This document shows, piece by piece, positions 1 through 64,000 of a stretch of DNA of 64,000 bases (its first letter is position 1; the number at the start of each line of letters is the position of its first letter). This stretch comes from Yoonia litorea (GTDB lineage Bacteria; Pseudomonadota; Alphaproteobacteria; Rhodobacterales; Rhodobacteraceae): NCBI RefSeq assembly GCF_900114675.1, contig NZ_FOZM01000005.1, forward strand, positions 1 through 64,000, in the 5' to 3' direction. Below the pieces are notes generated by a model that was not told the DNA's origin, ran no database searches, and worked only from the letters and a program-made list of their open reading frames with translations. The position numbers and the translations under genes were made by a program.

Positions 1-169
1 CGATCTTCTGAACCAGGAGCGGCTGGACGAGACCCAGCACTGCGATGCTGGCTTTCAGATGTGCGATGTTCTCGGGGTCGTAGGTTTCCGGGGAGTTGCT
101 GCGCACATTGGCAGGGTGAGCTGTCAGATCGCCGATGGCGACAGAAACGGGTTTGAAGCTTGCGGTCAT
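1..169 (-). CDS. ParB-like nuclease-domain protein (3' part outside window)
   Basis: The reading frame starts at an ATG preceded by AAAAGGA and runs off the left edge, so only 56 residues are visible. They read like the start of a ParB/Spo0J N-terminal domain: a short lead, then VAIGDLTAHPANVRS, then a stretch ending KASIAVLGLVQPLLV. This matches the ParB pattern in which a listed set of positions is followed by 'go on to the next index; optimise left or right'. Plasmids of this kind often carry a large stand-alone ParB-nuclease protein that is not the partition ParB, and the true parB of this plasmid is at 5922. The most likely role is an accessory nuclease or transcription-related protein. 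The family call is fairly secure and the function is not. Confidence 0.6.
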   Translation of the reverse strand, partial: MTASFKPVSVAIGDLTAHPANVRSNSPETYDPENIAHLKASIAVLGLVQPLLVQKI

Positions 170-327
170 GGGATGTCCTTTTCGGTGGATGATGTGGGGC
201 CCGCGCGTTCACGCGCGTGACCAATCCCCGGCATCGGGGATCACCACGACGAAAGGCCCACTTTGCCTTTTTGGGGCCAGCGGGCCTTCATTTGTTGGCT
301 TGTTGGGGGAGGAGTCCCCCTGCCCTT

Positions 328-717
328 CTACCAGTCGCGCGCCAGCATGATGGTCAAAGCGCGCATGGTGGTGGCAGGATTGTCCGGGGTCTCAGCCCCG
401 TAGCGGAAGTCCGACCCGGCCTCATAGAGATCGATTTTCCAGAACACGGTTTCGCCGCGGATCTCGACCGCCCCAAAGTCATGCCATCCTTCGGGATCGT
501 TCTCCGGCTCGAAGGTCTCGAACATGCCCGTGGCCTTCACCGCCTCGGCCATGAAGCCGTCACCAGCCTCCATAATCGAGCGGGTGACATGCATCCGGCC
601 CTGGATGGCCTGCGCGGGCGGCACCCCGAAGCAAACGAGCTTGCGAAACGCGTCGTTCTGCGCTGCGATCACACTCGGATCTGGTCTGTCTGTCTCGGGT
701 TGTGCGGTGATGGTCAT
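328..717 (-). CDS. DUF3768 domain protein
   Basis: Small soluble protein of 129 residues of unknown function that resembles the DUF3768 family of alphaproteobacterial plasmids. The start at 717 is preferred over an upstream ATG because AAAGGA sits seven bases before it. The typical family features are visible: an N-terminal segment around AQNDAFR, a central GMFETFEPENDPEGWHDFG block, then WKIDLYEAGSD, and a C-terminal RALTIMLARDW that ends at the stop. No membrane segment or signal peptide. It lies in a run of minus-strand plasmid genes between a ParB-like gene and ardC, a neighbourhood usual for leading-region maintenance genes. Confidence 0.7.
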   Translation of the reverse strand: MTITAQPETDRPDPSVIAAQNDAFRKLVCFGVPPAQAIQGRMHVTRSIMEAGDGFMAEAVKATGMFETFEPENDPEGWHDFGAVEIRGETVFWKIDLYEAGSDFRYGAETPDNPATTMRALTIMLARDW

Positions 718-804
718 GGGGCATTCCTTTGAGAAGTTGAAACACCCTTCCCAAAGCCCACTTTTCCTTTTCCGCACGGCGGATGATTTGAGGCCGAAGG
801 CGCC

Positions 805-1014
805 CTATCCGAACAGCCCCTTGGGTCTGTAATTCGGGTTGGGGATGGTTTCGATCCAGCCGCCCTGTTCCTTGATGGTCTCGAGCGCTGCCGAGAGTGG
901 ATAGGCACCCTCGGATGGGCTCCACCAATATGCTCCACGTTTAAGGGTGATGATCTTGCGGCGGCCACCTTCAAAGCAGGCCACCCGCAGCGTCTTGGGT
1001 TCCTTGCGTGACAT
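805..1014 (-). CDS. Small hypothetical plasmid protein
   Basis: A 69-residue basic, soluble protein starting MSRKEPKTLRVACFEGGRRK. It is not recognised. It lies between the DUF3768 gene and ardC on the same strand, and the spacing (87 bp and 23 bp) suggests co-transcription with ardC. The aromatic-rich centre (GAYWWSPSEGAYPL) and lack of overlap with better candidates on either strand support it as a real gene. No function can be given. Confidence 0.55.
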   Translation of the reverse strand: MSRKEPKTLRVACFEGGRRKIITLKRGAYWWSPSEGAYPLSAALETIKEQGGWIETIPNPNYRPKGLFG

Positions 1015-1037
1015 GGGCGTCTCCGTTCTCCCTGTGG

Positions 1038-1976
1038 TCAGGCGGCCTCGGCGTCCTCTCCTACCCTCCCCGCCTCCGACCGTGCCATCAGGTAGTCGCA
1101 GGCGCGCTGCGCGTCAGCGGCGTGCTTGAAGATCGCGCCCTTGTCCGAGCGTAGAACGCGCAGCCAATTGTAGAGATACGCTGCGTTCATCTCGAGCGTA
1201 TGGGCCGTAAAGCCGAGCGTCTGGCCAAGGAACACCGAGGTCAGCTCGGCGACGATCTCTTCGCGGGCATAGGCCGTGTTGCCGAAGCGCGAGAGGCCGT
1301 AGTCGCGGTTCAGCCGATGGCGCGCCTTGGTGGCATGGGCCAGCTCATGGGCCCAGACCCCGTAGAAATTCCGCGGGTTCTCGAACCGGACAATCGACGG
1401 CATGAAGACCTTATCCACGGGCGGCAGATAGTAGGCTTCCGTGCCCGTGAAGACGGTCGTGATGTCGATGGCATCGAAAAACGCCTGCATATGCGGGATG
1501 GGCTCGGACGGCGGATGCTCGGGTACGGGCTCCGGCTCGGGGTAGAAACTGTCCGGCAAGCCCTCGATCTGGCAGGCATTGAACACGCGGTAGGATTTCT
1601 GAAAGCGGAAGATGCGCGCCTCCTCGGAACGATCATCGTTCTCTCTGTGCTGATCCTCATCGCCGACGCCTTTTCGGCTTTGGCCGTAGTAGACCACGAT
1701 AGATGACTTCTCGCCCTTGCGAACCTTTGCATCCAAGGCATTGGCCTGCGGAAGCGTCATCCAGAAGGGCGAGCTGTGGCCCGCCATCACCGTGCGCATG
1801 GTCAGCAGGAAGTTGTTTACGCCCTGGTAGGGCTCACCGCCCATGCGCAGCGGGCGCGAGCTGCCGCCTGCCGTCCAGGGCTTGCGCCATGGAAGGACGC
1901 CGCGCTCGATGATGCGGATGATTTCGTTTGTGATGACCTCGGAGGCATCGAATTTGGGTGTGCGGGATCGGGCCAT
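1038..1976 (-). CDS. ardC: ArdC-like antirestriction protein
   Basis: 312-residue protein. The N-terminal half is the ssDNA-binding domain typical of ArdC (about residues 8-135, with LPWRKPW and NNFLLTM). The C-terminal half is a zincin-like metallopeptidase domain with HELAH at residues 210-214 and a downstream EEIVAEL that would supply the third ligand. ArdC proteins protect incoming plasmid DNA from host restriction during conjugation. The start at 1976 was chosen because AAAGGAGG lies six bases upstream; a longer frame reaches 2060 without such a site. Its presence agrees with the conjugation genes at the other end of the window. Confidence 0.88.
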   Translation of the reverse strand: MARSRTPKFDASEVITNEIIRIIERGVLPWRKPWTAGGSSRPLRMGGEPYQGVNNFLLTMRTVMAGHSSPFWMTLPQANALDAKVRKGEKSSIVVYYGQSRKGVGDEDQHRENDDRSEEARIFRFQKSYRVFNACQIEGLPDSFYPEPEPVPEHPPSEPIPHMQAFFDAIDITTVFTGTEAYYLPPVDKVFMPSIVRFENPRNFYGVWAHELAHATKARHRLNRDYGLSRFGNTAYAREEIVAELTSVFLGQTLGFTAHTLEMNAAYLYNWLRVLRSDKGAIFKHAADAQRACDYLMARSEAGRVGEDAEAA

Positions 1977-2331
1977 GGCTGGCCTCCTTTCGAATGTTGG
2001 TGAGAAAGACAGACCGGAGCCCGGCCCGGACCCGTCCGAGGGACCCCCAAGGTCCCTCATCTGTCAGTCACAAAACCGGAAGGACACTTTCCCTTTCTGC
2101 CAACCCGGAGGCACAGGCTGAGGACTTCCAAGGCGGTCAGAACCGCGGTTCACCTTCATTGCATACTGCACCCAAAGATCGGCAATGCACATCGGCAAGG
2201 AAGTTCATTATTCTTCTGATTTAGAAACTTTATCAACGACTTAGGATTCTCCCAGACCGGCAAGCCTCACCGGTGCTTGGCTGATACTTCCTTGGAGTCG
2301 GCGTTTCGGGCTTCGCGTGTAACAAGCCTCT
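1977..2331. other. Non-coding ardC leader with stem-loop
   Basis: Stretch of 355 bp between fic and ardC with no convincing gene. At 2038-2058 there is a perfect 8-bp stem (GAGGGACC / GGTCCCTC) around a five-base loop, 62 bp before the ardC start, so it would lie in the ardC leader RNA or act as a regulator site. No T-run follows it in either direction, which argues against a simple intrinsic terminator. Confidence 0.4.
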
Positions 2332-3426
2332 TTATGTCGCCGTCAGGGAATAGCTGGTGCTGCGTCCACCAGCCTCATCTTTCTCCAAGGCGCCCAAGTA
2401 AATCAGATTGAGGATGTCGCGGTATGCCGTATCTTGTGAGCACTTTTCGATTTTCGCGTATTTCGATGTTGAGAGTTTTCCGTCGAACCCATCCAAAAGG
2501 CGGTTGAGCATGTCCCGCTGGCGGTCGTTGATGTTCGCCGCTCCATATTTCTCCCAGAACCGCGCCTTCCTGAACACGGCCTCAAGGATGATCTCGGCAC
2601 CATCAAATGCGCGGTCAAGGCAAGCCAAGAACCAAACGAGCCACGCCGTGACATCAAGCCCCCCTTTTTGCGTCGTCTCGAGCATGTCGTAATAGTCGCT
2701 CCGCTCCTGCCGGATTTGCGTCGACATGCTGTAGAACCGCTGCGCGCTGCATTCCGATCGCGCCAGTGCCATGTCTGCGATCGCGCGCGCGATGCGCCCA
2801 TTGCCATCATCGAACGGGTGGATGGTGACAAACCAAAGATGGGCGATGGCGGCATGTATGACGGGATCCGCCTCGGAGGGCTGATTAAACCAGGTCAGGA
2901 AGCGCGTCATTTCAGCGTCTAACCGTTCGGCGTCTGGCGCCTCAAAATGCACGTGTTCGCGGCCATAGGGTCCTGATACAACCTCCATGGGACCGTCACG
3001 CCACTGTCCCACCCTGATCCGGGTCATTCCGCTCCGCCCAGTAGGAAAGAGAGCCGCATGCCAGCCAAACAGACGCTCCGCATCCGGTGGCTGGTCATAC
3101 GCTTGGGTTGCGTCCAGCATCATCTCGACGACACCATCAACATGGCGATCAGACGGGATCAGTCCACCAATTTCCAGACCTAACCGCTTTGCGATAGACG
3201 ATCGAACCTGATCCTTGTCGAGCGTTTCCCCCTCGATCTCGCTGCTTTTCACGACATCACTGATCAGTGTCCTGAGCATCGCCTCGTTGCGAAGATCGAA
3301 GCCAAGACCCTCCATGCGCCCCAAGAGCTTACCTTGCCGGTGACGGACTGCAGCAAGTTGGGACGACAGCTTGGCCTTATCCCAGGTAAACCGAGGCCAA
3401 TCAGGGAGTTCGTGAATATAGGTCAT
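2332..3426 (-). CDS. Fic family AMP-transferase
   Basis: 364-residue Fic-domain protein with an N-terminal DUF4172-like region. The catalytic motif HPFDDGNGR is at residues 203-211, with the conserved His, acidic residue and Arg all present, so it should be able to transfer AMP from ATP to a target protein. An inhibitory helix motif of the (S/T)xxxE(G/N) type, SSEIEG, is at residues 61-66, which places it in the class with self-inhibition from the N-terminal side. The C-terminal 70 residues look like a winged helix (TAYRDILNLIYLGALEKDEAGGRS), consistent with self-regulation at the direct repeats just upstream. It may be a toxin-like maintenance module with built-in antitoxin. Confidence 0.85.
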   Translation of the reverse strand: MTYIHELPDWPRFTWDKAKLSSQLAAVRHRQGKLLGRMEGLGFDLRNEAMLRTLISDVVKSSEIEGETLDKDQVRSSIAKRLGLEIGGLIPSDRHVDGVVEMMLDATQAYDQPPDAERLFGWHAALFPTGRSGMTRIRVGQWRDGPMEVVSGPYGREHVHFEAPDAERLDAEMTRFLTWFNQPSEADPVIHAAIAHLWFVTIHPFDDGNGRIARAIADMALARSECSAQRFYSMSTQIRQERSDYYDMLETTQKGGLDVTAWLVWFLACLDRAFDGAEIILEAVFRKARFWEKYGAANINDRQRDMLNRLLDGFDGKLSTSKYAKIEKCSQDTAYRDILNLIYLGALEKDEAGGRSTSYSLTAT

Positions 3427-3438
3427 ATTTTACGCATT

Positions 3439-3506
3439 ATTTGCGGAGAATATACCGGATTATCGCTGCAGGGCAATGTTATTCAGCGCGGGATTTGCGG
3501 AGAATA
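3439..3506. repeat. 14-bp direct repeat in the fic promoter
   Basis: ATTTGCGGAGAATA occurs twice, at 3439-3452 and 3493-3506, 54 bp apart (about five helical turns), between the fic start and the replicase stop. The first copy lies 13 bp before the fic start codon. The second copy is also flanked by TTATTC and GAATAA in inverted order. The arrangement suggests an operator, possibly for the Fic protein's own C-terminal winged helix. Confidence 0.5.
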
Positions 3507-3530
3507 ACGGTCTTAAACACCGCAAGCCCC

Positions 3531-4259
3531 CTACCCAGATACCCGCACCGCGATCCGCCGGCGCGGCCCAAGCGTGGCTTCGACAGCTTCCATGATGATC
3601 TCAATCAGATGTGTCTGGACGTAATGTGCCACGAACTGGTTGCTCGCATAAAGCATGATGCATTCACCGTCATCGCAGCCAAAGCGCAACGAGCCGATCC
3701 AGTTGTGGTAATGCGCAGGATGCAGCCCCTTCATCCGCTGGCAGGCCGCGCGCCAAGTCGCCGGAGCAGCCTGCATCTCGGTCTCGGGGGGCTCTGCTGC
3801 GGGTGGGCTGGCTTTGCCCCGGAAATCAACCGCCACCACCTTGCTCTGCTGCACCGGATGGGTCTCGCCCATCCGTTCTTGGAAATCGGGACCGACAGCG
3901 GCCCAATAGGGTTCGGACTGGCGATAGATCTCCGGGTAATTCAGACGGTAGGCCCCTACCCTGCCCCGCACGCCGCGGCGCTTGCAGATGACGAGCCGCG
4001 CCTCGAGCCAGTATTTGATTTCCCGCTTCACCGTGCGTTCGGTGACATTCCACATCCGCGCCAGATCGCGCTGGCCAACGCAGAATTCGTCCAATCGCCA
4101 GTTATACCGCGCGGTGATCAGCAAGGTGAGCCGCGAGAGTGAAATCTGGTGACGCCCATCCTGATGCAACCCCGCAACCGAAAGCGCCGTCAAAAGGTCA
4201 TACTTCAAGGAACTGGCGTTCACACCAGTCAGGCGTTTCGCATCCATCGCGGGTCTCAC
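3531..4259 (-). CDS. DnaA-like plasmid replication initiator
   Basis: 242-residue protein. The N-terminal half has a winged-helix region (FCVGQRDLARMWNVTERTVK, residues about 60-80, then EARLVICKRRGVRGRVGAYRL). The C-terminal 75 residues (from TWRAACQRMKGL) resemble domain I of DnaA. This matches the DnaA-like replicases described for Rhodobacterales plasmids, where the replicase is paired with a parAB operon as here. It reads away from parA across a 355-bp gap that probably holds the origin. The start is a GTG at 4259; an ATG four codons later (4247) is an alternative. Replicase identity is likely from context and domains; the exact compatibility type would need comparison. Confidence 0.75.
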   Translation of the reverse strand: MRPAMDAKRLTGVNASSLKYDLLTALSVAGLHQDGRHQISLSRLTLLITARYNWRLDEFCVGQRDLARMWNVTERTVKREIKYWLEARLVICKRRGVRGRVGAYRLNYPEIYRQSEPYWAAVGPDFQERMGETHPVQQSKVVAVDFRGKASPPAAEPPETEMQAAPATWRAACQRMKGLHPAHYHNWIGSLRFGCDDGECIMLYASNQFVAHYVQTHLIEIIMEAVEATLGPRRRIAVRVSG

Positions 4260-4614
4260 TGTCTTGCCTCAAGCGCCGACTTTTGCCGATTCTGCTTGCG
4301 GATAAGCAAGACATGAATTCCCGTTTTCTGTCAACCGCAGGGAAAAAACGAGAAAATCCCAGATCAAAATCAAAAAGAAAGAAATGAGGTTATATTGGTT
4401 AAGGGGGACATGGTTGATGTCACCATATTCCTCCCGTCATGTCACCTTATTTCGAAAATGACTGATTTTGTGTCACCAAATATTGTGATCCCCTGCCCCG
4501 TTTTCCTGTTCTTTCCCGCAACGGGCGGAAAAATGCAGAATCCGGATTTTCGTTTTTGCAGTTTTTTCATTTTCCCGTTATTCACGACTTAGCAGCAAAA
4601 AACAAGAGTAGCCC
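4260..4614. other. Candidate replication origin between replicase and parA
   Basis: 355-bp gene-free gap between divergent replicase and parA. It contains a near-consensus DnaA box (TTATCCGCA on the minus strand, 4297-4305) inside a CTTGC-N6-GCAAG inverted repeat. Next comes an A-rich tract at about 4350-4400, then three iteron-like TGTCACC copies at 4418-4424, 4440-4446 and 4471-4477. It then becomes T-rich up to parA. These are features of an origin plus the divergent promoters; the assignment is inference. Confidence 0.5.
4418..4477 (+). repeat. Three iteron-like TGTCACC repeats
   Basis: TGTCACC followed by A/T occurs at 4418, 4440 and 4471, all in the same orientation, spaced 22 and 31 bp. 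The first copy is also the right arm of GACAT-N5-ATGTC (4407-4421). Such short repeats next to a replicase gene are typical binding sites for the initiator or for the ParA N-terminal helix-turn-helix. Confidence 0.45.
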
Positions 4615-5925
4615 ATGAGAACCCACGCAGACCTTCAAACCATGAATGAGCGCAGCTTAACGCAACAGGCCGCCGTGCGGCGCGCGACCTTCTCTCCCGG
4701 CGAGGTGAAGACGCTCCGTCCCTTCTCGATCTGGGAGATCAGCCAGTTCATGTTCGATGTCCCCGCAGATACGCTGCGCAAGAAGCTGGCGGATGATCCC
4801 TCGCTGCCGCAAGGCGAAACCGAGGAGGACGGCCGCCAGCGTTGGTTCACACTGGAAGAGATCAACGAGTTGCGCCGCCGGATCAAGTTCCGCGGCAAGA
4901 CCCTTCTTCCCCGCCGCCCGAAGGGGCGCGCGATGCGCGTGGCGGTCAGCAACTTTAAAGGCGGTGTCGGTAAAACCGTCGTGGCACAGCATCTGGCAAA
5001 TGCCGCCGCTCTTGACGGCTACCGCGTGCTTTGCATCGACTTTGACCCGCAGGCGACGCTGACCCATTCGATGGGGATCGTCGAGGTCAAGGAATGGAAC
5101 ACGGTCTGGGGGATCATGTGCCGTGACCTCTGCCGCGAGGCGGACCGGATCATGGAAAGCTATGATGACCCCGATGACTGCCCCTACCCTTCCTCTGCCG
5201 AGCTGCCCGATGACGTGCAATCTATCGGCGCGCAGCGGTTCCAGGACTTCATCCAGCCGACCTGCTGGCCCACGATCGACATCATCCCGTCCTGCGCCAA
5301 CGCTGCTTTCGTCGAATTCGCCAGCGCCCAGTACCGCAGCCTGCACAAAGCTTGGAGCTTTTTCGGCTGCGTCGCGCGCTACCTTGATGAACTGCCGGAC
5401 GATCAATACGACCTGATCATCTTCGACTGCCCGCCCGCCATCGGCTACCAGTCGCTGAACGCGGCCTTTGCCTCCGATATCCTCTATATTCCCTCAGGTC
5501 CCGGCTATTGGGAATACGACAGCACCACCAGCTACCTCGGTCAGCTGGGCGATGCGATGGAGGATATCTCGGAAGGGTTCGCGGGCCTGGCCGAAGACGC
5601 AGGGCTCAGCCTGCCGAAAGAGTTCAAGGACGTGCGTCTGCTCATGACCCGCTTCGAGCAGAACAACCCGCTCCATAACGCGATGATGGAAGCCTTCCGC
5701 AATGTCTTTGGCGCCGATGTCTGCCTCAACCCGATCGAGATGACACGGGCGGTGGAACAGTCCGGGCGCTTCCAGATGAGCGTCTACGAACAGGACTACC
5801 GCCAGATGACTCGCGAGACATGGAAGCGGGCTCGTCAAAGCTTCGACCGGGCCTATAACGAATTCAAAACCACCGTGCTGAAAGCTTGGGAACAAGACAG
5901 CGCCAGAACGGAGGCCGCAGAATGA
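4615..5925 (+). CDS. parA: Plasmid partition ATPase ParA
   Basis: 436-residue type Ia partition ATPase. Residues 1-100 form a MerR-like helix-turn-helix extension (FSIWEISQFMFDVPADTLRK, then RQRWFTLEEINELRRRI) that normally binds the par promoter for self-control. The deviant Walker A motif KGGVGKT is at residues 115-121, followed by LCIDFDPQATLTHSMG and the Walker B-type stretch YDLIIFDCPPAIGYQSL. It acts with ParB to move plasmid copies to both daughter cells. The stop overlaps the parB start by four bases (ATGA). It reads away from the replicase across the candidate origin. Confidence 0.93.
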   Translation: MRTHADLQTMNERSLTQQAAVRRATFSPGEVKTLRPFSIWEISQFMFDVPADTLRKKLADDPSLPQGETEEDGRQRWFTLEEINELRRRIKFRGKTLLPRRPKGRAMRVAVSNFKGGVGKTVVAQHLANAAALDGYRVLCIDFDPQATLTHSMGIVEVKEWNTVWGIMCRDLCREADRIMESYDDPDDCPYPSSAELPDDVQSIGAQRFQDFIQPTCWPTIDIIPSCANAAFVEFASAQYRSLHKAWSFFGCVARYLDELPDDQYDLIIFDCPPAIGYQSLNAAFASDILYIPSGPGYWEYDSTTSYLGQLGDAMEDISEGFAGLAEDAGLSLPKEFKDVRLLMTRFEQNNPLHNAMMEAFRNVFGADVCLNPIEMTRAVEQSGRFQMSVYEQDYRQMTRETWKRARQSFDRAYNEFKTTVLKAWEQDSARTEAAE

Positions 5926-6992
5926 GCAGCAAAAACAAATTCGGGTTCGGATCCTTGGAAGCACCGGACACACCCAAACCCCGCGAGCGCAGCGTCGGCC
6001 CGATGGGCGCGGCTGTGCGTGATGCCGCCGCCAACCTGCAAGAGACGACCGAGGCCAAGGTCGAGCAGCGCCGCCAGAACGCCGCCGATGCCAAGGCTTA
6101 TCGCGCAGCGCATGCTGATGGGCTGGTGCTGACCAAATTCGCATTGTCCGAGATCGCGACAACCGACCTTCCGCGCGACCGTCTGGATCTGCAGGCCGTG
6201 GCGGCATCCAGCGAGATGGAAGAACTCAAGGCCTCGATCCGCGAGCGTGGCCAGAAAGAACCGGTTGAGCTTTACCGCGATGCCGACGGCCAGTTGCAGC
6301 TCAAGAAGGGCTGGCGGCGCTTTACGGCGTTGTCACAGCTTTATGCCGAAACCGGTGACGATAGTTTCGCCACGATCATCGCGCGTGTGGACGAGGGGGC
6401 GGATGATCGTTTGTCCCGCTATATCGATATGGTCGAAGAGAACGTCGTCCGTGAAGACCTGACATTCGCGGAGATGGCGCAGGTGGCGATCCTCGCTGCC
6501 GAAGATGAGGGCACGGATGAGATTGATCCCAATGCCATGGTGCTGCGGCTGTACGGGTCGCTACACAAGGTCAAGCGATCCTACATCCGCAGCTTTGTCT
6601 TCCTGCTTTCCGCGCTTGAGGATGATCTGAAGTGGCCCAAGGCGGTTTCGCGGAACCTCGGTGTTGATGTTGCGCGAGCGCTATCGTCACATGAAGAGGC
6701 AGCGAATTTGCGTGCAGCCTTGCGTCAATGCCAGAACGCCGAAGCCCAGAATGACGTGCTTGCCAGATTCCTCCAGAAGAAGCCGGCTAATACGGCTCCG
6801 GATAAACAGACCGAGCGGAAGGAGAAGCGTGAATTTCATGTAGGCGACATGAAAGTGACGGCGCGAAAGGGTGAATGCAGAATTGTTGCGGATGAGGATT
6901 TTGCCAGCCTGCCCAAAGCGCAATTGGAGCGCGCCGTCGATGCGTTTCAGCGCGCGTTGCGTGAAGGCGGTCCAAAGGTTTCGTCGCTTTGA
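5922..6992 (+). CDS. parB: Plasmid partition protein ParB
   Basis: 356-residue centromere-binding protein. The N-terminal region carries ELKASIRERGQKEPVELY and WRRFTALSQLY (ParB nuclease-type fold), followed by DRLSRYIDMVEENVVREDL and a helix-turn-helix (LYGSLHKVKRSYIRSFVFLL, then LGVDVARAL). The start overlaps the parA stop, so the pair is translationally coupled. Two strong palindromes lie just after its stop and are the best candidates for its binding site. Identity is secure from fold and position. Confidence 0.92.
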   Translation: MSSKNKFGFGSLEAPDTPKPRERSVGPMGAAVRDAAANLQETTEAKVEQRRQNAADAKAYRAAHADGLVLTKFALSEIATTDLPRDRLDLQAVAASSEMEELKASIRERGQKEPVELYRDADGQLQLKKGWRRFTALSQLYAETGDDSFATIIARVDEGADDRLSRYIDMVEENVVREDLTFAEMAQVAILAAEDEGTDEIDPNAMVLRLYGSLHKVKRSYIRSFVFLLSALEDDLKWPKAVSRNLGVDVARALSSHEEAANLRAALRQCQNAEAQNDVLARFLQKKPANTAPDKQTERKEKREFHVGDMKVTARKGECRIVADEDFASLPKAQLERAVDAFQRALREGGPKVSSL

Positions 6993-7002
6993 AGTTGGGA
7001 GA

Positions 7003-7060
7003 GGTTACCCATGGGTAACCGGACCAGAGCAAAGAGAGGGGTTACCCACGGGTAACCCCT
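7003..7060. repeat. Two palindromes after parB, candidate parS
   Basis: GGTTACCCATGGGTAACC (7003-7020) is a perfect 18-bp palindrome. AGGGGTTACCC-AC-GGGTAACCCCT (7037-7060) has 11-bp arms and shares the GGTTACCC/GGGTAACC core. They begin 10 bp after the parB stop. Two copies of one palindrome beside parB fit a centromere. Because parB and the recombinase gene converge here, one could also end transcription, but there is no clean T-run. Confidence 0.6.
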
Positions 7061-7075
7061 TCGTCTTTTGGGGGC

Positions 7076-8125
7076 TTACCCCAACAGCTCTGTCGCGGGA
7101 TTATCGACGATATCGACGTCGTCATAGTATTTCTGCGCCTGTGCAAGGCTGCGGTGCAGGGAGAGGCGCATGGCGGCCTGTATCGGCGCGCCGTCGAGTG
7201 CGGCTTGCGTCAGAAAGCCCGAGCGCAGCCCGTGGGGTGTCGCGAAACCTTTGGGGAAGCCTGCAGCCGCCAGCCGGTTCTGCACGATCTGGTAGATGCC
7301 ATCGGGCGAGAGGCGCCGCTCCAGCGGATCGTCGTTGCGGTTGATGGGGCGGAAGAGGGGGCCGTCATCGATCCCGCCGACTTTGATCCAGAAGGCCAGC
7401 GCCTCGGCCGCGCGGCCCTTGAGGACCAGTCGTGGCGTTTTGCCGATGTCGGTGGTCTTCGTGGCGACCATATTGATCCAGATGACGCCGTCGCGATCAT
7501 AGTCGCGCAGGTCGACATCCTCGCGCATCAGCGCCGCAATCTCGGACCGGCGCCGTCCGCCGGAGGCCCAGCCGAGCATCAGGATCGCTTTGTCGCGGAT
7601 GCCGCGCAAGGAATGGCCGCAACTGTCGAGGATCTGTTCCAGCACGTCGCGGGTGATCGGGTTCGCGGACTTCGGGGCCTTGCGACGGGCGGCCGCGCGA
7701 CGGGCCTTGCCACGTGTCTGGCGGATCAGCGGCGCGTCGAACGGGCTGCCGAGGTTCTTCATCCGATGAAACGCCCGCCAGGAGGCGATACGGCGGTCCA
7801 GCGTGGACGGGGCAGGGCACGCAAGAGTCTTGCGCAGCCCTTGGGCGATGAGCGCCTCAGCGGCCTCTCTCGCGCTGTCCTGCGCCTCTGACAGATCGCG
7901 GGAGTGGTCGAGGATGAAGCGCAGCGCCACGTTTTCATCTTCGGGCCAAGTGAGGGGGGTGTCAAAGGCCGCTAGCTTCCAAGCCATCAGATAGATCAGG
8001 TCACGCTCGTAAGCGCGCAGCGTATTGGGCGGCGTGCCGCGCACGTAGAGGTCTGTCAGCGCCGCCTGATCCGCCTCGGAGAGGGCAGGGGTCAGTGGTG
8101 TGAGACTGGGCGCGGGCGTGGACAT
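7076..8125 (-). CDS. Tyrosine recombinase (phage integrase family)
   Basis: 349-residue site-specific recombinase. The N-terminal SAM-like DNA-binding domain covers about residues 15-125 (TPPNTLRAYERDLIYLMAW). The catalytic domain shows GGRRRSE at 189-195, HGLRSG at 298-303, a His in LSLHRSL at 324 and the nucleophile Tyr in QKYYDD at 333/334. All catalytic positions are therefore present. In plasmids of this type such genes beside parAB usually resolve multimers or maintain replicon architecture, but integration of a mobile element is possible. The divergent neighbour is separated by about 100 bp that includes a strong palindrome. Confidence 0.88.
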   Translation of the reverse strand: MSTPAPSLTPLTPALSEADQAALTDLYVRGTPPNTLRAYERDLIYLMAWKLAAFDTPLTWPEDENVALRFILDHSRDLSEAQDSAREAAEALIAQGLRKTLACPAPSTLDRRIASWRAFHRMKNLGSPFDAPLIRQTRGKARRAAARRKAPKSANPITRDVLEQILDSCGHSLRGIRDKAILMLGWASGGRRRSEIAALMREDVDLRDYDRDGVIWINMVATKTTDIGKTPRLVLKGRAAEALAFWIKVGGIDDGPLFRPINRNDDPLERRLSPDGIYQIVQNRLAAAGFPKGFATPHGLRSGFLTQAALDGAPIQAAMRLSLHRSLAQAQKYYDDVDIVDNPATELLG

Positions 8126-8224
8126 GGGGCATTTCTAGGCGGTTCTGGGCTTCAAAATCAACAGACATGATAACTGAAACTTATCAAGTGTAATGTGACG
8201 TCTGTAGAATTGCCTTGGTGCTGT

Positions 8225-8253
8225 GCATAACATGTGCAAAATGCACATTATGC
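8225..8253. promoter_or_regulatory. Imperfect 29-bp palindrome at the start of the 8250 gene
   Basis: Core ATGTGCA-AAA-TGCACAT (8232-8248, perfect 7-bp arms), extended outward by GCATAA on the left and TATGC on the right with one base of slippage. It overlaps the possible start codons of the downstream gene, so it may be an operator for that winged-helix protein or a binding site for the divergent recombinase. Confidence 0.45.
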
Positions 8254-9350
8254 GAAATCCGCGTGAATTTTCTTTCATCAAAGATGAAAACCCGCAGGGG
8301 CCCGTTTCCGCATACGATCGCGGGCCTTATGATGCGGAGCCGCTGGCGGAAGAGGATCTGTGGTTCCTGCCGCCGGACGATCATCCGCCGGGCGAGGCCG
8401 CGTATGAGGTGCCCTTGCCACGTGCGGACCAGCGGCCTTTGGTCGATGTGGCGGCCTGGGCAGCGGCAGAGGCGGCGCTGGCGGGGCGGCTGGCTGATCT
8501 GGCACTTCTCCTTGGCCGACTGGCCGCGCGTCTGGAGGCAGGACCTGCGGGCTGGCGTCAGCGGCTGGCGCTGCGCGAGGCGGCGGATCTCAGCTGGCTG
8601 GCCGGTGACCGCGTCCCGATGGAGCGGCTGGCGCTCTGGCTGACGTTGCGCGTGGGGGGCGAGGGCGATGATGCACAGGCGCTCGCACGCGCAGGCTGGG
8701 CGGCGCGGCGGTTGACGCAAGCGCCTGCGCCAAAGGATGACCTGGCGGGGTTTCTAGGGCGGTTTGCTCCTGAGGCAGATGACGGCCTTGCCGATCAGAT
8801 CGCCGATTGGACGGATGTGATGGGGCAGGGGGCATCACTGCATCCGATCACGCAGGCTGCGCTATCCTATCACATCTGGCCCGTGGTGGGCTTTGCCGCA
8901 GGCCACCCGAGCCTGCCGATGATCGAGGCCGCAGTTGTCGCGGCGCGTCATGCGGCAGTCAACATCGCGGGGCTGGGCTTCCTGCCGCTCAGTATCGGCG
9001 GGGCAGGGGGCCTGCGCGGGCACGGCACGGCGGCGGAGCGTCTGGCGGCCTGGGTCAGCGGCGCGGATCAGGCGGCGCGGGCGACCTTGCGGCAGTTGGA
9101 CGGCCTGGCCGCATGGCAGGCGAAGGCCGAGGCGGAAACGCAAGGGTGGTCTGGCAAGACGCCACGCGCCCTTGCGGCGCTTCTGGCGGAATGGCCCTTG
9201 GTCAGTGCCCCGATGGCCGAGGCGGAAACCGGCGCGAGCCGGGCGGCGGTGCAGAGGAACCTGAATCGCCTGACCGAGGCCGGATTGATCCGCGAAGTCA
9301 CGGGGCAGAGGCGGTATCGGATGTGGGCGGCTACATCACAGACGAGATGA
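8250..9350 (+). CDS. Winged-helix protein of the RHE_PE00001/DUF1612-like type
   Basis: About 366 residues, very Ala/Leu-rich. The middle (ALAGRLADLALLLGRLAARL, then LREAADLSWLAGDRVPMERL) resembles the helical domain of RHE_PE00001/DUF1612-like plasmid proteins. The C-terminus is a clear winged helix (GASRAAVQRNLNRLTEAGLI, then REVTGQRRYRMWAA). Fic-like relatives use a similar arrangement, but no Fic catalytic motif is present. Four in-frame starts (GTG 8223, ATG 8232, 8241, 8250) lie within the palindrome and none has a ribosome-binding site; 8250 is given because it leaves the palindrome upstream. Function unknown, probably DNA binding. The family match is tentative. Confidence 0.6.
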   Translation: MRNPREFSFIKDENPQGPVSAYDRGPYDAEPLAEEDLWFLPPDDHPPGEAAYEVPLPRADQRPLVDVAAWAAAEAALAGRLADLALLLGRLAARLEAGPAGWRQRLALREAADLSWLAGDRVPMERLALWLTLRVGGEGDDAQALARAGWAARRLTQAPAPKDDLAGFLGRFAPEADDGLADQIADWTDVMGQGASLHPITQAALSYHIWPVVGFAAGHPSLPMIEAAVVAARHAAVNIAGLGFLPLSIGGAGGLRGHGTAAERLAAWVSGADQAARATLRQLDGLAAWQAKAEAETQGWSGKTPRALAALLAEWPLVSAPMAEAETGASRAAVQRNLNRLTEAGLIREVTGQRRYRMWAATSQTR

Positions 9351-9460
9351 CCTCGACCAATGTCTCGTTAGAAATTTCAGTTGCCATATGACTGCCGATT
9401 ATTTTCCGACAGCTTGCTTCATTAGACAAGAAAGAGAGCGATAAGGCGTTGCTTCGGGCG

Positions 9461-9478
9461 ATACATTTCGTGACATAT
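9461..9478 (+). promoter_or_regulatory. Candidate response-regulator box
   Basis: ATACATTTCGTGACATAT: two half-sites (TACA and GACA) exactly 10 bp apart, 113 bp before the 9591 lipoprotein gene. Same pattern as the boxes at 13311, 15598, 28031 and 29465, with one mismatch. Confidence 0.4.
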
Positions 9479-9590
9479 CCGTGCCTGACCTCGACTGAAC
9501 AAATAGATAGGTCCATGTTGATTGTTCTCGGTCGGGACCCTGTGATGACGCAGTCATCGTTTGATCCCGCATACCTCTGGGAGCTGCAGC

Positions 9591-10217
9591 ATGAGTTACT
9601 CTTTGAATAGACGACAGGTACTGATTGGCCTGCCATTGACTCTGTCTGCCTGCACTGCATCGCAAGTATGGGCCCCCGACGATGTTGTGGCTCGCGCAAT
9701 CTATCGCGATCCTGGTCCAAAGCATCTTACGCTTTATACAATGAAGAACGTTGGCTCCGACAACGGTGCGCATTCCGCTTTGTTGATCAACGCCAGTCAG
9801 CGCGTGATTTTTGATCCTGCGGGAGCATGGGAACAGCGTCAGATGCCAGAACGCAATGACGTTCTGTTTGGTGCCAGTCCACAGTTAGAGCAGTACTACG
9901 TGAGCTTTCATGCGCGCGTCACATATTACGTCGTTGGTCAAACTGTTGCGGTGACAGATGATGTTGCCGAGCGCGCATTAACACTGGCGTTACAAGCCGG
10001 CCCCGCGCCACAGGCAAACTGCTCTCGCTTTACATCCCGTCTGTTGCGGCAGTTGCCGGGTTTTGGTGCAATCAGGCAGACATGGTTTCCGAACAAACTG
10101 TCGGATGACTTCGGGACACTACCCGGCGCATCCTATCGTGAGTATCGCGAAGATGACGCGGACGACAAAAATGTCGCCGCACGCCAAATTGCAGCGGCTC
10201 TTGAGGCAGGCAACTAG
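9591..10217 (+). CDS. Lipoprotein with possible permuted papain-like fold
   Basis: 208-residue exported protein. The N-terminus NRRQVLIGLPLTLSAC combines an Arg pair and a lipobox (LSAC), so it is probably a membrane-anchored periplasmic lipoprotein. GAHSALLINASQRVIFDPAG (His) is followed about 100 residues later by NCSRFTSRLLRQLPGF (Cys). The order His then Cys is what circularly permuted NlpC/P60 (YaeF/YiiX-like) enzymes show, so a peptidase or acyl hydrolase acting on cell wall or lipid is possible. That assignment is inference. The start is chosen for GGGAG upstream and for the signal. It opens the copper island and has a candidate response-regulator box upstream. Confidence 0.6.
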   Translation: MSYSLNRRQVLIGLPLTLSACTASQVWAPDDVVARAIYRDPGPKHLTLYTMKNVGSDNGAHSALLINASQRVIFDPAGAWEQRQMPERNDVLFGASPQLEQYYVSFHARVTYYVVGQTVAVTDDVAERALTLALQAGPAPQANCSRFTSRLLRQLPGFGAIRQTWFPNKLSDDFGTLPGASYREYREDDADDKNVAARQIAAALEAGN

Positions 10218-10252
10218 GTACAATCAGTCATTGGAGAGGGACGATCGTCGTC

Positions 10253-10459
10253 CTACAATATCGAATAGCCTGTTCGGCCATCGGCACAGATCACGTTGTG
10301 AACACGGGTGTCACTTGATCCGTCCAATGAACAGCCCGTTGGGAGTGCCAATTCGCGTGTCGCGATCTCATCTTTGAAGGGGCAGGTCTTTTCGGCGGTC
10401 GCGCATGCTCCAAGAAGGAGCAAACCGGCCGTAACGAGAACAGACTTTCGCCTTATCAT
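10253..10459 (-). CDS. Small secreted lipoprotein
   Basis: 68 residues. The N-terminal signal ends in the lipobox LLGAC, and the mature part has four further Cys (TCPFKDEI, TGCSLD, VICADG), about half of which could pair. It starts directly after the stop of the DUF2933 gene on the same strand, so the two form an operon. Similar small lipoproteins are common in roseobacters but this one is not recognised. A periplasmic metal-related role is inferred only from its neighbours. Confidence 0.6.
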   Translation of the reverse strand: MIRRKSVLVTAGLLLLGACATAEKTCPFKDEIATRELALPTGCSLDGSSDTRVHNVICADGRTGYSIL

Positions 10460-10768
10460 CTATTGGCGAGACACCTTGGGGACGGCAGCTGACGCATCTT
10501 CGAAAGCAGCATCATTGGCTTGCTTCGAGGCTTTGTCATTCGCGGTGCTATGACAGGATTTACCCATCATCTTGAACATCAGGACATGCGCACCGATGCA
10601 AAGCGCGATCGGGGCAAAAAGGCTCAGGTTAGACCACATGCCGGCGACCGTGCCGCCCGCAAGAAGGAAAGCGCCAACAGGCAGCAACATGACTGCGCAG
10701 CAGGCCATCATACCCCAATGCATCACCTTCGAGGCACTTTCAGACTTGGCCGTATCCTTGTTTTCCAT
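10460..10768 (-). CDS. DUF2933-like small membrane protein
   Basis: 102 residues with two transmembrane helices (HWGMMACCAVMLLPVGAFLL and LFAPIALCIGAHVLMFKMM), a Cys pair in the first helix and a hydrophilic tail with a Cys-His pair (SCHS). The HWGMM-CC pattern is characteristic of DUF2933 proteins, which are found in many copper and mercury resistance clusters. Function is unproven; the Cys/Met pattern in the membrane suggests metal binding. Operon with the following lipoprotein gene. The upstream gap contains a weak CueR-like site and a response-regulator-like box. Confidence 0.7.
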   Translation of the reverse strand: MENKDTAKSESASKVMHWGMMACCAVMLLPVGAFLLAGGTVAGMWSNLSLFAPIALCIGAHVLMFKMMGKSCHSTANDKASKQANDAAFEDASAAVPKVSRQ

Positions 10769-10802
10769 AGCGGATTTATCCTTGACGACAAAAATTTGTA
10801 TA

Positions 10803-10853
10803 ACGATGCGCGCTTCTGGCGGGTGAAAGTCAAGGATACATTTGGGTAAATTT
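10803..10853. promoter_or_regulatory. Intergenic control region of DUF2933 and L,D-transpeptidase 1
   Basis: On the minus strand TTGACT (10828-10833) is followed by 19 bp with a weak TTC...GAA dyad, resembling a degraded MerR-type promoter for the DUF2933 gene. On the plus strand ATACATTTGGGTAAATTT (10836-10853) resembles the response-regulator box at 13311, with a mismatch in the second half-site (TAAA instead of TACA). Confidence 0.35.
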
Positions 10854-10986
10854 TAGTTGTGGCCCCAACTCCGCATTTTCTTGTTGATTCATGATAAATC
10901 CCGAAGGCTGGCTTGCACGAATCGATATCGCTGTTCAGTCAACAAGTCACCAATTCTTTGAACAATTGCAGTCGGAACAAGCCAAA

Positions 10987-11712
10987 ATGCACGATTTGAA
11001 AAGACGCCGCTTTCTTGCAACTGCCACTGCACTGTTTTCAGCACCTTTGGCGGGCTGGGCCCAAGAAGAGCAGGCTAGTGCAGATATCAATGAAGAGCCG
11101 CGGCGCCCGATATCCGACCGTTCGATGTGGGCACGATGGGACGCACGGGTGACACCTGTGAACTATGATCCTATGTCATCCAATCCCTGGGGTCTGCACC
11201 CTCGGTTCTTGCCGCAGCGGGTTGTTGCTAATCCCGGGTTGGTTCCAGGCGACATACATGTAGATGCCGTCGCCCGATATCTCTACCATATCCAAGCCGA
11301 CGGCACCGCCATGCGGTACGGCGTGGCAATTGCCAAGGGCGATCTCTACGAACCCGGTGTTTACACGATCAGAAGAAAGGCGCGTTGGCCGATCTGGACG
11401 CCAACAGCTTCGATGATCGAGCGGGAGCCCGAGGTTTATGGGCCATTCGAAAATGGCATGGACGGTGGACCGTCGAACCCGCTGGGCGCGCGCGCCTTGT
11501 ATCTTTATGAGGGGAACCGCGACACCTATCTGCGGATCCATGGCACGCCTCAGCCACGATCAATCGGTGGGCGGGCCAGTTCCGGCTGTGTGCGCATGGT
11601 GATGGCACACATCATAGATCTTTACCCCCAAGTCAGCACTGGTGTGACTGCTTACCTCTATCCGCCGGAGAATCTGATCTCTCCGCGGAGTGAAATTGAT
11701 CCTGCGGCGTGA
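10987..11712 (+). CDS. L,D-transpeptidase 1 (YkuD family, exported)
   Basis: 241 residues. Twin-arginine-like signal KRRRFLATATALFSAPLAG, then a YkuD domain in the C-terminal half with LRIHGT and, 15 residues on, SSGCVRM carrying the catalytic Cys and the conserved Arg. These enzymes form 3-3 peptidoglycan cross-links or anchor proteins to the wall in the periplasm. The start at 10987 gives the signal peptide directly after a plausible GGAACAAG site; an in-frame start at 10891 would add a non-signal leader. It is the first of three L,D-transpeptidases in the island. Divergent from the DUF2933 operon. Confidence 0.88.
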   Translation: MHDLKRRRFLATATALFSAPLAGWAQEEQASADINEEPRRPISDRSMWARWDARVTPVNYDPMSSNPWGLHPRFLPQRVVANPGLVPGDIHVDAVARYLYHIQADGTAMRYGVAIAKGDLYEPGVYTIRRKARWPIWTPTASMIEREPEVYGPFENGMDGGPSNPLGARALYLYEGNRDTYLRIHGTPQPRSIGGRASSGCVRMVMAHIIDLYPQVSTGVTAYLYPPENLISPRSEIDPAA

Positions 11713-11730
11713 TGGCTGAGAGCCGATAGT

Positions 11731-12021
11731 TTAACCCGTTTCAGTTGTATCGGGCAGTTGGGTGCAAATCGGCCGGCCTCTGACGGTACGTAGTGGCAGG
11801 TAAGTCGTTTCAACGGGACCAGCATATTCGTAGACGTAACAGCCGTCTGCTGGGTCAATCCGTACCCGGTTAAGGTCTTGATTGGGTGCGACCATCGTCA
11901 AAACCTGCTCTGGCAGGTTCGTGATAAAGCCTGAATTCGTCGTCACTTCGGGACCCGAGGCCGCAGAACACGCAGCAATTACAGATGGTGAAAGACACCA
12001 AATCAAACGACGAAGTCTCAT
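11731..12021 (-). CDS. Small exported lipoprotein
   Basis: 96 residues. Signal peptide RRLIWCLSPSVIAACSA with a lipobox-like end. The mature protein has two Cys (GCYVYEY and PICTQL), which could form one disulfide. Not recognised. Last gene of a minus-strand run DUF411, membrane protein, lipoprotein, and convergent with L,D-transpeptidase 1 (18-bp gap). A role in the periplasmic copper response is inferred only from position. Confidence 0.55.
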   Translation of the reverse strand: MRLRRLIWCLSPSVIAACSAASGPEVTTNSGFITNLPEQVLTMVAPNQDLNRVRIDPADGCYVYEYAGPVETTYLPLRTVRGRPICTQLPDTTETG

Positions 12022-12115
12022 ACCTTAATCCCTACATCTTGATAGATTTCCAAAGCGACAATCATTTAGAGTTCTTTCATTTCATTTCTACAAAGGTACA
12101 CCGACACCACCCGTC

Positions 12116-12817
12116 TTACAAAGCAGATGCTGAGCCATCTGTTCCAAAAAGCCGGGAAAGCCCGCTTGAATAGACTGTCACCAAGAGGACTAATCCGATT
12201 GCTGCCACTATGATTGGTGCGACGGGCAGCGACTGGCGTCGGCGTTGCAGATCTTTCTGTTTGTTGGCGATGACCGCCAGATGGCTGATGATCGCACCGG
12301 GCAATAGCGCGTAGAGGTACACGCCAGAGATATTTTCGAATAGATACGACTTCGAAAGTGTGGGTCCAACGACCTTCAAGGCTGTAAATCGGTTGCCCCC
12401 GAAAGAGCCGAACCAGTCTGCGGAAAGTACATAGATCAGGATATGCATCGCGACGAATGTCAGTGCCCGCACCGCGGAATCGCTCGCCAGATAGACTGCG
12501 GCTGACATTTGTTCGCATTGTTTCCCATGCACAGCCAAAAGGAAACCGACGTAGTTGACGATGAAGACGACTGGGATCCCGTTCGTAAAAACCTGTCTCA
12601 GAAAACGACTGGCGGCCGCCGGGTAATTGATCAGTGTCGTGGCGAAATCCGGCGTGTGAAGTACAAAAACCACAAGGAGTGGGACGATGCTTGCGACGCT
12701 CAGAAGTATAAGATTCCAACAAAAACGGCCAAAACCTAGGCGAGGGCTAAAGTACCTCTCAAAGCGCTCTTCAGCCAACACGTCAGGCGTAGCTGGCAAA
12801 AACCTGCGTTGTCCCAT
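12116..12817 (-). CDS. Five-helix integral membrane protein, unknown
   Basis: Up to 233 residues with about five hydrophobic helices (NLILLSVASIVPLLVVFVLH, VVFIVNYVGFLLAV, ALTFVAMHILIYVLS, VYLYALLPGAIISHL, IIVAAIGLVLLVTVY). Not recognised. The frame from 12817 overlaps the DUF411 gene by 35 bp; a GTG at 12781 just after the DUF411 stop would avoid this and still keep all helices, but neither has a clear ribosome-binding site. Translational coupling with DUF411 suggests a partner for that periplasmic metal protein. Confidence 0.6.
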   Translation of the reverse strand: MGQRRFLPATPDVLAEERFERYFSPRLGFGRFCWNLILLSVASIVPLLVVFVLHTPDFATTLINYPAAASRFLRQVFTNGIPVVFIVNYVGFLLAVHGKQCEQMSAAVYLASDSAVRALTFVAMHILIYVLSADWFGSFGGNRFTALKVVGPTLSKSYLFENISGVYLYALLPGAIISHLAVIANKQKDLQRRRQSLPVAPIIVAAIGLVLLVTVYSSGLSRLFGTDGSASAL

Positions 12818-13232
12818 CGTTCATCACAAGCAAAACTTCGTAGGCGTCGCCGGTGCCTGCTGCACCCATTCCGGGTGATCCCATCGGCATGCCGGGTACT
12901 GTCAGGCCGCGCGCATCCGGTGTTTCGGCCATCAAACGCAGAATTTCGCGGGCGGGGACGTGACCTTCGACGAAATAATCCCCGATCAGTGCCGTATGAC
13001 AACCAGACAGGTCAGATGTGATGCCGAGCCCATCCTTCATGGCCCACAAAACCTCCTGATCGACATCTTCGACATCGACAGACAGCCCTGCATCAACGAC
13101 CGTCGAAACCCATGCCGCGCAGCATCCGCAGGTGGGCGTCTTCGCGACGCGCATGACCGGTGCCGTTTGTCCGAAGGCCGCCCCAGCGATGACCGCGCTT
13201 GCAGAACCAAGTAAAAAGTGCCGTCTGATCAT
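12783..13232 (-). CDS. DUF411 periplasmic metal-binding protein
   Basis: 149 residues. Signal peptide with an Arg pair (IRRHFLLGSASAVIAGAAFG), then the DUF411 domain: TPTCGCCAAWV, a thioredoxin-like CxxC variant, followed by CHTALIGDYFVEGHVPA. The C-terminal part has a Met-rich stretch (PGMPMGSPGMGAAG). DUF411 proteins occur in copper and cadmium resistance clusters and are thought to bind metal in the periplasm. It is divergent from the two-component system, with a candidate response-regulator box in the gap. Confidence 0.85.
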   Translation of the reverse strand: MIRRHFLLGSASAVIAGAAFGQTAPVMRVAKTPTCGCCAAWVSTVVDAGLSVDVEDVDQEVLWAMKDGLGITSDLSGCHTALIGDYFVEGHVPAREILRLMAETPDARGLTVPGMPMGSPGMGAAGTGDAYEVLLVMNDGTTQVFASYA

Positions 13233-13310
13233 TGCGAGTTCCTAATTTGCTTATAGCTACACTAGATTGTTCAACAGGTTGTGTCGAGCATTGCCCAATC
13301 GACCCTTCTG

Positions 13311-13329
13311 TTACATTTGGCTACAAACA
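13311..13329 (+). promoter_or_regulatory. Candidate response-regulator box (self-control)
   Basis: TTACATTTGGCTACAAACA: TACA and TACA 10 bp apart, between the divergent DUF411 gene and the response-regulator gene, 42 bp before the latter. Best match of the set together with 15598 and 28031. Confidence 0.5.
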
Positions 13330-13370
13330 TGAGACGGGCAATTCCGCTGAAAGACAGGTATGTTGTTTGA

Positions 13371-14090
13371 ATGACACTATCTCCGCACATCCTCATCGTT
13401 GATGACCACCAAGAAATTCGAAAGTCTGTTTCGCGGTATCTGGAGCGGAGCGGAATGCGCACATCCGTTGCCGAGGATGCCGCTGAAATGGACATTCGGC
13501 TCGCCGAACAAAAATTTGATCTGATTGTCTTGGATGTCATGATGCCAGGCGAAGACGGTTTGAGTGCGTGCAAGCGTCTGCACGAGACAATCAAAACCCC
13601 AATTCTTATGCTGACAGCCATGGGTGATGACGATGATCGGATTGCTGGCCTTGACGGTGGGGCTGACGATTATCTGGCGAAGCCGTTTAATCCAAGGGAA
13701 CTACTGGCCCGCATTAACGCTATCCTCCGCCGGACTGAGCAAATCCCGGAAATTGCGTCCTTCTCTGGCAAATGGCTGCGCTTCGCTCATCTTAAACTCG
13801 ACTATGATGGACGCACATTGTTCGATGGAGATGGTACGAGAACACTGCTGACAACGAGCGAACTAAAACTTCTGACGATCCTGCTCGAACGTCCACGGGC
13901 GGTGCTCAGCCGCGACCAGCTTCTTGAGCTGAGCGCAGGCCGGGTGGCTGGTCCACTCGATCGGACGATTGACAATCAGATCAGTCGCCTGCGTCGGAAA
14001 ATCGAACAGGATGTATTGCGCCCACGTGTGATCGCGACGGTCAGAAATCGGGGTTATAGCCTGACTGCGGACGTTGAAGTGTTGGAGTGA
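13371..14090 (+). CDS. OmpR-family response regulator (copper type)
   Basis: 239 residues. Receiver domain with Asp11/Asp12, phosphoacceptor Asp55 (LIVLDVMMPG), Thr82 and Lys104 (LAKPF). C-terminal winged-helix DNA-binding domain (TTSELKLLTILLERPRAVLS, then DRTIDNQISRLRRKIEQ). It overlaps the sensor kinase gene by four bases, so the pair is coupled. OmpR-family regulators bind tandem half-sites about 10-11 bp apart. The TACA-N6-TACA repeats in this island, including one 42 bp upstream of this gene, are therefore likely to be its sites. Copper sensing is inferred from the neighbours and from the kinase's Met/His-rich loop. Confidence 0.92.
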   Translation: MTLSPHILIVDDHQEIRKSVSRYLERSGMRTSVAEDAAEMDIRLAEQKFDLIVLDVMMPGEDGLSACKRLHETIKTPILMLTAMGDDDDRIAGLDGGADDYLAKPFNPRELLARINAILRRTEQIPEIASFSGKWLRFAHLKLDYDGRTLFDGDGTRTLLTTSELKLLTILLERPRAVLSRDQLLELSAGRVAGPLDRTIDNQISRLRRKIEQDVLRPRVIATVRNRGYSLTADVEVLE

Positions 14091-15544
14091 CGTCGGTGGT
14101 GTGGAAGCTCAGAACACAGATTGCACTTCTGGTTCTCGCAGTGCTGTGCGTCGCGCAGGCTTTGAGCCTATGGTTCTTTGTCGATGAAAGATCGCTCGCT
14201 GTGCAGGCTGCGATTGGTGCCGAAGCGGCCGGTCGCGCCGCCAATGTTGCCCAACTTGTCGAAGGTGCGCCCGACGATTTGCATTCACGGATCATTCAGG
14301 CGGCCACATCGCCGTTAGTCAGCTTTGAGCTTTCAGATATCCCGTCGGTCGCACATGGCAATCATGACGAAGGTGGCGCGGTTGAGGCTCGTGTTCGTGC
14401 GCTGTTGGGTGACAGTTATAGCCGGGACATTCGGGTTGAAGTGCATGAAATCGAACAGGGGTTGCTACCGCTTCCAAACCTTTCGCCAGAGATGGCCGAG
14501 ATGCATGCCGAGATGATGAGGGGGAGCCTGGCAGCCATTGAGATGGAATTATCAATCGCGTTGGCAGGTGGTGAATGGCTGAACGTTGGCACAAGGTTTG
14601 AGCGGCCTCCGCTCCAATGGTCAACTGCATCAAATGTATCCTTTGTGATAACAGCAACACTTCTATTACTTGCAAGCTTTTGGTTCATTCTCCGGCGTTT
14701 GACGGGGCCTCTCAACGGTTTGGCGATGGCCGCAGAACGTCTGGGGCGTGGAGCAGGTGAGGGGCCGCTACCTGTTGTCGGACCGAAGGAGGTTCAAGAC
14801 CTGACAAAGGCATTTAACACCATGCAGGATCGCTTGACCCGGTTTGTTTCGGATCGCACGCAAATGCTAGCCGCACTTGCGCATGACCTTCGCTCACCTT
14901 TGACCGCTCTGCGGGTGCGCGCTGAGATGGTCGACGATGATGAAACGCGAACATCACTTGTGGCATCAGGAGAAGAAATGCAACAGATGGTGGATGCCAC
15001 ACTGGACTTTGCAAAGGGTGTTGGGCAGCACGAGGAAGTCTGCCCAACCGATGTTCGCGAATTACTTGGCGATATTCAGAACGATGGTTTGACGGTATTG
15101 TCCGATCAATCCGTGATGGTCCCCGCTAAGCCGACCTCATTGCGTCGAGCACTTAAAAATCTCATCGAGAATGCCATTCGCTACGGAAAACAGGCCGAAG
15201 TCTCTTGGGAGGCGACTGATGGCTATCTTGCGCTCTACATTGACGATCGCGGACCAGGAATACCGCCTAGCGAACTCGACAGTGTTTTTGGCCCCTACGT
15301 CAGGCTTGAAAGGTCGCGGTCGCGTGACACTGGCGGCCATGGTTTGGGGTTGTCGATTGCGAGAAGCATCATCCTTGGACATGGCGGAACAGTTGAATTG
15401 GCAAATAAGGAAAAAGGCGGACTCCGTGCTATCGTGAAGTTGCCCTTTGCGCCTAGCTCAAAGCAGACGGAAGATTTGACCGAGAACGAAGCACGTAGAA
15501 CTTCTCCGATCGAAGAACGACATCATCAAAGTGTCGATGCTTGA
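14087..15544 (+). CDS. Sensor histidine kinase (copper type)
   Basis: 485 residues. Helix 1 (IALLVLAVLCVAQALSLWFF, residues 11-31), a periplasmic sensor region, helix 2 (about 184-203), HAMP linker, then HisKA with His266 in LAHDLRSPLTAL and the ATP-binding domain (NLIENAIRYG, DDRGPGIPP, GGHGLGLS). The periplasmic part carries HGNHDEGG and a Met/His cluster at 135-144 (EMAEMHAEMM), the type of residues that bind Cu(I) or Ag(I). Start is a GTG overlapping the response-regulator stop (GTGA). It probably detects periplasmic copper. Confidence 0.9.
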   Translation: MTSVVWKLRTQIALLVLAVLCVAQALSLWFFVDERSLAVQAAIGAEAAGRAANVAQLVEGAPDDLHSRIIQAATSPLVSFELSDIPSVAHGNHDEGGAVEARVRALLGDSYSRDIRVEVHEIEQGLLPLPNLSPEMAEMHAEMMRGSLAAIEMELSIALAGGEWLNVGTRFERPPLQWSTASNVSFVITATLLLLASFWFILRRLTGPLNGLAMAAERLGRGAGEGPLPVVGPKEVQDLTKAFNTMQDRLTRFVSDRTQMLAALAHDLRSPLTALRVRAEMVDDDETRTSLVASGEEMQQMVDATLDFAKGVGQHEEVCPTDVRELLGDIQNDGLTVLSDQSVMVPAKPTSLRRALKNLIENAIRYGKQAEVSWEATDGYLALYIDDRGPGIPPSELDSVFGPYVRLERSRSRDTGGHGLGLSIARSIILGHGGTVELANKEKGGLRAIVKLPFAPSSKQTEDLTENEARRTSPIEERHHQSVDA

Positions 15545-15597
15545 GAAATTGAACGTCAGGCACGGTGCGATAGCAGGCTGCTACCTGTCGAGGGGCG

Positions 15598-15615
15598 TTA
15601 CATATCAATACAAAA
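15598..15615 (+). promoter_or_regulatory. Candidate response-regulator box
   Basis: TTACATATCAATACAAAA: TACA-N6-TACA, 81 bp before the L,D-transpeptidase 2 gene that opens the cytochrome and multicopper oxidase operon. Nearly the same as the box at 28031. Confidence 0.5.
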
Positions 15616-15695
15616 AACAGACCTGAGTCCTATTCTTGAAATGCTGTTGTCAGGCTAGAAGTAGATCAAAGAAAATCAAAAACAGGCAGCAAATC

Positions 15696-16265
15696 ATGGC
15701 AATCAATCCCCAACTTATCTCTCGTCGTACGTTCGTTGCATCTGTAGGCGCAGCCACACTTGCTGCGCCTTCTCTGTTGTCGGCTCAAGAGCTGACCGGT
15801 GTTTCGCGTAACATCGCATCGTTTCGGCCGCATAACTGGCAAGATCACTTTGATAGCATCGGGAAAGGCATCCTACTTGCAGATACTGGAGGGCGCTTCC
15901 TGCAACACTGGACGGCCGATGGGGAGATGCGCCTTTATCCCACCTCTGTTCCCTTGTCAGATGACTTGACGCGCCTGGGATACACCGAGGTGATCGACAA
16001 AAAGGTTGCGCCCGGCTGGGGCCCAACGCCCGCGATGCGTGAACGTAACCCTGAATGGCCAGCCTATATTCCCGGTGGTGACCCGCGTAATCCTCTGGGA
16101 TCTCATGCACTTTACCTGTCGTGGCAATACTATCGCATTCACGGTACGCAGGACACGCGCAAGATCGGACGTCAGTCATCGAACGGCTGTATTGGGCTGT
16201 ACAACGAACAGATTGAAGAGGTGTTCGGCCGCACCCCAATCGGGACACAGGTCAAACTGATCTGA
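15696..16265 (+). CDS. L,D-transpeptidase 2 (YkuD family, Tat-type signal)
   Basis: 189 residues. Tat-like signal SRRTFVASVGAATLAAPSLL, then a YkuD domain with YRIHGT and, further on, SSNGCIGLYN holding the catalytic Cys. The residue two after the Cys, usually Arg or Asn, is Gly here. The family's conserved PGGDPRNPLGSHAL-type stretch precedes the active site. The start at 15696 has AGGCAGC upstream. First gene of an operon with four cytochromes and a multicopper oxidase (stop overlaps the next start by one base), an unusual place for a wall enzyme. A response-regulator box lies 81 bp upstream. Confidence 0.88.
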   Translation: MAINPQLISRRTFVASVGAATLAAPSLLSAQELTGVSRNIASFRPHNWQDHFDSIGKGILLADTGGRFLQHWTADGEMRLYPTSVPLSDDLTRLGYTEVIDKKVAPGWGPTPAMRERNPEWPAYIPGGDPRNPLGSHALYLSWQYYRIHGTQDTRKIGRQSSNGCIGLYNEQIEEVFGRTPIGTQVKLI

Positions 16266-16723
16266 TGGACAAGTCAGCAGTATTTATTGTCGGGTTCTTC
16301 GTCATCGGTGGCGCCGGTTTTGTCTGGCAGCAGATGCAGCCGGCACCACCTGTCAACGGACATTCAATGTCACCCGCTGACATGAGCGGGCTTGAGGTCG
16401 GTGACCCTATCGTACAGGTTAATTTGCCGGCCGAACTGACTGAAAATGCCCAAGTTGGTCAGCGTGTGTTTGAGGCGGCTTGCGCAGATTGCCATGGTGT
16501 CAATGCAGCTGGTCAAAACGGGATTGCGCCACCGCTGGTTCACATAACTTACGAACCGGGTCATCATGGGGATGAGGCATTTCTGCGTGCAGCAAGAAAT
16601 GGAGTCGTTGCGCATCACTGGGAGTTCGGCAACATGCCGGCGGTCGAAGGTGTTACAGACGGCGATGTCAAGCTGGTCGTTGCCTATATCCGGGAATTGC
16701 AGCGAGCCAATGGAATCTACTGA
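16265..16723 (+). CDS. Membrane-anchored c-type cytochrome
   Basis: 152 residues. Uncleaved or cleaved N-terminal helix (AVFIVGFFVIGGAGFVW), then a class I cytochrome c domain with the haem motif CADCH at about residues 76-80 and a distal Met in GNMPAVEG. The linker includes GHSMSPADMSG. A monohaem electron carrier in the periplasm, part of the operon leading to the multicopper oxidase. The start overlaps the preceding stop (TGATG). Confidence 0.85.
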   Translation: MDKSAVFIVGFFVIGGAGFVWQQMQPAPPVNGHSMSPADMSGLEVGDPIVQVNLPAELTENAQVGQRVFEAACADCHGVNAAGQNGIAPPLVHITYEPGHHGDEAFLRAARNGVVAHHWEFGNMPAVEGVTDGDVKLVVAYIRELQRANGIY

Positions 16724-16735
16724 AAGGGACGACAG

Positions 16736-17320
16736 ATGCGTAAGAGAATGGTAACTCTTTTGGCGCTCACAACAGTTGCTGGCGCGGCGGCGTTTGCTCA
16801 TTCAGGTGCGACGGGTGTCGTAAAAGAACGTATGGATGGCATGCTCGCCCTTGGCGGTGTGGTCAAAGAGCTTAACCCCATGATGCGGGGCCAAACGCCA
16901 TTCGACGCAGACAGGGTGCGCGCAGGCGCGGATCTCATGATCTCACATGCAGGCGAGCAGATGACACGTTTGTTCCCGGAAGGTTCAGACGGGATGCCAT
17001 CAGCGGCATTGCCCGCCATTTGGGAAGATTGGGAAGAATTCACCGCACTTGCTGAACAGTTAGAGTTGCGCGCTGAAGGTCTAAAGCTAAGCGCTGACGT
17101 TGGTCTTGCGGCTAGCCAGGATAGCGGCGGTGCATCCATGATGGGTGGCGGCGGCATGATGGGCACAGCAGATGCATCACCAATGGGTGCTGACACGATG
17201 GGCGCAAGCGACATGATGACTGTCGATATGTTTGCGACCATGCCGACCGATGTTGCCTTCGCTACCGTTGCACAATCCTGTGCGGCATGTCACCAGAAAT
17301 TCCGCGCCGAGGAAGAGTAG
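16736..17320 (+). CDS. Cytochrome c' with Met-rich insertion
   Basis: 194 residues. Signal peptide to about residue 21, four-helix-bundle cytochrome c' / c556 pattern with the haem site CAACH at 182-186 near the C-terminus (FATVAQSCAACHQKF). Between the third and fourth helices, residues 134-169 contain ten Met in short MM/GG runs, which the family does not normally have and which resembles copper-binding Met loops. It could transfer electrons and hold copper next to the oxidase. Operon position third of seven. Confidence 0.82.
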   Translation: MRKRMVTLLALTTVAGAAAFAHSGATGVVKERMDGMLALGGVVKELNPMMRGQTPFDADRVRAGADLMISHAGEQMTRLFPEGSDGMPSAALPAIWEDWEEFTALAEQLELRAEGLKLSADVGLAASQDSGGASMMGGGGMMGTADASPMGADTMGASDMMTVDMFATMPTDVAFATVAQSCAACHQKFRAEEE

Positions 17321-17323
17321 GCC

Positions 17324-18214
17324 GTGCGTGTTTTTGGCTGGATTGCCGCGACGGTCATTGTCGCCGGTATTGGCACTGCGGCGGCAACATATGTATGGCC
17401 GATTGGTGCCAAAGTTGCAGAAATCCCGGTCGTTGGTGATGTGACCCGAGGTGCCTATCTTGCGCGGGCGAGCGGGTGTATCGCGTGCCATACAAATGCG
17501 GAAGAGGGTGGTGCCCCGCTGGCCGGCGGTGCGCCGCTCAGAACGGATTTTGGAACATTCTATCCGCCCAACCTGACGACGGACCCTGAATTCGGCATGG
17601 GAAATTGGAGCGCTGAAGACTTCGCGCGTGCGGTTCGGCAAGGCATCTCGCCTGATGGCGAACCCTATTACCCGACCTTTACCTACCCTTTTTATGCGAA
17701 TTTCTCGGATCAGGATATTGCCGATCTTTGGGCAGCATTTCAGACGGTCCCACCGGTCGCCGAAGCCGCGCCTTCACATGATGTGGCGTTCCCGTTTGAC
17801 CAGCGCTGGGGCTTGAAACTATGGCGCGCTGCCTTTCTTGGCACGCCGAATACTGACCCCGATCCAACAAAAAGCGATGCATGGAACCGCGGCAAGGAAC
17901 TTGTGAATGGCGCTACCCATTGCGCCGCCTGTCACACGCCAAGGAATGTGCTTGGCGCGAGGATTGTTGCTGAACGATTCACGGGCAACGCGGATCTTCC
18001 TGTCGGGGGCAAGGCGCCCTCGATCCTGGCGGCAGATCTGATCGCGGAAGGGTGGAGCGCGGATGACCTGGCATATGCCTTGCGGTCAGGGATTACGCCG
18101 ACTGGAGATGTCTTTGGTGGCTCTATGGCCGAGGTCGTTCAGCATGGAACCCGTTTCTTGAGCGATGATGATTTGAACGCGATGGCGACTTTCATCTTGG
18201 ATGCGAATAGCTAG
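17324..18214 (+). CDS. Dihaem c-type cytochrome
   Basis: 296 residues, GTG start. N-terminal helix (GWIAATVIVAGIGTAAATYVW), then two cytochrome c domains with haem motifs CIACH (about residue 52) and CAACH (about residue 205). The first domain has GPLxxGAPL-like and YPPNLTTDPEFG segments typical of dihaem cytochromes linked to dehydrogenases or oxidases (FixP/AldC-like). It would carry electrons between quinol-side donors and the adjacent multicopper oxidase or terminal oxidases. The next gene starts 13 bp after its stop. Confidence 0.85.
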   Translation: MRVFGWIAATVIVAGIGTAAATYVWPIGAKVAEIPVVGDVTRGAYLARASGCIACHTNAEEGGAPLAGGAPLRTDFGTFYPPNLTTDPEFGMGNWSAEDFARAVRQGISPDGEPYYPTFTYPFYANFSDQDIADLWAAFQTVPPVAEAAPSHDVAFPFDQRWGLKLWRAAFLGTPNTDPDPTKSDAWNRGKELVNGATHCAACHTPRNVLGARIVAERFTGNADLPVGGKAPSILAADLIAEGWSADDLAYALRSGITPTGDVFGGSMAEVVQHGTRFLSDDDLNAMATFILDANS

Positions 18215-18227
18215 GACACTTCAATCG

Positions 18228-19616
18228 ATGGGCAACATAAACCGCCGCCAACTTATTGGATCCGCGGCAGCACTGACGTTCTTCCCCAGATATGGTGCTT
18301 TCGCAGATGAAAACGCTGACCTCTTGTCTGCGCAGGAGGTCAGCGTTCAGTTATTGCCTGATGGATACGGCACAACCAACCTTTGGGGTTATAACGGTAG
18401 CGCACCGGGTGCCGAAATACGGGTGACAAAAGGTGGTCGGGTTACACGCACACTGCGCAATGGGCTATCCCAGCCAACATCGGTGCATTGGCACGGTATC
18501 CGGATCGCCAATGCGATGGATGGCGTTTCTGGGCTGACACAGGACGCAGTGCAGCCCGGCGATGCGTTCACTTATGACTTTGTGGCACCTGATGCAGGCA
18601 CCTATTGGTATCATGCCCACAACATGTCCACGCAGCAGGTTGGGATGGGATTGTATGGTCCGCTGATCGTGGAAGAGGCCGTCCTGCCGGACATTGACCG
18701 TGAAGAGGTGCTTGTTCTTGATGACTGGCTCATCAACCCGGACACCGCCCAGCTTGATCCGGACTTCGCGGCACCGCATGCGCTGAGCCATGCTGGCCGG
18801 ATCGGCAATTACATCACGACCAACGGCATCGCCAATCTGACGCTGCCAGCGCGAAAGAATGAGCGTCTGCGCCTGCGCCTTATCAACGCATCAAATGCGC
18901 GGATTTTCCCGTTAGAGCTACAGGGCCTTGATGGATGGATCGTCGCGATGGACGGGATGCCATTGGCTGAACCGCAGAAAGTTGCGCAAGCCATCGTCCT
19001 TGGGCCGGCCCAGCGTGTCGACCTTATCGTCGATGTGACTGCGGATGTCGGTGATCTTGCCCATCTGGTTTATCTTGAACGGCGCGATGCATTCAGCCAG
19101 GTCGCATTTGCCGTCAGCGATGAGGGCGCTTCTACAACAAGACCGGCACCGGCGGCACTTCCGCCGAATCATATTGCACCCGTCAACCTTGGCGAGGCGA
19201 CGGCCTTGACCCTGAACATGGAGGGCGGTGCGATGGGGGGCTTGCGCGCAGCCACGCTGGGCGGCGTCCAGAAATCCATGCGCGAGATTGTAGATGCCGG
19301 TCGATTTTGGGCCTTCAATGGCGCTGTAGATGGCATGGAGGGTCCACCGCTCGCCCGATTGAGCTTGGGCGAAACCGTCCGGCTAACGATCAGGAACGAC
19401 ACCGCGTTTCCGCATGCGATGCATCTTCATGGAATGCACTTTCACGAAATTGGGGATGACGGGTCTCTTGGACCGCTGCGCGACACCACACTGCTTGAGC
19501 GAAGCACAACAAGAGAGATCGCATTTGTCGCGGATAATCCCGGCGAGTGGTTGCTGCACTGTCATATGTTGTCTCATGCCGCGTCGGGCATGACGACACG
19601 GATCGTTGTCGCATGA
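18228..19616 (+). CDS. Multicopper oxidase 1 (CueO/CopA laccase type)
   Basis: 462 residues with Tat signal [14 protein letters not shown]. All four copper-binding motifs are present: HWHGIR (about residue 87), [18 protein letters not shown] and the type 1/trinuclear LLHCHMLSH (about residue 442). Such enzymes oxidise Cu(I) to less toxic Cu(II) in the periplasm using oxygen. A Met-rich stretch typical of CueO is limited here (NMEGGAMGG). Start 18228 chosen for the Tat motif and AGGAC upstream. The stop overlaps the next cytochrome start by four bases, so oxidase and cytochrome are coupled, which is uncommon for CueO. Confidence 0.92.
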
Positions 19617-20089
19617 GACAGCGTGCCGTCCTGATCGGCGGCGCGATTGTGGTCCTCGCCCTTGGTGCGATTGTGGCTGTTGCACAATCGGATGACGTGC
19701 CCGCAGCGGCGCCTGCTGACACGCAAGCGGATCTGGTCGCGGGGGAAACACTTTACGCGCAGTATTGCGCTGCCTGTCACGATGCGAATCTCGAAGGGCA
19801 AGAAAACTGGAAGAGCCCGGGACCGGATGGGCGGCTACCCGCACCACCGCATGATGCAAGCGGCCATACATGGCATCACGCGGACAGCCTTCTGTTCACA
19901 TACACAAAGCTTGGCGGGCGGGAGACTCTGGCCGCGCAGGGCATGGATTTCGACAGTGGGATGCCCGGTTTCGGCGAACAGCTGAGTGATGAAGACATCT
20001 GGAACATACTTGCCTACATCAAATCAACGTGGCCCGAGCGCATCCGTGTCATTCAAGCAGAACGAACTGCCGCCGAAGAAGCGGGTTAA
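19613..20089 (+). CDS. c-type cytochrome coupled to the oxidase
   Basis: 158 residues. Signal or anchor helix ([20 protein letters not shown]), class I cytochrome c domain with CAACH at about residue 54, and [11 protein letters not shown] with the distal Met. [12 protein letters not shown] segment between them adds His residues. Similar monohaem proteins in copper islands are called copper-related cytochromes. ATGA overlap with the multicopper oxidase. It may pass electrons between the oxidase and respiratory chain. Confidence 0.85.
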
Positions 20090-20100
20090 GGAGAAAGATC

Positions 20101-20820
20101 ATGAAAAACTTGCTTATCACTGCAGCCATTTCACTGACCCCATTCATGGTGATGGCCGATGATCTTTCGGAAGAACGGATCAGGGAATTGGTCCTCGAAA
20201 CAATCCGTGAGAATCCCGGCATTGTCTTTGAGGCAGCGCAACTGTTTGAGGAACAACAGCAGGCGCAGCAAGCGCAGGTCGCCGCTCAGGTTCTGGCGGT
20301 CGAGAGGGACACGCTTGAGCGGGATCCAAACGCGCCCGTTCTGGGAAATCCGGACGGGGATGTCACGGTCGTAGAGTTTTTCGACTACAACTGCCCCTAT
20401 TGTCGGCGTGTGAAACCAGAGATGGAGGCGCTGCTTGCCGCAGACCCCAACGTACGCGTCGTTTATCGCGAATGGCCAATCTTGGGTGAGGGGTCAGTTT
20501 TTGCCGCACGTGCGGCCTTGGCCTCGCGCAACCAGGGCAAATATGATGAATTTCACTGGGCCTTGATGGGACTTAATGGTCGCGCAGAAGAATCGACCGT
20601 CATTCGTGCTGCGCAGGAAATTGGCATGGACATTGCCCAATTGCGTCGCGACATGAACGCGCCTGAGATTGAAGAGCATATACAGACATCCATGCGCCTG
20701 GCCCGTGCCATCGGTTTCAGCGGCACGCCATCATTCGTCATTGGTGACAGCCTTGCGCCGGGCCTGATCAATGCAGAGCAGATGATTAGTCTTGTGAACC
20801 AGGCCCGTGCGAACAACTAG
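20101..20820 (+). CDS. DsbA/ScsC-type thiol-disulfide protein
   Basis: 239 residues. Signal peptide (to about residue 19), a charged helical N-terminal segment rich in Gln (about 40-65) that in ScsC and BdbD relatives drives oligomerisation, then a DsbA thioredoxin fold with active site CPYC (FFDYNCPYCRRVKPE) and a cis-Pro loop GFSGTPSFV. In Scs systems the partner is ScsB, encoded at 24138. It protects or repairs periplasmic disulfides under copper. RBS AAGGAG. Its stop overlaps the convergent chaperone stop. Confidence 0.9.
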   Translation: MKNLLITAAISLTPFMVMADDLSEERIRELVLETIRENPGIVFEAAQLFEEQQQAQQAQVAAQVLAVERDTLERDPNAPVLGNPDGDVTVVEFFDYNCPYCRRVKPEMEALLAADPNVRVVYREWPILGEGSVFAARAALASRNQGKYDEFHWALMGLNGRAEESTVIRAAQEIGMDIAQLRRDMNAPEIEEHIQTSMRLARAIGFSGTPSFVIGDSLAPGLINAEQMISLVNQARANN

Positions 20821-21011
20821 GCCGCAGAAGCCTCGTAGCCGGCATCTGAGATCGCGGTCTTGATTTCGCTTTCCGGCAGGCCTGTTTGGATGGTGACCAT
20901 ACGTTGATCAAGATCGGTGGTAACAACCGCCGATGGATCCTTGGCTTTGATGCCTTTTTCGATCGCTGCGGTGCAATGGCCGCAGCTCATCTCGGGAACA
21001 CTGAATTTCAT
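20817..21011 (-). CDS. copZ: Copper chaperone (CopZ-like HMA protein)
   Basis: 64 residues forming one heavy-metal-associated domain with the metal site MSCGHC near the N-terminus and a C-terminal AISDAGYEA typical of the family. It carries Cu(I) in the cytoplasm to the CopA ATPase. It has its own MerR-type promoter (21040-21070) facing away from copA. RBS AGAGGAG. A CueR-controlled chaperone beside copA is the standard arrangement. Confidence 0.9.
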   Translation of the reverse strand: MKFSVPEMSCGHCTAAIEKGIKAKDPSAVVTTDLDQRMVTIQTGLPESEIKTAISDAGYEASAA

Positions 21012-21039
21012 GACCGAACTCCTCTTAGCGTTTTTTTGA

Positions 21040-21070
21040 GAACTAGGGCTTCCAGTAGGGGGAAGGTCAA
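21040..21070 (-). promoter_or_regulatory. CueR-type promoter of copZ
   Basis: Minus strand: -35 TTGACC (21065-21070), a 19-bp spacer containing TTCC-N7-GGAA, and -10 TAGTTC (21040-21045). The long 19-bp spacer and centred dyad are diagnostic of MerR-family activation. Confidence 0.85.
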
Positions 21071-21108
21071 TGCCCGAAATACAAGACGAAAAAATGTAAA
21101 ATAGGGTC

Positions 21109-21139
21109 TTGAGCTTCTAGTCACTGGAACCTCCACATT
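21109..21139 (+). promoter_or_regulatory. CueR-type promoter of copA-cueR
   Basis: -35 TTGAGC (21109-21114), 19-bp spacer with TTCTAGTCACTGGAA dyad, weak -10 CACATT (21134-21139), 29 bp before the copA start. Less perfect than the copZ site. Confidence 0.75.
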
Positions 21140-21168
21140 GGCGGAAAGGTTTTGAAAGGAATCGCAAG

Positions 21169-23679
21169 ATGACAGAAGCAAACACAATCAATCTTTCCAT
21201 TTCAGGAATGAGCTGCGCGTCCTGTGTTGGGCGGGTTGAACAGGGGCTTGGCAAAACAGACGGCGTCGCCCAAGCCTCCGTCAATCTTGCAACCGAGACG
21301 GCTACGGTTGTGCTGGACGACCCGGCTGCTTTGCCACGTGCCGTCGATGCTCTCAACGCACTTGGCTACCCGGCCCGAACTTCGCGTATCACGGTGAATA
21401 TCGCGTCCATGACATGCGCGTCATGTGTCGGACGCCTCGAGAAAGCACTGCTGGCGGTGCCGGGTGTGCTCGAAGCCTCTGTCAATCTTGCCGCGGAGAC
21501 TGCGACCGTTGTCTTTGTGACAGGTGCGACGACGTCCGAAGAGTTGCGCAAAGCTAGCGGCGATGCCGGCTATGCGGCGGACATCGCTAAGGCGGACTCG
21601 CAGGCAACGAGGTCAGAGCGAAAAGCCGATGAAGCCAAAGCTTTGTTTGCGCGCGTTATCTTTGCCGCGATTCTGACCGTTCCGGTTTTTGTTTTGGAGA
21701 TGGGCGCACACACAATCCCCGGCTTCCATGATCTGATCGTTCGTACTATCGGTATGCAGGCATCCTGGTTGATTCAGTTCGCCCTTGCCACCGTGGTGCT
21801 TTTTGGTCCGGGCTGGGGGTTCTTTGCCAAAGGAATACCCGCGCTCCTGCGTCGTGCACCGGATATGAACAGTCTGGTTGCTTTGGGAACGGGTGCAGCA
21901 TGGACTTATTCGGTGGTGGCAACATTCCTTCCCCAACTGCTGCCAGAAGGTGTGCGCGCCGTTTATTTTGAGGCTGCGGCTGTCATCGTTGTCCTGATCC
22001 TTCTGGGGCGTTGGCTCGAGGCCCGTGCGAAGGGCAGGACCGGCGCCGCGATCCAGGCCCTTTTGGGTTTGCAGGTCAAGACTGCGCGCGTCGTGCGCGA
22101 TGGTCAGACCCAAGAGGTCGAAATCGACGCACTAGAAATTGGGGATCTTGTTTTGGTCCGCCCCGGTGAACGTATTCCTGTGGATGGCGCCGTCGTCGAA
22201 GGATCAAGCAACGTCGATGAAAGCATGATCACGGGCGAGCCCCTTGCCGTGGCGAAAGGCATTGATGACCCGGTGACTGGTGGTACCGTCAATGGCACCG
22301 GTAGCCTGACCTTCGCTGCAACCCGCGTTGGTGCCGATACGACCTTGGCCCAGATCATTCGTATGGTCGAGGAGGCGCAAGGGGCCAAGCTGCCAATTCA
22401 GGGGTTGGTCGACCGCGTGACAATGTGGTTCGTGCCTGCGGTACTCGTTCTTGCGTTGGTCACCGTCATTGTCTGGCTGCTCATTGGGCCGGACCCAGCA
22501 TTGACTTTCGCATTGGTTGCCGGTGTGTCGGTCCTTATCATTGCCTGCCCCTGCGCGATGGGCCTTGCGACCCCGACATCAATCATGGTCGGAACCGGGC
22601 GCGCTGCTGAAATGGGCGTCTTGTTCCGAAAGGGTGACGCGTTGCAGCATCTCAATGACGTCACGGTTGTGGCCGTTGACAAGACCGGAACGGTGACTGC
22701 CGGACGGCCAACGCTGACTGATCTGATCACAGCAAATGGTTTTGATCGGGCTGAGACACTGTCCCTGATTGCAGCGGTCGAAGCACAATCAGAACACCCC
22801 ATTGCAGAAGCCATTGTACGCTCTGCCGCTGCGGAAGGGGTTGCTTATCCAGATGCGACTGACTTCAGGTCGATCACCGGATTTGGCGTCGCAGCCACAG
22901 TCAAAGGCCGCAATGTCCTGATTGGCGCAGACCGTTTCATGGCCCAACAAGATATCAATATCACGGAACTGCAAGACGCCGAACGCAGGTTGGCCGAAAA
23001 AGGACAGACCGCGCTTTTTGCCGCTATTGATGGCGCACTTGCTGCGGTTATCGCTGTGGCCGATCCGGTGAAGGCATCAAGCGCAAGCGTCGTTGCCGCA
23101 TTGCATGACCGCGGGCTGAAGGTCGCCATGATCACCGGTGACAAGCAATCCACGGCCGAGTCGATTGCGCGCGAAGTGGGCATTGATCAGGTCATTGCTG
23201 GGGTTTTGCCTGACGGCAAGGTTGCCGCGCTCGAAACTTTGCGGGCAGGTGGGCGCAAGGTCGCGTTTGTCGGTGATGGCATTAACGATGCGCCAGCCCT
23301 TGCGCATGCTGATGTTGGCATTGCGATTGGCACCGGCACCGACGTTGCCATTGAAAGTGCCGATGTGGTTTTGATGTCAGGTGACCTGCGTGGCGTCGTG
23401 AATGCTGCTGAGGTTTCACAGGCGACGATGCGCAACATCCATCAGAACCTGCTTTGGGCATTTGGCTATAACGTTGCGCTGATCCCTGTTGCGGCAGGCG
23501 TGCTCTATCCCGCATTCGGGTTGCTGCTTTCCCCTGTCTTTGCCGCAGGGGCGATGGCGCTGTCTTCCGTTTCGGTATTGACGAATGCCCTGCGTCTGCG
23601 CCGCATCGAAGCCAAAATGCCGGAAGTTGCGGCACGAGAGCAGTCTTCTGCACAATTGATGACGCAACCTGCTGAATAG
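21169..23679 (+). CDS. copA: Copper-exporting P-type ATPase 1
   Basis: 836 residues. Two N-terminal HMA domains with GMSCASC (Cys16, Cys19) and SMTCASC (Cys83, Cys86). Membrane domain with the ion-path motif CPCAMG, phosphorylation site DKTGTVT, SEHP in the nucleotide domain and GDGINDAP. All match P1B-1 Cu(I) exporters that pump copper from cytoplasm to periplasm. It is followed 9 bp later by cueR and preceded by a CueR-type promoter. Confidence 0.96.
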
Positions 23680-23688
23680 GAGCTCAAA

Positions 23689-24078
23689 ATGAACATTGGT
23701 GAAGTATCTGAACGCTCTGGATTGCCAGCAAAGACGATTCGTTACTACGAAGATATCGCGCTCGTGCGTCCGTTGCGCAGTGCAAACGGGTACCGCAGTT
23801 TTCGCGAAAGCGACATCCACAAACTGGCATTTCTCGGGCGGGCACGCGCGCTAGGCTTTTCAATCGAAGACTGCCGCATCCTGTTGGATCTGTATGAGGA
23901 TAAGTCGCGGGAAAGCGCGCAGGTCAAGGCTGTGGCTGAAGGGCATCTCACGGAGATTGACAATAAAATTGCGCAGCTGAAGTCAATGCGGGAAACACTA
24001 TCGCAATTGATCGAGACATGTCACGGCGACCATCGGCCTGATTGTCCGATCCTGAAAGATCTTTCCGGCAACACTTGA
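23689..24078 (+). CDS. cueR: CueR-type copper regulator
   Basis: 129 residues. MerR-family N-terminal helix-turn-helix (MNIGEVSERSGLPAKTIRYY), dimerisation helix, and C-terminal metal loop ETCHGDHRPDCPIL in which the two Cys are eight residues apart, as in CueR (Cys112 and Cys120), with no third Cys as in zinc or lead sensors. Senses Cu(I)/Ag(I)/Au(I) and activates promoters with 19-bp spacers. In operon with copA. Its likely sites are at 21040, 21109, 36118 and possibly 36792 and 37962. Confidence 0.93.
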   Translation: MNIGEVSERSGLPAKTIRYYEDIALVRPLRSANGYRSFRESDIHKLAFLGRARALGFSIEDCRILLDLYEDKSRESAQVKAVAEGHLTEIDNKIAQLKSMRETLSQLIETCHGDHRPDCPILKDLSGNT

Positions 24079-24137
24079 TGATGACTGACGTCATTTGAAA
24101 GTCGGGCTGCTTGCGGGCGCCTTGTTCCACGAAGGGA

Positions 24138-26201
24138 TTACCGTACCGAGGCGGCTTCCAATGCGTTCATTACGGCGTCTTTGGTCAGAATTTCGGAAAG
24201 GATCAGCCCTTCTGGCGCGGCAGGTCCGTAGACGACATTGAACGGTATGCCAAATCGATCAAAGGTCTCCAGATAGCGCGAGATGGCAGGGTCAGAGCGG
24301 GTCCAGTCAGCTTGCATCGCCACAGTATCATCTTCGGCAAGTCGAACTGAAACGGGAGCACGATCAAGCACGAGCGCCTTGTTTGCCTTGCAGGTCAGGC
24401 ACCAATCGGCGGTGACGTCGACAAAAACTGTTTTTCCTTGCGAGACCAGCCGCGGGATTTCGCTCTGGTCGAAAACAACCCAATCTTGACCGATTTGTCG
24501 CGCTTCTACGGGTCCAGCGCCGGTTGCGGGCAATGCAATACCAAGAATTGCAATTGCCGTCAGCATTCCCGCGCGTGTGAAACTGCCGATCTTTGGAACT
24601 GCCGCGATCGTGACAAAGAGAACCGCAACACCAGAGACTAGATACGCTGCCATCCGTCCGGCTACCCCACTGAGAACCCACAGCAGCCAGACGGCTGTGG
24701 CCGCGAGTAGAAAGCCGAGGATCCACTTGACGACATGCATCCAACGGCCGGGCTTTGGCAAAGACCGGACTAATCCAGGACGCCAAGCAAAGAGCAAGTA
24801 GGGAGACGCGAGGCCAAGACCCAAAGCCGTAAATACGACCACGACATCTATCGGACGGCCCGTGAGCGCAAAAGCCACGGCAGTGCCTAGAAATGGTGCA
24901 GAACAGGGCGTTGCCAGCACCGCCGCAAAGGCACCAGTGGCAAAATCACCTGCATAGCCCGCGCGCCCACTGCTACGAGCCATCCGCGTTTGGAGTTCAG
25001 AGGGGAGAGAAACCTCGAAGACACCAAACAGGTTGGCCGCAAAGATGGCCAATACCAAAAACATTATAGCGAGGAAAATCGGGCTTTGGAATTGCAGACC
25101 CCAGCCCACTGTGACCCCGATGGCCTGAAGCAGCAGGATTATCGCAGACAGGACCCACATGAACGTCAGAACACCCAGCGCGGACATCAGGAAACTGTTG
25201 CGAAGTTGCCCCCTTGGTTTGTCGCGTTGGTTTATGACCGAAGCAAGCTTGATGGAAAGAACGGGAAGCACGCATGGCATCACATTCAGGATCAACCCGC
25301 CAAGCAAGGCGAATATGGCGATTGTCGCGATCTGCGCCGCATCCGGCAAAGATTGCGCCAGCGCGAAGGGCGGTTGTGGAACCTCCTGCGACCAGGCTGG
25401 GGCGGCGGTTACGGCGCGTGTATTATCCGTCAGCGTGACTGATATCGGGGGGATCTCAGCATCGCGTGCATAAAGAGGCAGTCTTGCCCAAAGTTCGGTT
25501 CCCGCGCCGTTGGTTCTGATGTCTGGTTGGCCAAAGGTAAAGCTGGGGCCCATTTCAGGGAAAACATCTGGCGCGACAAAGCGATTTTCTGAGCGTGCGG
25601 TCACAAAAAGCGCATCATCGGTTATGACCGCCGTTTCGATTAAGATATCGCTTGCCGCGTGGTCGAGCGGTACTTTGCTTGCAAATTCGGTGATCAGGTC
25701 CCCTGCTGTCAGATCGATCCCGACGCCCGCAGGCAGAGACAATGTCAGCAAGAAGTCATGCGGAACGCAGATGTCCGAACATGTCAGCAAGGTCACATTC
25801 GCGGCAAGAGAGGCAGGCGCGCCCGGATCCTTCAATTGAATCTCGATCGGCAGCACGACACGATCACGATAGCCAAAGTTTTCAATCCCGAACGCCGTGA
25901 ATCGTTCAGGTGCTGGCCAGAGGATATGCGCATTCGCCAGGTTTTCAGAGCCGTCCCACGAGATTTCCGGTGGAAGGCCAACTTCGCCCGGCGATCGCCA
26001 ATAGGCCTTCCATCCTTCCCCGAGCTGCAGATCAAGACCAAGTGAAAGTGTCGTTGCGTTCGGCGGAACAGCGTTCTCGACCGAGATCAGCCGCGCATCG
26101 ATACCCAAGGATGTGTAGGAATCCGACACCGCCGCAGGCAGGACGGTTGCCCAGAGAACAACCACGACGTTCAGAAGAAATAGGCGGCCAAAAGCCCGCA
26201 T
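24138..26201 (-). CDS. scsB: ScsB/DsbD-type membrane electron transporter
   Basis: 687 residues. Signal peptide, a large periplasmic N-terminal domain to about residue 285 with Cys pair LTCSDICVPHD, eight or so transmembrane helices (first one GGLILNVMPCVLPVLSIK carries the conserved Cys; the second Cys is in ATPCSAPFLG), and a C-terminal thioredoxin-like domain with CLTC (about residue 600). It takes electrons from cytoplasmic thioredoxin to periplasmic thiols. The larger N-terminal domain is as in ScsB (suppressor of copper sensitivity) rather than DsbD. Partner likely the ScsC-like protein at 20101. Confidence 0.9.
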   Translation of the reverse strand: MRAFGRLFLLNVVVVLWATVLPAAVSDSYTSLGIDARLISVENAVPPNATTLSLGLDLQLGEGWKAYWRSPGEVGLPPEISWDGSENLANAHILWPAPERFTAFGIENFGYRDRVVLPIEIQLKDPGAPASLAANVTLLTCSDICVPHDFLLTLSLPAGVGIDLTAGDLITEFASKVPLDHAASDILIETAVITDDALFVTARSENRFVAPDVFPEMGPSFTFGQPDIRTNGAGTELWARLPLYARDAEIPPISVTLTDNTRAVTAAPAWSQEVPQPPFALAQSLPDAAQIATIAIFALLGGLILNVMPCVLPVLSIKLASVINQRDKPRGQLRNSFLMSALGVLTFMWVLSAIILLLQAIGVTVGWGLQFQSPIFLAIMFLVLAIFAANLFGVFEVSLPSELQTRMARSSGRAGYAGDFATGAFAAVLATPCSAPFLGTAVAFALTGRPIDVVVVFTALGLGLASPYLLFAWRPGLVRSLPKPGRWMHVVKWILGFLLAATAVWLLWVLSGVAGRMAAYLVSGVAVLFVTIAAVPKIGSFTRAGMLTAIAILGIALPATGAGPVEARQIGQDWVVFDQSEIPRLVSQGKTVFVDVTADWCLTCKANKALVLDRAPVSVRLAEDDTVAMQADWTRSDPAISRYLETFDRFGIPFNVVYGPAAPEGLILSEILTKDAVMNALEAASVR

Positions 26202-26270
26202 TGCTAAGCTCGCTCATTTGGAGGTGCTACGTATGGGGATATACCTCGCGGCATGGATTTGAGAGGTCCA

Positions 26271-26288
26271 AAATGTATCAAAATGTCT
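26271..26288 (-). promoter_or_regulatory. Candidate response-regulator box for scsB
   Basis: On the minus strand GACATTTTGATACATTTT: the ACA half-sites are 10 bp apart, one mismatch from TACA-N6-TACA, 70 bp before the scsB start and between it and the divergent oxidase gene. Confidence 0.35.
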
Positions 26289-26302
26289 GACAAAAATGAC
26301 TT

Positions 26303-27649
26303 TTGGTTCGAAGCGACCTATGTTTTCCGAACGGGGTAGGGATCAACAAAACAAGGCCGAGAAAGATCGTAAATCGTCGTCAAGTGTTGATCGGTCTTGG
26401 GACCGCCTTTTGTCCGCAGCCTTTGTTGGCTGACGGGGGTCGCATTGTCTTGCGCCCCGCGCCTGTTGATCTTGATATCGGCGGCAAGCAGATCGCAATG
26501 TCGGGCTTCAACAACTCAGTTCCTGGTCCTGAAATCAGAGTAGGACAGGACGAGATGCTTTCGGTGCGGCTAGAGAATGCGCTGGAAGAGGGCACAATGA
26601 TCCATTGGCACGGCATCAGATTGCCGAACGCGATGGATGGCGTGAATGTCCTGACACAGGATGCGGTGATCCCGGGCGGTAGTTTTGACTACCGCTTTGC
26701 AGTGCCGGATGCGGGGACATTTTGGTATCACTCGCATTATCTTTCGCTTGATCAGGTCAGCCGCGGTCTCTTCGGCCCCTTGATCGTGACCGAGCATACC
26801 CCGCCCGATATCGATCAGGATATCACTGTCCAGCTATTTGATATCCTTACAGATGTGGAGGGACATTTCGAGAGTATGTTTGATCCGTCGCACTACACGA
26901 CGGAGGGCCGCCTTGGGAATATGATGACGGCTTTTGCATCCCGTTCAGACGTAAAGGTGGGTGAGCGTGTGCGACTGCGTATCATCAACCCTGCTGTCGA
27001 CCGGGTATTCAGGGTCACAATTGATGGGCTGTCAGGACTGATCATGGCGATTGATGGGATGCCACTGGCAGATCCTTTGCCTGTCGACGAACTGGTGATC
27101 GCGCCTGGCCAACGGGTTGACGTCATCGGGGACGTCGTCGGCGAGGTGGTGTTGTCAGAGACAACACTGGTTGATCCCATTCCGCTGACAAGGATCGCGA
27201 TATCCGGTTCGCGGCAGAAAAGGGTCAGCCCAATTCCGCCACTTCCCTTAAACCGCTTGCCAAGGCCCGGCCCGGTGTCACAGAGCGTTGATCTTGTCAT
27301 GCAAGGCGGCGCCGGCGGACCGCCGCACGGAGGCTTTGGTGGCTGGGCTTTCAACGACGTCAGTGGCCTGCCACGCATGCCTCTTCTCGCGGCCAAACGG
27401 GGTGAAACCGTCCTCCTCCGGCTGCGGAATGAGACGGCATTTGCACACGGTATCCATCTTCACGGTCACCATTTCTGGGAAACCGATATAAACGGGGCAC
27501 CGACCGTTCTGCGTGATACGACGCTCGTTGAGGCGAGAGATACGCGCGAAATACTGTGTGTTCTCGACAATCCCGGTGCATGGCTGTTCCATTGCCATAT
27601 GCTCAGCCATCAAGAGGACGGGATGGCGACCTGGCTGCAGGTCGCCTAG
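26303..27649 (+). CDS. Multicopper oxidase 2 (Tat-exported)
   Basis: About 448 residues; Tat motif NRRQVLIGLGTAF, but the only in-frame start far enough upstream is TTG at 26303 without a clear ribosome-binding site, so the start is uncertain. Copper motifs HWHGIR (about residue 101), FWYHSHY, HGIHLHGHHFWE and LFHCHMLSHQ are complete. It has a Gly-rich loop (MQGGAGGPPHGGFGG) where CueO has its Met-rich insert. About one third identical by eye to oxidase 1, so the two are paralogues of different age, not a recent duplication. Confidence 0.88.
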   Translation: MVRSDLCFPNGVGINKTRPRKIVNRRQVLIGLGTAFCPQPLLADGGRIVLRPAPVDLDIGGKQIAMSGFNNSVPGPEIRVGQDEMLSVRLENALEEGTMIHWHGIRLPNAMDGVNVLTQDAVIPGGSFDYRFAVPDAGTFWYHSHYLSLDQVSRGLFGPLIVTEHTPPDIDQDITVQLFDILTDVEGHFESMFDPSHYTTEGRLGNMMTAFASRSDVKVGERVRLRIINPAVDRVFRVTIDGLSGLIMAIDGMPLADPLPVDELVIAPGQRVDVIGDVVGEVVLSETTLVDPIPLTRIAISGSRQKRVSPIPPLPLNRLPRPGPVSQSVDLVMQGGAGGPPHGGFGGWAFNDVSGLPRMPLLAAKRGETVLLRLRNETAFAHGIHLHGHHFWETDINGAPTVLRDTTLVEARDTREILCVLDNPGAWLFHCHMLSHQEDGMATWLQVA

Positions 27650-27705
27650 CGAGGCTTAGACAGGGGTGTCCGCCGAATTGCATCGATCAGTTGAGCTGAT
27701 GCTGG

Positions 27706-27880
27706 TTATTCCAGCATAGCCGCGAATTCCTGGCGGGCCAAAGCGTCGGCTGCGGCCAACTGGGTGAATTGAGCACACAGTTGTGGATCCGCCGCCAAGG
27801 CATGTTCAATTTTCTTGGCTTCCGTATAGGTTAACTCACCATCCAAGAAGGCGCTTAATCTGTCGCAATCCGCTATCAAA
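27706..27880 (-). pseudogene. Frameshifted small anti-sigma-factor-like gene
   Basis: From a TTG at 27880 (GGAG six bases upstream) the frame reads MIADCDRLSAFLDG then TGA. Removing one G from GGG at 27838-27840 joins it to GELTYTEAKKIEHALAADP and on to a stop at 27706. The joined 57-residue product matches the short anti-sigma or zinc-finger pattern CxRLSAFLDGEL. So the gene is broken by a one-base insertion in a G-run, or the base is a sequencing error. The rest of the gap 27650-28135 shows no gene except a response-regulator box at 28031. Confidence 0.5.
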
Positions 27881-28030
27881 TATACGCTCCAAAAACTGGT
27901 TCAGCTAGCGTTCCCTAACTTATCGAGAAGGCGCAGTTTCAGCCGGACAGATGAAAACACTGCGTGGTCTTATCAGGGTATCCATATTGCGGCTGATCTT
28001 AATATCTACTCAGACTGGCCGCTTTCAAGT

Positions 28031-28048
28031 TTACATATAGATACAAAA
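28031..28048 (+). promoter_or_regulatory. Candidate response-regulator box
   Basis: TTACATATAGATACAAAA: exact TACA-N6-TACA, 88 bp before the permease gene. Fifteen of 18 bases match the site at 15598. Confidence 0.5.
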
Positions 28049-28135
28049 CGCATTGCCTGGACGGGTTATGCAAGATTGTCCGCAGTTCTATGGTGGTGAC
28101 TACAAACAGGCAGAACCCAAGGCGAACCAGAACCG

Positions 28136-29464
28136 ATGGACCACGATCATTCAATGAATTCCGACAGCAATGAACTGATCAGCCTGAGCCGAGCGGTGGC
28201 AATGGGAACCGGTGTTATGATCGGTGCTGGTATTTTCGCACTTACCGGTCAGATTGCGCAGCTTGCCGGCCCAATTTTTCCATTGGCTTTCATCGCCGGT
28301 GCAACTGTCACCAGCTTTAGCGCCTACAGCTACATCAAGATGTCAAACGCATGGCCTTCATCCGGTGGCATCGCCATGATCTTGCAAAAGGCCTATGGAC
28401 CGGGCGCTATCGCTGCTGCGGCAGCACTCTTGATGGCGATATCTATGGTCATTGCAGAGAGCCTCGTCGCGCGGACGTTTGCCACATATGTCTTGCGACC
28501 GTTCGGCATTTCAGATGGGCCGCTTATGCCTATTCTTGCTGTCGGTGTGATCGCATTCGCGTTTGTCGTGAATAAGTTTGGAAGCCGGTCAGTTGGCATA
28601 ATTTCACTTGTCATGGCATTCCTAAAGATTGGTGGCATCGCACTATTTGGTATCGCAGCACTTTGGGCGGGTGGGATTAGCTTCGCGGTTGAAGCACAGG
28701 CATCATTCGATGGTGACGCTGTCGGGTTTGTGGCATCGGTAGCTCTCGCAATTCTTGCGTTTAAGGGGTTCACGACGATCACCAACAGCGGTGGTGTGAT
28801 AGAAGATCCTCACCGAAATGTCGGGCGCACAATTATGATCTCAATAGCTATTTGTGTCGTTGTGTACTTACTTGTCGCGTTTGCTGTGGGTTCAAGCCTG
28901 ACGATTGAAGAGATCATTGCGGCAAGGGACTATTCTCTTGCTGAAGCTGCAGCGCCAGTCCTTGGGCAAGCAGGGTTTTACTTCACTGTGTTTCTGGCGG
29001 CCGTCGCCACAGCCTCCGGCGTTTTGGCCAGCGTTTTTGCCGTGTCACGCATGTTGACCATGTTGACTGACATGGAGATGATTCCGCACCGTCATTTTGG
29101 GATGTCGGGCCCAATTCAAGGCCACATGCTGGTGTACACGGTGGTGATCGCGTCCGTATTGGCCGTATTTTTTGATTTGTCCCGGATCGCATCACTCGGC
29201 GCCTTCTTTTATCTAGTGATGGATATGATTGTTCATTGGGGCGTATGGCGATTTATGCGTGATAGGATCGACGCGAAAGGTTTGATCATCTTGACCGCGC
29301 TTGTCTTGGATGCGGTTGTTCTCGCGGCGTTTACGACGATGAAGTTGAGGTCGGATCCCGTCATTGTGGCAATCGCCGTCGTATCAATCGTTGCGGTCTT
29401 TTTGTTGCAAAGGATCTACCTTTCTCGCTGGACGGCCCCCGTGCGGGAAGAAGCGCATCGCTGA
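28136..29464 (+). CDS. APC-superfamily permease
   Basis: 442 residues with about 12 transmembrane helices. N-terminal GVMIGAGIFALTGQIAQLAG is the conserved APC/YfnA-type first helix, and SSGGIAMILQKAYGPG follows. The first residues MDHDHSMNSDS are His/Met-rich. Members import amino acids, polyamines or related cations; the substrate here is unknown. A permease of this type in a copper island is unusual; an upstream response-regulator box suggests it belongs to the same regulon. Possibly it imports cysteine, histidine or glutathione precursors, but this is speculation. Confidence 0.82.
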   Translation: MDHDHSMNSDSNELISLSRAVAMGTGVMIGAGIFALTGQIAQLAGPIFPLAFIAGATVTSFSAYSYIKMSNAWPSSGGIAMILQKAYGPGAIAAAAALLMAISMVIAESLVARTFATYVLRPFGISDGPLMPILAVGVIAFAFVVNKFGSRSVGIISLVMAFLKIGGIALFGIAALWAGGISFAVEAQASFDGDAVGFVASVALAILAFKGFTTITNSGGVIEDPHRNVGRTIMISIAICVVVYLLVAFAVGSSLTIEEIIAARDYSLAEAAAPVLGQAGFYFTVFLAAVATASGVLASVFAVSRMLTMLTDMEMIPHRHFGMSGPIQGHMLVYTVVIASVLAVFFDLSRIASLGAFFYLVMDMIVHWGVWRFMRDRIDAKGLIILTALVLDAVVLAAFTTMKLRSDPVIVAIAVVSIVAVFLLQRIYLSRWTAPVREEAHR

Positions 29465-29482
29465 ATACAATTCATTACAATA
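29465..29482 (+). promoter_or_regulatory. Candidate response-regulator box
   Basis: ATACAATTCATTACAATA: exact TACA-N6-TACA, immediately after the permease stop and 91 bp before dsbB, placing dsbB, DUF2182 and lgt in the same set. Confidence 0.45.
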
Positions 29483-29572
29483 TTCTTTGCATTGGGGACC
29501 TTCCAGACATGGACGATCCGAGGTCAGTAAGCCATTTTCACACAAAATTTTTCCTCTCATAGGAACCGGAAA

Positions 29573-30064
29573 ATGGCGCACAAACCTCATCAGATCGCAC
29601 TTTTGGCCGCGACCGGCTCACTCCTTTTGTTGTCGGGGGCATGGTTCTTTCAGGCCCTTGGCTACGCGCCTTGCACAATGTGCATCTGGCAGCGCTATCC
29701 GCACGGCATAGCCATTGGGATCGGATTGCTTGTGCTTGTCGGTTTGCGGTACCGCGCGGTTTACCTTTTGGGTGCAGGTGCGGCGGCCGCAACGGCTGCC
29801 CTGGGCTTCTATCATACCGGTGTGGAACGCGACTGGTGGGAAGGTCCAACCACCTGTAGCGGCGATGCCGGGGACATGGCAAACATGACCGCTGATCAAC
29901 TACTGTCCACAACTGAGCCACTGAACATGGTGCTTTGTGACGAAGTAGTTTGGGAATTCCTCACCCTCTCGATGGCCAGCTGGAACGCAATCCTCAGCCT
30001 CGTGATCACTGCTCTTTGGGTCGCCGCAATTGTTGCGGCTGGTCGTTCTCGGACAGCTGTCTAG
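29573..30064 (+). CDS. dsbB: DsbB-type disulfide generator
   Basis: 163 residues with four transmembrane helices. First redox pair CTMC in GYAPCTMCIWQRYPH (the CxxC-xWQRYPH motif of DsbB); second pair in the periplasmic loop (TTCSGDAG and LCDEVVWEFL). It re-oxidises DsbA-type proteins and passes electrons to quinone. Partner may be the ScsC-like protein at 20101. The DUF2182 gene follows 44 bp later. RBS AGGAACCGG. Confidence 0.9.
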   Translation: MAHKPHQIALLAATGSLLLLSGAWFFQALGYAPCTMCIWQRYPHGIAIGIGLLVLVGLRYRAVYLLGAGAAAATAALGFYHTGVERDWWEGPTTCSGDAGDMANMTADQLLSTTEPLNMVLCDEVVWEFLTLSMASWNAILSLVITALWVAAIVAAGRSRTAV

Positions 30065-30108
30065 CTGTCAGTACCTGCTTGGGGCGCACGCGGTTTAGGA
30101 GCCACTTT

Positions 30109-30813
30109 TTGCAGCAAAGTATTCTAAGAAACACCTTCTGGTTGGGCTTTTTTGCCATCGTGCTTTGGGCCTGGTGGGTCATGTTCGGCATGACAGTTGC
30201 CCCTATGTCGATGATGCCCAGCCAGTACCTTGGCCTATTTTCAATGTGGGCGATCATGATGGCAGCCATGATGGGCCCGACCTTTGTCCCAACGATGCGC
30301 GCCTACGAAGACCTGATCACTTCTGCGAATGGTAGCAGGGCAGGTTCCGTCGGGGTCGTTTTGGGCTTTTTCGTCGTATGGGTAGGATTTGCCGGGCTGA
30401 TAGCATTTGCGCAATATACGCTGATCGAGGTCGGTTTGCTGACCGCGATGGGGCAATCTGTATCCAGATACTTTTCAGCGGCTTTGCTGCTTTCTGCCGG
30501 TGCATATCAGTTTACCGCGCTCAAGGACCGATGCCTGGATCATTGCAGGTCCCCAACTTTCCAGTTTCTTGCGCATTGGCGAACAGGGTTTTCCGGTGGT
30601 GTCTATATGGGATTGCACCACGGCGCCTATTGCGTTGCTTGCTGTTGGGGGCTCATGGTCATCGGTTTTGTGGGGGGTGTCATGGACCTGATCTGGATGG
30701 GCGGAGCGACAGTGATGATGACGTTGGAAAAGCTGCCCCAGGTAGGGCGATACCTCACGCGGCCACTCGGTTTTGGCCTTATCGCGTGGGGCGTGCTTAC
30801 ACTAATTCAATAG
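30109..30813 (+). CDS. DUF2182 integral membrane protein
   Basis: 234 residues, about six helices. TTG start at 30109 with AGGAG seven bases before it is preferred; the longer in-frame extension overlaps dsbB. Carries the DUF2182 signature: [30 protein letters not shown] and [16 protein letters not shown], rich in Met, Cys and His within the membrane. The family is annotated as predicted metal-binding membrane proteins and is found in metal-related clusters. Function unproven; membrane copper binding or relay is plausible. Confidence 0.8.
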
Positions 30814-30829
30814 AAACTGTTCGCGCCGA

Positions 30830-31744
30830 ATGATGATCGCTTCTCTACCATTCCCAGATATTGGAACTGAGCTATTTGCGGTGGAACTTGGAGGTTTTCG
30901 ATTTGCGTTGCGCTGGTATGCGCTCGCATACATCATAGGTCTTTTCATTGGGTGGCGTATCTGTTCCAGAGCAATCAAGCAGACCAATTTATGGGACCAA
31001 ACTGGCCCTCCATTCTCCAAGCAACAGCTGGAGGATCTATTTGTCTGGATCGTCGCAGGCGTAGTCATCGGAGGGAGGCTAGGATTTGTGGCATTCTACC
31101 AGCCAGAATTCTATCTGCAGAACCCATTGGAAGTGCTCAAGGTTTGGCAAGGCGGCATGTCTTTCCATGGGGGCTTTCTTGGTGTGGTCATCGCAACAAT
31201 CATTTTCTGCCGCCGTCGTGGCCTTGCACTGTTACCGACCGCCGATCTATTGGCGATTGCGACCCCACCGGGTCTATTTCTGGGCAGGTCGGCGAACTTC
31301 ACCAACAATGAGTTGTGGGGGCGCCCTACCGATGTGCCGTGGGGTGTCGTCTTTCCCGGTGAGGCAGCACAAACTTGTCCGGACATCGTTGGCATTTGTG
31401 CCCGACATCCATCCCAACTCTATGAGGCTGCCCTAGAGGGACTGTTGCTTGGCTCGCTGCTCTTGTTCTTGGCATGGCGGCGCGGTTGGTTGCGCTCACC
31501 CGGCATGCTTACCGGCATCTTCTTGATCGGATATGGTCTTTCACGCTTTATCGTAGAATTCTTTCGGCAGCCGGACGTTCAGTTCGTCGGCCCAGGAAAC
31601 CCAATCGGCCATGTGCTGAGCGCAGGCGATTGGGGCATCACTATGGGTCAATCCCTGTCTGTTCCAATGGCGCTGTTTGGGGTCGCACTGCTCGTTCTTT
31701 CAATGCGAAATCGCAAGATAGATGCACGAAAAGGGCAGACTTAG
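30830..31744 (+). CDS. lgt: Prolipoprotein diacylglyceryl transferase (second copy expected)
   Basis: 304 residues, seven helices. Lgt signatures: [11 protein letters not shown] near the N-terminus, [36 protein letters not shown] and the conserved HPSQLYEA. It attaches diacylglycerol to the lipobox Cys of prolipoproteins, the first step of lipoprotein maturation. This step is essential and every roseobacter chromosome should have its own copy, so a plasmid copy inside a copper regulon implies an extra or stress-specific enzyme. It begins 16 bp after DUF2182 in the dsbB transcription unit. Confidence 0.92.
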
Positions 31745-31784
31745 CGTCCCAGCCAGCATTTGTGAAAACGTCTTGGCATCAACG

Positions 31785-33722
31785 CTATGTGCGGTCACGG
31801 GCTTGGTTTGGCGACATCGCACGGAGCCGCAGACGCCGTTGCTGCTCCGATATCTGTGACCTTTGACCCTCGGGGTAAGCTTCAAGCGGCGGTTGGCCCT
31901 CAAACAATGCTTGCAGCATGATATCCCGTGCAATCGGAGCGGCAGCACTTGATCCGCCGCCACCATGCTCGACCACAACGGCAATACTGTATTTCGGGCT
32001 ATCGAAGGGGGCGTATCCCACAAACAACGCATGATCGCGGCGTGCCCACGGCAGATCCTTGTTATCGATAATGCCGAGCGCGCGCTCTTCAGGCGTGATC
32101 CGGCGTACCTGACTGGTCCCTGTTTTACCCGCAAGCCTGTGTTCCGGTGTGAGTATACGGGAGCGATACGCCGTCCCTCTGTTGTGGTTGACAACGTCTT
32201 CCATGGCAGCACGACAGCGCCTAAGCGCATTTTCGTTAATTGGCAGTGCCGTAGAAACCGGCCATGGATCTGGACCGACACCTGACTTGACCAGTTGTGG
32301 TGTTACATTTCGGCCCGATGCAAGACGAGCCGTCATCGTCGCAAGCTGCAAGGGTGAGGCAAGAACATATCCTTGGCCAATCGATGCATTCACAGTATCG
32401 CCGACACGCCAGGCTTCATCGCGCACATCGCGTTTCCACTCTCGCGTAGGGTTAAGTCCTTGCGCGACGGCTGAGAGCGGCAATTCATGCCGCACGCCAA
32501 TGCCAAATCTGTGGGCCATCCGAGAAATCGCATCAATCCCGACACGCTGGCTGACCTCATAATAGTAGCTGTCGCAAGATTGCTTCAGACTCTCGTGCAA
32601 GTTGACATTCCCGTGCCCGCCCCGTTTCCAGCAATGGAACCGTGTTTCGCCGACATCTACAAATCCCGGGCAATAAACGGTTTCTTCCGGTCCAATGACA
32701 CCGGCCTCAAGTGCCGCGAGTGCCACGATCATCTTGTATGTCGAGCCGGGTGGGTAGGCCCCTTGAAACGCCTTGGCTGCCAGTGGTCGGTAAGGATCTT
32801 CGTTCAAAGCCGACCAGTTTTCGACAGAGATTCCCCGCACGAACTGGTTCGGATCAAACGTCGGCGCGGAGGCCACACAACGCAATTCTCCGGTTTCAAT
32901 GTCCATCACAATCGCACTGGCACTTTCCCCGGCAAGACGGTCCTGTGCGTAGCTTTGCAAAGAGGTATCAATTGTAAGCTGAACGTCCTCGCCCGCGGCG
33001 CTGTCAATCTGACCGAGCGACCGAATGACCCGCCCGCTGGCGTTCACTTCAACCTGTCGGGATCCGGCCTTTCCACGCAACGACTGCTCCAGCTTATTCT
33101 CGACACCGGTTTTACCAATCTGGAACCTTGGTATCCGCAAGAGCGGATCGGGGTCGTTCGTGCGGCTGAGGTCGTAATCGCTTACCGGTCCGACATAGCC
33201 GACCACATGCGCAAGGTCCGCACCAAATGGGTAGTGACGCGATAGCCCGACTTCTGAGCGTATGCCGGGCAGGGCAGGGGCATTGATGTTGATGAATGCG
33301 ACCTCTTCCCAAGACATATGTTCCTTGAGTGTAACTGGAATAAACGGCGCCTTTTGTTCCATCTCGGAAAGCGCCCGCCCAATGTCGTCAGGGTCTAGCT
33401 CAATCTCATTGGCCAGTCGCGCGATGGCCTCGACAGGATCTCCTGCCTCTTCGCGGGTGATCACCAGCCGGTAATTCTGTTCATTGTCGGCAAGTAGCGC
33501 ACCGTTTCTGTCAAAAATCATTCCGCGCGACGGTGGGATCAGTTGCATGTTGATCCGGTTTTCCTCAGCCAGCAGCCTGTACTGATCCGCATCTTCGATT
33601 TGCAGAGAGCGCATTCGCCAACCAATGATGCCCAAGATGCCCACCTGGCCGATACCCACGATCAATGCACGCCGAGAAACCTGGCGAAACTGGAGAGCTT
33701 GATCCTTTGCGCGCCGCACCAC
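31785..33722 (-). CDS. mrdA: Penicillin-binding protein 2 (elongasome transpeptidase)
   Basis: About 645 residues. N-terminal cytoplasmic tail and one membrane helix (RRALIVGIGQVGILGIIGW), dimerisation domain (RGMIFDRNGALLADNEQNYR), transpeptidase domain with SxxK as STYK (about residue 325), an SxN-type SCD motif (SCDSYYYE) and KTGTS (about residue 533). The Asp in the second motif replaces the usual Asn. It makes 4-3 cross-links during cell elongation. GTG at 33722 fits best with the ATPase gene ending at 33736; a frame to 33773 overlaps it. It follows a CueR-controlled ATPase on the same strand, so it may be copper-induced. Confidence 0.9.
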   Translation of the reverse strand: MVRRAKDQALQFRQVSRRALIVGIGQVGILGIIGWRMRSLQIEDADQYRLLAEENRINMQLIPPSRGMIFDRNGALLADNEQNYRLVITREEAGDPVEAIARLANEIELDPDDIGRALSEMEQKAPFIPVTLKEHMSWEEVAFININAPALPGIRSEVGLSRHYPFGADLAHVVGYVGPVSDYDLSRTNDPDPLLRIPRFQIGKTGVENKLEQSLRGKAGSRQVEVNASGRVIRSLGQIDSAAGEDVQLTIDTSLQSYAQDRLAGESASAIVMDIETGELRCVASAPTFDPNQFVRGISVENWSALNEDPYRPLAAKAFQGAYPPGSTYKMIVALAALEAGVIGPEETVYCPGFVDVGETRFHCWKRGGHGNVNLHESLKQSCDSYYYEVSQRVGIDAISRMAHRFGIGVRHELPLSAVAQGLNPTREWKRDVRDEAWRVGDTVNASIGQGYVLASPLQLATMTARLASGRNVTPQLVKSGVGPDPWPVSTALPINENALRRCRAAMEDVVNHNRGTAYRSRILTPEHRLAGKTGTSQVRRITPEERALGIIDNKDLPWARRDHALFVGYAPFDSPKYSIAVVVEHGGGGSSAAAPIARDIMLQALFEGQPPLEAYPEGQRSQISEQQRRLRLRAMSPNQARDRT

Positions 33723-33735
33723 GGGAAGAGGCCAC

Positions 33736-36087
33736 CTAAAGCTGAATGCGACGCAATCGCAAGGCGTTTGCAATCACCGAGACAGAAGAAAGGCTCATGG
33801 CTGCTGCAGCAATCATCGGCGACAATAGCAACCCGAAGACAGGATAAAGGATGCCAGCAGCGACAGGGACACCCGCTGTGTTGTATGCAAATGCAAAAAA
33901 CAGGTTTTGCTTGATGTTGCGAACGGTCGCTTTTGCCAGTTTTCGTGCACGAACAAGGCCGACAAGATCACCACCCAAGAGTGTGATCCCGGCGCTTTCA
34001 ACGGCGACATCCGAACCCGTGCCCATGGCGATGCCGACATCAGCCGCTGCGAGGGCAGGGGCATCATTCACACCATCGCCGGCCATCGCAATTTGTGCGC
34101 CGCCCTGTCGCAGCTTTGCGACCAGATCTTTCTTGTCTTCTGGCAGAACACCGGCATGCACCTCATCAATACCAAGCTTGCGAGCGACTGCCTCCGCTGT
34201 TTTCTGGTTGTCCCCTGTTGCCATAATGACTTTCAAACCAAGGCGGTGAAGTTCGGCAATGGCACCTGCGGTCGTATCTTTGATAGGATCAGCCACGGCA
34301 ACAATCCCTGCAAACCGGCCGTCAATCGCAACAAACATCGCCGTCTTGCCTTCCGACCGAAGATCGTCGGCGGCTGTTTCGGCAAGTGCATAGTCAACCC
34401 CAAGTTCCTGCATCATGGCCGGGTTTCCAAGCGCCACCAGATGATCCTGGACCTGACCCTTGACGCCCTTGCCTGTGATTGCCTCAAACCCTGTCGTGCG
34501 ACCCAAAGACAGACCACGAGATTGCGCACCTTCAACAATGGCTTCAGCCAAAGGATGTTCAGATCCCCGCTCTAGCGCAGCTGCAAGAGCTAGTACCTGG
34601 TCCTCGGTTTGATCCCCGACCACGACAACATCAGTCAGCTTCGGCCGCCCTTGGGTCAGTGTTCCGGTCTTGTCAACAATGACCGTGTCTACTTTTGCCA
34701 TCCGCTCGAGGGCCTCAGCATCCTTGATCAAGACACCGGCCTGCGCGCCACGCCCTGCCGCGGTGGTGATAGAAATCGGGGTAGCCAGCCCGAGGGCGCA
34801 TGGGCAAGCGATGATCAAGACCGAAACGGCAGACGTAATTGCAAAGGCCGAAGCAGGGTCAGGACCGAACGAGAGCCAGACGAAAAAGGATACGATTGCG
34901 ATCACCACAACTGTTGGCACGAAAACCGATGACACCCGATCCGCCAAACCCTGAATTGGGGCACGAGAGCGCCTGGCACCCGCCACCATATCGACGATTT
35001 GCGACAGCACAGTATCTGCACCAACTTGCGTGGCACGGATGGCCATTGATCCGTTCTTGTTCAGCGTACCGCCAGTAACGCGATCCCCTTCATTTTTTTC
35101 AACGGGCAGCGGTTCGCCGGTGATCATGCTTTCATCAACTGATGAGACGCCCTCAACAACCTCGGCATCAACCGGAATACTGTCGCCGGGCCGCACGCGC
35201 AGCATGTCGCCTTCCACAATATGCTCCAATGGCGCGTCGTATTCAGTGCCGTCTGGCAGAATGCGACGGGCGGTCTTGGGCGCAAGGTCCAACAATGCAC
35301 GGATCGCATCACCTGTCCGCTCTCGGGCACGAAGCTCCAGCACTTGCCCAACAAAGACCAGCGCCACGATGACGACCGCAGCTTCGTAATAGGTGCCAAC
35401 GGTTTCACCAGTGCGATATTCGTCAGGGAAAATCCCGGGGAGGAAGGTTGCTGCAAGCGAATAGACATACGCAGCACCAACACCCAGTGCGATCAGCGTC
35501 CACATGTTTGGCGAGACATTTCTGATCGAGTCGATACCCCTTCTGAAAAAGGGAAGCGCCGCCCAGAGAATGATCGGCGTCGCCAAGAGGAACTCAACAT
35601 AGACGGCTGTTTGATGTCCGATCCAGTCCCGAACCGGTAAGCCAAACAGTTCGCCCATGGTCAAGATCACCAAAGGTACAGCAGCGAAAGCACTTATCCA
35701 CATCCGCCTGGTAAAGTCAGTCAGCTCTTCAGACGGCTCATCCGATGGCACAGTAGGTTCAAGCGCCATACCGCAAATCGGGCAGGCACCGGGCGCGTCC
35801 CGAACGATCTCTGGATGCATCGGACAAGTCCATTCCGTCCCAGACGGCGCGACCATTCCTGTTTTTCGGGCATTGCCCGATGCGTAGTAGAACGGATCCA
35901 CTCCAAACTTGGTTTCGCAGTTCTCCGAGCAGAAATAATACCGCTCACTACCATAGTCGAAATACAAGGTGTCTGCGTTTATGGCAACGGTCATGCCGCA
36001 GACGGGATCGGTCGCGGTTTCTGTGCCCTCAGGAAATTGATCGTGGGCATGAGCGTGCCCGTGTGAGTGCTGGTGATCGTTCGCCAT
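33736..36087 (-). CDS. Copper P-type ATPase 2 with YHS and HMBD domains
   Basis: 783 residues. Starts with a His-rich tail ([12 protein letters not shown]), then a YHS/TRASH-type metal site (DPVCGM at 27-32; Cys53 and Cys57), then the heavy-metal-binding domain TCPMHPEI...CPICGM (88-107). There is no HMA domain. Core motifs CPCALG, DKTGTLT, SEHP and GDGVNDAP are present. It is a P1B copper or silver exporter of the CopF/SilP-like type, different from CopA at 21169. A good CueR-type promoter is at 36118-36148. PBP2 follows on the same strand. Confidence 0.93.
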
Positions 36088-36117
36088 GGTTTGCCCCTCG
36101 CGTGTCTGACACCCCGC

Positions 36118-36148
36118 AAGCTAGTCATTCCAGCGACAGGAAGGTCAA
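36118..36148 (-). promoter_or_regulatory. CueR-type promoter of ATPase 2
   Basis: Minus strand: -35 TTGACC (36143-36148), 19-bp spacer with TTCC-N7-GGAA, -10 TAGCTT (36118-36123), 31 bp before the start codon. One of the two best copies in the window. Confidence 0.85.
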
Positions 36149-36221
36149 GACAGCCACCCTACTGCATATGTATCAATTCGTAACAGGAAGGCTGGAAAAC
36201 GAGGTCATGCCATCTTGTCGG

Positions 36222-36803
36222 TCAACCCAAAGTCAAAACCAATCCATCAGATACGGTCATCTTTGGAATATGCAGGTTTTCAGGTGCCGGGCCCTTCCTG
36301 ATGCGACCGGACGTATCGTAGTGTGAGCCATGGCAAGGGCAGAACCAACCCCCAAAATCACCAGCCCCATCCCCAAGCGGGACACAGCCAAGATGCGTAC
36401 AGACCCCAATCATGACAAGATATGCGTCATGTCCAGGCACAACACGATTTTCATCGGATGCGAGGTCACCATCAGAAAGGTTGGGATTTCTGGCATCCTG
36501 ATCAGGCAGGTCGGTGACCGCCTCGGACCGGGCCAGCGCAATCTCTTCTTCTCTTCTATGGCGGACAAAAACCGGTTTGCCCGCCAACATGATCGTCAGC
36601 TGCGTACCTGGCGCGACAGCAGAGACATCAACACGAATGCTCGACAATGCTAGCACGTCGGCTGAGGGGTTCATTTGGTTGACGAGGGGCCAGACTGCAG
36701 CACCGACTGCGACGGTGCCTGCACCTGCAGTTGCATAGTACAAGAAGTCGCGTCGCGCGGGGTTCACTGAACGATCAATTTCCATGATTCGCTTTTCGGC
36801 CAT
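36222..36803 (-). CDS. Rieske iron-sulfur protein without bc1 partners
   Basis: 193 residues from 36803 (a shorter start at 36785 is possible). Tat-type signal [21 protein letters not shown] followed by a Rieske domain with CTHLGC and CPCHGSHYD, both clusters complete, and [12 protein letters not shown]. It resembles the PetA subunit of the bc1 complex (ubiquinol-cytochrome c reductase). No cytochrome b or c1 gene lies nearby, so it would either join the chromosomal bc1 complex or work alone. A CueR-like site overlaps its start, which suggests copper control. Confidence 0.88.
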
Positions 36804-36822
36804 TCCCACGCAGGAAGGTCAA
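36792..36822 (-). promoter_or_regulatory. Candidate CueR-type site at the Rieske gene
   Basis: Minus strand: -35 TTGACC (36817-36822), 19-bp spacer with TTCC-N7-GAAT, poor -10 GAAAAG. If used, transcription would begin near 36785, at the ATG of MEIDRSVNP, giving a leaderless message. Confidence 0.45.
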
Positions 36823-36862
36823 TAGCGTTGCTGACACCGTCAGGACTGACAGTGATGCTCCA

Positions 36863-37537
36863 TTAACTCACTTTTGCCCGGCCAGTTCGATGCCAAAGGG
36901 CACCAATGATAAGTGGGGTCGCCGTCATCAAACCCAAACCCAAAACAATCCATTCCGCTCGACCGAATTCACCTGACATGGCCTCTGCACCGAAGTGTGC
37001 AAGCACAAAACTTGCCGGCAAAATTCCCACCAGCGTGGCCACAAGAAAGCGCCACAAATGCAATCGGCTCAACCCAGCCGCATAGCTCATCGCATCGAAT
37101 GAGATGAAGGGTAGTAATCGAGAGCCAAAAACCGTCAGCATGAGCCAGTTCTGAGATCCCAAAAGACCATAGTTTGCCTTCTCTCCAAGCCAGCTCTCCA
37201 CCTGATCACGCGCGAGGTAGCGGGCAATCAGGAAAGCCATCAAGGCACCCAATTCCGACCCAATTGCAACGTAAATGGCACCAGCGACATGGCCGAAAGC
37301 TGCACCGCTGACCAATGCAACAGGTGCGCTAGGAATTGGACTGGCCACGACTGCGACCATCATCAAGACAATGATCAGCAACGGCCCCCATGGTCCGGCG
37401 GCGGCTATCCAGCTTTCAATAGTCTCCCTGCTGATCTCGGGCATGTAGCCAAGGACCCATGATCCGATTGCAGCGATGGCACCCATAATCAAGATCCCGA
37501 AGCCAACGTTGCGTAGACGATCAGTCCTAGAACGCAT
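36863..37537 (-). CDS. TVP38/TMEM64-family membrane protein
   Basis: 224 residues. Start 37537 chosen because the longer frame covers the preceding gene. About six helices with the family core: PIPSAPVALVSGAAFG, then GSELGALMAFLIARYLARD and FGSRLLPFISFDAMSYAAGL. DedA/SNARE-associated domain proteins of this type help move or flip lipids; the bacterial role is poorly known. It overlaps the 37527 gene by 11 bp and likely shares its promoter. Confidence 0.82.
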   Translation of the reverse strand: MRSRTDRLRNVGFGILIMGAIAAIGSWVLGYMPEISRETIESWIAAAGPWGPLLIIVLMMVAVVASPIPSAPVALVSGAAFGHVAGAIYVAIGSELGALMAFLIARYLARDQVESWLGEKANYGLLGSQNWLMLTVFGSRLLPFISFDAMSYAAGLSRLHLWRFLVATLVGILPASFVLAHFGAEAMSGEFGRAEWIVLGLGLMTATPLIIGALWHRTGRAKVS

Positions 37538-37937
37538 AGAGCACCACCAAAAACAGGGCGGCCAAAAGATCATAAACCACGCAGAATGGAACATACCAAC
37601 GCGGAACCGGTGCGCCAATGATGGGTCTGTGATGTAGAAAGTCCCAGAGCGCATGGAACGTCAAACCAAGCGGGATTGCGATCCAGTGCCACAATAGACC
37701 GGCGAGGGCCGCCATCCCGAACAGGATGGCGACCAAAAGCTCCAGCACCATTGTCCGGATGTCCTGCGCACTGGCACCAAAGCCGATATATGCGCCACCA
37801 ATCAGCGCAAGTGTCATGGCCGCAATCGCTACCGAAACACTCTCACTGACCACCAAGTGCACTGGGGCAGAAAGGAGAAACAGAAATCCGCCAACAATGG
37901 CTGGACGGTGGATATGAATTTGAGACTGCATTCCCAT
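37527..37937 (-). CDS. Small multi-pass membrane protein (DUF6010-like)
   Basis: 136 residues, four helices. The C-terminal half has GLTFHALWDFLHHRP and RWYVPFCVVYDLLAALFLV, with conserved His/Trp/Asp that resembles DUF6010 proteins. Function unknown. It starts the unit with the TVP38 gene, and a CueR-like site is 25 bp upstream, so the pair may be copper-induced. A second ATG two codons on (37931) is equally likely. Confidence 0.6.
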   Translation of the reverse strand: MGMQSQIHIHRPAIVGGFLFLLSAPVHLVVSESVSVAIAAMTLALIGGAYIGFGASAQDIRTMVLELLVAILFGMAALAGLLWHWIAIPLGLTFHALWDFLHHRPIIGAPVPRWYVPFCVVYDLLAALFLVVLYAF

Positions 37938-37961
37938 CTTTCAAGCTGAGTGATGAAGCCC

Positions 37962-37992
37962 GTCTTCATGCTTCCAGCGGATGTAAGGTCAA
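37962..37992 (-). promoter_or_regulatory. Candidate CueR-type site before the 37527 gene
   Basis: Minus strand: -35 TTGACC (37987-37992), 19-bp spacer with TTAC-N7-GGAA, poor -10 GAAGAC. The first half of the dyad is degraded compared with 21040 and 36118. Confidence 0.45.
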
Positions 37993-38055
37993 GCACTATT
38001 TTCCAGCATTGTGGCAGCCGATATGGCAGGACGGATGCTTTGCCAGCCTCGCGCT

Positions 38056-38523
38056 TCAGGCAAGCACCTCTGGTAGCGTCGCCAGCGCTAATTCCAAATC
38101 AACGATTGGAAGGCCGGCCGCAATCCAGCCAGGCCCCAAAGACGAGCCCAACATTCCTTCTGAGACATCAATAAACCCGCTATAACCAGCCTGGCGCAGG
38201 CTGCGCATCACGCTGCCGGATCTGCCGCCTGTTGCGCATGTCAGCGCAACCGGTCGTCCACCTGCAAGCTCACGCGCGGCAAACAGCCGTTCTGAAAAGC
38301 GGTCTTCATGAAGACTGATAGGCCATGCACCTTCTGCAATGCCCGTTTCTGCCCATTCTGCCCGTGAGCGTATATCGATTAAACGGATTTGATCGGTGAT
38401 CAGGCCGTCATATGTTTGGCCAACTGACCAGACATCTGCAGTTTGTGCGAAGCCGACTGACGGTGCGGCCACCATGGCGGCCAGCGCGGTCAAAGCCCTG
38501 CGGCGATTAATATGGTTCATCAT
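38056..38523 (-). CDS. Exported rhodanese-domain protein
   Basis: 155 residues. Tat-like signal NRRRALTALAAMVAAPSVGFA, then a single rhodanese domain with RLIDIRSRAEWAETGIAEGA and the active-site loop LTCATGGRSGSVM containing the catalytic Cys. Periplasmic sulfur transfer, or binding of Cu by the loop Cys, is plausible. RBS AAAGGA. 15 bp after the EF-hand gene on the same strand, so probably one operon. Confidence 0.85.
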   Translation of the reverse strand: MMNHINRRRALTALAAMVAAPSVGFAQTADVWSVGQTYDGLITDQIRLIDIRSRAEWAETGIAEGAWPISLHEDRFSERLFAARELAGGRPVALTCATGGRSGSVMRSLRQAGYSGFIDVSEGMLGSSLGPGWIAAGLPIVDLELALATLPEVLA

Positions 38524-38538
38524 GCTTGGTCCTTTGCA

Positions 38539-39102
38539 TCAATTGTCATTCCCGTGATGATCCGCAGCCCCACCTGCCGGCGCTTGACGCATGGCGCCGA
38601 TCCTTTGACCTGCCGCTTGCATCTCTTGTTGGGTGACTTGGCCATCGGCATCCGCATCAAGGTGCTGAAACCGGTCAACCATACGGTCACGTACAGCATT
38701 TGTGTGCAGCGCCTCGAATTCTTCAAGCGTCAAGACACCATCTGCATTTGCGTCAAACTCTTCCAACTTGACCTCCATATGGGGTGCCATGTTCTCTGGA
38801 TCGCCGCCAGGCATCATCATGTACATCATGTCACTGTCCATCATTCCCATGCGATCGTCACCGGACATCATACCCATCTGACCGTGACCGCCCATCATGG
38901 ACTGATGCATGCGCATCATCATTTGCATCATATCCATCATCGCGGGATCGCCGCCCATACCCATGCTTCCGGGACCGCCGGATTGTGTCATCATATCCAT
39001 GCCCTGATCGGCACCAGCGCCATGATCTTCGTTGGCAATAGCGGCCTGTGTAACACCTGCGGAAATCACAACAGCAGCAATCAAAGTACGTTTTCTAGGC
39101 AT
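38539..39102 (-). CDS. Exported Met-rich EF-hand protein
   Basis: 187 residues. Start 39102 has AAAGGA six bases upstream; a longer frame has no such site. Signal peptide to about residue 22 (ending AAIANE), then about 90 residues extraordinarily rich in Met, Gly, Asp and His (MMDMMQMMMRMHQSMMGG), then two EF-hands DANADGVLTLEEF and DADADGQVTQQEM. It resembles CopK/PcoE-type copper buffers joined to a calcium-binding pair. Operon with rhodanese. Response-regulator boxes upstream. Confidence 0.82.
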   Translation of the reverse strand: MPRKRTLIAAVVISAGVTQAAIANEDHGAGADQGMDMMTQSGGPGSMGMGGDPAMMDMMQMMMRMHQSMMGGHGQMGMMSGDDRMGMMDSDMMYMMMPGGDPENMAPHMEVKLEEFDANADGVLTLEEFEALHTNAVRDRMVDRFQHLDADADGQVTQQEMQAAGQRIGAMRQAPAGGAADHHGNDN

Positions 39103-39175
39103 TTTCATTCCTTTCAGTCTGCAGCGTAGATATCGGAACAAATACCTCACGTATGAAGACGTCCGCGGCGTGTGT

Positions 39176-39220
39176 TTTGTAATTATTTGTCTGCGGCGAT
39201 GGTTACAAATGGTGACAAAC
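39176..39220. promoter_or_regulatory. Paired response-regulator boxes between EF-hand gene and ccmF
   Basis: Minus strand copy GACAAATAATTACAAAAC (39176-39193) faces the EF-hand gene; plus strand copy GGTTACAAATGGTGACAAAC (39201-39220) faces ccmF. In each the ACA half-sites are 10 bp apart, with one of the two TACA cores changed to GACA. Confidence 0.45.
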
Positions 39221-39300
39221 CGACCCCTAACGACACACAATGAGTGTTGTTAGACAGGGCTTACGCGGCAGACGTGCCGTGGCAGCCGAAGGAACCGTAG

Positions 39301-41313
39301 ATGACACCAGAGATTGGTCACTTTGCCCTCGCCCTCGCGTTGGCAATGGCGCTTGTTCAGAGTTTGTTGCCCATGTTGGGGGCGGCCCGCGGCAACCTCT
39401 TATGGATGCAATCTGCCAAATGGTCGGCTTTGGGTCAGGTCTTTTTCACCGCCATCGCGTTTCTTGCGTTGCTGCAGGCCTTCGTGACGAGTGACTTCAC
39501 GGTCAAAAACGTGGTCGAAAACTCTCACTCACTCAAACCTATGCTTTTCAAGATCGCAGGCACCTGGGGCAGCCACGAAGGTTCTCTCTTACTTTGGGTT
39601 TTGATCCTGACTGTTTTTGGTGCGGCAGTATCAGTTTTTGGAACCAATATCCCTGAACAACTCAAAGCGCGCACCCTGTCGGTGCAGGCTTGGATCAGCG
39701 TGGGGTTCTTTACGTTCATGTTGTTCACTTCGAACCCGTTTGACCGTGTTTTCCCACCGCCCCTGGATGGTGAAGACTTGAATCCTCTGCTGCAGGACGT
39801 GGGTTTGGCAATGCACCCGCCGCTCTTATACATCGGGTATGTCGGTTTCTCGATCGTCTTTTCTTTTGCCGTTGCCGCCCTGATCGAGGGTCGGGTCGAT
39901 GCGGCGTGGGCACGATGGGTCCGCCCCTGGACGCTGGCCGCTTGGCTAAGCCTCACAGCAGGCATCGCACTCGGGTCCTGGTGGGCGTATTATGAACTCG
40001 GGTGGGGCGGATGGTGGTTCTGGGACCCGGTAGAGAACGTGAGCTTCATGCCATGGCTACTGGGAACTGCTTTACTGCATTCAGCCATCGTTACTGAGAA
40101 ACGGGATGCCTTCAAAAGTTGGACCATTCTGTTGGCAATCCTGACCTTTTCGTTGTCGCTTTTGGGAACGTTCATTGTGCGGTCAGGCTTGCTCACCTCT
40201 GTCCATGCTTTTGCTGTAGACCCAGAACGTGGTTTGTACATCCTTGGGCTACTTGCTGTTTCAATCGGCGGCTCGCTCGCGCTATTTGCGTGGCGGGCAC
40301 CGACAATGGAACCCGGCGGGATTTTCAAGCCGATCAGCCGCGAGGCGGGCCTGCTCATCAACAACCTGATCCTAGCGACCGCGACAGGCATCGTTCTGTT
40401 TGGAACGCTCTACCCGTTGTTTTATGAAGCTTTGACCGGCGGACAAAAACTATCGGTAGGTCCCCCTTTCTTTGATGCGGCTTTCATCCCGATCATGCTT
40501 CCGCTGGTCGTCGTGATGGGCATAGGTCCCTTCCTTTCGTGGAAGCGCGCTGACCTGCCCGGTGTGCTGCAAAGATTGCGGTTTGTTGCTGTTCTTGCCG
40601 TGCTGGCGACGCTCCTTGTGTGGTATGTCGTCCGTGGGGGGCCAGTCCTTGGCTATCTGTCCATTCTGGTCGCGATCTGGCTATTCGCTGCTACGCTGAA
40701 AGAATGGGCGACGCGGATCAAACTGTTCGACGCACCATTCACAGAGTCACGCCGACGCGCGCGGAATCTACCACGCGCTGTTTACGGAATGTCACTGGCA
40801 CATGCTGGCCTTGCCGTTGCGATGTTCGGGTTCATCGGGTCCAGTGTTTGGAAAAGCGAGCAAATCATCTTTGTCGAACCCGGACGCCAAATTGAGATTG
40901 CTGGGTTTGATGTCACATTTGAGGGGTTAGAGCGCGTTCGAGGCCCAAACTATGTTGCAGATCGCGGCACACTTACGGTCATGCGCGACGGGCAGTTCAT
41001 CACCGAACTTTATCCTGAAAATCGCTACTATCCGGTCGCGGAAAGCAACACGACAGAAAGCGCGATCCGTTCAACGCTGGCAGGCGACCTTTATGCATCC
41101 ATTGCGAGGCCTGCATCCGCAGAGGCTGGGGCAGGGGGGGCTTTGACCTTGCGTATTCTCTATGAGCCATTGGTCAACTTCATCTGGATCGGGTCGGTGA
41201 TGTTAGTGCTTGGCGGTCTCTTCTCTCTTTCAGATCGACGACTGCGGGTCGGGGCCCCAACGCGGGGAACGCCACAAAGGGCAGCAGGTCCTGCTAGGGT
41301 TCCGGCAGAATAG
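39301..41313 (+). CDS. ccmF: Haem lyase subunit CcmF
   Basis: 670 residues, about 15 helices. WWD haem-handling motif at 235-252 (WGGWWFWDPVENVSFMPW), with conserved His on each side (MHPPLLYIGYVG and LLTSVHAFAVDPERG). It joins haem to apocytochrome c with CcmH. First of a ccmF-ccmG-ccmH-ccmI cluster with tight spacing (2, -4 and -1 bp). Only these late-stage genes are here; ccmABCDE are absent. Confidence 0.95.
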   Translation: MTPEIGHFALALALAMALVQSLLPMLGAARGNLLWMQSAKWSALGQVFFTAIAFLALLQAFVTSDFTVKNVVENSHSLKPMLFKIAGTWGSHEGSLLLWVLILTVFGAAVSVFGTNIPEQLKARTLSVQAWISVGFFTFMLFTSNPFDRVFPPPLDGEDLNPLLQDVGLAMHPPLLYIGYVGFSIVFSFAVAALIEGRVDAAWARWVRPWTLAAWLSLTAGIALGSWWAYYELGWGGWWFWDPVENVSFMPWLLGTALLHSAIVTEKRDAFKSWTILLAILTFSLSLLGTFIVRSGLLTSVHAFAVDPERGLYILGLLAVSIGGSLALFAWRAPTMEPGGIFKPISREAGLLINNLILATATGIVLFGTLYPLFYEALTGGQKLSVGPPFFDAAFIPIMLPLVVVMGIGPFLSWKRADLPGVLQRLRFVAVLAVLATLLVWYVVRGGPVLGYLSILVAIWLFAATLKEWATRIKLFDAPFTESRRRARNLPRAVYGMSLAHAGLAVAMFGFIGSSVWKSEQIIFVEPGRQIEIAGFDVTFEGLERVRGPNYVADRGTLTVMRDGQFITELYPENRYYPVAESNTTESAIRSTLAGDLYASIARPASAEAGAGGALTLRILYEPLVNFIWIGSVMLVLGGLFSLSDRRLRVGAPTRGTPQRAAGPARVPAE

Positions 41314-41315
41314 AC

Positions 41316-41882
41316 ATGGTTCGTGCACTTGCTGCCATTCCGTTTTTGATCGCGGTCATTTTTGGTGGGTTCTTTTTGTGGGGCCTTGATCCGGACCGTG
41401 ATCCCAACGACATACCGTCTGTCCTCATTTCCCAGGCAGTGCCGTATTTTGCCTTGGCCCAGGTCGAGGGCCTGCAAACCGCAAGTTTTGGACGTGATGA
41501 TCTGATGGGGAATCCAAGCCCTGTGATTGTGAACGTCTTTGCGTCATGGTGTGTCCCTTGTCGCGCAGAACATGCGGTACTGACTGATCTTGTGGAAAGC
41601 GATGGCCAACGACTGTTTGGTATCAATTACAAAGACAAACCCGAAGATGCGACGCGCTGGTTGGCCGAATTGGGAAATCCATATGAAAGGATCGGCGCAG
41701 ATAGCACCGGCAGGGCCGGCATTGAGTGGGGCATCTCTGGCGTGCCGGAAACCTTCATTGTCGGGCCGGATGGCACAGTCCTCTACAGATTTGTCGGGCC
41801 GGTTGTTGGAAACGACGCAGTCGCAGATTTCAGACAGGCGCTTGTGCAAGCGGGTGCGCTAGAAAATGAGGCAGGCGGATGA
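41316..41882 (+). CDS. ccmG: CcmG/DsbE thiol-disulfide protein
   Basis: 188 residues. One N-terminal anchor helix (LAAIPFLIAVIFGGFFLWGL), thioredoxin fold with WCVPC (FASWCVPCRAEH), and the GVPETFIVGPDG segment with the cis-Pro typical of CcmG. It keeps haem-site Cys reduced before attachment. Its stop overlaps the ccmH start by four bases. Confidence 0.94.
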   Translation: MVRALAAIPFLIAVIFGGFFLWGLDPDRDPNDIPSVLISQAVPYFALAQVEGLQTASFGRDDLMGNPSPVIVNVFASWCVPCRAEHAVLTDLVESDGQRLFGINYKDKPEDATRWLAELGNPYERIGADSTGRAGIEWGISGVPETFIVGPDGTVLYRFVGPVVGNDAVADFRQALVQAGALENEAGG

Positions 41883-42346
41883 AGCTCCTTGCAACCATTA
41901 TCTTGTTGCTGATCCCCATGTCAGTGTTTGCAGTCGAGCCAGATGAAATCCTGCAGGATCCGATGCTTGAACAACGTGCTCGGGAAATCTCGAAAGAGCT
42001 TCGCTGTGTCGTCTGCCAAAATCAGGACATTGACAGCTCAAACGCCGGCGTTGCGCGTGATCTGCGCATCCTTGTCAGAGAGCGGCTTGTCGCGGGGGAT
42101 ACCGATGAAGAAGTCATCAGCTATATCCACGCACGCTATGGCGACTATGTTTTGATGCGACCACCATTCAACGCCACGACTGCCGCCTTGTGGCTTGCGC
42201 CATTCATCCTTGCCGCCGTGTCATTGCTGATCGGTTGGTGGGTCCTTTCAACCAGCCGCAAGCGTCGCACTTCTGTCCGTCTTTCTGCCAAGGAAGAGGC
42301 TGAGGTCGCCCGCTATATTGAAGCCAAAAAGGCAGGAGAACCGTAA
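41879..42346 (+). CDS. ccmH: Cytochrome c maturation protein CcmH
   Basis: 155 residues. Signal peptide, CcmH domain with LRCVVCQNQDIDSSNAGVA containing the redox CxxC, DLRILVRERLVAGDTDEEV, and one C-terminal membrane helix (LAPFILAAVSLLIGWWVL). It reduces apocytochrome thiols and works with CcmF. Next gene ccmI starts on the last base of its stop. Confidence 0.94.
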   Translation: MKLLATIILLLIPMSVFAVEPDEILQDPMLEQRAREISKELRCVVCQNQDIDSSNAGVARDLRILVRERLVAGDTDEEVISYIHARYGDYVLMRPPFNATTAALWLAPFILAAVSLLIGWWVLSTSRKRRTSVRLSAKEEAEVARYIEAKKAGEP

Positions 42347-43503
42347 TGCTGTGGCTGCTCATCGGAGTGCTTTCGCTTCTCGCACTCACACTGATGGTTT
42401 TGCCGATACGGTCTGTAGCCCCGATCAGTGCCGATACCGAAGACAACGTGGCCGCAGTGCTCTTGGACCAATTGGAGGAGGTGCAACGCGATCTAGATCG
42501 TGGCATCATTTCTCAAACAGAGGCAGCCGCCGCCACCCAGGAAATCAAGCGCCGTATCTTGATGCAATCCCGCAAAGCGGGATCACGCCACATTGCAACA
42601 GGCACTAGCGGTCGCGGTGTTCTGGTGGTTGGGGCGTTCTTCGTGCCGCTCTTCGCGGTTTCATACTACATGCTCATGGGGTCGCCACAGATTGACGGTC
42701 TGGCATTCGCCGATCGTGCAGAAGAACGCCAAGAGGCTGCACAGATCACTGATCTATCGGCGCAGCTATATGATCGGCTTGTCAATGAGCCTGATGGCGG
42801 TCCAAGCGAGGGTTGGATGCTGCTAGGGCAAACCTATTTGCGCATGGGCAAATTTCAGGATGCTGCCGACGCGTTCAAGGTCGTTTCCGAACGCCCGGAG
42901 GCAGACTCGGGTGTCTTCTCAATGCTGTCAGAAGCCCTGATTTACGCCGAAAACGGTGTGGTCACACCGCCAGCCGAAGCCGCTGTCGATCGCGCAATCG
43001 CATTAAATCCCGAGAACCCGGCGGCCGTTTACTACAAGGCAGTTGCGTTGTCCCAAAAGGGTGAGCCTCAGGAAGGATACGATCTGCTGCTGTCCCGTCT
43101 GAATTCTGCCGACGGGTTCTATCCCTGGATGGAAAGCCTTGTGGCAGAAGCCAATCGGATCGGCGCCGGTATAGGAAAGCCGCCTCTGCAATTGGCCGAT
43201 TTCGCCCCGATGATGGACGCTCCCGGACCCAGTGCCGAAGATGTCGTGAACGCACAAGAGATGTCAGAAGAAGATAGAAGTGCATTTATCTTGTCTATGG
43301 TCACCCGTTTGGCGGATCGTCTTGAAAACGAACCCGATGACCTTGATGGCTGGATGCGGCTGGGAAATGCATATTCGGTGTTGGGTGAAACCGAGGCAGC
43401 AATCTCAGCATATGAACGCGCAGACGCACTTGTCGCAACCATCGCAGACAACGATCCAAGAAGACAGGAGATAACCAATGCACTGTCTCGGCTGAGGCGT
43501 TGA
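42346..43503 (+). CDS. ccmI: Cytochrome c maturation protein CcmI
   Basis: 385 residues. Two helices near the N-terminus (LLIGVLSLLALTLMVLPI and GVLVVGAFFVPLFAVSYYML) with a Leu-zipper-like cytoplasmic loop between, then a periplasmic TPR domain (GWMLLGQTYLRMGKFQDAA, GWMRLGNAYSVLGETEAAI) that acts as chaperone for the apocytochrome C-terminus. Alphaproteobacterial CcmI architecture. Confidence 0.9.
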   Translation: MLWLLIGVLSLLALTLMVLPIRSVAPISADTEDNVAAVLLDQLEEVQRDLDRGIISQTEAAAATQEIKRRILMQSRKAGSRHIATGTSGRGVLVVGAFFVPLFAVSYYMLMGSPQIDGLAFADRAEERQEAAQITDLSAQLYDRLVNEPDGGPSEGWMLLGQTYLRMGKFQDAADAFKVVSERPEADSGVFSMLSEALIYAENGVVTPPAEAAVDRAIALNPENPAAVYYKAVALSQKGEPQEGYDLLLSRLNSADGFYPWMESLVAEANRIGAGIGKPPLQLADFAPMMDAPGPSAEDVVNAQEMSEEDRSAFILSMVTRLADRLENEPDDLDGWMRLGNAYSVLGETEAAISAYERADALVATIADNDPRRQEITNALSRLRR

Positions 43504-43662
43504 TGCGAGCAGAAGCAGGTTCTGCGCGCGACGAGCCACTTCTTAGCGATTTACTGATGCGAAAAGCTCTGTTTCCCGCATCTGGCGCGTTACCATTGAA
43601 CGGTTTGGGAAGCGACGTTAGTGTTTTTGGCAATAGAGACCTCATCAAAGGGGCTTAGAGCA

Positions 43663-44172
43663 GTGCATTATCGATTTCCACGCCGCACAATCCTGTTGGG
43701 CGTTTTGACCGCTTTTGTGTCTGGTTGTGCAAGCAAGTTCCGGACCTACAGTGGGCCACAGGTGACCCAAATACGCGTTTACAAGAGCAGGCGTTTGCTT
43801 GTGCTTGATGGTGCGGAAGGTGTTGTGCGCAGGTTTCCGATGGGCCTCGGCTTTGCCCCGGAAGGCCACAAGCAGTTCGAAGGGGACGGCCGGACGCCAG
43901 AGGGCTCTTATGTTATTGACCGTCGAAACCCCAATAGCCTGTTTCATCTTTCCATCGGCATATCTTACCCCAATGAGGCAGACATCGCATATGCGCGGGC
44001 CCAAGGTCGCTCTCCGGGCGGCGATATCTTCGTTCACGGTGGGCCGCGTCCCGGTATCGATCCCACAGATAAGCGGGATTGGACCGCAGGGTGTATCGCG
44101 GTCACAGACAGGGAGATCGAAGACATCTACGCCATGGTCAATGACGGGACACCAATCAACATCTACGCATAG
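43663..44172 (+). CDS. L,D-transpeptidase 3 (lipoprotein-type)
   Basis: 169 residues. GTG at 43663 (GGGG upstream) is preferred over the frame start at 43621. Signal FPRRTILLGVLTAFVSGC ends in a lipobox-like VSGC. YkuD domain with IFVHGGPRPG and WTAGCIAVTD carrying the catalytic Cys, followed by REIEDIYAMV. Residues around the Cys differ from copies 1 and 2, so it is a different subfamily. It may make or edit peptidoglycan cross-links or, as in DpaA-type members, detach wall-linked proteins. 159 bp after ccmI. Confidence 0.8.
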   Translation: MHYRFPRRTILLGVLTAFVSGCASKFRTYSGPQVTQIRVYKSRRLLVLDGAEGVVRRFPMGLGFAPEGHKQFEGDGRTPEGSYVIDRRNPNSLFHLSIGISYPNEADIAYARAQGRSPGGDIFVHGGPRPGIDPTDKRDWTAGCIAVTDREIEDIYAMVNDGTPINIYA

Positions 44173-44509
44173 GTGATCCGTTGTCTGGTCACTAAGCGTC
44201 AGTCAAAGAGTACTGCATCGTTCTCCGAAGGCAAATCAAAGCTTACCTCCTGGATCGAAATCTCCTTTATTGCCTCTATTGAAAAACCTATGGCGTAGGG
44301 CTCTTGCATAAAGTCGTGTTTGTTGCGGTTCTTCGTGGCTTAGCGGTTTTGAGCGTGGTGAGGCTCGTCTCTGCCTTGCGCTGTGAAATACCTGGCTGAG
44401 CTCATGCTGTTCAACGGACGATTTCACAGGAATGCTAGCTTTGGTGCTGATCCTGTCGGCAACTGCAACTTCACCAATGTAACGATACCATCCGTCAACG
44501 ATTGGTAAC
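44173..44509. other. 337-bp region without a supportable gene
   Basis: Between L,D-transpeptidase 3 and the CsoR-like gene. A 100-codon minus-strand frame (44236-44538) exists but overlaps the repressor gene, has an arginine-rich composition unlike its neighbours and resembles no family. The sequence could be a degraded transposase or simply intergenic DNA. Confidence 0.4.
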
Positions 44510-44782
44510 TTAACCCCGGGCCTTATCCAGCAATTCAAGCAATTCTATGAATTTGGTCCGCTGGTCTTCTCGATCGCCTGAGGCAATCGCATCTTCAATA
44601 CAACGCGACGCGTGATCATCAATAACGAGCTTCTCGACCCCTTTTAGCGCTGCGCGCACTGCTGCGACTTGCGTCAAAACATCAACACAATAGCGATCCT
44701 CTTCAACCATCCGGGCGATCCCTCGGACCTGCCCCTCCAGGCGTCTGAGACGTTTCAAAACAGCTTCACGGTTTTCGTGCAT
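44510..44782 (-). CDS. CsoR/RcnR-family repressor
   Basis: 90 residues of the DUF156 helical family. Start 44782 with AAGGAAG upstream. Starts MHENREAVLKRLRRLEGQVR; the metal-site residues are Cys in YCVDVLTQ and His and Cys in DDHASRCIED, the C-H-C pattern of copper-sensing CsoR rather than the RcnR nickel pattern. It should repress in the absence of Cu(I). Divergent from the DUF305 gene, with a palindromic operator in the gap. Confidence 0.85.
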   Translation of the reverse strand: MHENREAVLKRLRRLEGQVRGIARMVEEDRYCVDVLTQVAAVRAALKGVEKLVIDDHASRCIEDAIASGDREDQRTKFIELLELLDKARG

Positions 44783-44853
44783 GGCTTCCTTTTCGCATGA
44801 TCGAAGAGAATTAGTCGAGTGATTACGGAACCAAAGTGTGCTGAATTGATTAC

Positions 44854-44870
44854 ATACCCAATTGGGGTAT
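44854..44870. promoter_or_regulatory. CsoR-type operator
   Basis: ATACCC-AATTG-GGGTAT, a 6-bp-arm inverted repeat directly before the DUF305 ribosome-binding site. Resembles known CsoR-family operators (TACCC...GGGTA). Confidence 0.65.
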
Positions 44871-44882
44871 AAGGAGAAGCAA

Positions 44883-45386
44883 ATGAGCAACTCACATCAG
44901 CACAAGGGATCATATCTTCGCTTCGCCGCGATGATCACGACATCAACCATTATCATGTATGGGCTGATGTATCTGAACACCTACGCCATCGATCATGTTT
45001 TCTTCAGCCAGACCCGTATGTGGATGGCATTATATATGGGTGCGGTCATGGCTATTGTCATGTTGGCCTTTATGCTTGGCATGTATTCCAACCGCACAAC
45101 AAACATCGCCATCTTTGCCGGTGCCGCGCTTGCATTCGGTGCATCACTTTATCTCGTGCGAAGCCAGGAAACGGTTGAGGACATTGCTTGGATGAAAGCA
45201 ATGATACCACATCACTCGATCGCCATCATGACATCGGAACGTGCCGACATATCCGACCCGCGTGTGCAGGAACTCGCCGACGCCATCATCGAAGCACAGC
45301 GCTCTGAAATCGAAGAGATGAAACGCTATATCGCGGACATTCAGGCGAACGGCGACGCCGCGCCTGGGACACCGCGCAATCCTTGA
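44883..45386 (+). CDS. DUF305 membrane protein
   Basis: 167 residues. Three N-terminal helices (AAMITTSTIIMYGLMYLNTY, MWMALYMGAVMAIVMLAFM, AIFAGAALAFGASLYLV) then a DUF305 domain with WMKAMIPHHSIAIMTSERA, including the conserved HH. RBS AAGGAG. DUF305 proteins are common in copper clusters (for example in CopM-related sets) and likely bind copper on the periplasmic side. Under the CsoR-type operator. Confidence 0.85.
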   Translation: MSNSHQHKGSYLRFAAMITTSTIIMYGLMYLNTYAIDHVFFSQTRMWMALYMGAVMAIVMLAFMLGMYSNRTTNIAIFAGAALAFGASLYLVRSQETVEDIAWMKAMIPHHSIAIMTSERADISDPRVQELADAIIEAQRSEIEEMKRYIADIQANGDAAPGTPRNP

Positions 45387-45407
45387 TCCGGAAAAAAGGA
45401 GCCAGAC

Positions 45408-46193
45408 GTGCCAAAGGATACCACAGATTTTGCAGACGTGACAACCGATCCGGCCACAGTCTCAACCGGCAAGACGGCCGTGCTTTACCGCATGGCCCTG
45501 CCGGACCATCTTTGCCCGTCCGGGCAAAAGGCGCGCTGGCTTCTAGAGCACCAAGGATATCGTGTGGACGACCGTGTCTTTCGCACGCGTGCCGAAGTCG
45601 ACGCTTTCAAGGCAGAATATGATGTCAAGACCACGCCTCAGGCATGGATCGACGGCAAGCGTATCGGCGGGTACACCGATCTGCGCGAACAGCTGACCGG
45701 CTGGGACCCGCAGGCGACGACCTATCGGCCTGTTCTCTATCTGTTTGCTGTCGCGGCGCTGACCGCAATTGCGCTTTCCGTCGGGTTTCTTGGCGCGATC
45801 ACCTGGCAGACATTGGGATGGTTCATCTCGGTCTCGATGATCCTGCTCGGCATGCAGAAACTGCGTGATGTCGAAAGTTTCACCACGATGTTTCTCAACT
45901 ACGACCTGCTTGCCCGAAAATGGGTGCCCTACGCCTATGTCTATCCGTTTGTGGAAACGGGCGCTGGGATATTGATGACAGGCATGATTTTGACATGGCT
46001 CGCCGCCCCGGCAGCCTTGTTCATCGCGGGCATCGGAACAATCAGCGTGTTCAAAGCGGTCTATATCGACAAACGTGAGCTCAAATGCGCTTGCGTCGGC
46101 GGCAACTCGAACGTTCCGCTGGGGTTCGTCAGCCTTACGGAGAATCTGATGATGGTGGGAATGGCCGTCGCGATGCTGTGGTTGATGGTTTGA
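45408..46193 (+). CDS. Glutaredoxin-MauE/DoxX fusion protein
   Basis: 261 residues, GTG start with AAGGAG upstream. Residues 20-95: glutaredoxin-like domain with a single active-site Cys (LCPSGQKARW, Cys36) and TTPQAWIDGKRIGG. Residues 105-261: four helices of the MauE/DoxX redox-associated membrane family, ending with CACVGGNSNVPLGF. MauE-type proteins help form disulfides in methylamine dehydrogenase. As a fusion it could move reducing equivalents across the membrane. Operon with DUF305. Confidence 0.8.
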   Translation: MPKDTTDFADVTTDPATVSTGKTAVLYRMALPDHLCPSGQKARWLLEHQGYRVDDRVFRTRAEVDAFKAEYDVKTTPQAWIDGKRIGGYTDLREQLTGWDPQATTYRPVLYLFAVAALTAIALSVGFLGAITWQTLGWFISVSMILLGMQKLRDVESFTTMFLNYDLLARKWVPYAYVYPFVETGAGILMTGMILTWLAAPAALFIAGIGTISVFKAVYIDKRELKCACVGGNSNVPLGFVSLTENLMMVGMAVAMLWLMV

Positions 46194-46680
46194 GTGTATC
46201 GATATTCGGTCGCTTCACTCTTCATATCGCATGAACGGACATCCGATTGCCGATGTTTGATGGCAGGTACGTCCCGCTACAGGTTTATCGTAGCGACAAC
46301 GAGGGATGGTTGTTCTAAAGACGGACAATCAAGGTTTAACTGATGCAAAAAAGTAAAAGTGTTACCGGGTAGGGTTCACAGCAATGGTGACACCAGTAAA
46401 GTCGGACGCCAGTCCTCAATCGGATACTTCGCCAATACAACGAGCATATCACGGAGCTTTGGGATTTGGTGAAGCTTGATGCACATGTCAGATTCTTTCA
46501 CTGCCAGCTTAGCACCAAAGCATCGTAGTGTGTCAGCAAAGAAATGTCACAAGACAGACGATCTAAACTTTGAGGAAGTTGGATTGATTAACATAAACTT
46601 CATTATGCGTATTTATACTTAGTGTTGCGATAGTATATTATTGTATGTATGTTGGACTCCTCTCACGGAGGTTCCGCAGC
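46194..46680. other. 487-bp intergenic region with a 19-bp element
   Basis: No gene is supported here. It is AT-richer than its surroundings. At 46624-46642 it contains GTTGCGATAGTATATTATT, which recurs inverted at 51284-51302 with one mismatch. The element lies 38 bp before the TrbM-like gene and could be a promoter or operator for it. Confidence 0.5.
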
Positions 46681-47376
46681 ATGCACTATCTGATCAAGAA
46701 GCTCCTCCCCTCGGTTGCAGTCGCTTTAACCGTGACTGGTCTTTCGCTACCAATGTCCGCCCGAGCGCAGACGTACCCGATCGATTGCGCGATCCTCCTG
46801 TGCCTGTCTGGCGGCTGGCCTGCTTCCGTCCCTTGCGCCCGGGCTCGCGCCGAATTCATCCGGCGGATTACGCCTTGGCCGGTGGAACCGCCGCTACAAA
46901 TCTGGCGCTGTCCGATGGGCGCCTCCTATGAGGGCGATCGGCCGTCAAACAACGCTGGCCGCATCCTTGAAGCCTTGTACCAGGCGGACAGCCGTCGACC
47001 GCTCCAATCCTTGCCAGTAGACAATTTCGTTCCCGCCGACCAGGCACTCCGGCTCGTTCAGGATCGCGCGGACATTGATATCAGCGGACCTGAATTCAAC
47101 TTCGTGCGGTCTATCCGCGTCTTTGATGTTCGCTATGCGCGGCAGCATGAATCCGGTCGTGACGGTGACTGCAATCGCAGCGCGACCGTGGTCCTCGGCA
47201 CTTACGGGACCCAAGGCGATTTCTCTTGGCATAGATCTTCCATAACTGCCCTGCCCGAGGCCCATGTGGGACTTGAACGTTGGGGCCAGAATTGCCCCGG
47301 TATCTACCACCGATCTGTCTTCGTCGATTGGCGTGACTATGAGGGCAACTACGGCTTCGAACAGGTGAATTACTAA
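46681..47376 (+). CDS. Secreted TrbM-like protein
   Basis: 231 residues. GGAGG eight bases upstream supports the start. Signal peptide LPSVAVALTVTGLSLPMSARAQ, then CAILLCLSGGWPASVPCARAR and ITPWPVEPPLQIWRCPMG, a Cys-rich pattern resembling TrbM/KikA-type conjugation proteins. The C-terminal 120 residues are not recognised. Its 5' element is shared with the secreted gene at 50899 beside virB1, which links it to the secretion system. Family call moderate. Confidence 0.6.
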   Translation: MHYLIKKLLPSVAVALTVTGLSLPMSARAQTYPIDCAILLCLSGGWPASVPCARARAEFIRRITPWPVEPPLQIWRCPMGASYEGDRPSNNAGRILEALYQADSRRPLQSLPVDNFVPADQALRLVQDRADIDISGPEFNFVRSIRVFDVRYARQHESGRDGDCNRSATVVLGTYGTQGDFSWHRSSITALPEAHVGLERWGQNCPGIYHRSVFVDWRDYEGNYGFEQVNY

Positions 47377-47528
47377 CGCCGAAAATGACAGCGTAGCCGT
47401 CATAATGCGGAAGTTTAATCATGCTTGGTTATTCAAATACCTTCCGTTCGCGATGTCGGTGGCAAGGTCCGGAGAACGAATGAAAGCACCAACGTTCTGC
47501 GGCTGCGCCAAGGTCCGCTCTCAACTCT

Positions 47529-47945
47529 TCAATGGTCTCTGTCACAAAGCTCATGATCGGCCAAAGCTGCGAGCACATAACAGTCTTCCGATACGCCGCG
47601 GCCATCGCAGCCTTTAGAAATTCGGGTCAGTTCCTTCTCCAACAACTTCAGTCGTTTGATCTTGGCGCGCACATCTGCGAGCTGGGAACTGGCGATGTAT
47701 GTTGCTGCCTCACACGACCGATCCGGATGGTCCTGCAATTCAATAAGGGATGTAATCGCCTCAATTGAAAAGCCCAAATCACGCGCATGGCGAATGAAAC
47801 TCAATCGTTCCAATCCATCATTATCGTAACGTCTTTGGTTTCCACTTGTGCGCTCGGCCTCTGCCAGAAGTCCCATTTCCTCGTAGTAGCGGATGGTTGG
47901 AATCTTGACCTTAGTGCGCTTTGAAAGCTCGCCGATAGAAAACAT
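47529..47945 (-). CDS. MerR-family metal regulator
   Basis: 138 residues. Start 47945 chosen (MFSIGELSKRTKVKIPTIRY). Helix-turn-helix and dimer helix as in ZntR/CadR. Metal ligand candidates: Cys in RSCEAA, KGCDGRGVSEDC and a final HELCDRDH, so three or four Cys plus a His. The Cys at the dimer helix start and the C-terminal pair fit a zinc, cadmium or lead sensor rather than CueR. Divergent from the transglutaminase operon whose promoter has a 19-bp spacer. Confidence 0.85.
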   Translation of the reverse strand: MFSIGELSKRTKVKIPTIRYYEEMGLLAEAERTSGNQRRYDNDGLERLSFIRHARDLGFSIEAITSLIELQDHPDRSCEAATYIASSQLADVRAKIKRLKLLEKELTRISKGCDGRGVSEDCYVLAALADHELCDRDH

Positions 47946-47956
47946 GAAGAAACCTC

Positions 47957-47987
47957 TTGAACCTCTAGTCACTAGAGATTGTAGATA
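47957..47987 (+). promoter_or_regulatory. MerR-type promoter of the 48016 operon
   Basis: -35 TTGAAC (47957-47962), 19-bp spacer with the perfect dyad CTCTAGTCACTAGAG, and -10 TAGATA (47982-47987). Classic MerR-activated layout for the divergent regulator. Confidence 0.85.
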
Positions 47988-48015
47988 GAGTGGGACAGAG
48001 ACTCAAGAGGCCACC

Positions 48016-48786
48016 ATGACTGACAAATACATGTCCCCGACACCCCTGTTGGACTTCGAAGCATCCCCCATTCAGTGCCTGGTAGCTAACCGTGGCTGGC
48101 TGTCCCTTTCGCAAACCGACCGGATCGGCGCAGCGTATGACTTTGTTCGCAACGATATTGGGTTCGGATATAATTCCAATGATGCGTTGCCAGCGTCCAA
48201 GGTGCTGGGTGACGGCTATGGACAGTGCAACACCAAGGGCACTCTGCTCATGGCGCTTCTGCGGGCCCTTGGTGTGCCGTGCCGCTTCCATGGCTTCACC
48301 ATCGACAAGCGATTGCAGCGTGGGGTCGTGCCGGAACTGGTCTATCCGCTTGCCCCCCGAAACATCATCCACTCTTGGGTCGAAATCTATCACGAAGGGC
48401 AGTGGTTGAACCTTGAGGGCTTCATTCTGGATGCAGCCGTCCTCGCCGCCTTGCAAGACGCTTTCCCGCAGCGTCAATCATTGTGCGCACATGGTGCAGG
48501 CACAGATTGTCTGCAAAGCCCAAACGTCGAATGGCGCGGGGCCAGCACGTACATCCAAAAGACCGGGATCAACCACGACTTTGGCACCTTCGACGATCCC
48601 GATACATTTTATGCATCCCACCGCCAGTTGACCGGTATCAAGGGGCTTCTCTATCGCCTGGTCATCCGCCACTGGATGAACCTCCGCGTCCGGAAGATAC
48701 GCAACGGTCATGTGCCGAGAATCCCAGGTGGTGAGGTAAGCCTCGTGCCAACTCAATCGGATCTCAAAACGCAGGAGGCAATCTAA
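48016..48786 (+). CDS. Transglutaminase-like protein
   Basis: 256 residues, no signal peptide. Transglutaminase/protease core: GQCNTKGTLLMALLRALGVP with the nucleophile Cys, then HSWVEIYHEGQWLNLEGF with the His, and Asp candidates after it. The C-terminal 90 residues are not recognised. A cytoplasmic protease, amidase or peptide ligase are all possible. It is the first gene under the MerR-type promoter and overlaps the cation transporter gene by one base. Confidence 0.75.
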   Translation: MTDKYMSPTPLLDFEASPIQCLVANRGWLSLSQTDRIGAAYDFVRNDIGFGYNSNDALPASKVLGDGYGQCNTKGTLLMALLRALGVPCRFHGFTIDKRLQRGVVPELVYPLAPRNIIHSWVEIYHEGQWLNLEGFILDAAVLAALQDAFPQRQSLCAHGAGTDCLQSPNVEWRGASTYIQKTGINHDFGTFDDPDTFYASHRQLTGIKGLLYRLVIRHWMNLRVRKIRNGHVPRIPGGEVSLVPTQSDLKTQEAI

Positions 48787-49421
48787 TGGCCGGATGCTGC
48801 GGACATGACGCCAAGTTTGACGGCGTATCAGACGACTACAAGCGACGGCTTTGGATCGTCATTGCCCTGAACGCGACAATGTTCGCGGTCGAAATGACTG
48901 CGGGTCACTTGGCGAAGTCACAGGCTTTGCAGGCCGATGCTCTCGACTTTGCGGGTGATGCGATGACCTATGGCATCTCGCTGGCCGTTATCGGAGCGTC
49001 ACTGCGCGCCCGCACAAATGCGGCGCTGTTCAAGGGTTTCAGTCTTTTGTTGATGGGCCTTTGGGTGTTCGGGTCGACGGTTTATCGCGTCTTCTATGTT
49101 GGCGTTCCCACTGCCGAAATCATGGGCGCTGTTGGCTTTTTGGCATTGCTCACCAACCTTGCCAGCGTGGTCTTGCTGGTGCGCTACAAGGATGGTGACG
49201 CCAACGTGCGGTCCGTCTGGCTATGCTCGCGCAATGACGCCATCGGCAACGTTGCCGTCATGTTCGCCGCTTTGGGCGTCTGGGGAACGGCTACAGGCTG
49301 GCCTGACCTGATCGTTGCAACAATCATGGCGGGGCTGTTCCTGTCATCGGCTTTCCAGATTGTCCGGCAAGCCCTGGCAGAGCGGGCGGAAGTTATCGAC
49401 CACGAGCACGCGGAGGCATGA
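48786..49421 (+). CDS. Cation efflux transporter (CDF-like)
   Basis: 211 residues, six helices. Resembles the cation diffusion facilitator fold: VIALNATMFAVEMTAGHLAKSQALQADALDFAGDAM (first metal site HxxxD-like as ADALDFAGD) and CSRNDAIGNVAVM (second site). The N-terminal CCGHDAKF adds a metal-binding start. The cytoplasmic CDF C-terminal domain is missing, as in DmeF-like short members. Probably exports a divalent metal sensed by the MerR protein. Confidence 0.8.
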   Translation: MAGCCGHDAKFDGVSDDYKRRLWIVIALNATMFAVEMTAGHLAKSQALQADALDFAGDAMTYGISLAVIGASLRARTNAALFKGFSLLLMGLWVFGSTVYRVFYVGVPTAEIMGAVGFLALLTNLASVVLLVRYKDGDANVRSVWLCSRNDAIGNVAVMFAALGVWGTATGWPDLIVATIMAGLFLSSAFQIVRQALAERAEVIDHEHAEA

Positions 49422-49969
49422 TGCAGAACTTTCTCGTCATACTGGGTCTTGGCATTGCTGGTATGACCCTTGCGACAATCCTCTGGTCAATCGTATTTCC
49501 CAACAGGCGGATTTGGCCGCCAAAACGCTACACGACACTCACGCCTTTCTTTGTCTGGGTGCCGACATTCACGCTGTTCGGGGTTCTCATCCTGCTTGGC
49601 GTCTTGGGTTGGGGGGAGCTGGAAATACCGAGTTGGCTACGGTTTGGCTTCGGCCTGCCTCTCATCCTGATCGGCAACCTCGTAGTGTGGATGGAAGTTT
49701 CACATTTTGGCGTTCCGCAGACTGGGGGAGCCAAGGGCATCCTGCGCACCGAGGGTATGTATCGCTACTCTCGCAACCCACAGTATCTGGCTGATATTGG
49801 TATGATAACCGGCTGGATGCTCTTGTCAGCAGCGCCTTGGGCAATGGTCGTTGGTTTGGCGGGGATTGTAGTGCTTATTGCCGCGCCGTTTTCAGAGGAA
49901 CCTTGGCTCAAAGACCAATACGGCGACACCTTCGAGAGCTACGCGTCAAAGGTGCGACGGTTCTTTTGA
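49418..49969 (+). CDS. Isoprenylcysteine methyltransferase-like membrane protein
   Basis: 183 residues, five helices. The ICMT/PEMT signature is visible: GMYRYSRNPQYLADIGMITG and SEEPWLKDQYGDTFESYASKVRRFF at the C-terminus. These use S-adenosylmethionine to methylate lipids or terminal carboxylates. It overlaps the transporter by four bases, so all three proteins are co-translated. Substrate unknown. Confidence 0.82.
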   Translation: MMQNFLVILGLGIAGMTLATILWSIVFPNRRIWPPKRYTTLTPFFVWVPTFTLFGVLILLGVLGWGELEIPSWLRFGFGLPLILIGNLVVWMEVSHFGVPQTGGAKGILRTEGMYRYSRNPQYLADIGMITGWMLLSAAPWAMVVGLAGIVVLIAAPFSEEPWLKDQYGDTFESYASKVRRFF

Positions 49970-50121
49970 GTGAATGCAATCCCACGAAAACCTGCTTTCG
50001 CCGCATGAGAATATGCCTGAAGTATGGGCTCTTTCGATGTTTTCGCTGCCGTCACGTCCAATGTCCGGTGTGCGCTATCGCACCCTTTTTACCGATACTC
50101 GCTGGCAGCTGCGTGAGAAGC

Positions 50122-50349
50122 CTATCCACTCTCGCGACTTCCGATCCGCGTGAGCGCATCGAAGTCGATTTCTTGTTTCTGCTCGTCACTTATGTCCGGC
50201 CGGCTTTCCGACACCGGCTGGGGCCCGTGGACGTCCCACATCACCGCATGCGCGCCTGTAGTCCAGCGATACACCCAACCAACAATACTGCACCCATCGG
50301 TCCCGATCAGATTTGCGATCGCGACGCCCTCACCTTTATCATCGTTCAC
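50122..50349 (-). CDS. Small hypothetical protein
   Basis: 75 residues from a GTG at 50349. Sequence is globular (GWVYRWTTGAHAVMWDVHGP, then a charged C-terminus DEQKQEIDFDALTR). No family recognised and the ribosome-binding site is weak (GGAAG 12 bases upstream). It is included because its composition is protein-like and the opposite strand has no competitor. Low certainty. Confidence 0.4.
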   Translation of the reverse strand: MNDDKGEGVAIANLIGTDGCSIVGWVYRWTTGAHAVMWDVHGPQPVSESRPDISDEQKQEIDFDALTRIGSRESG

Positions 50350-50516
50350 TGTTTACGGACTTCCTGCACTATGGCGCTGATATTGCAGCGTGACGAACTG
50401 CGGTGCTCGCCAGCACCGCATGCCGCGCTTGGGAGATATTGGCTAACTGCTCTTTCTTGAGGAGCTCACCTCACATAGGGACGCACGAAGCGGCGCGTCC
50501 CAAAATTTCTTTGCTT

Positions 50517-50774
50517 TCAAATCTTGTGGTCGGGCTCCGTGGCGGCTTCGACAATCGACAGGACTTCATTTTTGTCAAAGCCAATGACCCTCGCCAGAAC
50601 CGTGAACTCCACGACATCGATACGACGCTCGCCGCTCTCGAGACGCGCCACAAATGACTGATGGCGTTTGAGCTTCGCCGCCAATTGCTGCTGGCTGAGA
50701 CCCGCATTCTGACGTGCATCAACCAACGCACGGACGAGCGCCAACTGGCCAATTGTTCTGATTGTTTTCGCCAC
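50517..50774 (-). CDS. XRE-family regulator
   Basis: 85 residues, GTG start. Cro/C1-type helix-turn-helix with NAGLSQQQLAAKLKRHQSFV and ARLESGERRIDVVEF. Such small repressors on plasmids control conjugation or toxin genes. A perfect inverted repeat (50776-50796) just upstream suggests self-control. Confidence 0.85.
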   Translation of the reverse strand: MAKTIRTIGQLALVRALVDARQNAGLSQQQLAAKLKRHQSFVARLESGERRIDVVEFTVLARVIGFDKNEVLSIVEAATEPDHKI

Positions 50775-50775
50775 G

Positions 50776-50796
50776 CGTCACATACCTTTTGTGACG
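50776..50796. promoter_or_regulatory. Operator-like inverted repeat before the XRE gene
   Basis: CGTCACA-N7-TGTGACG with perfect 7-bp arms, starting two bases upstream of the XRE start codon. Likely binding site of the repressor or of a cAMP-receptor-like protein. Confidence 0.55.
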
Positions 50797-50898
50797 TCGC
50801 TAGCGGATGAAATCTGTTATCTAAAAAGTAGATATTTGAGGGTGTTATCGGCGTCTGGTTTCCAAGGGCTGCAAGTCTGATGCATGCCCTGTGGCCCA

Positions 50899-51159
50899 TC
50901 AATCCCCCACCAGTTCCAGAAACCGACCGTAGTCCTGACTGACTTCACGGGCTTCTTCGAAGGCGCGCGCACGCTCCTGCTCGAGGCAGTGGAAGTAGTC
51001 CTGAATGCCCGAGATGTAGGCCTCGAAGTCTTGGCGGATGATGTCAGCATAGTCCCTGGCCGCTTGCGAATCGCTTGGCACGAAGGGCCGGGACGGGGCG
51101 AGACAGGTTTCCGCCTGGCTTGCAGCCGGAACGAGCAAAAGCAGTGCTACAGACTGCAT
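50899..51159 (-). CDS. Small secreted protein beside virB1
   Basis: 86 residues from ATG 51159 (GTG 51165 and TTG 51219 are alternatives). Signal peptide QSVALLLLVPAASQA, mature part with two Cys (ETCLAPSRPF, YFHCLEQE), a long amphipathic helix and acidic end. Resembles small periplasmic proteins often found beside virB genes. It reads away from virB1, and the shared 19-bp element lies 125 bp upstream. Function unknown. Confidence 0.65.
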   Translation of the reverse strand: MQSVALLLLVPAASQAETCLAPSRPFVPSDSQAARDYADIIRQDFEAYISGIQDYFHCLEQERARAFEEAREVSQDYGRFLELVGD

Positions 51160-51283
51160 GCCCACCCATCGGCTCAACCGCAGGTTTCTGAAACCCCTAT
51201 TTTCCTTGATAGACGCCAATGGCCGTGCCTAGAGTTTGAGTAACCGAGATACAGCCGTATCTGCCGCATTATATCTTGCGGTT

Positions 51284-51302
51284 AATAATATACTATCGTA
51301 AC
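51284..51302. repeat. 19-bp element shared with 46624
   Basis: AATAATATACTATCGTAAC, the inverted copy of 46624-46642 with one mismatch. It lies between the divergent secreted gene and the first gene before virB1. AT-rich core with -10-like TATTAT. Confidence 0.5.
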
Positions 51303-51362
51303 TCTGGGCTTCAAGTGGGAATGCCCGGGCGTTGCGCGTTTGAAGAAAGCGTGAGCCGGGCC

Positions 51363-51716
51363 ATGAACTGGGACATCGAAGCACCAAATGTGGTTACGGA
51401 AGCACGTTTCCGCGAACTCGTGGAAAGCGGCTATAGCGCTGAAATCCTGTGCCAGGAGTCGGCACACAAGAAGGGCCCAAGCTATTACGGGGTCTGGATC
51501 ATGCGCGTCGTCTCTGATGATGGCGTGGAGAAGCTGCTGGTCACGGCCCGCACCCGGACGACGTACAACGACATTAAGATCCGGGAGTTCAAAACCATTA
51601 CTGGCGTGGTGTCCTTCCTCATCGGCATCGGCTTCTCCCACGCCGATGTTCCACTTGAGGAAGGCCGGCGGACGACGCACAAACTGGCTGCAACCGACAA
51701 GGGCGGCAGCAAGTAG
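51363..51716 (+). CDS. Hypothetical protein preceding virB1
   Basis: 117 residues from ATG 51363 (longer starts at 51321 and 51276 exist). Soluble, with [25 protein letters not shown] and a C-terminal [16 protein letters not shown]. Not recognised. The end overlaps virB1 if that gene starts at TTG 51655. Co-transcribed with the virB operon. Confidence 0.6.
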
Positions 51717-52374
51717 CCTTCTTCTTTTTTGGTATCTCGCGGGTCCCGCCTCCGCGCAGATGGTGCTGGTCATGGAGAGCGACGGCTCTCTGACCCCATC
51801 CCGCTCCCAGGACAGCTTTGCCCGCAATTACAATGACGGCATTGGACAAGGTTCAGCGGCCGATGATCTGGCAATCTTTGGCGAACGGGATGGTGAGCCA
51901 TACGACATCCAATTGGCCGCCCTCTCACGGCCTGCGCCCCTACCCCGCGCCGATATCCTCACGGCCATCGAGGCCACTGCCCTGCGCTATGCCGGGCATC
52001 CCGGGCTGCGCGGCGCTGACCTCTCAGTCCGCGATTGGCTGACCCTCTACCGGGCCAATATCGAGGTGGAGAGCGCCTATCGGCAGGATGCGGTCTCGAG
52101 TGCAGGCGCCATTGGCCTTGGTCAATTGATGCCAGCGACGGCGCGCGATCTCGGCGTCGACCCGCGTGACCCGCTGCAGAACCTCGACGGCTCCGCCCGC
52201 TACCTCGCGATGATGCTGGAGGCATTCGGCGATCCGCGGCTTGCCCTCGCAGCCTACAACGCCGGACCCGATGCGGTCCGCCAGTACGGCGGCATTCCCC
52301 CTTACAGAGAAACCCAGAACCACGTGGCCCGCGTCATGGCCGTCGTGGCCCGATTGGAAGGATCAAATTCATGA
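51655..52374 (+). CDS. virB1: VirB1-like lytic transglycosylase
   Basis: About 239 residues from TTG 51655 (start uncertain; the frame extends further upstream as a shadow of the preceding gene). Signal [18 protein letters not shown], then a transglycosylase domain with catalytic Glu in [34 protein letters not shown], and [13 protein letters not shown]. It opens peptidoglycan for the secretion channel. Its stop overlaps virB2 by four bases. Confidence 0.88.
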
Positions 52375-52664
52375 AGCACATATCTCACCTGTTTATTGCC
52401 TCGCTCGCGCTCTTCCTGCTCGTCGCAGAGCCTGCGCTTGCGCAAAGCATCGATCTCTCCCCGATCCAAAGCTTGTTGCAGGGCATTGTCGATGCGCTGA
52501 CCGGTCCGCTTGGCGTTGTCATCGCGACGCTGGCCGTGCTGGGCGTCTTCCTGAGCTGGTTCTTCAACATCATCGACCTGCGCCAAGCCCTCTGGGTGCT
52601 TGTCGGCATCGCCGGTGTTGCCGCCGCCCCCACGATCGTTGCCGCGGTCTTTGCCGGTGGCTGA
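52371..52664 (+). CDS. virB2: VirB2 major pilin
   Basis: 97 residues. Signal peptide ([19 protein letters not shown]), two hydrophobic helices ([19 protein letters not shown] and [22 protein letters not shown]) as in VirB2/TrbC pilins. Position between virB1 and virB3 confirms it. Overlaps virB3 by eight bases. Confidence 0.9.
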
Positions 52665-52935
52665 GCGCGCGCCCCTCTTTCTGGGCCTCGTGCGCCCGCC
52701 GAAACTTCTGGGCCTGCCCATCATGTACGCGATGGTCTGGCTCTTCGGCTCTGTGCTGCTCTTCGTCTGGGTCCAGCACATCGCGGTGCTGGGCTTCGCG
52801 GCCCTGCTCTACCCGGTGCTTTGGAAAGCCGCGGACTGGGACCCGCGTTTCATCGACGTAATGATGACATCGCTGCAGGAGACACCGCCCACGCGCAACA
52901 GGTCCATCCATGGCGGGGACAGCTATGCCCCGTGA
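52657..52935 (+). CDS. virB3: VirB3 inner membrane protein
   Basis: 92 residues from GTG 52657; the longer frame start is out of place. APLFLGLVRPPKLLGLPIMYAM and one or two helices, matching VirB3/TrbD. It associates with VirB4. Overlaps virB4 by 26 bp if that starts at 52910. Confidence 0.88.
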   Translation: MAERAPLFLGLVRPPKLLGLPIMYAMVWLFGSVLLFVWVQHIAVLGFAALLYPVLWKAADWDPRFIDVMMTSLQETPPTRNRSIHGGDSYAP

Positions 52936-55300
52936 CGACGCCCATGATGCTGCGCTCGATCTCCGCACGATGACGCCGGACTGGTATGCCCGCGAAACCC
53001 GCCTCGCGCATATGCTGCCTTACGTCAGCCTGGTCGATGACCGCACCGTGCGCACGCGCGTGAACGAGCTTTTCCAGTGTATCCGGCTCGACGGGGTCAA
53101 CAGCTATACGACCGACGATGCCTATCTCGACAAGGTGACCGCGCTCTTCGCCCGCATCATCGCGCAGCTTGGGCCGGAGTTCAGCTACTACGTCCACAAG
53201 GTCTCGAAGGCGATCACGCCGGATCTCGAACCAGTGCGTGAGGACAGTTTTGCTGGAGAAGTTGACCGTCTCTGGCGCGCGAAGCTGGAGACCAGCGGTC
53301 TGCGCGACAAGACCCTGACCCTCACGGTCATCCATCGCCCGCCCCCGAAAAGCGTCCTGCCGCTCCTGAACCGCAGCGCGCCGGATCGCCTCAAGGAAGC
53401 GACCGAGAAGCGCCTTCGCCGATTGGGCGAGGCCGTGAACGTGTTCCTGTCTGGCCTGACGGAGCTTAACCCGCGTGTGCTTTCGGCCAAGTCCGGCGAG
53501 TTGATCGGGTTTCTGGGTGCGCTCAACACCGGCCAGGAACTGCCGCTCTATCCTGCAAACACCTACGGCTTCCTGTCCTTCAATGTCGCCAATACCCGGG
53601 TGACGTTTCAAGGCGATCACTTCGAGCTCTCCGAAGGAGTCGTGGGGCATCGCTACGGCAAGAGTTTCACCATCGGGGAATACTCGGAAGGCACCTCCTG
53701 CACCATGTTCGACATGCTGAACCTGCCTGTCGACATGATCGTCACCCATTCCTTCACGCCGATCAATTCGAACCTCATGGCGGGCCGCATCAAGCGGCAA
53801 AAGCGTCAGATGCAAGCCTCCCAGGATGCGGCCCTGTCGCTGATGGAAGCCCTCGACATTGCTGCCGATGATCTCGAGGCCAAGCGACAGAGCTTCGGCG
53901 AGCACCACATGGTCGTGACCATCTTCTGCGACACGCTGGACGAATTGCAGACGCTGAGCGCCGAGATCGTGAATGCCGCCGCCGCCGAAGGGGTGAAGAT
54001 GATCGGTGAGAGGGTTGCCGCCAAAGCGCACTACCTGAGCCAACATCCCGGAAATCAGCCCAAGCGCGTGCGCGCCAGTGCGATCACCAACCGCAACTTC
54101 GCGGATTTCGCGGCGTTTCATCGGACCCAGCTTGGCAAGCCTGCTGAGAAAACCCCTTGGGGCCGCGTCATCACCTACCTGCCCACGCCCGAGCAGAGCG
54201 CCTATAGGTTTTCCTATCACGAGCAAGGCTCGCCCGACAAAGAACCCACCAGTGGGCATACGCTGATCATGGGACGACCCGGGTCAGGCAAATCGGTCCT
54301 CTCGGCTTTCCTCATGACGCAAGCCCGTCGAGCAGGGGCGCGGATCTTCGTCTTCGACTACCGTCTCGGTATGGAGATGGCGGTCCGCGCCAATGGCGGG
54401 CGCTACGCGTCTTTGAAAGCCGGACAACCCACCGGCCTAAACCCGCTCTGGACAGAGACCGATGCCCGCGGCACCGCCTGGCTGTCGGATTGGCTCTCCA
54501 CCCTGCTCTACCGTGCCGACAAGCCGCTCACACCTGCCCAGACCAACCGCATCCAGGAGGTCGTGCGTCAGAATGCGCAGGCAACGAACCCAGCCTTGCG
54601 AAACTGGCGCGACTTCGCATCTCTGTTTGTGTCCACCGATGATGGCGGCGATCTGCACCAGCGCCTGCTCGAGTGGACCGAAGAGGGCCGCTACGGCTGG
54701 ATTTTCGGACAGACGCTGGAAGACACCTTCTCGCTGAAGGGCGATGTGGTGGGCTTCGATCTCACCGGCATTCTCGACAGCGAGGCCGAGAAGGAGCGGA
54801 TGGCGGTCCTCTCCTATCTCTTCCGCCGGGTCGAGCGCGAGATCGAGGACCGCCGCCCCACCATCATCGTCATCGACGAGGCCTGGAAGGCGCTCGACAA
54901 CGCGTATTTCGCCGAGCGGCTGTCGAACTGGCTCGTGACCGCGCGCAAGCAGAACACCGTTGCGGTAATGATGACGCAATACGCCAGCCAGCTCGAACGT
55001 ACCCGGACCGGCAAGACCATCGTCGAGGCAGTGCCCACGCAAATTCTGCTTCCGAACATCCGCGCGCATGCCGCCGATTACGCGATGCTGAATCTCTACG
55101 AGAAAGAACTCGACGTGCTGCTCAACACCGGCAGCGACAGCCGTCTCGCCCTCATACGTGACGACCAGGGTTCCATCGTGGTCGATGCTAATCTGAGCGC
55201 CCTCGGGCCAAATCTCACCATCCTCGGCGGCATGGAAAAAGGCGAAGCGCTCGTCGGCGCCGATTACCGCGACCGCCCTGACTTCTGGAGGCTTTCATGA
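52910..55300 (+). CDS. virB4: VirB4 ATPase
   Basis: 796 residues (ATG 52925 is an alternative start). CagE/TrbE N-terminal domain, Walker A GRPGSGKSVLSAF (about residues 454-461), Walker B IIVIDEAWKAL (about 652). It powers assembly of the pilus and channel. Its stop overlaps the next small lipoprotein start by four bases. One of the best-conserved T4SS genes. Confidence 0.95.
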   Translation: MAGTAMPRDDAHDAALDLRTMTPDWYARETRLAHMLPYVSLVDDRTVRTRVNELFQCIRLDGVNSYTTDDAYLDKVTALFARIIAQLGPEFSYYVHKVSKAITPDLEPVREDSFAGEVDRLWRAKLETSGLRDKTLTLTVIHRPPPKSVLPLLNRSAPDRLKEATEKRLRRLGEAVNVFLSGLTELNPRVLSAKSGELIGFLGALNTGQELPLYPANTYGFLSFNVANTRVTFQGDHFELSEGVVGHRYGKSFTIGEYSEGTSCTMFDMLNLPVDMIVTHSFTPINSNLMAGRIKRQKRQMQASQDAALSLMEALDIAADDLEAKRQSFGEHHMVVTIFCDTLDELQTLSAEIVNAAAAEGVKMIGERVAAKAHYLSQHPGNQPKRVRASAITNRNFADFAAFHRTQLGKPAEKTPWGRVITYLPTPEQSAYRFSYHEQGSPDKEPTSGHTLIMGRPGSGKSVLSAFLMTQARRAGARIFVFDYRLGMEMAVRANGGRYASLKAGQPTGLNPLWTETDARGTAWLSDWLSTLLYRADKPLTPAQTNRIQEVVRQNAQATNPALRNWRDFASLFVSTDDGGDLHQRLLEWTEEGRYGWIFGQTLEDTFSLKGDVVGFDLTGILDSEAEKERMAVLSYLFRRVEREIEDRRPTIIVIDEAWKALDNAYFAERLSNWLVTARKQNTVAVMMTQYASQLERTRTGKTIVEAVPTQILLPNIRAHAADYAMLNLYEKELDVLLNTGSDSRLALIRDDQGSIVVDANLSALGPNLTILGGMEKGEALVGADYRDRPDFWRLS

Positions 55301-55464
55301 TCCGTACCCTGTTTCTTCTCGCAGCGCTCGGCGCTTTGGCCTCCTGCGCCCAGTACCAGGAGCCGCAGGCCAATTGCTTCACCTTCCTGGCCTCGACGGC
55401 ACCCACAGCACCTGATTGCACCTTCACGCCCCTTGGCGCGCCGGAGGGCGGCATTGAAGTCTAA
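55297..55464 (+). CDS. Small lipoprotein, VirB7-like
   Basis: 55 residues, easily missed because of its size. Signal RTLFLLAALGALASC with lipobox ASC, mature part with two further Cys (ANCFTF and PDCTFTP). VirB7 lipoproteins stabilise VirB9 through a disulfide and are of this size. VirB7 usually sits before virB8; here it is between virB4 and the transglycosylase hybrid. ATGA overlap with virB4. No other VirB7 candidate exists in the window. Confidence 0.7.
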   Translation: MIRTLFLLAALGALASCAQYQEPQANCFTFLASTAPTAPDCTFTPLGAPEGGIEV

Positions 55465-56608
55465 ACTGCCCCATATCCTCGTGCTTTGCCTGCTGCCCGG
55501 CATCGCCCTTTCCCAAGGCGTGCCGACCAATGACAGCGGGCTGACCGCGCGCGATATCGTCGAGACCGGAGATCGCGAGACCGACCTTGCGATCCAGGCG
55601 GACAAGCTGTCCGTGCGCGAACTCATCGCCGAGATCGAGCGGGAGCAACTGGAAACCTTGCAACGCATCCTCGATGCCCAAACCAGCTTCGGCGGTCAGG
55701 GACTGCCGGCGATGGTCTCGGGCCTGGAAAGCGGCAGCGGCGATCCGGACCGTTCCGTGGAAGCCGTCTATGGCACGGGCGAGATCGATCCCAATCCCGG
55801 CGGCGCGCAGATGTTCGGGGATGCGGCAGAAAACATCGAGCAGCTCATCATCCGGGTGGCCCAGGAAACCAGCGGTTTCGCGGGCGTGGGCCGCGCGGGC
55901 CTCTCCCCCGTTCAATGGCGCGCGTTGTTGCAGGCGCTCATCTGGCAGGAAAGCCGCTTCACCATCGGTGCGCGCTCGCCTGTCGGGGCCTTTGGCCTCA
56001 CCCAGATCATGCCCGGCACGGCCAGCGATCTCGGCATCAACCCGGAATATTATGACAGCCCCTACCTGCAGGTGCATGGCGGCGCGCGGTACCTGGCGGC
56101 CCAGCTCAACACCTTTGACGGCAATATCATCAACGCCCTCGCGGCCTACAACGCCGGACCCGGTCGCGTGTTCGAATATGGGGGCGTACCGCCCTTCCGC
56201 GAGACGCAGCACTACGTCCAGGTCATCCCCGAACGCTACAATCTCTATCTGGGCCGCATCGGCGGGATCGAAGCGCTCGGCACAATCGACCCCGCGTTAC
56301 TGGCCAATGCCAACCTCTCGCTGACCGGGCACGGCGCGGCCTTCTATGGCAACAACGCGCCCGCCGCGATCCGACGGGCCGCCCTGCGAATCCAAGACAT
56401 CGTGCAGCGAATTTCCGAAACCGAAGACGTGCAGGAAAGCATCGCGCTCAACACCTATGCCCGCGCCGAACTCGTGCGTCTCGTCGCGGCCCGTATTCGG
56501 CTTCAAGCGGCGCGAACCCGCGTTCTCTCCGCCGAAGAGCTGGCCCAGGCCAGCGCCCGTATTGCCGAAGGCGCGTTCATGGACTTCACGATCAGGGAGA
56601 TAGACTGA
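55454..56608 (+). CDS. VirB5-like protein with inserted lytic transglycosylase domain
   Basis: 384 residues, TTG start with GGAGGGCGGCA upstream. Signal peptide; about 90 residues of helix resembling the N-terminus of the next gene (both begin QGVP-V/T-x-D after the signal); a complete SLT domain about residues 140-270 (WQESRFTIGARSPVGAFGLT, then AAYNAGPGRVFEYGG); and a C-terminal LNTYARAELVRLVAARIRLQ...FMDFTIREI that matches the end of the next gene (LNTRVTAELAIALVAMWQLE...FMDFTLPDL). It is therefore a VirB5-type scaffold carrying a wall-cutting domain. Confidence 0.78.
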   Translation: MKSKLPHILVLCLLPGIALSQGVPTNDSGLTARDIVETGDRETDLAIQADKLSVRELIAEIEREQLETLQRILDAQTSFGGQGLPAMVSGLESGSGDPDRSVEAVYGTGEIDPNPGGAQMFGDAAENIEQLIIRVAQETSGFAGVGRAGLSPVQWRALLQALIWQESRFTIGARSPVGAFGLTQIMPGTASDLGINPEYYDSPYLQVHGGARYLAAQLNTFDGNIINALAAYNAGPGRVFEYGGVPPFRETQHYVQVIPERYNLYLGRIGGIEALGTIDPALLANANLSLTGHGAAFYGNNAPAAIRRAALRIQDIVQRISETEDVQESIALNTYARAELVRLVAARIRLQAARTRVLSAEELAQASARIAEGAFMDFTIREID

Positions 56609-57417
56609 TGAGAGATTTACTCGTGAGGATGGCATTGGCCACGACGCTTGGGATCGGTCTGCATCTCGGCACCCTGTCCGCTGCCGTGGCGCAAGGTGTG
56701 CCGGTCGTCGATACCCAGAACATCGCACAAAACATCCAGCAGCTCCGGCAGATGATCGAGGACGAGATCCTGCAAAACGAGCAGCTGACGCAGCTCCGCG
56801 AACAGCTTGCCACACTCACGGATCAACTCGCGGAGCTGCAACGAACCTATGAAGCCCTGACCCGCCTTGCCGAACTTCCCGAGATTATCCGCACCGAGAT
56901 GGAGGACGAGCTCAATGGCCTGCTCGACCAAGAGTTCGGCGACATCCTTGCGACGATTGAGGCCATCAAGACGGGGGATTTCTCTGGCCTGTCGGGCTCC
57001 GGCGCGGGCGAGATCGAAACACAGATGGACCGGGTCCTGGCCGATCTCGGCTTTGACGATGACACGCTCTCGGAAATGGCCACCAGCGGCAATCCCGGCG
57101 CCAACCGCGTGGCGACACAAGCCACAACCGGCGCTCTCGTCTCGGCCGCGGCTCAAAACAGCTATGAGGATGCCGGCCAGTCGCTGGAACGCGTCGACCG
57201 GCTGGTCGGGCTGATCGATGACATGGATGAACTGAAGGAAAGCGTCGATCTCAACACACGCGTGACGGCGGAACTGGCGATCGCGCTCGTCGCCATGTGG
57301 CAGCTCGAAGCCGTACAAACGGTGGGTGATGGCACGGGCGGCGTAATTGATGCCGCCACCATTGCCGAAGAACAGCGGTTCATGGATTTCACCTTGCCGG
57401 ACCTGCGGGCTGATTAG
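56608..57417 (+). CDS. virB5: VirB5/TrbJ-like pilus-tip protein
   Basis: 269 residues. Signal peptide (ending AVAQ), long coiled coil (residues 35-95: NIQQLRQMIEDEILQNEQLT, LREQLATLTDQLAEL), then a mid region with Gly-rich linker and a C-terminal helix. Fits VirB5/TrbJ minor pilin, found at pilus tips and used for contact. Its start overlaps the preceding stop (TGATG). The C-terminus is shared with the preceding hybrid gene. Confidence 0.8.
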   Translation: MRDLLVRMALATTLGIGLHLGTLSAAVAQGVPVVDTQNIAQNIQQLRQMIEDEILQNEQLTQLREQLATLTDQLAELQRTYEALTRLAELPEIIRTEMEDELNGLLDQEFGDILATIEAIKTGDFSGLSGSGAGEIETQMDRVLADLGFDDDTLSEMATSGNPGANRVATQATTGALVSAAAQNSYEDAGQSLERVDRLVGLIDDMDELKESVDLNTRVTAELAIALVAMWQLEAVQTVGDGTGGVIDAATIAEEQRFMDFTLPDLRAD

Positions 57418-57514
57418 GGCGTTTCGAAATTGACCCAGAATATCAAATATCGGTTTTCGCGTTCGAGCGCAGCGAGAGGCAGCGAAGAACCGATGCCGCT
57501 TGTTTCGAAACGCC
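57418..57514 (+). repeat. 97-bp structured inverted repeat between virB5 and virB8
   Basis: GGCGTTTCGAAA (57418-57429) and its perfect complement TTTCGAAACGCC (57503-57514) enclose a second imperfect stem (ATCGGTTTTCGC near 57450 and GCGAAGAACCGAT near 57483). The whole could fold into a long RNA hairpin. It fills most of the 114-bp gap, the largest gap in the operon. No T-run follows, so attenuation or RNA stability is more likely than termination. A short palindromic mobile element is possible. Confidence 0.55.
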
Positions 57515-57531
57515 GAGCGGGGGCATGACGG

Positions 57532-58185
57532 GTGGCAACTGAACAAGAGATCATCGAAGAAGAGTTGGTCTATGGGGCGCTGCGCCGCGAACGGCTCTGG
57601 CAGCGCCTTGGGCTCATCGGCCTCATCTTCGGCATCCTCGGATGCCTGAGCGCGGCGGCTGTTGCGATCCTCGATGTCGATCCGCCGCCTGTGGTCGTGC
57701 CCTATGATCCCGCCACCGGCTTTGCCCTGCCCGAGGCTTCAGTGGGCGCGACGTCGGTCACTGCCAACCAAGCCATTATTGAGGCCGAAGTCTTCCGCTA
57801 CGTGACCGACCGCGAGGTCTACAACCAGCTCGACAACGATCTGCGCATCCGCAACGTCCTGCGCCGCTCGGACGGAGCTGCCGAGAGCGGGCTGCGCCAG
57901 ATCTGGAACAGCGCCAATGAGAACTACCCGCCGACGGTCTATGGCCCCAATGCGCGGCTCGACGTGGAGATCCTCAGCATCAACCGGATCGGAACCAACC
58001 GCGCGACGGTCCGCCTGCGCAAGCGCCTGACATCTATCAACGGCGTCCAAACCGGGCTTTTCACCGCCACGCTTCTCTTCGAGTTCCGCCCCGAAACCCG
58101 CCGCTCCATCGATGAGGTCTGGACCAACCCTTTCGGCTTCACGGTCCTCGAATATTCCATCCGCTCCGACAGATTGGAGAATTGA
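57532..58185 (+). CDS. virB8: VirB8 inner membrane core protein
   Basis: 217 residues, GTG start. Short cytoplasmic tail, one helix (LGLIGLIFGILGCLSAAAVAIL, about residues 25-46), periplasmic VirB8 domain with EAEVFRYVTDREVYNQL and VEILSINRIGTNRATVRL. It is a scaffold joining inner-membrane parts to VirB9/B10. Stop overlaps virB9. Confidence 0.9.
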   Translation: MATEQEIIEEELVYGALRRERLWQRLGLIGLIFGILGCLSAAAVAILDVDPPPVVVPYDPATGFALPEASVGATSVTANQAIIEAEVFRYVTDREVYNQLDNDLRIRNVLRRSDGAAESGLRQIWNSANENYPPTVYGPNARLDVEILSINRIGTNRATVRLRKRLTSINGVQTGLFTATLLFEFRPETRRSIDEVWTNPFGFTVLEYSIRSDRLEN

Positions 58186-58883
58186 ATTTGTACCCAGTTC
58201 GACTTGTCATACTCCTAATTGCCCTTTTGCCCGGCCTTGCCATCGCAGAAGCCATCCCGCGTGGCGGTCCCAATGACAATCGGGTGCGGCTGGCAACATA
58301 TCAAGAAGGTCAGGTCTACCGGCTCAGCGTGTCGCTCACCCATGTGACCACCGTCGAGTTTGGCGAGGGCGAAAGCATCCGCTCGATCATTGCAGGCGAC
58401 ACGGAGGGCTTCGAGATTGACGGCGTACCCGGCGGTCAGGCCTTCGCGATCAAGCCTGTCGCGCGCGGGGTGCATACCAATGTGACCGTCTACACGAACA
58501 GGCGCAGTTATTACTTCAACGTCGAGGAGACCCGCAGTCCGACCTTTTACGTGGTCCAGTTCCGCTACCCCGAAGACAATACGCGGCCCACACGTGCCAT
58601 CGCGGCCCAAGCGCCGAACTATAATTACGGTGCCAGCGCGCGGACCGAGTTCACCCCCACCCGTGTCTGGGATGACGGGACGTTTACGTATTTCGAATTT
58701 TCGCGGAACGCGCCGGTGCCTGCTATCTTCCGCTACGCCAATGGCCGTGAGCGCACGGTCAACACGCAAGCCACCGAGGACGGCGTGATTCGGGTTTCAG
58801 GCGTGAACCGACAATGGGTGCTGCGGATCGGGGAGGAGGTGGTCTGCATCGAGGCCACCCCACCTGCGGGGGTAGGCTCATGA
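58182..58883 (+). CDS. virB9: VirB9 outer-membrane core protein
   Basis: 233 residues. Signal peptide LVILLIALLPGLAIAEA, N-terminal domain and C-terminal VirB9 domain (NYNYGASARTEFTPTRVWDD, TYFEFSRNAPVPAIF, NGRERTVNTQATEDGVIRV). TTG 58182 overlaps virB8; TTG 58188 fits the GGAG spacing better. Part of the outer-membrane ring with VirB7 and VirB10. Overlaps virB10 by four bases. Confidence 0.93.
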   Translation: MNLYPVRLVILLIALLPGLAIAEAIPRGGPNDNRVRLATYQEGQVYRLSVSLTHVTTVEFGEGESIRSIIAGDTEGFEIDGVPGGQAFAIKPVARGVHTNVTVYTNRRSYYFNVEETRSPTFYVVQFRYPEDNTRPTRAIAAQAPNYNYGASARTEFTPTRVWDDGTFTYFEFSRNAPVPAIFRYANGRERTVNTQATEDGVIRVSGVNRQWVLRIGEEVVCIEATPPAGVGS

Positions 58884-60259
58884 GCGATACTGGAAACGCA
58901 GACCTCGAGAAACGCCTCGCTGCCCTCGAGCAAGGCAAAGGCGCGAGCTCACCCCCTGCCCCACGGCGCTCACCACTGCTCGCTTTGGTCGTCGTCCTCG
59001 CGATTGGCGCGGGAGGTGCATTGCTCTATCTCCTGTCCCAACCCGAGGAAGAGGTAGCCCTGCCTACGGCCACGCCGGACGTGTTCCAGAACGAAGGCGA
59101 CGGCTTCGGCGCCATCGAAACCCTCCCCCCGCCTGAGCCAGAGGTGGTTCTGGTCTCGCCCGAGCCTGTGGATCCGAATGCAGAGCTTCTGGCTCAGCTC
59201 GAAGCCCTGCAGGCCCAGATCGAGGAATTGCGCAATGCGCCCGAGCCAGTGGTGGAAGAAGATACCGCAGCCGCCGAAGCCATCGATGCGCTGACAGCGC
59301 AAATCGCCGCCCTGCAGTCCGCCTCGGAAGCCGCACAGCAGCAGTTTCGTGATGAACTCACGGCGCGCGATCGCGAGCTCGAGCAACTCCGCATGGACCT
59401 CGAACTCGCGCAGCTCGAGGCCAACCGACCGCTGCCCGCACCCATTGGGCCCACTGAGGACGAGTTGCGGGCGCGGGAAGAAGAACGGCTCCGCCGCGAG
59501 GAAGAAGCACGACGGCTCGCGGAACTTGAACGCCGCGCGGCCGAGGAGCGTGCGTTTCAGGAACGACGCATCACCTCGCCTACCATCGCCTTTGGCGGCA
59601 CGTCAGGTGCTAATGAGACGGCGCTGACCGAGCGCACCTTCGGCGAGGTGACGGATTTCGTGCTGAACGGCGCGCTGCCCACTTCGGTGACGCAAGCTGA
59701 GGTCATCGCCAATCCGTCCAACACCATCATCCAGGGCACGATGATCCAAGCCGTCATGGAAACCGCCCTCGACAGCTCCCTGCCCGGCCAGACCCGCGCC
59801 GTCGTCTCAGAAGATGTCTTCAGTTTCGATGGCTCCCGCCTCTTGATCCCGCGCGGGTCCCGTCTGATCGGGCGCTATCGCTCTGGCGTCGATATCGCGC
59901 AGCGCCGGGTCACCATCGCCTGGGACCGGATCATTCTGCCCGACAACCAGACGATCCAGATCAGTTCCTTCGGGGGCGATGAACTTGGCCGCTCCGGCGT
60001 CACCGGCTTTGTCGACACGCGCTTTGATGAGCGCTTTGGCTCGGCGGCGTTGATTTCACTGATCTCCGCCGCGCCAAGCGCCGCCGCTGCAAATGTGCAG
60101 GATGAAACCGCCGCGGATGTGCTCGAAGACGTGGGCGATGATCTGGCAGATGCCACGGACAGCGTGATTGGTGACTACCTTTCGATCGGTCCCGTCATCT
60201 ATGTCGACCAGGGCGCGCGCGTCACAGTGATGGTCGACCGCGATCTGGAGATCTTCTGA
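58880..60259 (+). CDS. virB10: VirB10 envelope-spanning protein
   Basis: 459 residues. Cytoplasmic start, one helix (LLALVVVLAIGAGGALLYLL), then a long Glu/Ala-rich coiled region (about 85-235, including many EELRAREEERLRREEE-like repeats), then the C-terminal VirB10/TrbI barrel (FVLNGALPTSVTQAEV, GRYRSGVDIAQRRV, IQISSFGGDELGRSGVTG). Start ATG 58880 overlaps virB9 stop. It senses ATP use and gates the channel. Confidence 0.95.
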   Translation: MSDTGNADLEKRLAALEQGKGASSPPAPRRSPLLALVVVLAIGAGGALLYLLSQPEEEVALPTATPDVFQNEGDGFGAIETLPPPEPEVVLVSPEPVDPNAELLAQLEALQAQIEELRNAPEPVVEEDTAAAEAIDALTAQIAALQSASEAAQQQFRDELTARDRELEQLRMDLELAQLEANRPLPAPIGPTEDELRAREEERLRREEEARRLAELERRAAEERAFQERRITSPTIAFGGTSGANETALTERTFGEVTDFVLNGALPTSVTQAEVIANPSNTIIQGTMIQAVMETALDSSLPGQTRAVVSEDVFSFDGSRLLIPRGSRLIGRYRSGVDIAQRRVTIAWDRIILPDNQTIQISSFGGDELGRSGVTGFVDTRFDERFGSAALISLISAAPSAAAANVQDETAADVLEDVGDDLADATDSVIGDYLSIGPVIYVDQGARVTVMVDRDLEIF

Positions 60260-60263
60260 GCCC

Positions 60264-61250
60264 ATGTCGCTGAGCTATCTCCAGACCTCGCTTGATCGGA
60301 TCGATGCCGCCGCCCGCGACGATGTCATCGAGATCTGTATCAATCCCGATGGCAGCTGCTGGGGAGAATTCCAGGGCGATCACTTCATGCGGAGACTGGA
60401 CCAAGCGTTGACCGCAACCGAAGTGAAGGACCTTGGCAACCAGATCGCCTCCTCCGCCAACACCACCATGAGCAAAGACCGCCCCATTGTCTCGGTCTCG
60501 ATCACCTACAAGGGGCGGCCAATCCGGGCGCAGGTCATCACTCCGCCCGCCGTGCTCTCGGCCATGTCGATCAGCCTGCGGTTTTTCTCAAGCCTGCCGC
60601 TCGACGGGATCGCGCTTGATTTCCTCTATGGCAAAGAGCGCAAGCTGGAAGAACTCCGCCTCGAGAAAACCCGCGAACTGCGCGAGGTGGTGGCCGCGGG
60701 TGTGATCGACGATGCGCTGGCCTTTTGCGTCGACAACAAGCTTAACATGATTGTCTCGGGCGGCACCTCCACCGGCAAGACCGTGGCCGCGCGCAAGATC
60801 CTCTCGCACGTGCCGACCGAAGAACGCATCGTCACCATCGAGGAAGCCGCCGAGCTTCTGCCGACCCAGCCAAATGCCGTCACCCTCATCGCCAATCGCG
60901 ACGCGGAATTCCAGACCGCCGATGTTTTGCTCACCGCAACGTTGCGCATGCGCCCGGATCGCATCATCCTCGGCGAGGTGCGCGGCAAGGAGGCCATGAC
61001 CTTCCTCGAAGCGATCAATACTGGCCATGGCGGGTCCATGACCACGCTGCACGCCGAAACACCGCAACTCGCCGTGCAGCGGCTCGCGATCGCGGCACTC
61101 AAGACCGAAATCCCTATGACCTATGCCGACATGATCCAGTACATCGAAAATTCCATCGATGTGATCATCCAGGCCGGTCGCCACGACGGCCGGCGCGGCA
61201 TCACCGAATTTTACCTCCCCGGCGCAGACCAGATCGGAGCTTCCCAATGA
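60264..61250 (+). CDS. virB11: VirB11 ATPase
   Basis: 328 residues, hexameric GspE-type ATPase. Walker A GGTSTGKTVAARK (about residues 166-178), Asp box ERIVTIEEAAEL, Walker B/ILGEVRGKEAM, His box NTGHGGSMTTLHAE. Four bases after virB10. Its stop overlaps the DUF4177 gene. Drives pilus assembly and substrate transfer. Confidence 0.95.
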   Translation: MSLSYLQTSLDRIDAAARDDVIEICINPDGSCWGEFQGDHFMRRLDQALTATEVKDLGNQIASSANTTMSKDRPIVSVSITYKGRPIRAQVITPPAVLSAMSISLRFFSSLPLDGIALDFLYGKERKLEELRLEKTRELREVVAAGVIDDALAFCVDNKLNMIVSGGTSTGKTVAARKILSHVPTEERIVTIEEAAELLPTQPNAVTLIANRDAEFQTADVLLTATLRMRPDRIILGEVRGKEAMTFLEAINTGHGGSMTTLHAETPQLAVQRLAIAALKTEIPMTYADMIQYIENSIDVIIQAGRHDGRRGITEFYLPGADQIGASQ

Positions 61251-61441
61251 AGACCTTTGAATACGATATCTTGTCCTTTCCCATGACCCGTAAGACCAGC
61301 CTTGCCGACATGCAGGCCAGCCTGAATGCCAAAGGTGCAGAAGGCTGGGAGGTCGTCTCGATCAGCTCCTCAGAATTCGCCAACGTGGGACACACAGTCT
61401 TCCTGAAGCGTGAGACCACACCCGTCGGAGCGACAGCATGA
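61247..61441 (+). CDS. DUF4177 small protein
   Basis: 64 residues: MKTFEYDILSFPMTRKTS, LNAKGAEGWEVVSISS, HTVFLKRE. This matches DUF4177, a small beta-rich fold of unknown function. ATGA-type overlaps on both sides (virB11 and next gene) show it is a real part of the operon. Possibly a chaperone or lid for a neighbouring component. Confidence 0.8.
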   Translation: MKTFEYDILSFPMTRKTSLADMQASLNAKGAEGWEVVSISSSEFANVGHTVFLKRETTPVGATA

Positions 61442-61851
61442 GGCAGGCGGGCTGTACCCTCGTAGTGACTGCGCTGGTTCTGGGCCTGACATCGGCACCC
61501 GGCTTCGCTGAGCGCAATCTGGTGCCGACCCTCGATCGCAGCTTCAACGTCTGTCCGGACCGGCCCGCCGAGCCCGTCTGGATGCAAGAAATCCCCCTGC
61601 GCCAAGCCTATCAGCGCGTATTGGTCCAGGACATCTACCGCGCCCAAAACCTCGAGCGCGTCGTTGAGAGCGGCAACTGCGATTGCGAGACCCGCTTCCC
61701 ATCTTGGGACGCAGCCGAGGCGGTGTTTCGCGAGGTGCACGCGAGTGACGAACGATGGGAAATGCTGGAAGCATCCGACGCCTACAATCGGCGCGCCAAC
61801 GAAGTTCGCCTCGAAGCCAAAGCCATCTGCGAAGCCGCGGGCAATTGGTGA
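61438..61851 (+). CDS. Secreted protein of unknown function in the virB operon
   Basis: 137 residues. Signal peptide CTLVVTALVLGLTSAPGFA, mature part with four Cys (NVCPDRP, GNCDCETRFPSW, AICEAAGNW). Not recognised by name, but the W/C pattern looks like a conserved family near virB6 in related plasmids. May be an entry-exclusion or pore-associated protein; unproven. Confidence 0.65.
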   Translation: MRQAGCTLVVTALVLGLTSAPGFAERNLVPTLDRSFNVCPDRPAEPVWMQEIPLRQAYQRVLVQDIYRAQNLERVVESGNCDCETRFPSWDAAEAVFREVHASDERWEMLEASDAYNRRANEVRLEAKAICEAAGNW

Positions 61852-61863
61852 GGCAGCCCCGGT

Positions 61864-62940
61864 ATGAGCGTCGTCACCTATTTCGTTGAAACCTCCCAGG
61901 GCTATCTCGACACCGCCGCAGAAACCCAGTTCGGATCGGTTGCGGCAACGGTGGGCACACTTCTGGTGCTGGGAACAACGCTCGTGGTGATCCTCGTCTT
62001 CCTGAACATGATCTACCAGTACAAGGCGATGGACGGACGCACGGCCTTCTGGCTCGCGGTCAAGATCGGACTGATCGGGATATTCGCGACCAACTGGGTG
62101 CAGTTCAACGCGCTTTCCGCCGCAATCCTGGCGGGGATCGACAGCATTGCGGGTGCGCTTGTCGCCTCGGTCGGTGGCGGTACCCCGGGGCCCTCTGGCA
62201 CGTTCGCGGAAGAATTCGACCGGTTGATCGCCGAGTTGGGGGACTATTTGAACGCCGCTGGTTCCGAGTTGAACTGGATGGCCGGCGCCATGCTCGACAT
62301 CGTCGGTGTGCTTCTGCTCTCGATCCTCGGCGGGCTGGCCGCCTTCATCCTCGTGGCTTCTCGACTGATGATCGCTCTTCTGATCGGGATTGCCCCGGTC
62401 ATGATCTTCCTAACCCTCTTCGAGGTGACCAAGGACTATTTTGCACGCTGGCTGTCCGCCCTGGTCTCCTTCGCGCTTTACCCGATCGTCGTGGCCGGCG
62501 TGTTCGCGACAATCACCGGCGTTTCCGCCGCACTCATCGGCGAGCTTGGCGACCCGGAAGGCGCCTCAAACATCGGCGCGCTCATCCCCTTCTTCATGAT
62601 GGTGCTCATGGCCAAGGGCTTCATCATCGCCACACCCTTCATCGTCCGTGCGATCTCGGGAAATATCATGATGCCCGCCCTCTCCGGTGGCCTTGGTGGC
62701 GGCTACAGCTTCGCCCGCGCTGCAATGGGCAGCCAACAGGCCTACAATCGCTACTTGATCGGCGGGGCGAGTGGCGCGGAGTATGCAGCCCTTAGAGCGC
62801 GGCAGTTCTTTGGTGTGCAGCCGATGCCCGTAAGGCAGGGGATGGGTCAGACAGGTCAAACAAGCGGCACAGGGTCACCGGGGGCCGGGTCCCAGATGCT
62901 TGCGCAACTGGCACGTCTTGGAAGGCTGGGGCGGCGGTGA
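61864..62940 (+). CDS. virB6: VirB6/TrbL multi-pass membrane protein
   Basis: 358 residues, five to seven helices (VAATVGTLLVLGTTLVVILV, LLLSILGGLAAFILVASRLM, LMIALLIGIAPVMIFLTLF, ALYPIVVAGVFATITGVSAA, LMAKGFIIATPFIVRAIS). The IALLIGIAPVMIFLTLFEVTK region is the VirB6 core. The C-terminal 100 residues are Gly/Gln-rich and probably disordered. Placed last, after VirB11, unlike the classical order. Part of the inner-membrane pore. Confidence 0.88.
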   Translation: MSVVTYFVETSQGYLDTAAETQFGSVAATVGTLLVLGTTLVVILVFLNMIYQYKAMDGRTAFWLAVKIGLIGIFATNWVQFNALSAAILAGIDSIAGALVASVGGGTPGPSGTFAEEFDRLIAELGDYLNAAGSELNWMAGAMLDIVGVLLLSILGGLAAFILVASRLMIALLIGIAPVMIFLTLFEVTKDYFARWLSALVSFALYPIVVAGVFATITGVSAALIGELGDPEGASNIGALIPFFMMVLMAKGFIIATPFIVRAISGNIMMPALSGGLGGGYSFARAAMGSQQAYNRYLIGGASGAEYAALRARQFFGVQPMPVRQGMGQTGQTSGTGSPGAGSQMLAQLARLGRLGRR

Positions 62941-63038
62941 CGATCCAAAATTGCCGCTCAGCCGATGTCGGAGATGCTGCTCCTAGTTATTTCGGAACGA
63001 GCCATCGGCAGTCGCAATAGTTTTGTATTCGTCTACGC

Positions 63039-64000
63039 TCAAAGCGTGCTGATTTGATCCGTCTCTAGCTTCTCACGAACGCCCGAGGCGATGATATGTG
63101 CCAATTGGCAGGGCACCGCGTTGCCAAGCTGCCTCATCGTTTCCGTCCAAGAACCATGGAACACCATGTCGTCAGGAAAGGTCTGCAACCGCGCACTCTC
63201 GCGCACTGTGAAATAGCGGACAGAGCCGTCCGGCCGGCGTAGCATGTTTTCGCCGCCCGGTACCCCGTGTACGCCCGCCTTAAGCGTTTTGGCGGGCTCA
63301 TCTAGGGGGCTGCCCGTGTGTCCCGTATAGGAGCGTGCACCGGGCTGGAACCGGTGGTCATGAAAGCCCGATGCCGTGCCGGCCGCGTGTTCAGGGTCAG
63401 GAAGATCGGAAATCGCGTCGCGCACGGTCAGCCAAGGCTCTTCCAAAGGCCGGTCAGGTATCTTCAAGGCCCGAAGCCTTGCCGCGCCTCCATCCGGCCG
63501 ATTCTTGGTAGCGACGCGATGTAGATCCCAGTAGACGCCGTCGCGCCACTGCGACCATAGCAATGCATCGCGTGAGTGGGTCGGCTGCGGAAAGTGCCAC
63601 TCTATCTCAGTGTCCGCTCGGAAGCCGACAAGGAAAATACGCTCGCGACGCTGTGGCACACCATAGTTGGCTGAATTCATAACTCGCATGACCACGCGAT
63701 AGTGCAGGTCCTTCTCAGTTCCCTTGGTGTGGTAGTCCTCGAGGCGAGCCAGGTGGGTCAACCATTCCTCATCCCGCTTGGCGACAAGGTTAGGATAGGT
63801 CAGCTGAAGTCTGATGTACTCTAGGTAGTTTGCGAAGCTACTGCGTGTGAGCCCCTTCACGTTTTCAAAGATGAAAGCTCTTGGTCGAAGCTCGCGTACC
63901 GCGCGGATCGCCTGCGGGAACATATCCCTGCTGTCGAGGAAGGCGCGGTGGCGTCCACCCATCGAAAATGGCTGGCAGGGCGGACCGCCCGTCACCAAGT
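63039..64000 (-). CDS. DNA cytosine-5 methyltransferase (N-terminus outside window)
   Basis: 320 residues visible; the gene enters from beyond the right edge. Motif IV GGPPCQPFSMGG with catalytic Cys near the edge, ENVKGL (motif VI), GVPQRRERIFLVGF (VIII), a target-recognition region, and the end motifs AKTLKAGVHG and TVRESARLQTFPDD, MRQLGNAVP. Motif I (SAM binding) must lie outside. The specificity is unknown. It may be a lone methylase that protects the plasmid during transfer. Confidence 0.93.
   Translation of the reverse strand, partial: LVTGGPPCQPFSMGGRHRAFLDSRDMFPQAIRAVRELRPRAFIFENVKGLTRSSFANYLEYIRLQLTYPNLVAKRDEEWLTHLARLEDYHTKGTEKDLHYRVVMRVMNSANYGVPQRRERIFLVGFRADTEIEWHFPQPTHSRDALLWSQWRDGVYWDLHRVATKNRPDGGAARLRALKIPDRPLEEPWLTVRDAISDLPDPEHAAGTASGFHDHRFQPGARSYTGHTGSPLDEPAKTLKAGVHGVPGGENMLRRPDGSVRYFTVRESARLQTFPDDMVFHGSWTETMRQLGNAVPCQLAHIIASGVREKLETDQISTL

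Follow-up and report, generated by a model that had tools for sequence, protein, structure and literature searches.

The window (the whole 64,000-bp stretch of Yoonia litorea DNA analyzed here) carries a copper island with its own two-component system. The response regulator (13371-14090, plus strand) has Response_reg and Trans_reg_C domains and belongs to the OmpR/PhoB family (PF00072, 108.2 bits; PF00486, 69.3 bits; both above cutoff). Its best NCBIfam match is the OmpR equivalog NF007005, at 242.8 bits and below the cutoff of 331; the scores for RstA (NF007977, 139.6 bits, cutoff 330) and for the heavy-metal regulators CopR/SilR/CzcR (TIGR01387, 139 bits, cutoff 279.2) also fall short. Its recognition helix is RTIDNQISRLRRK, compared with RSIDVQISRLRRM in OmpR, and this exact form is found in 37 orthologues. 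The sensor kinase (14087-15544, plus strand) scores best with EnvZ (NF007004, 192.3 bits over residues 186-455 only, cutoff 415), and stays below the cutoffs of the RstB model (138.8 bits, cutoff 478) and of the heavy-metal sensor kinases (TIGR01386, 117.7 bits, cutoff 292.55). It contains a periplasmic Met/His cluster (H93, M136, M139, H140, M143, and M144), and a structure model (pLDDT 74.5, pTM 0.37) places a helix at 134-144 around this motif, in a low-confidence stretch. In addition, the island encodes CueR (23689-24078, plus strand; TIGR02044, 155.9 bits, over the cutoff of 147.4).

We located the word TACA-N6-TACA on the plus strand at 13312, 15599, 28032, and 29466, exactly where an earlier sequence-only reading had placed it, and at a further position missing from that reading's list (16188, minus strand). 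Since this last site falls within LDT2 and is absent from the matrix matches of at least 7 (see below), we treated it as chance and rejected it as a genuine target. Five one-mismatch sites that had been reported do exist, mostly one or two bases from the coordinates given: the TACA starts are at 9462, 10837, and 39204, and the minus-strand cores at 26272-26288 and 39176-39192. When spacers of 0-30 between two TACA words were swept across the window, N6 stood out with four plus-strand sites and one minus-strand site, the second-best spacer being N16 (two plus, one minus). The scan of the whole genome (3.32 Mb) that had been called for gave 18 sites, 5 in the window and 13 outside. The reversed pattern is commoner genome-wide (57 vs. 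18); as background we used how densely the word occurs outside the window, which gives an expectation of 0.26 sites for 64 kb and P = 7e-6 for at least five, or P = 1.4e-4 with the count restricted to the four promoter sites. The claim that the frequency is above chance is borne out, and the earlier estimate (one chance site per 65 kb per strand) erred on the cautious side.

The longer pattern WTACA-N6-KACAAW occurs ten times in the genome, five of them in the window (P = 7e-8; one site genome-wide for the reversed pattern), and all three TTACA-N6-TACAAA sites of the genome fall in the window. On the 100-kb contig, probably a plasmid, WTACA-N6-KACAAW is confined to 13.3-39.2 kb, and the regulon, which had been described as plasmid-wide, is instead island-wide. 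The five WTACA-N6-KACAAW sites outside the window were rejected as further targets; four fall within mechanically called ORFs (minimum 120 aa), and near the fifth (contig C2) there is no ORF of this size. The repeated box is thus confirmed as real.

A matrix was derived from 35 distinct boxes upstream of the regulator in organisms other than that of the window (44 of 55 regulator orthologues yielded a box). It refines the box to GNKACA-N4-GNKACA, a direct repeat of 10 bp; both the matrix and the spacer sweep show the two tandem half-sites 10 bp apart of an OmpR-type operator, and the spacer letters vary among conserved copies. The window has 11 matches of at least 12, whereas 100 column-permuted matrices yield 1.04 on average and never more than 5, and the top ranks go to 13311, 39203, 9461, and 15598. 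Eight of the nine sites reported earlier are recovered well and one (10836) weakly, and one site, before the CopB ATPase gene, is added. Among 12 plasmid relatives there are 47 matches of at least 14, which we compared by hand with the gene tables: 42 lie between annotated genes, four directly before the regulator but within an annotated divergent neighbor, and one inside another gene.

The box at 13311-13327 (plus strand, TTACATTTGGCTACAAA, matrix 26.7) precedes the regulator gene, pointing to autoregulation; its place had been given correctly, and its distance to the start codon, counted from the end of the 17-bp box, is 43 bp, not 42. The box at 15598-15614 (plus strand, 20.2) precedes an operon for cytochromes, a multicopper oxidase, and a DsbA-like protein, whose first gene, LDT2 (15696-16265, plus strand, YkuD), encodes an L,D-transpeptidase and has a 57% identical paralogue on contig C6. 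Before the ccmF operon we found a box at 39203-39219 (plus strand, 25.5), at the same position in three relatives (L027, L028, and L046); ccmF (39301-41313, plus strand, profile match) has a second copy on contig C8. The site at 39176-39192 (minus strand, 13.0) precedes the gene of a Met-rich EF-hand-like protein (38539-39108, minus strand, start about 39108; recognized from its translation, with a weak below-cutoff match to an EF-hand type family), and has stronger counterparts in L027 and L028. The genes dsbB, DUF2182 (PpoB2), and lgt (29573-31744, plus strand, profile match), the last with a second copy on C8, follow a box at 29465-29481 (plus strand, 17.1), and three of four distinct upstream regions of dsbB homologues contain a box of at least 14. 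The added box (36167-36183, minus strand, 17.1) precedes the gene of the CopB-type copper ATPase (33736-36087, minus strand, profile match); it is found at the same position in L028 and L033, and in 2 of 31 homologue upstreams overall.

A box at 9461-9477 (plus strand, 24.3) lies before a putative lipoprotein ORF (about 9591-10217), for which tblastn found no match among the 84 loci searched. The weaker box before the gene of the ScsB/DsbD-like protein (26272-26288, minus strand, 14.2; gene at 24138-26201, minus strand, profile match) has a counterpart in 1 of 17 ScsB homologues. The box at 28031-28047 (plus strand, 15.2) is good in sequence, but we rejected the APC-type permease behind it as a target, since only 1 of 11 homologues has a box, which is marginal and on the opposite strand. 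Three sites (26272, 28031, and 39176) have modest scores. LDT1 was also rejected: its box (10836-10852, plus strand, second half TAAA) scores 10.3, where permuted matrices give 2.3 matches on average, and none of 11 homologues of at least 50% identity has a box of at least 14. The target list proposed earlier therefore keeps the regulator, the LDT2 operon, ccmF, dsbB, and the EF-hand gene, whose boxes have counterparts in relatives, retains ScsB weakly, and loses LDT1 and the permease; it had also missed the CopB box and the CueR-type promoter elements.

Among regulator genes in other genomes (29 of the 46 matches listed, the window's own regulator not counted), 28 have a box within 200 bp upstream, at -57 to -63 or -129, and the 29th has one about 1.37 kb upstream. 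Because regulator promoters served to train the matrix, this count is partly circular; the count before LDT2 is not. In the best 29 LDT2 matches among those listed (all in Rhodobacterales genomes; the boundary is not a natural gap), the box is present in 23 of 23 genomes with the regulator and in none of 6 without it (Fisher 2e-6), or in 22 of 23 at threshold 14 (P = 1.5e-5). The six regulator-free genomes belong to two or more LDT2 lineages. The genomes compared are correlated by phylogeny, and several of their boxes are exact duplicates of one another. None of 20 further LDT homologues (55-65% identity, chosen by us from the list below the best 29) has a box, and 8 of these are in regulator-carrying genomes. 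The box-free LDT genes that share a contig with the regulator are those of G027, G076, and G091, all of one genus; counting them as island-type changes the contrast to 23/26 vs. 0/6 (P about 1e-4, one-sided and calculated by hand). Because the box accompanies one regulator gene in the relatives, the island's own regulator very probably docks on it, in agreement with the OmpR-family binder and the 10-bp half-sites that had been proposed.

The motif M-x2-M-H-x2-M together with H93 is conserved in the sensor domain, here residues of about 34-180, in 46 of 81 kinases. These kinases were found in 81 of 84 loci plus the window; the loci are 72 of 80 (L059, L075, L095, L106, L110, L115, L117, and L122 were dropped as too near a contig end, short, or close to another row) and 12 plasmid loci. 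At least two of ten island genes are present in 39 of 46 loci with the kinase motif vs. 4 of 35 without it (p = 3e-11), a comparison in which plasmid stretches are longer than the other loci and the window's copper-gene count was entered by hand; with the plasmid rows and the window removed, the figures are 26/33 vs. 4/35 (p = 2e-8). Beside regulators of at least 59% identity, where 46 of 55 kinases have the motif, the contrast is 39/46 vs. 4/9 (p = 0.02), a weak link within close orthologues. A smaller set (A2) consists of 22 hand-picked kinases, with most motif-free ones left out. Through this cluster, the kinase would most probably detect copper (or silver) in the periplasm.

For CueR, whose promoters are MerR-type dyads and which senses Cu(I) in the cytoplasm, we scored the pattern TTGACCTTCC-N7-GGAA, which we take to be the CueR-type promoter element. 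It matches before copA (21109-21129, plus strand, two mismatches), before copB (36128-36148, minus strand, no mismatches), adjoining the box at 36167, and at 21050-21070 (minus strand, no mismatches), at the position of a minus-strand heavy-metal chaperone gene in relatives. The window and 12 loci contain 33 matches, compared with 8 for the reversed pattern. In L030, L031, L032, and L034 an intergenic element lies beside the regulator's box and faces the divergent gene. In the window, the upstream regions of the regulator, LDT2, dsbB, and ccmF contain boxes instead of CueR-type elements. By eye, similar dyads also occur near the LDT2 box in some relatives. The CueR regulon resembles the one proposed here in having CueR encoded in the island and an element at the copB promoter, but it differs in its dyads and in its cytoplasmic sensing.

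We consider it likely that the island's OmpR-branch regulator, working with its EnvZ-branch kinase, uses the box as its operator in a copper regulon. That the repeats are chance words of A+T-rich promoters or copies of a repeat element, read by no regulator, is barely credible: the promoters are indeed A+T-rich and three sites out of the nine are weak or lack support, but the genome-wide rarity, the permuted-matrix control, the conservation despite variable spacer letters, and the regulator association all argue otherwise. It also seems quite improbable that the island borrows a box whose binder is a different OmpR-family regulator of the host, such as a chromosomal paralogue. OmpR-type boxes are alike across the family, the genome holds further OmpR-family genes (the best 47% identical), and one of these, on contig C5, is preceded by an exact TACA-N6-TACA, 84 bases ahead of the start of its homologous region; however, no LDT2 box is found in the six regulator-free genomes, where other OmpR-family genes are to be expected, and the two closest paralogues have different recognition helices (RAVDVQITRLRRK and RAIDVLVGRLRNK).

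A copper response run mainly by CueR, with the boxes for fine tuning, is rather improbable; the CueR gene, the elements at copA, copB, and the chaperone position, their excess over the reversed pattern, the four relatives with an element beside the regulator's box, and the dyads near LDT2 favor it, yet in the window such elements are absent before the regulator, LDT2, dsbB, and ccmF. A somewhat stronger contender, though still unlikely, is that the island regulator binds the box in response to envelope or redox stress or to silver, the copper genes being bystanders. The kinase is of the EnvZ branch and many targets are envelope-maturation genes; moreover, excerpts of PMC9426580 describe Dinoroseobacter shibae with and without a 102-kb plasmid (carrying a two-component system and heavy-metal genes) as growing equally with copper, cobalt, and zinc, and the strain with the plasmid as slightly more silver-resistant. 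The 102-kb plasmid of another D. shibae strain contains the regulator pair, and other D. shibae plasmids (H37 and H38) match it too, so the lack of a copper difference may reflect redundancy. Against a signal other than copper stand the conserved Met/His motif with H93, its link to copper genes, and the copper ATPase and multicopper oxidase among the predicted targets.

Our literature search found no description of such a regulon, as had been claimed, but the type of operator is already known. OmpR uses tandem 10-bp half-sites and the RisA motif is GTTACA (excerpts of PMC7380067 and PMC11019879), while the RstA box of E. coli and Klebsiella is TACATNTNGTTACA (excerpt of PMC4117788). RstA shares the tandem TACA half-sites 10 bp apart, the OmpR/PhoB family, and the tolerance of one imperfect half-site, and by eye a single defined position separates the 13312 box from the RstA consensus; in contrast, the scores here are below the RstA/RstB cutoffs and the regulon comprises copper and envelope genes. 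OmpR is alike in half-site spacing, near-identical recognition helix, and top family score, and RisA in its half-site, whereas the missed equivalog cutoff, the kinase's Met/His cluster, and a copper island in place of porins or virulence genes set our system apart. With CopR/PcoR (TIGR01387) it shares two-component control of copper genes adjoining the regulator, but both proteins are below cutoff, and the box is a direct repeat, unlike the inverted repeat within 16 bp bound by CopR and PcoR (excerpt of PMC7380067). The pair is best read as a copper two-component system of the EnvZ/OmpR branch, outside the CopRS/CusRS models.

Computation shows the box to be enriched, conserved upstream of orthologous operons, and associated with the regulator gene, and it shows the Met/His motif and its link to copper genes; physical binding, copper as the signal, and activation rather than repression are what we infer. 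Periplasmic copper or silver would act through the kinase's Met/His cluster to give phosphorylated regulator, two monomers of which would line up head to tail, one on each GNKACA half-site of the 10-bp repeat. The phosphorylated regulator may then activate its own operon, the extra L,D-transpeptidase operon (cytochromes c, multicopper oxidase, DsbA-like protein), the cytochrome c maturation set, the Met-rich EF-hand protein, and dsbB-DUF2182-lgt; the pumps and the cytoplasmic chaperone would be under CueR, and the CopB ATPase under both regulators.

Tentatively, the regulon may be a mobile kit that repairs and replaces copper-poisoned envelope machinery: the copper-sensing pair would turn on second copies of L,D-transpeptidase, cytochrome c maturation, disulfide-bond, and lipoprotein enzymes, these copies being the copper-tolerant ones, while CueR would handle efflux. 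L,D-transpeptidases are inhibited by copper (excerpts of PMC11390936 and PMC8263019, both citing Peters et al., 2018), which offers an obvious rationale for a copper-linked extra transpeptidase. We rejected the idea that the island LDT2 lacks the copper-sensitive catalytic cysteine, because all 29 sequences retain it (22 with SSNGCIGL, 7 with SSSGCIGL), as does the C6 paralogue, also with SSNGCIGL. The plasmid-borne copper island is widespread in Rhodobacterales (and also found in Martelella), and its regulatory logic is now testable. It would be governed by a branch of two-component systems different from the known copper regulators, and would make peptidoglycan cross-linking, cytochrome c maturation, and disulfide chemistry part of the response to copper stress.

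All four exact TACA-N6-TACA sites and all five near-match sites claimed by the sequence-only reading are present in the window, where N6 is an outlier among the spacers compared for TACA repeats. The genome-wide scan proposed with that reading gave 18 exact sites in the whole genome (3.32 Mb, 8 contigs). Five of these fall in the window, where the density in the rest of the genome predicts 0.26. Longer words are sharper: WTACA-N6-KACAAW occurs 10 times in the genome, including five in the window (reversed-pattern control, one in the genome), and TTACA-N6-TACAAA three times, always in the window. According to the passages cited (PMC4117788; PMC7380067; PMC11019879), direct 10-bp repeats and GTTACA/TACA half-sites are well known from OmpR, RstA, and RisA, so the box, which shares both features, is an operator of a known kind; the operators of CopR and PcoR are instead described as inverted repeats (PMC7380067). 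In profile searches, the regulator (13371..14090, plus strand) and its kinase scored below cutoff with all heavy-metal, OmpR/EnvZ, and RstA/RstB models, and we found no description of this regulon in the titles and abstract openings of the open-access papers listed.

A box lies upstream of the regulator in 44 of 55 orthologues. The matrix trained on 35 distinct boxes before regulator orthologues, with the window left out, has the consensus TG(A/T)TACA-N4-GY(G/T)ACAA(A/T), i.e., GNKACA twice at 10 bp. It ranks sites in the window, top first, as 13311 (the regulator's own box), 39203 (ccmF), 9461 (a putative lipoprotein ORF), 15598 (the L,D-transpeptidase gene LDT2), 36167 (minus, a new box upstream of copB), 29465 (dsbB), 29176 (minus), 28031, 20198, 26272 (minus), 39176 (minus), 12441, and 10836; those within genes, 29176 in the permease gene and 20198 in the ScsC-like gene, are probably chance matches. 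Eleven matches score at least 12 (mean 1.04 for 100 column-permuted matrices) and 13 at least 10 (mean 2.31). From this ranking and control, eight of the nine sites first proposed are therefore clearly recovered, and 10836 weakly.

Conservation was scored in homologues from 84 relatives (box score at least 14, near-identical upstreams removed), for which permuted matrices gave a mean of 0.1 or less and a maximum of 1. Boxes precede the regulator in 51 of 68 homologues (partly the training set), LDT2 in 14 of 37 (14 of 16 at 65% identity or more), DsbB in 3 of 4, and the EF-hand gene in 5 of 5, four of these via the neighboring divergent gene's box; counts are 2/13 for CcmF, 2/31 for CopB, 1/17 for ScsB, and 1/11 for the permease. 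Three box-free CcmF genes (L033, L035, and L036) follow the regulator and kinase downstream with the same orientation and presumably belong to their operon or lie close to it. At many regulator promoters, another box in the opposite orientation lies about 32 bp further upstream and faces the divergent gene; this second box is not clearly seen at the window's own regulator promoter. In L032, a sialidase-family annotation (6529-7836) separates box and regulator, placing the box at about -1370; the distance is similar in G178 (L166).

The regulator is found at E <= 1e-80 in 45 of 244 sampled Rhodobacterales genomes, our own included. Among the best 29 LDT2 matches in other genomes (E <= 9e-78), the box stands upstream of LDT2 in all 23 genomes that carry the regulator and in none of the six that lack it (L134, L143-L145, L149, and L151); these six genes belong to at least two LDT2 lineages and hence do not trace to one founder. 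Twenty further LDT homologues from lower in the same list (55-65% identity), most of them probably of housekeeping type, lack the box, both in regulator-carrying genomes (0/8) and in others (0/12). G027, G076, and G091 may be true exceptions, since their box-free transpeptidase gene shares a contig with the regulator, at a distance of about 18 kb. Despite these three, the pairing is the best evidence that the box would be read by the island regulator and not by a chromosomal paralogue. In the own genome, an exact TACA-N6-TACA also lies 84 bases ahead of the homologous region of a 39%-identical regulator (C5:210347-211148; L006, L041), near a divergent ORF that by eye resembles a sugar-binding protein.

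Across 22 chosen kinases, M136, H140, and M143 never vary, and H93, M139, and M144 are almost fully conserved; this Met/His motif is most naturally read as a candidate site for Cu(I)/Ag(I) in the periplasm. Of 81 kinases, 46 have the motif, and copper-island genes accompany 39 of these versus 4 of the 35 without it, although the pairing is weak among close orthologues (39/46 vs. 4/9).

The window spans bases 1-64000 of contig C7 (100,387 bp), which is probably a plasmid, judged by the company of its relatives. At the DNA level, the regulator/kinase/LDT2 region matches 172 plasmid records, 11 of them over at least 80% of the query; by name, the matches listed are mostly Rhodobacterales. All 12 plasmid stretches compared (11 Rhodobacterales, one Martelella) carry a rearranged copper island, and 42 of their 47 matrix matches fall between annotated genes. 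The window's island encodes the OmpR-branch regulator and EnvZ-branch kinase, two L,D-transpeptidases (a third is at 43.6 kb), a PBP2-type transpeptidase (31785-33773, minus), cytochromes c, multicopper oxidases, DsbA/ScsC-like, DsbD/ScsB-like, DsbB, and Ccm proteins, a Rieske-type protein (36222-36809, minus), two copper ATPases, CueR, DUF2182, and Lgt. Divergent from ccmF, a Met-rich protein (38539-39108, minus; MM/MGM runs, EF-hand-like C-terminus) is a possible periplasmic copper sponge. Several exported island proteins (9591-10217, 10891-11712, 15696-16265 (LDT2), and 26363-27649) start with what by eye resemble twin-arginine signals (RRxFL/RRQVL); export in the folded state might shield cysteines from copper.

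CueR/MerR-type promoter elements precede the chaperone position (21050-21070, minus), copA (21109-21129, plus), and copB (36128-36148, minus). Together with the cueR gene, they suggest that CueR would drive efflux and the two-component system envelope functions, and that copB would answer to the two of them. Both kinds of element share intergenic regions in some relatives, and CueR/MerR-like dyads were also seen by eye close to the LDT2 box (e.g., L135, L141, and L155).

CcmF and Lgt are each encoded a second time in the own genome, which also has two further proteins with a PBP dimerisation domain and an LDT2 paralogue on contig C6 (57% identity). The catalytic motif of this paralogue is identical to that of the island LDT2, a result that does not favor the reading given next and does not clearly oppose it. 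Because of these duplicates, and because L,D-transpeptidases are reported in the cited passages to be inhibited by copper (PMC11390936; PMC8263019), we tentatively propose, as a somewhat doubtful reading, that the regulon is a replacement kit, in which the copper-sensing pair would switch on copper-tolerant second copies of envelope enzymes.
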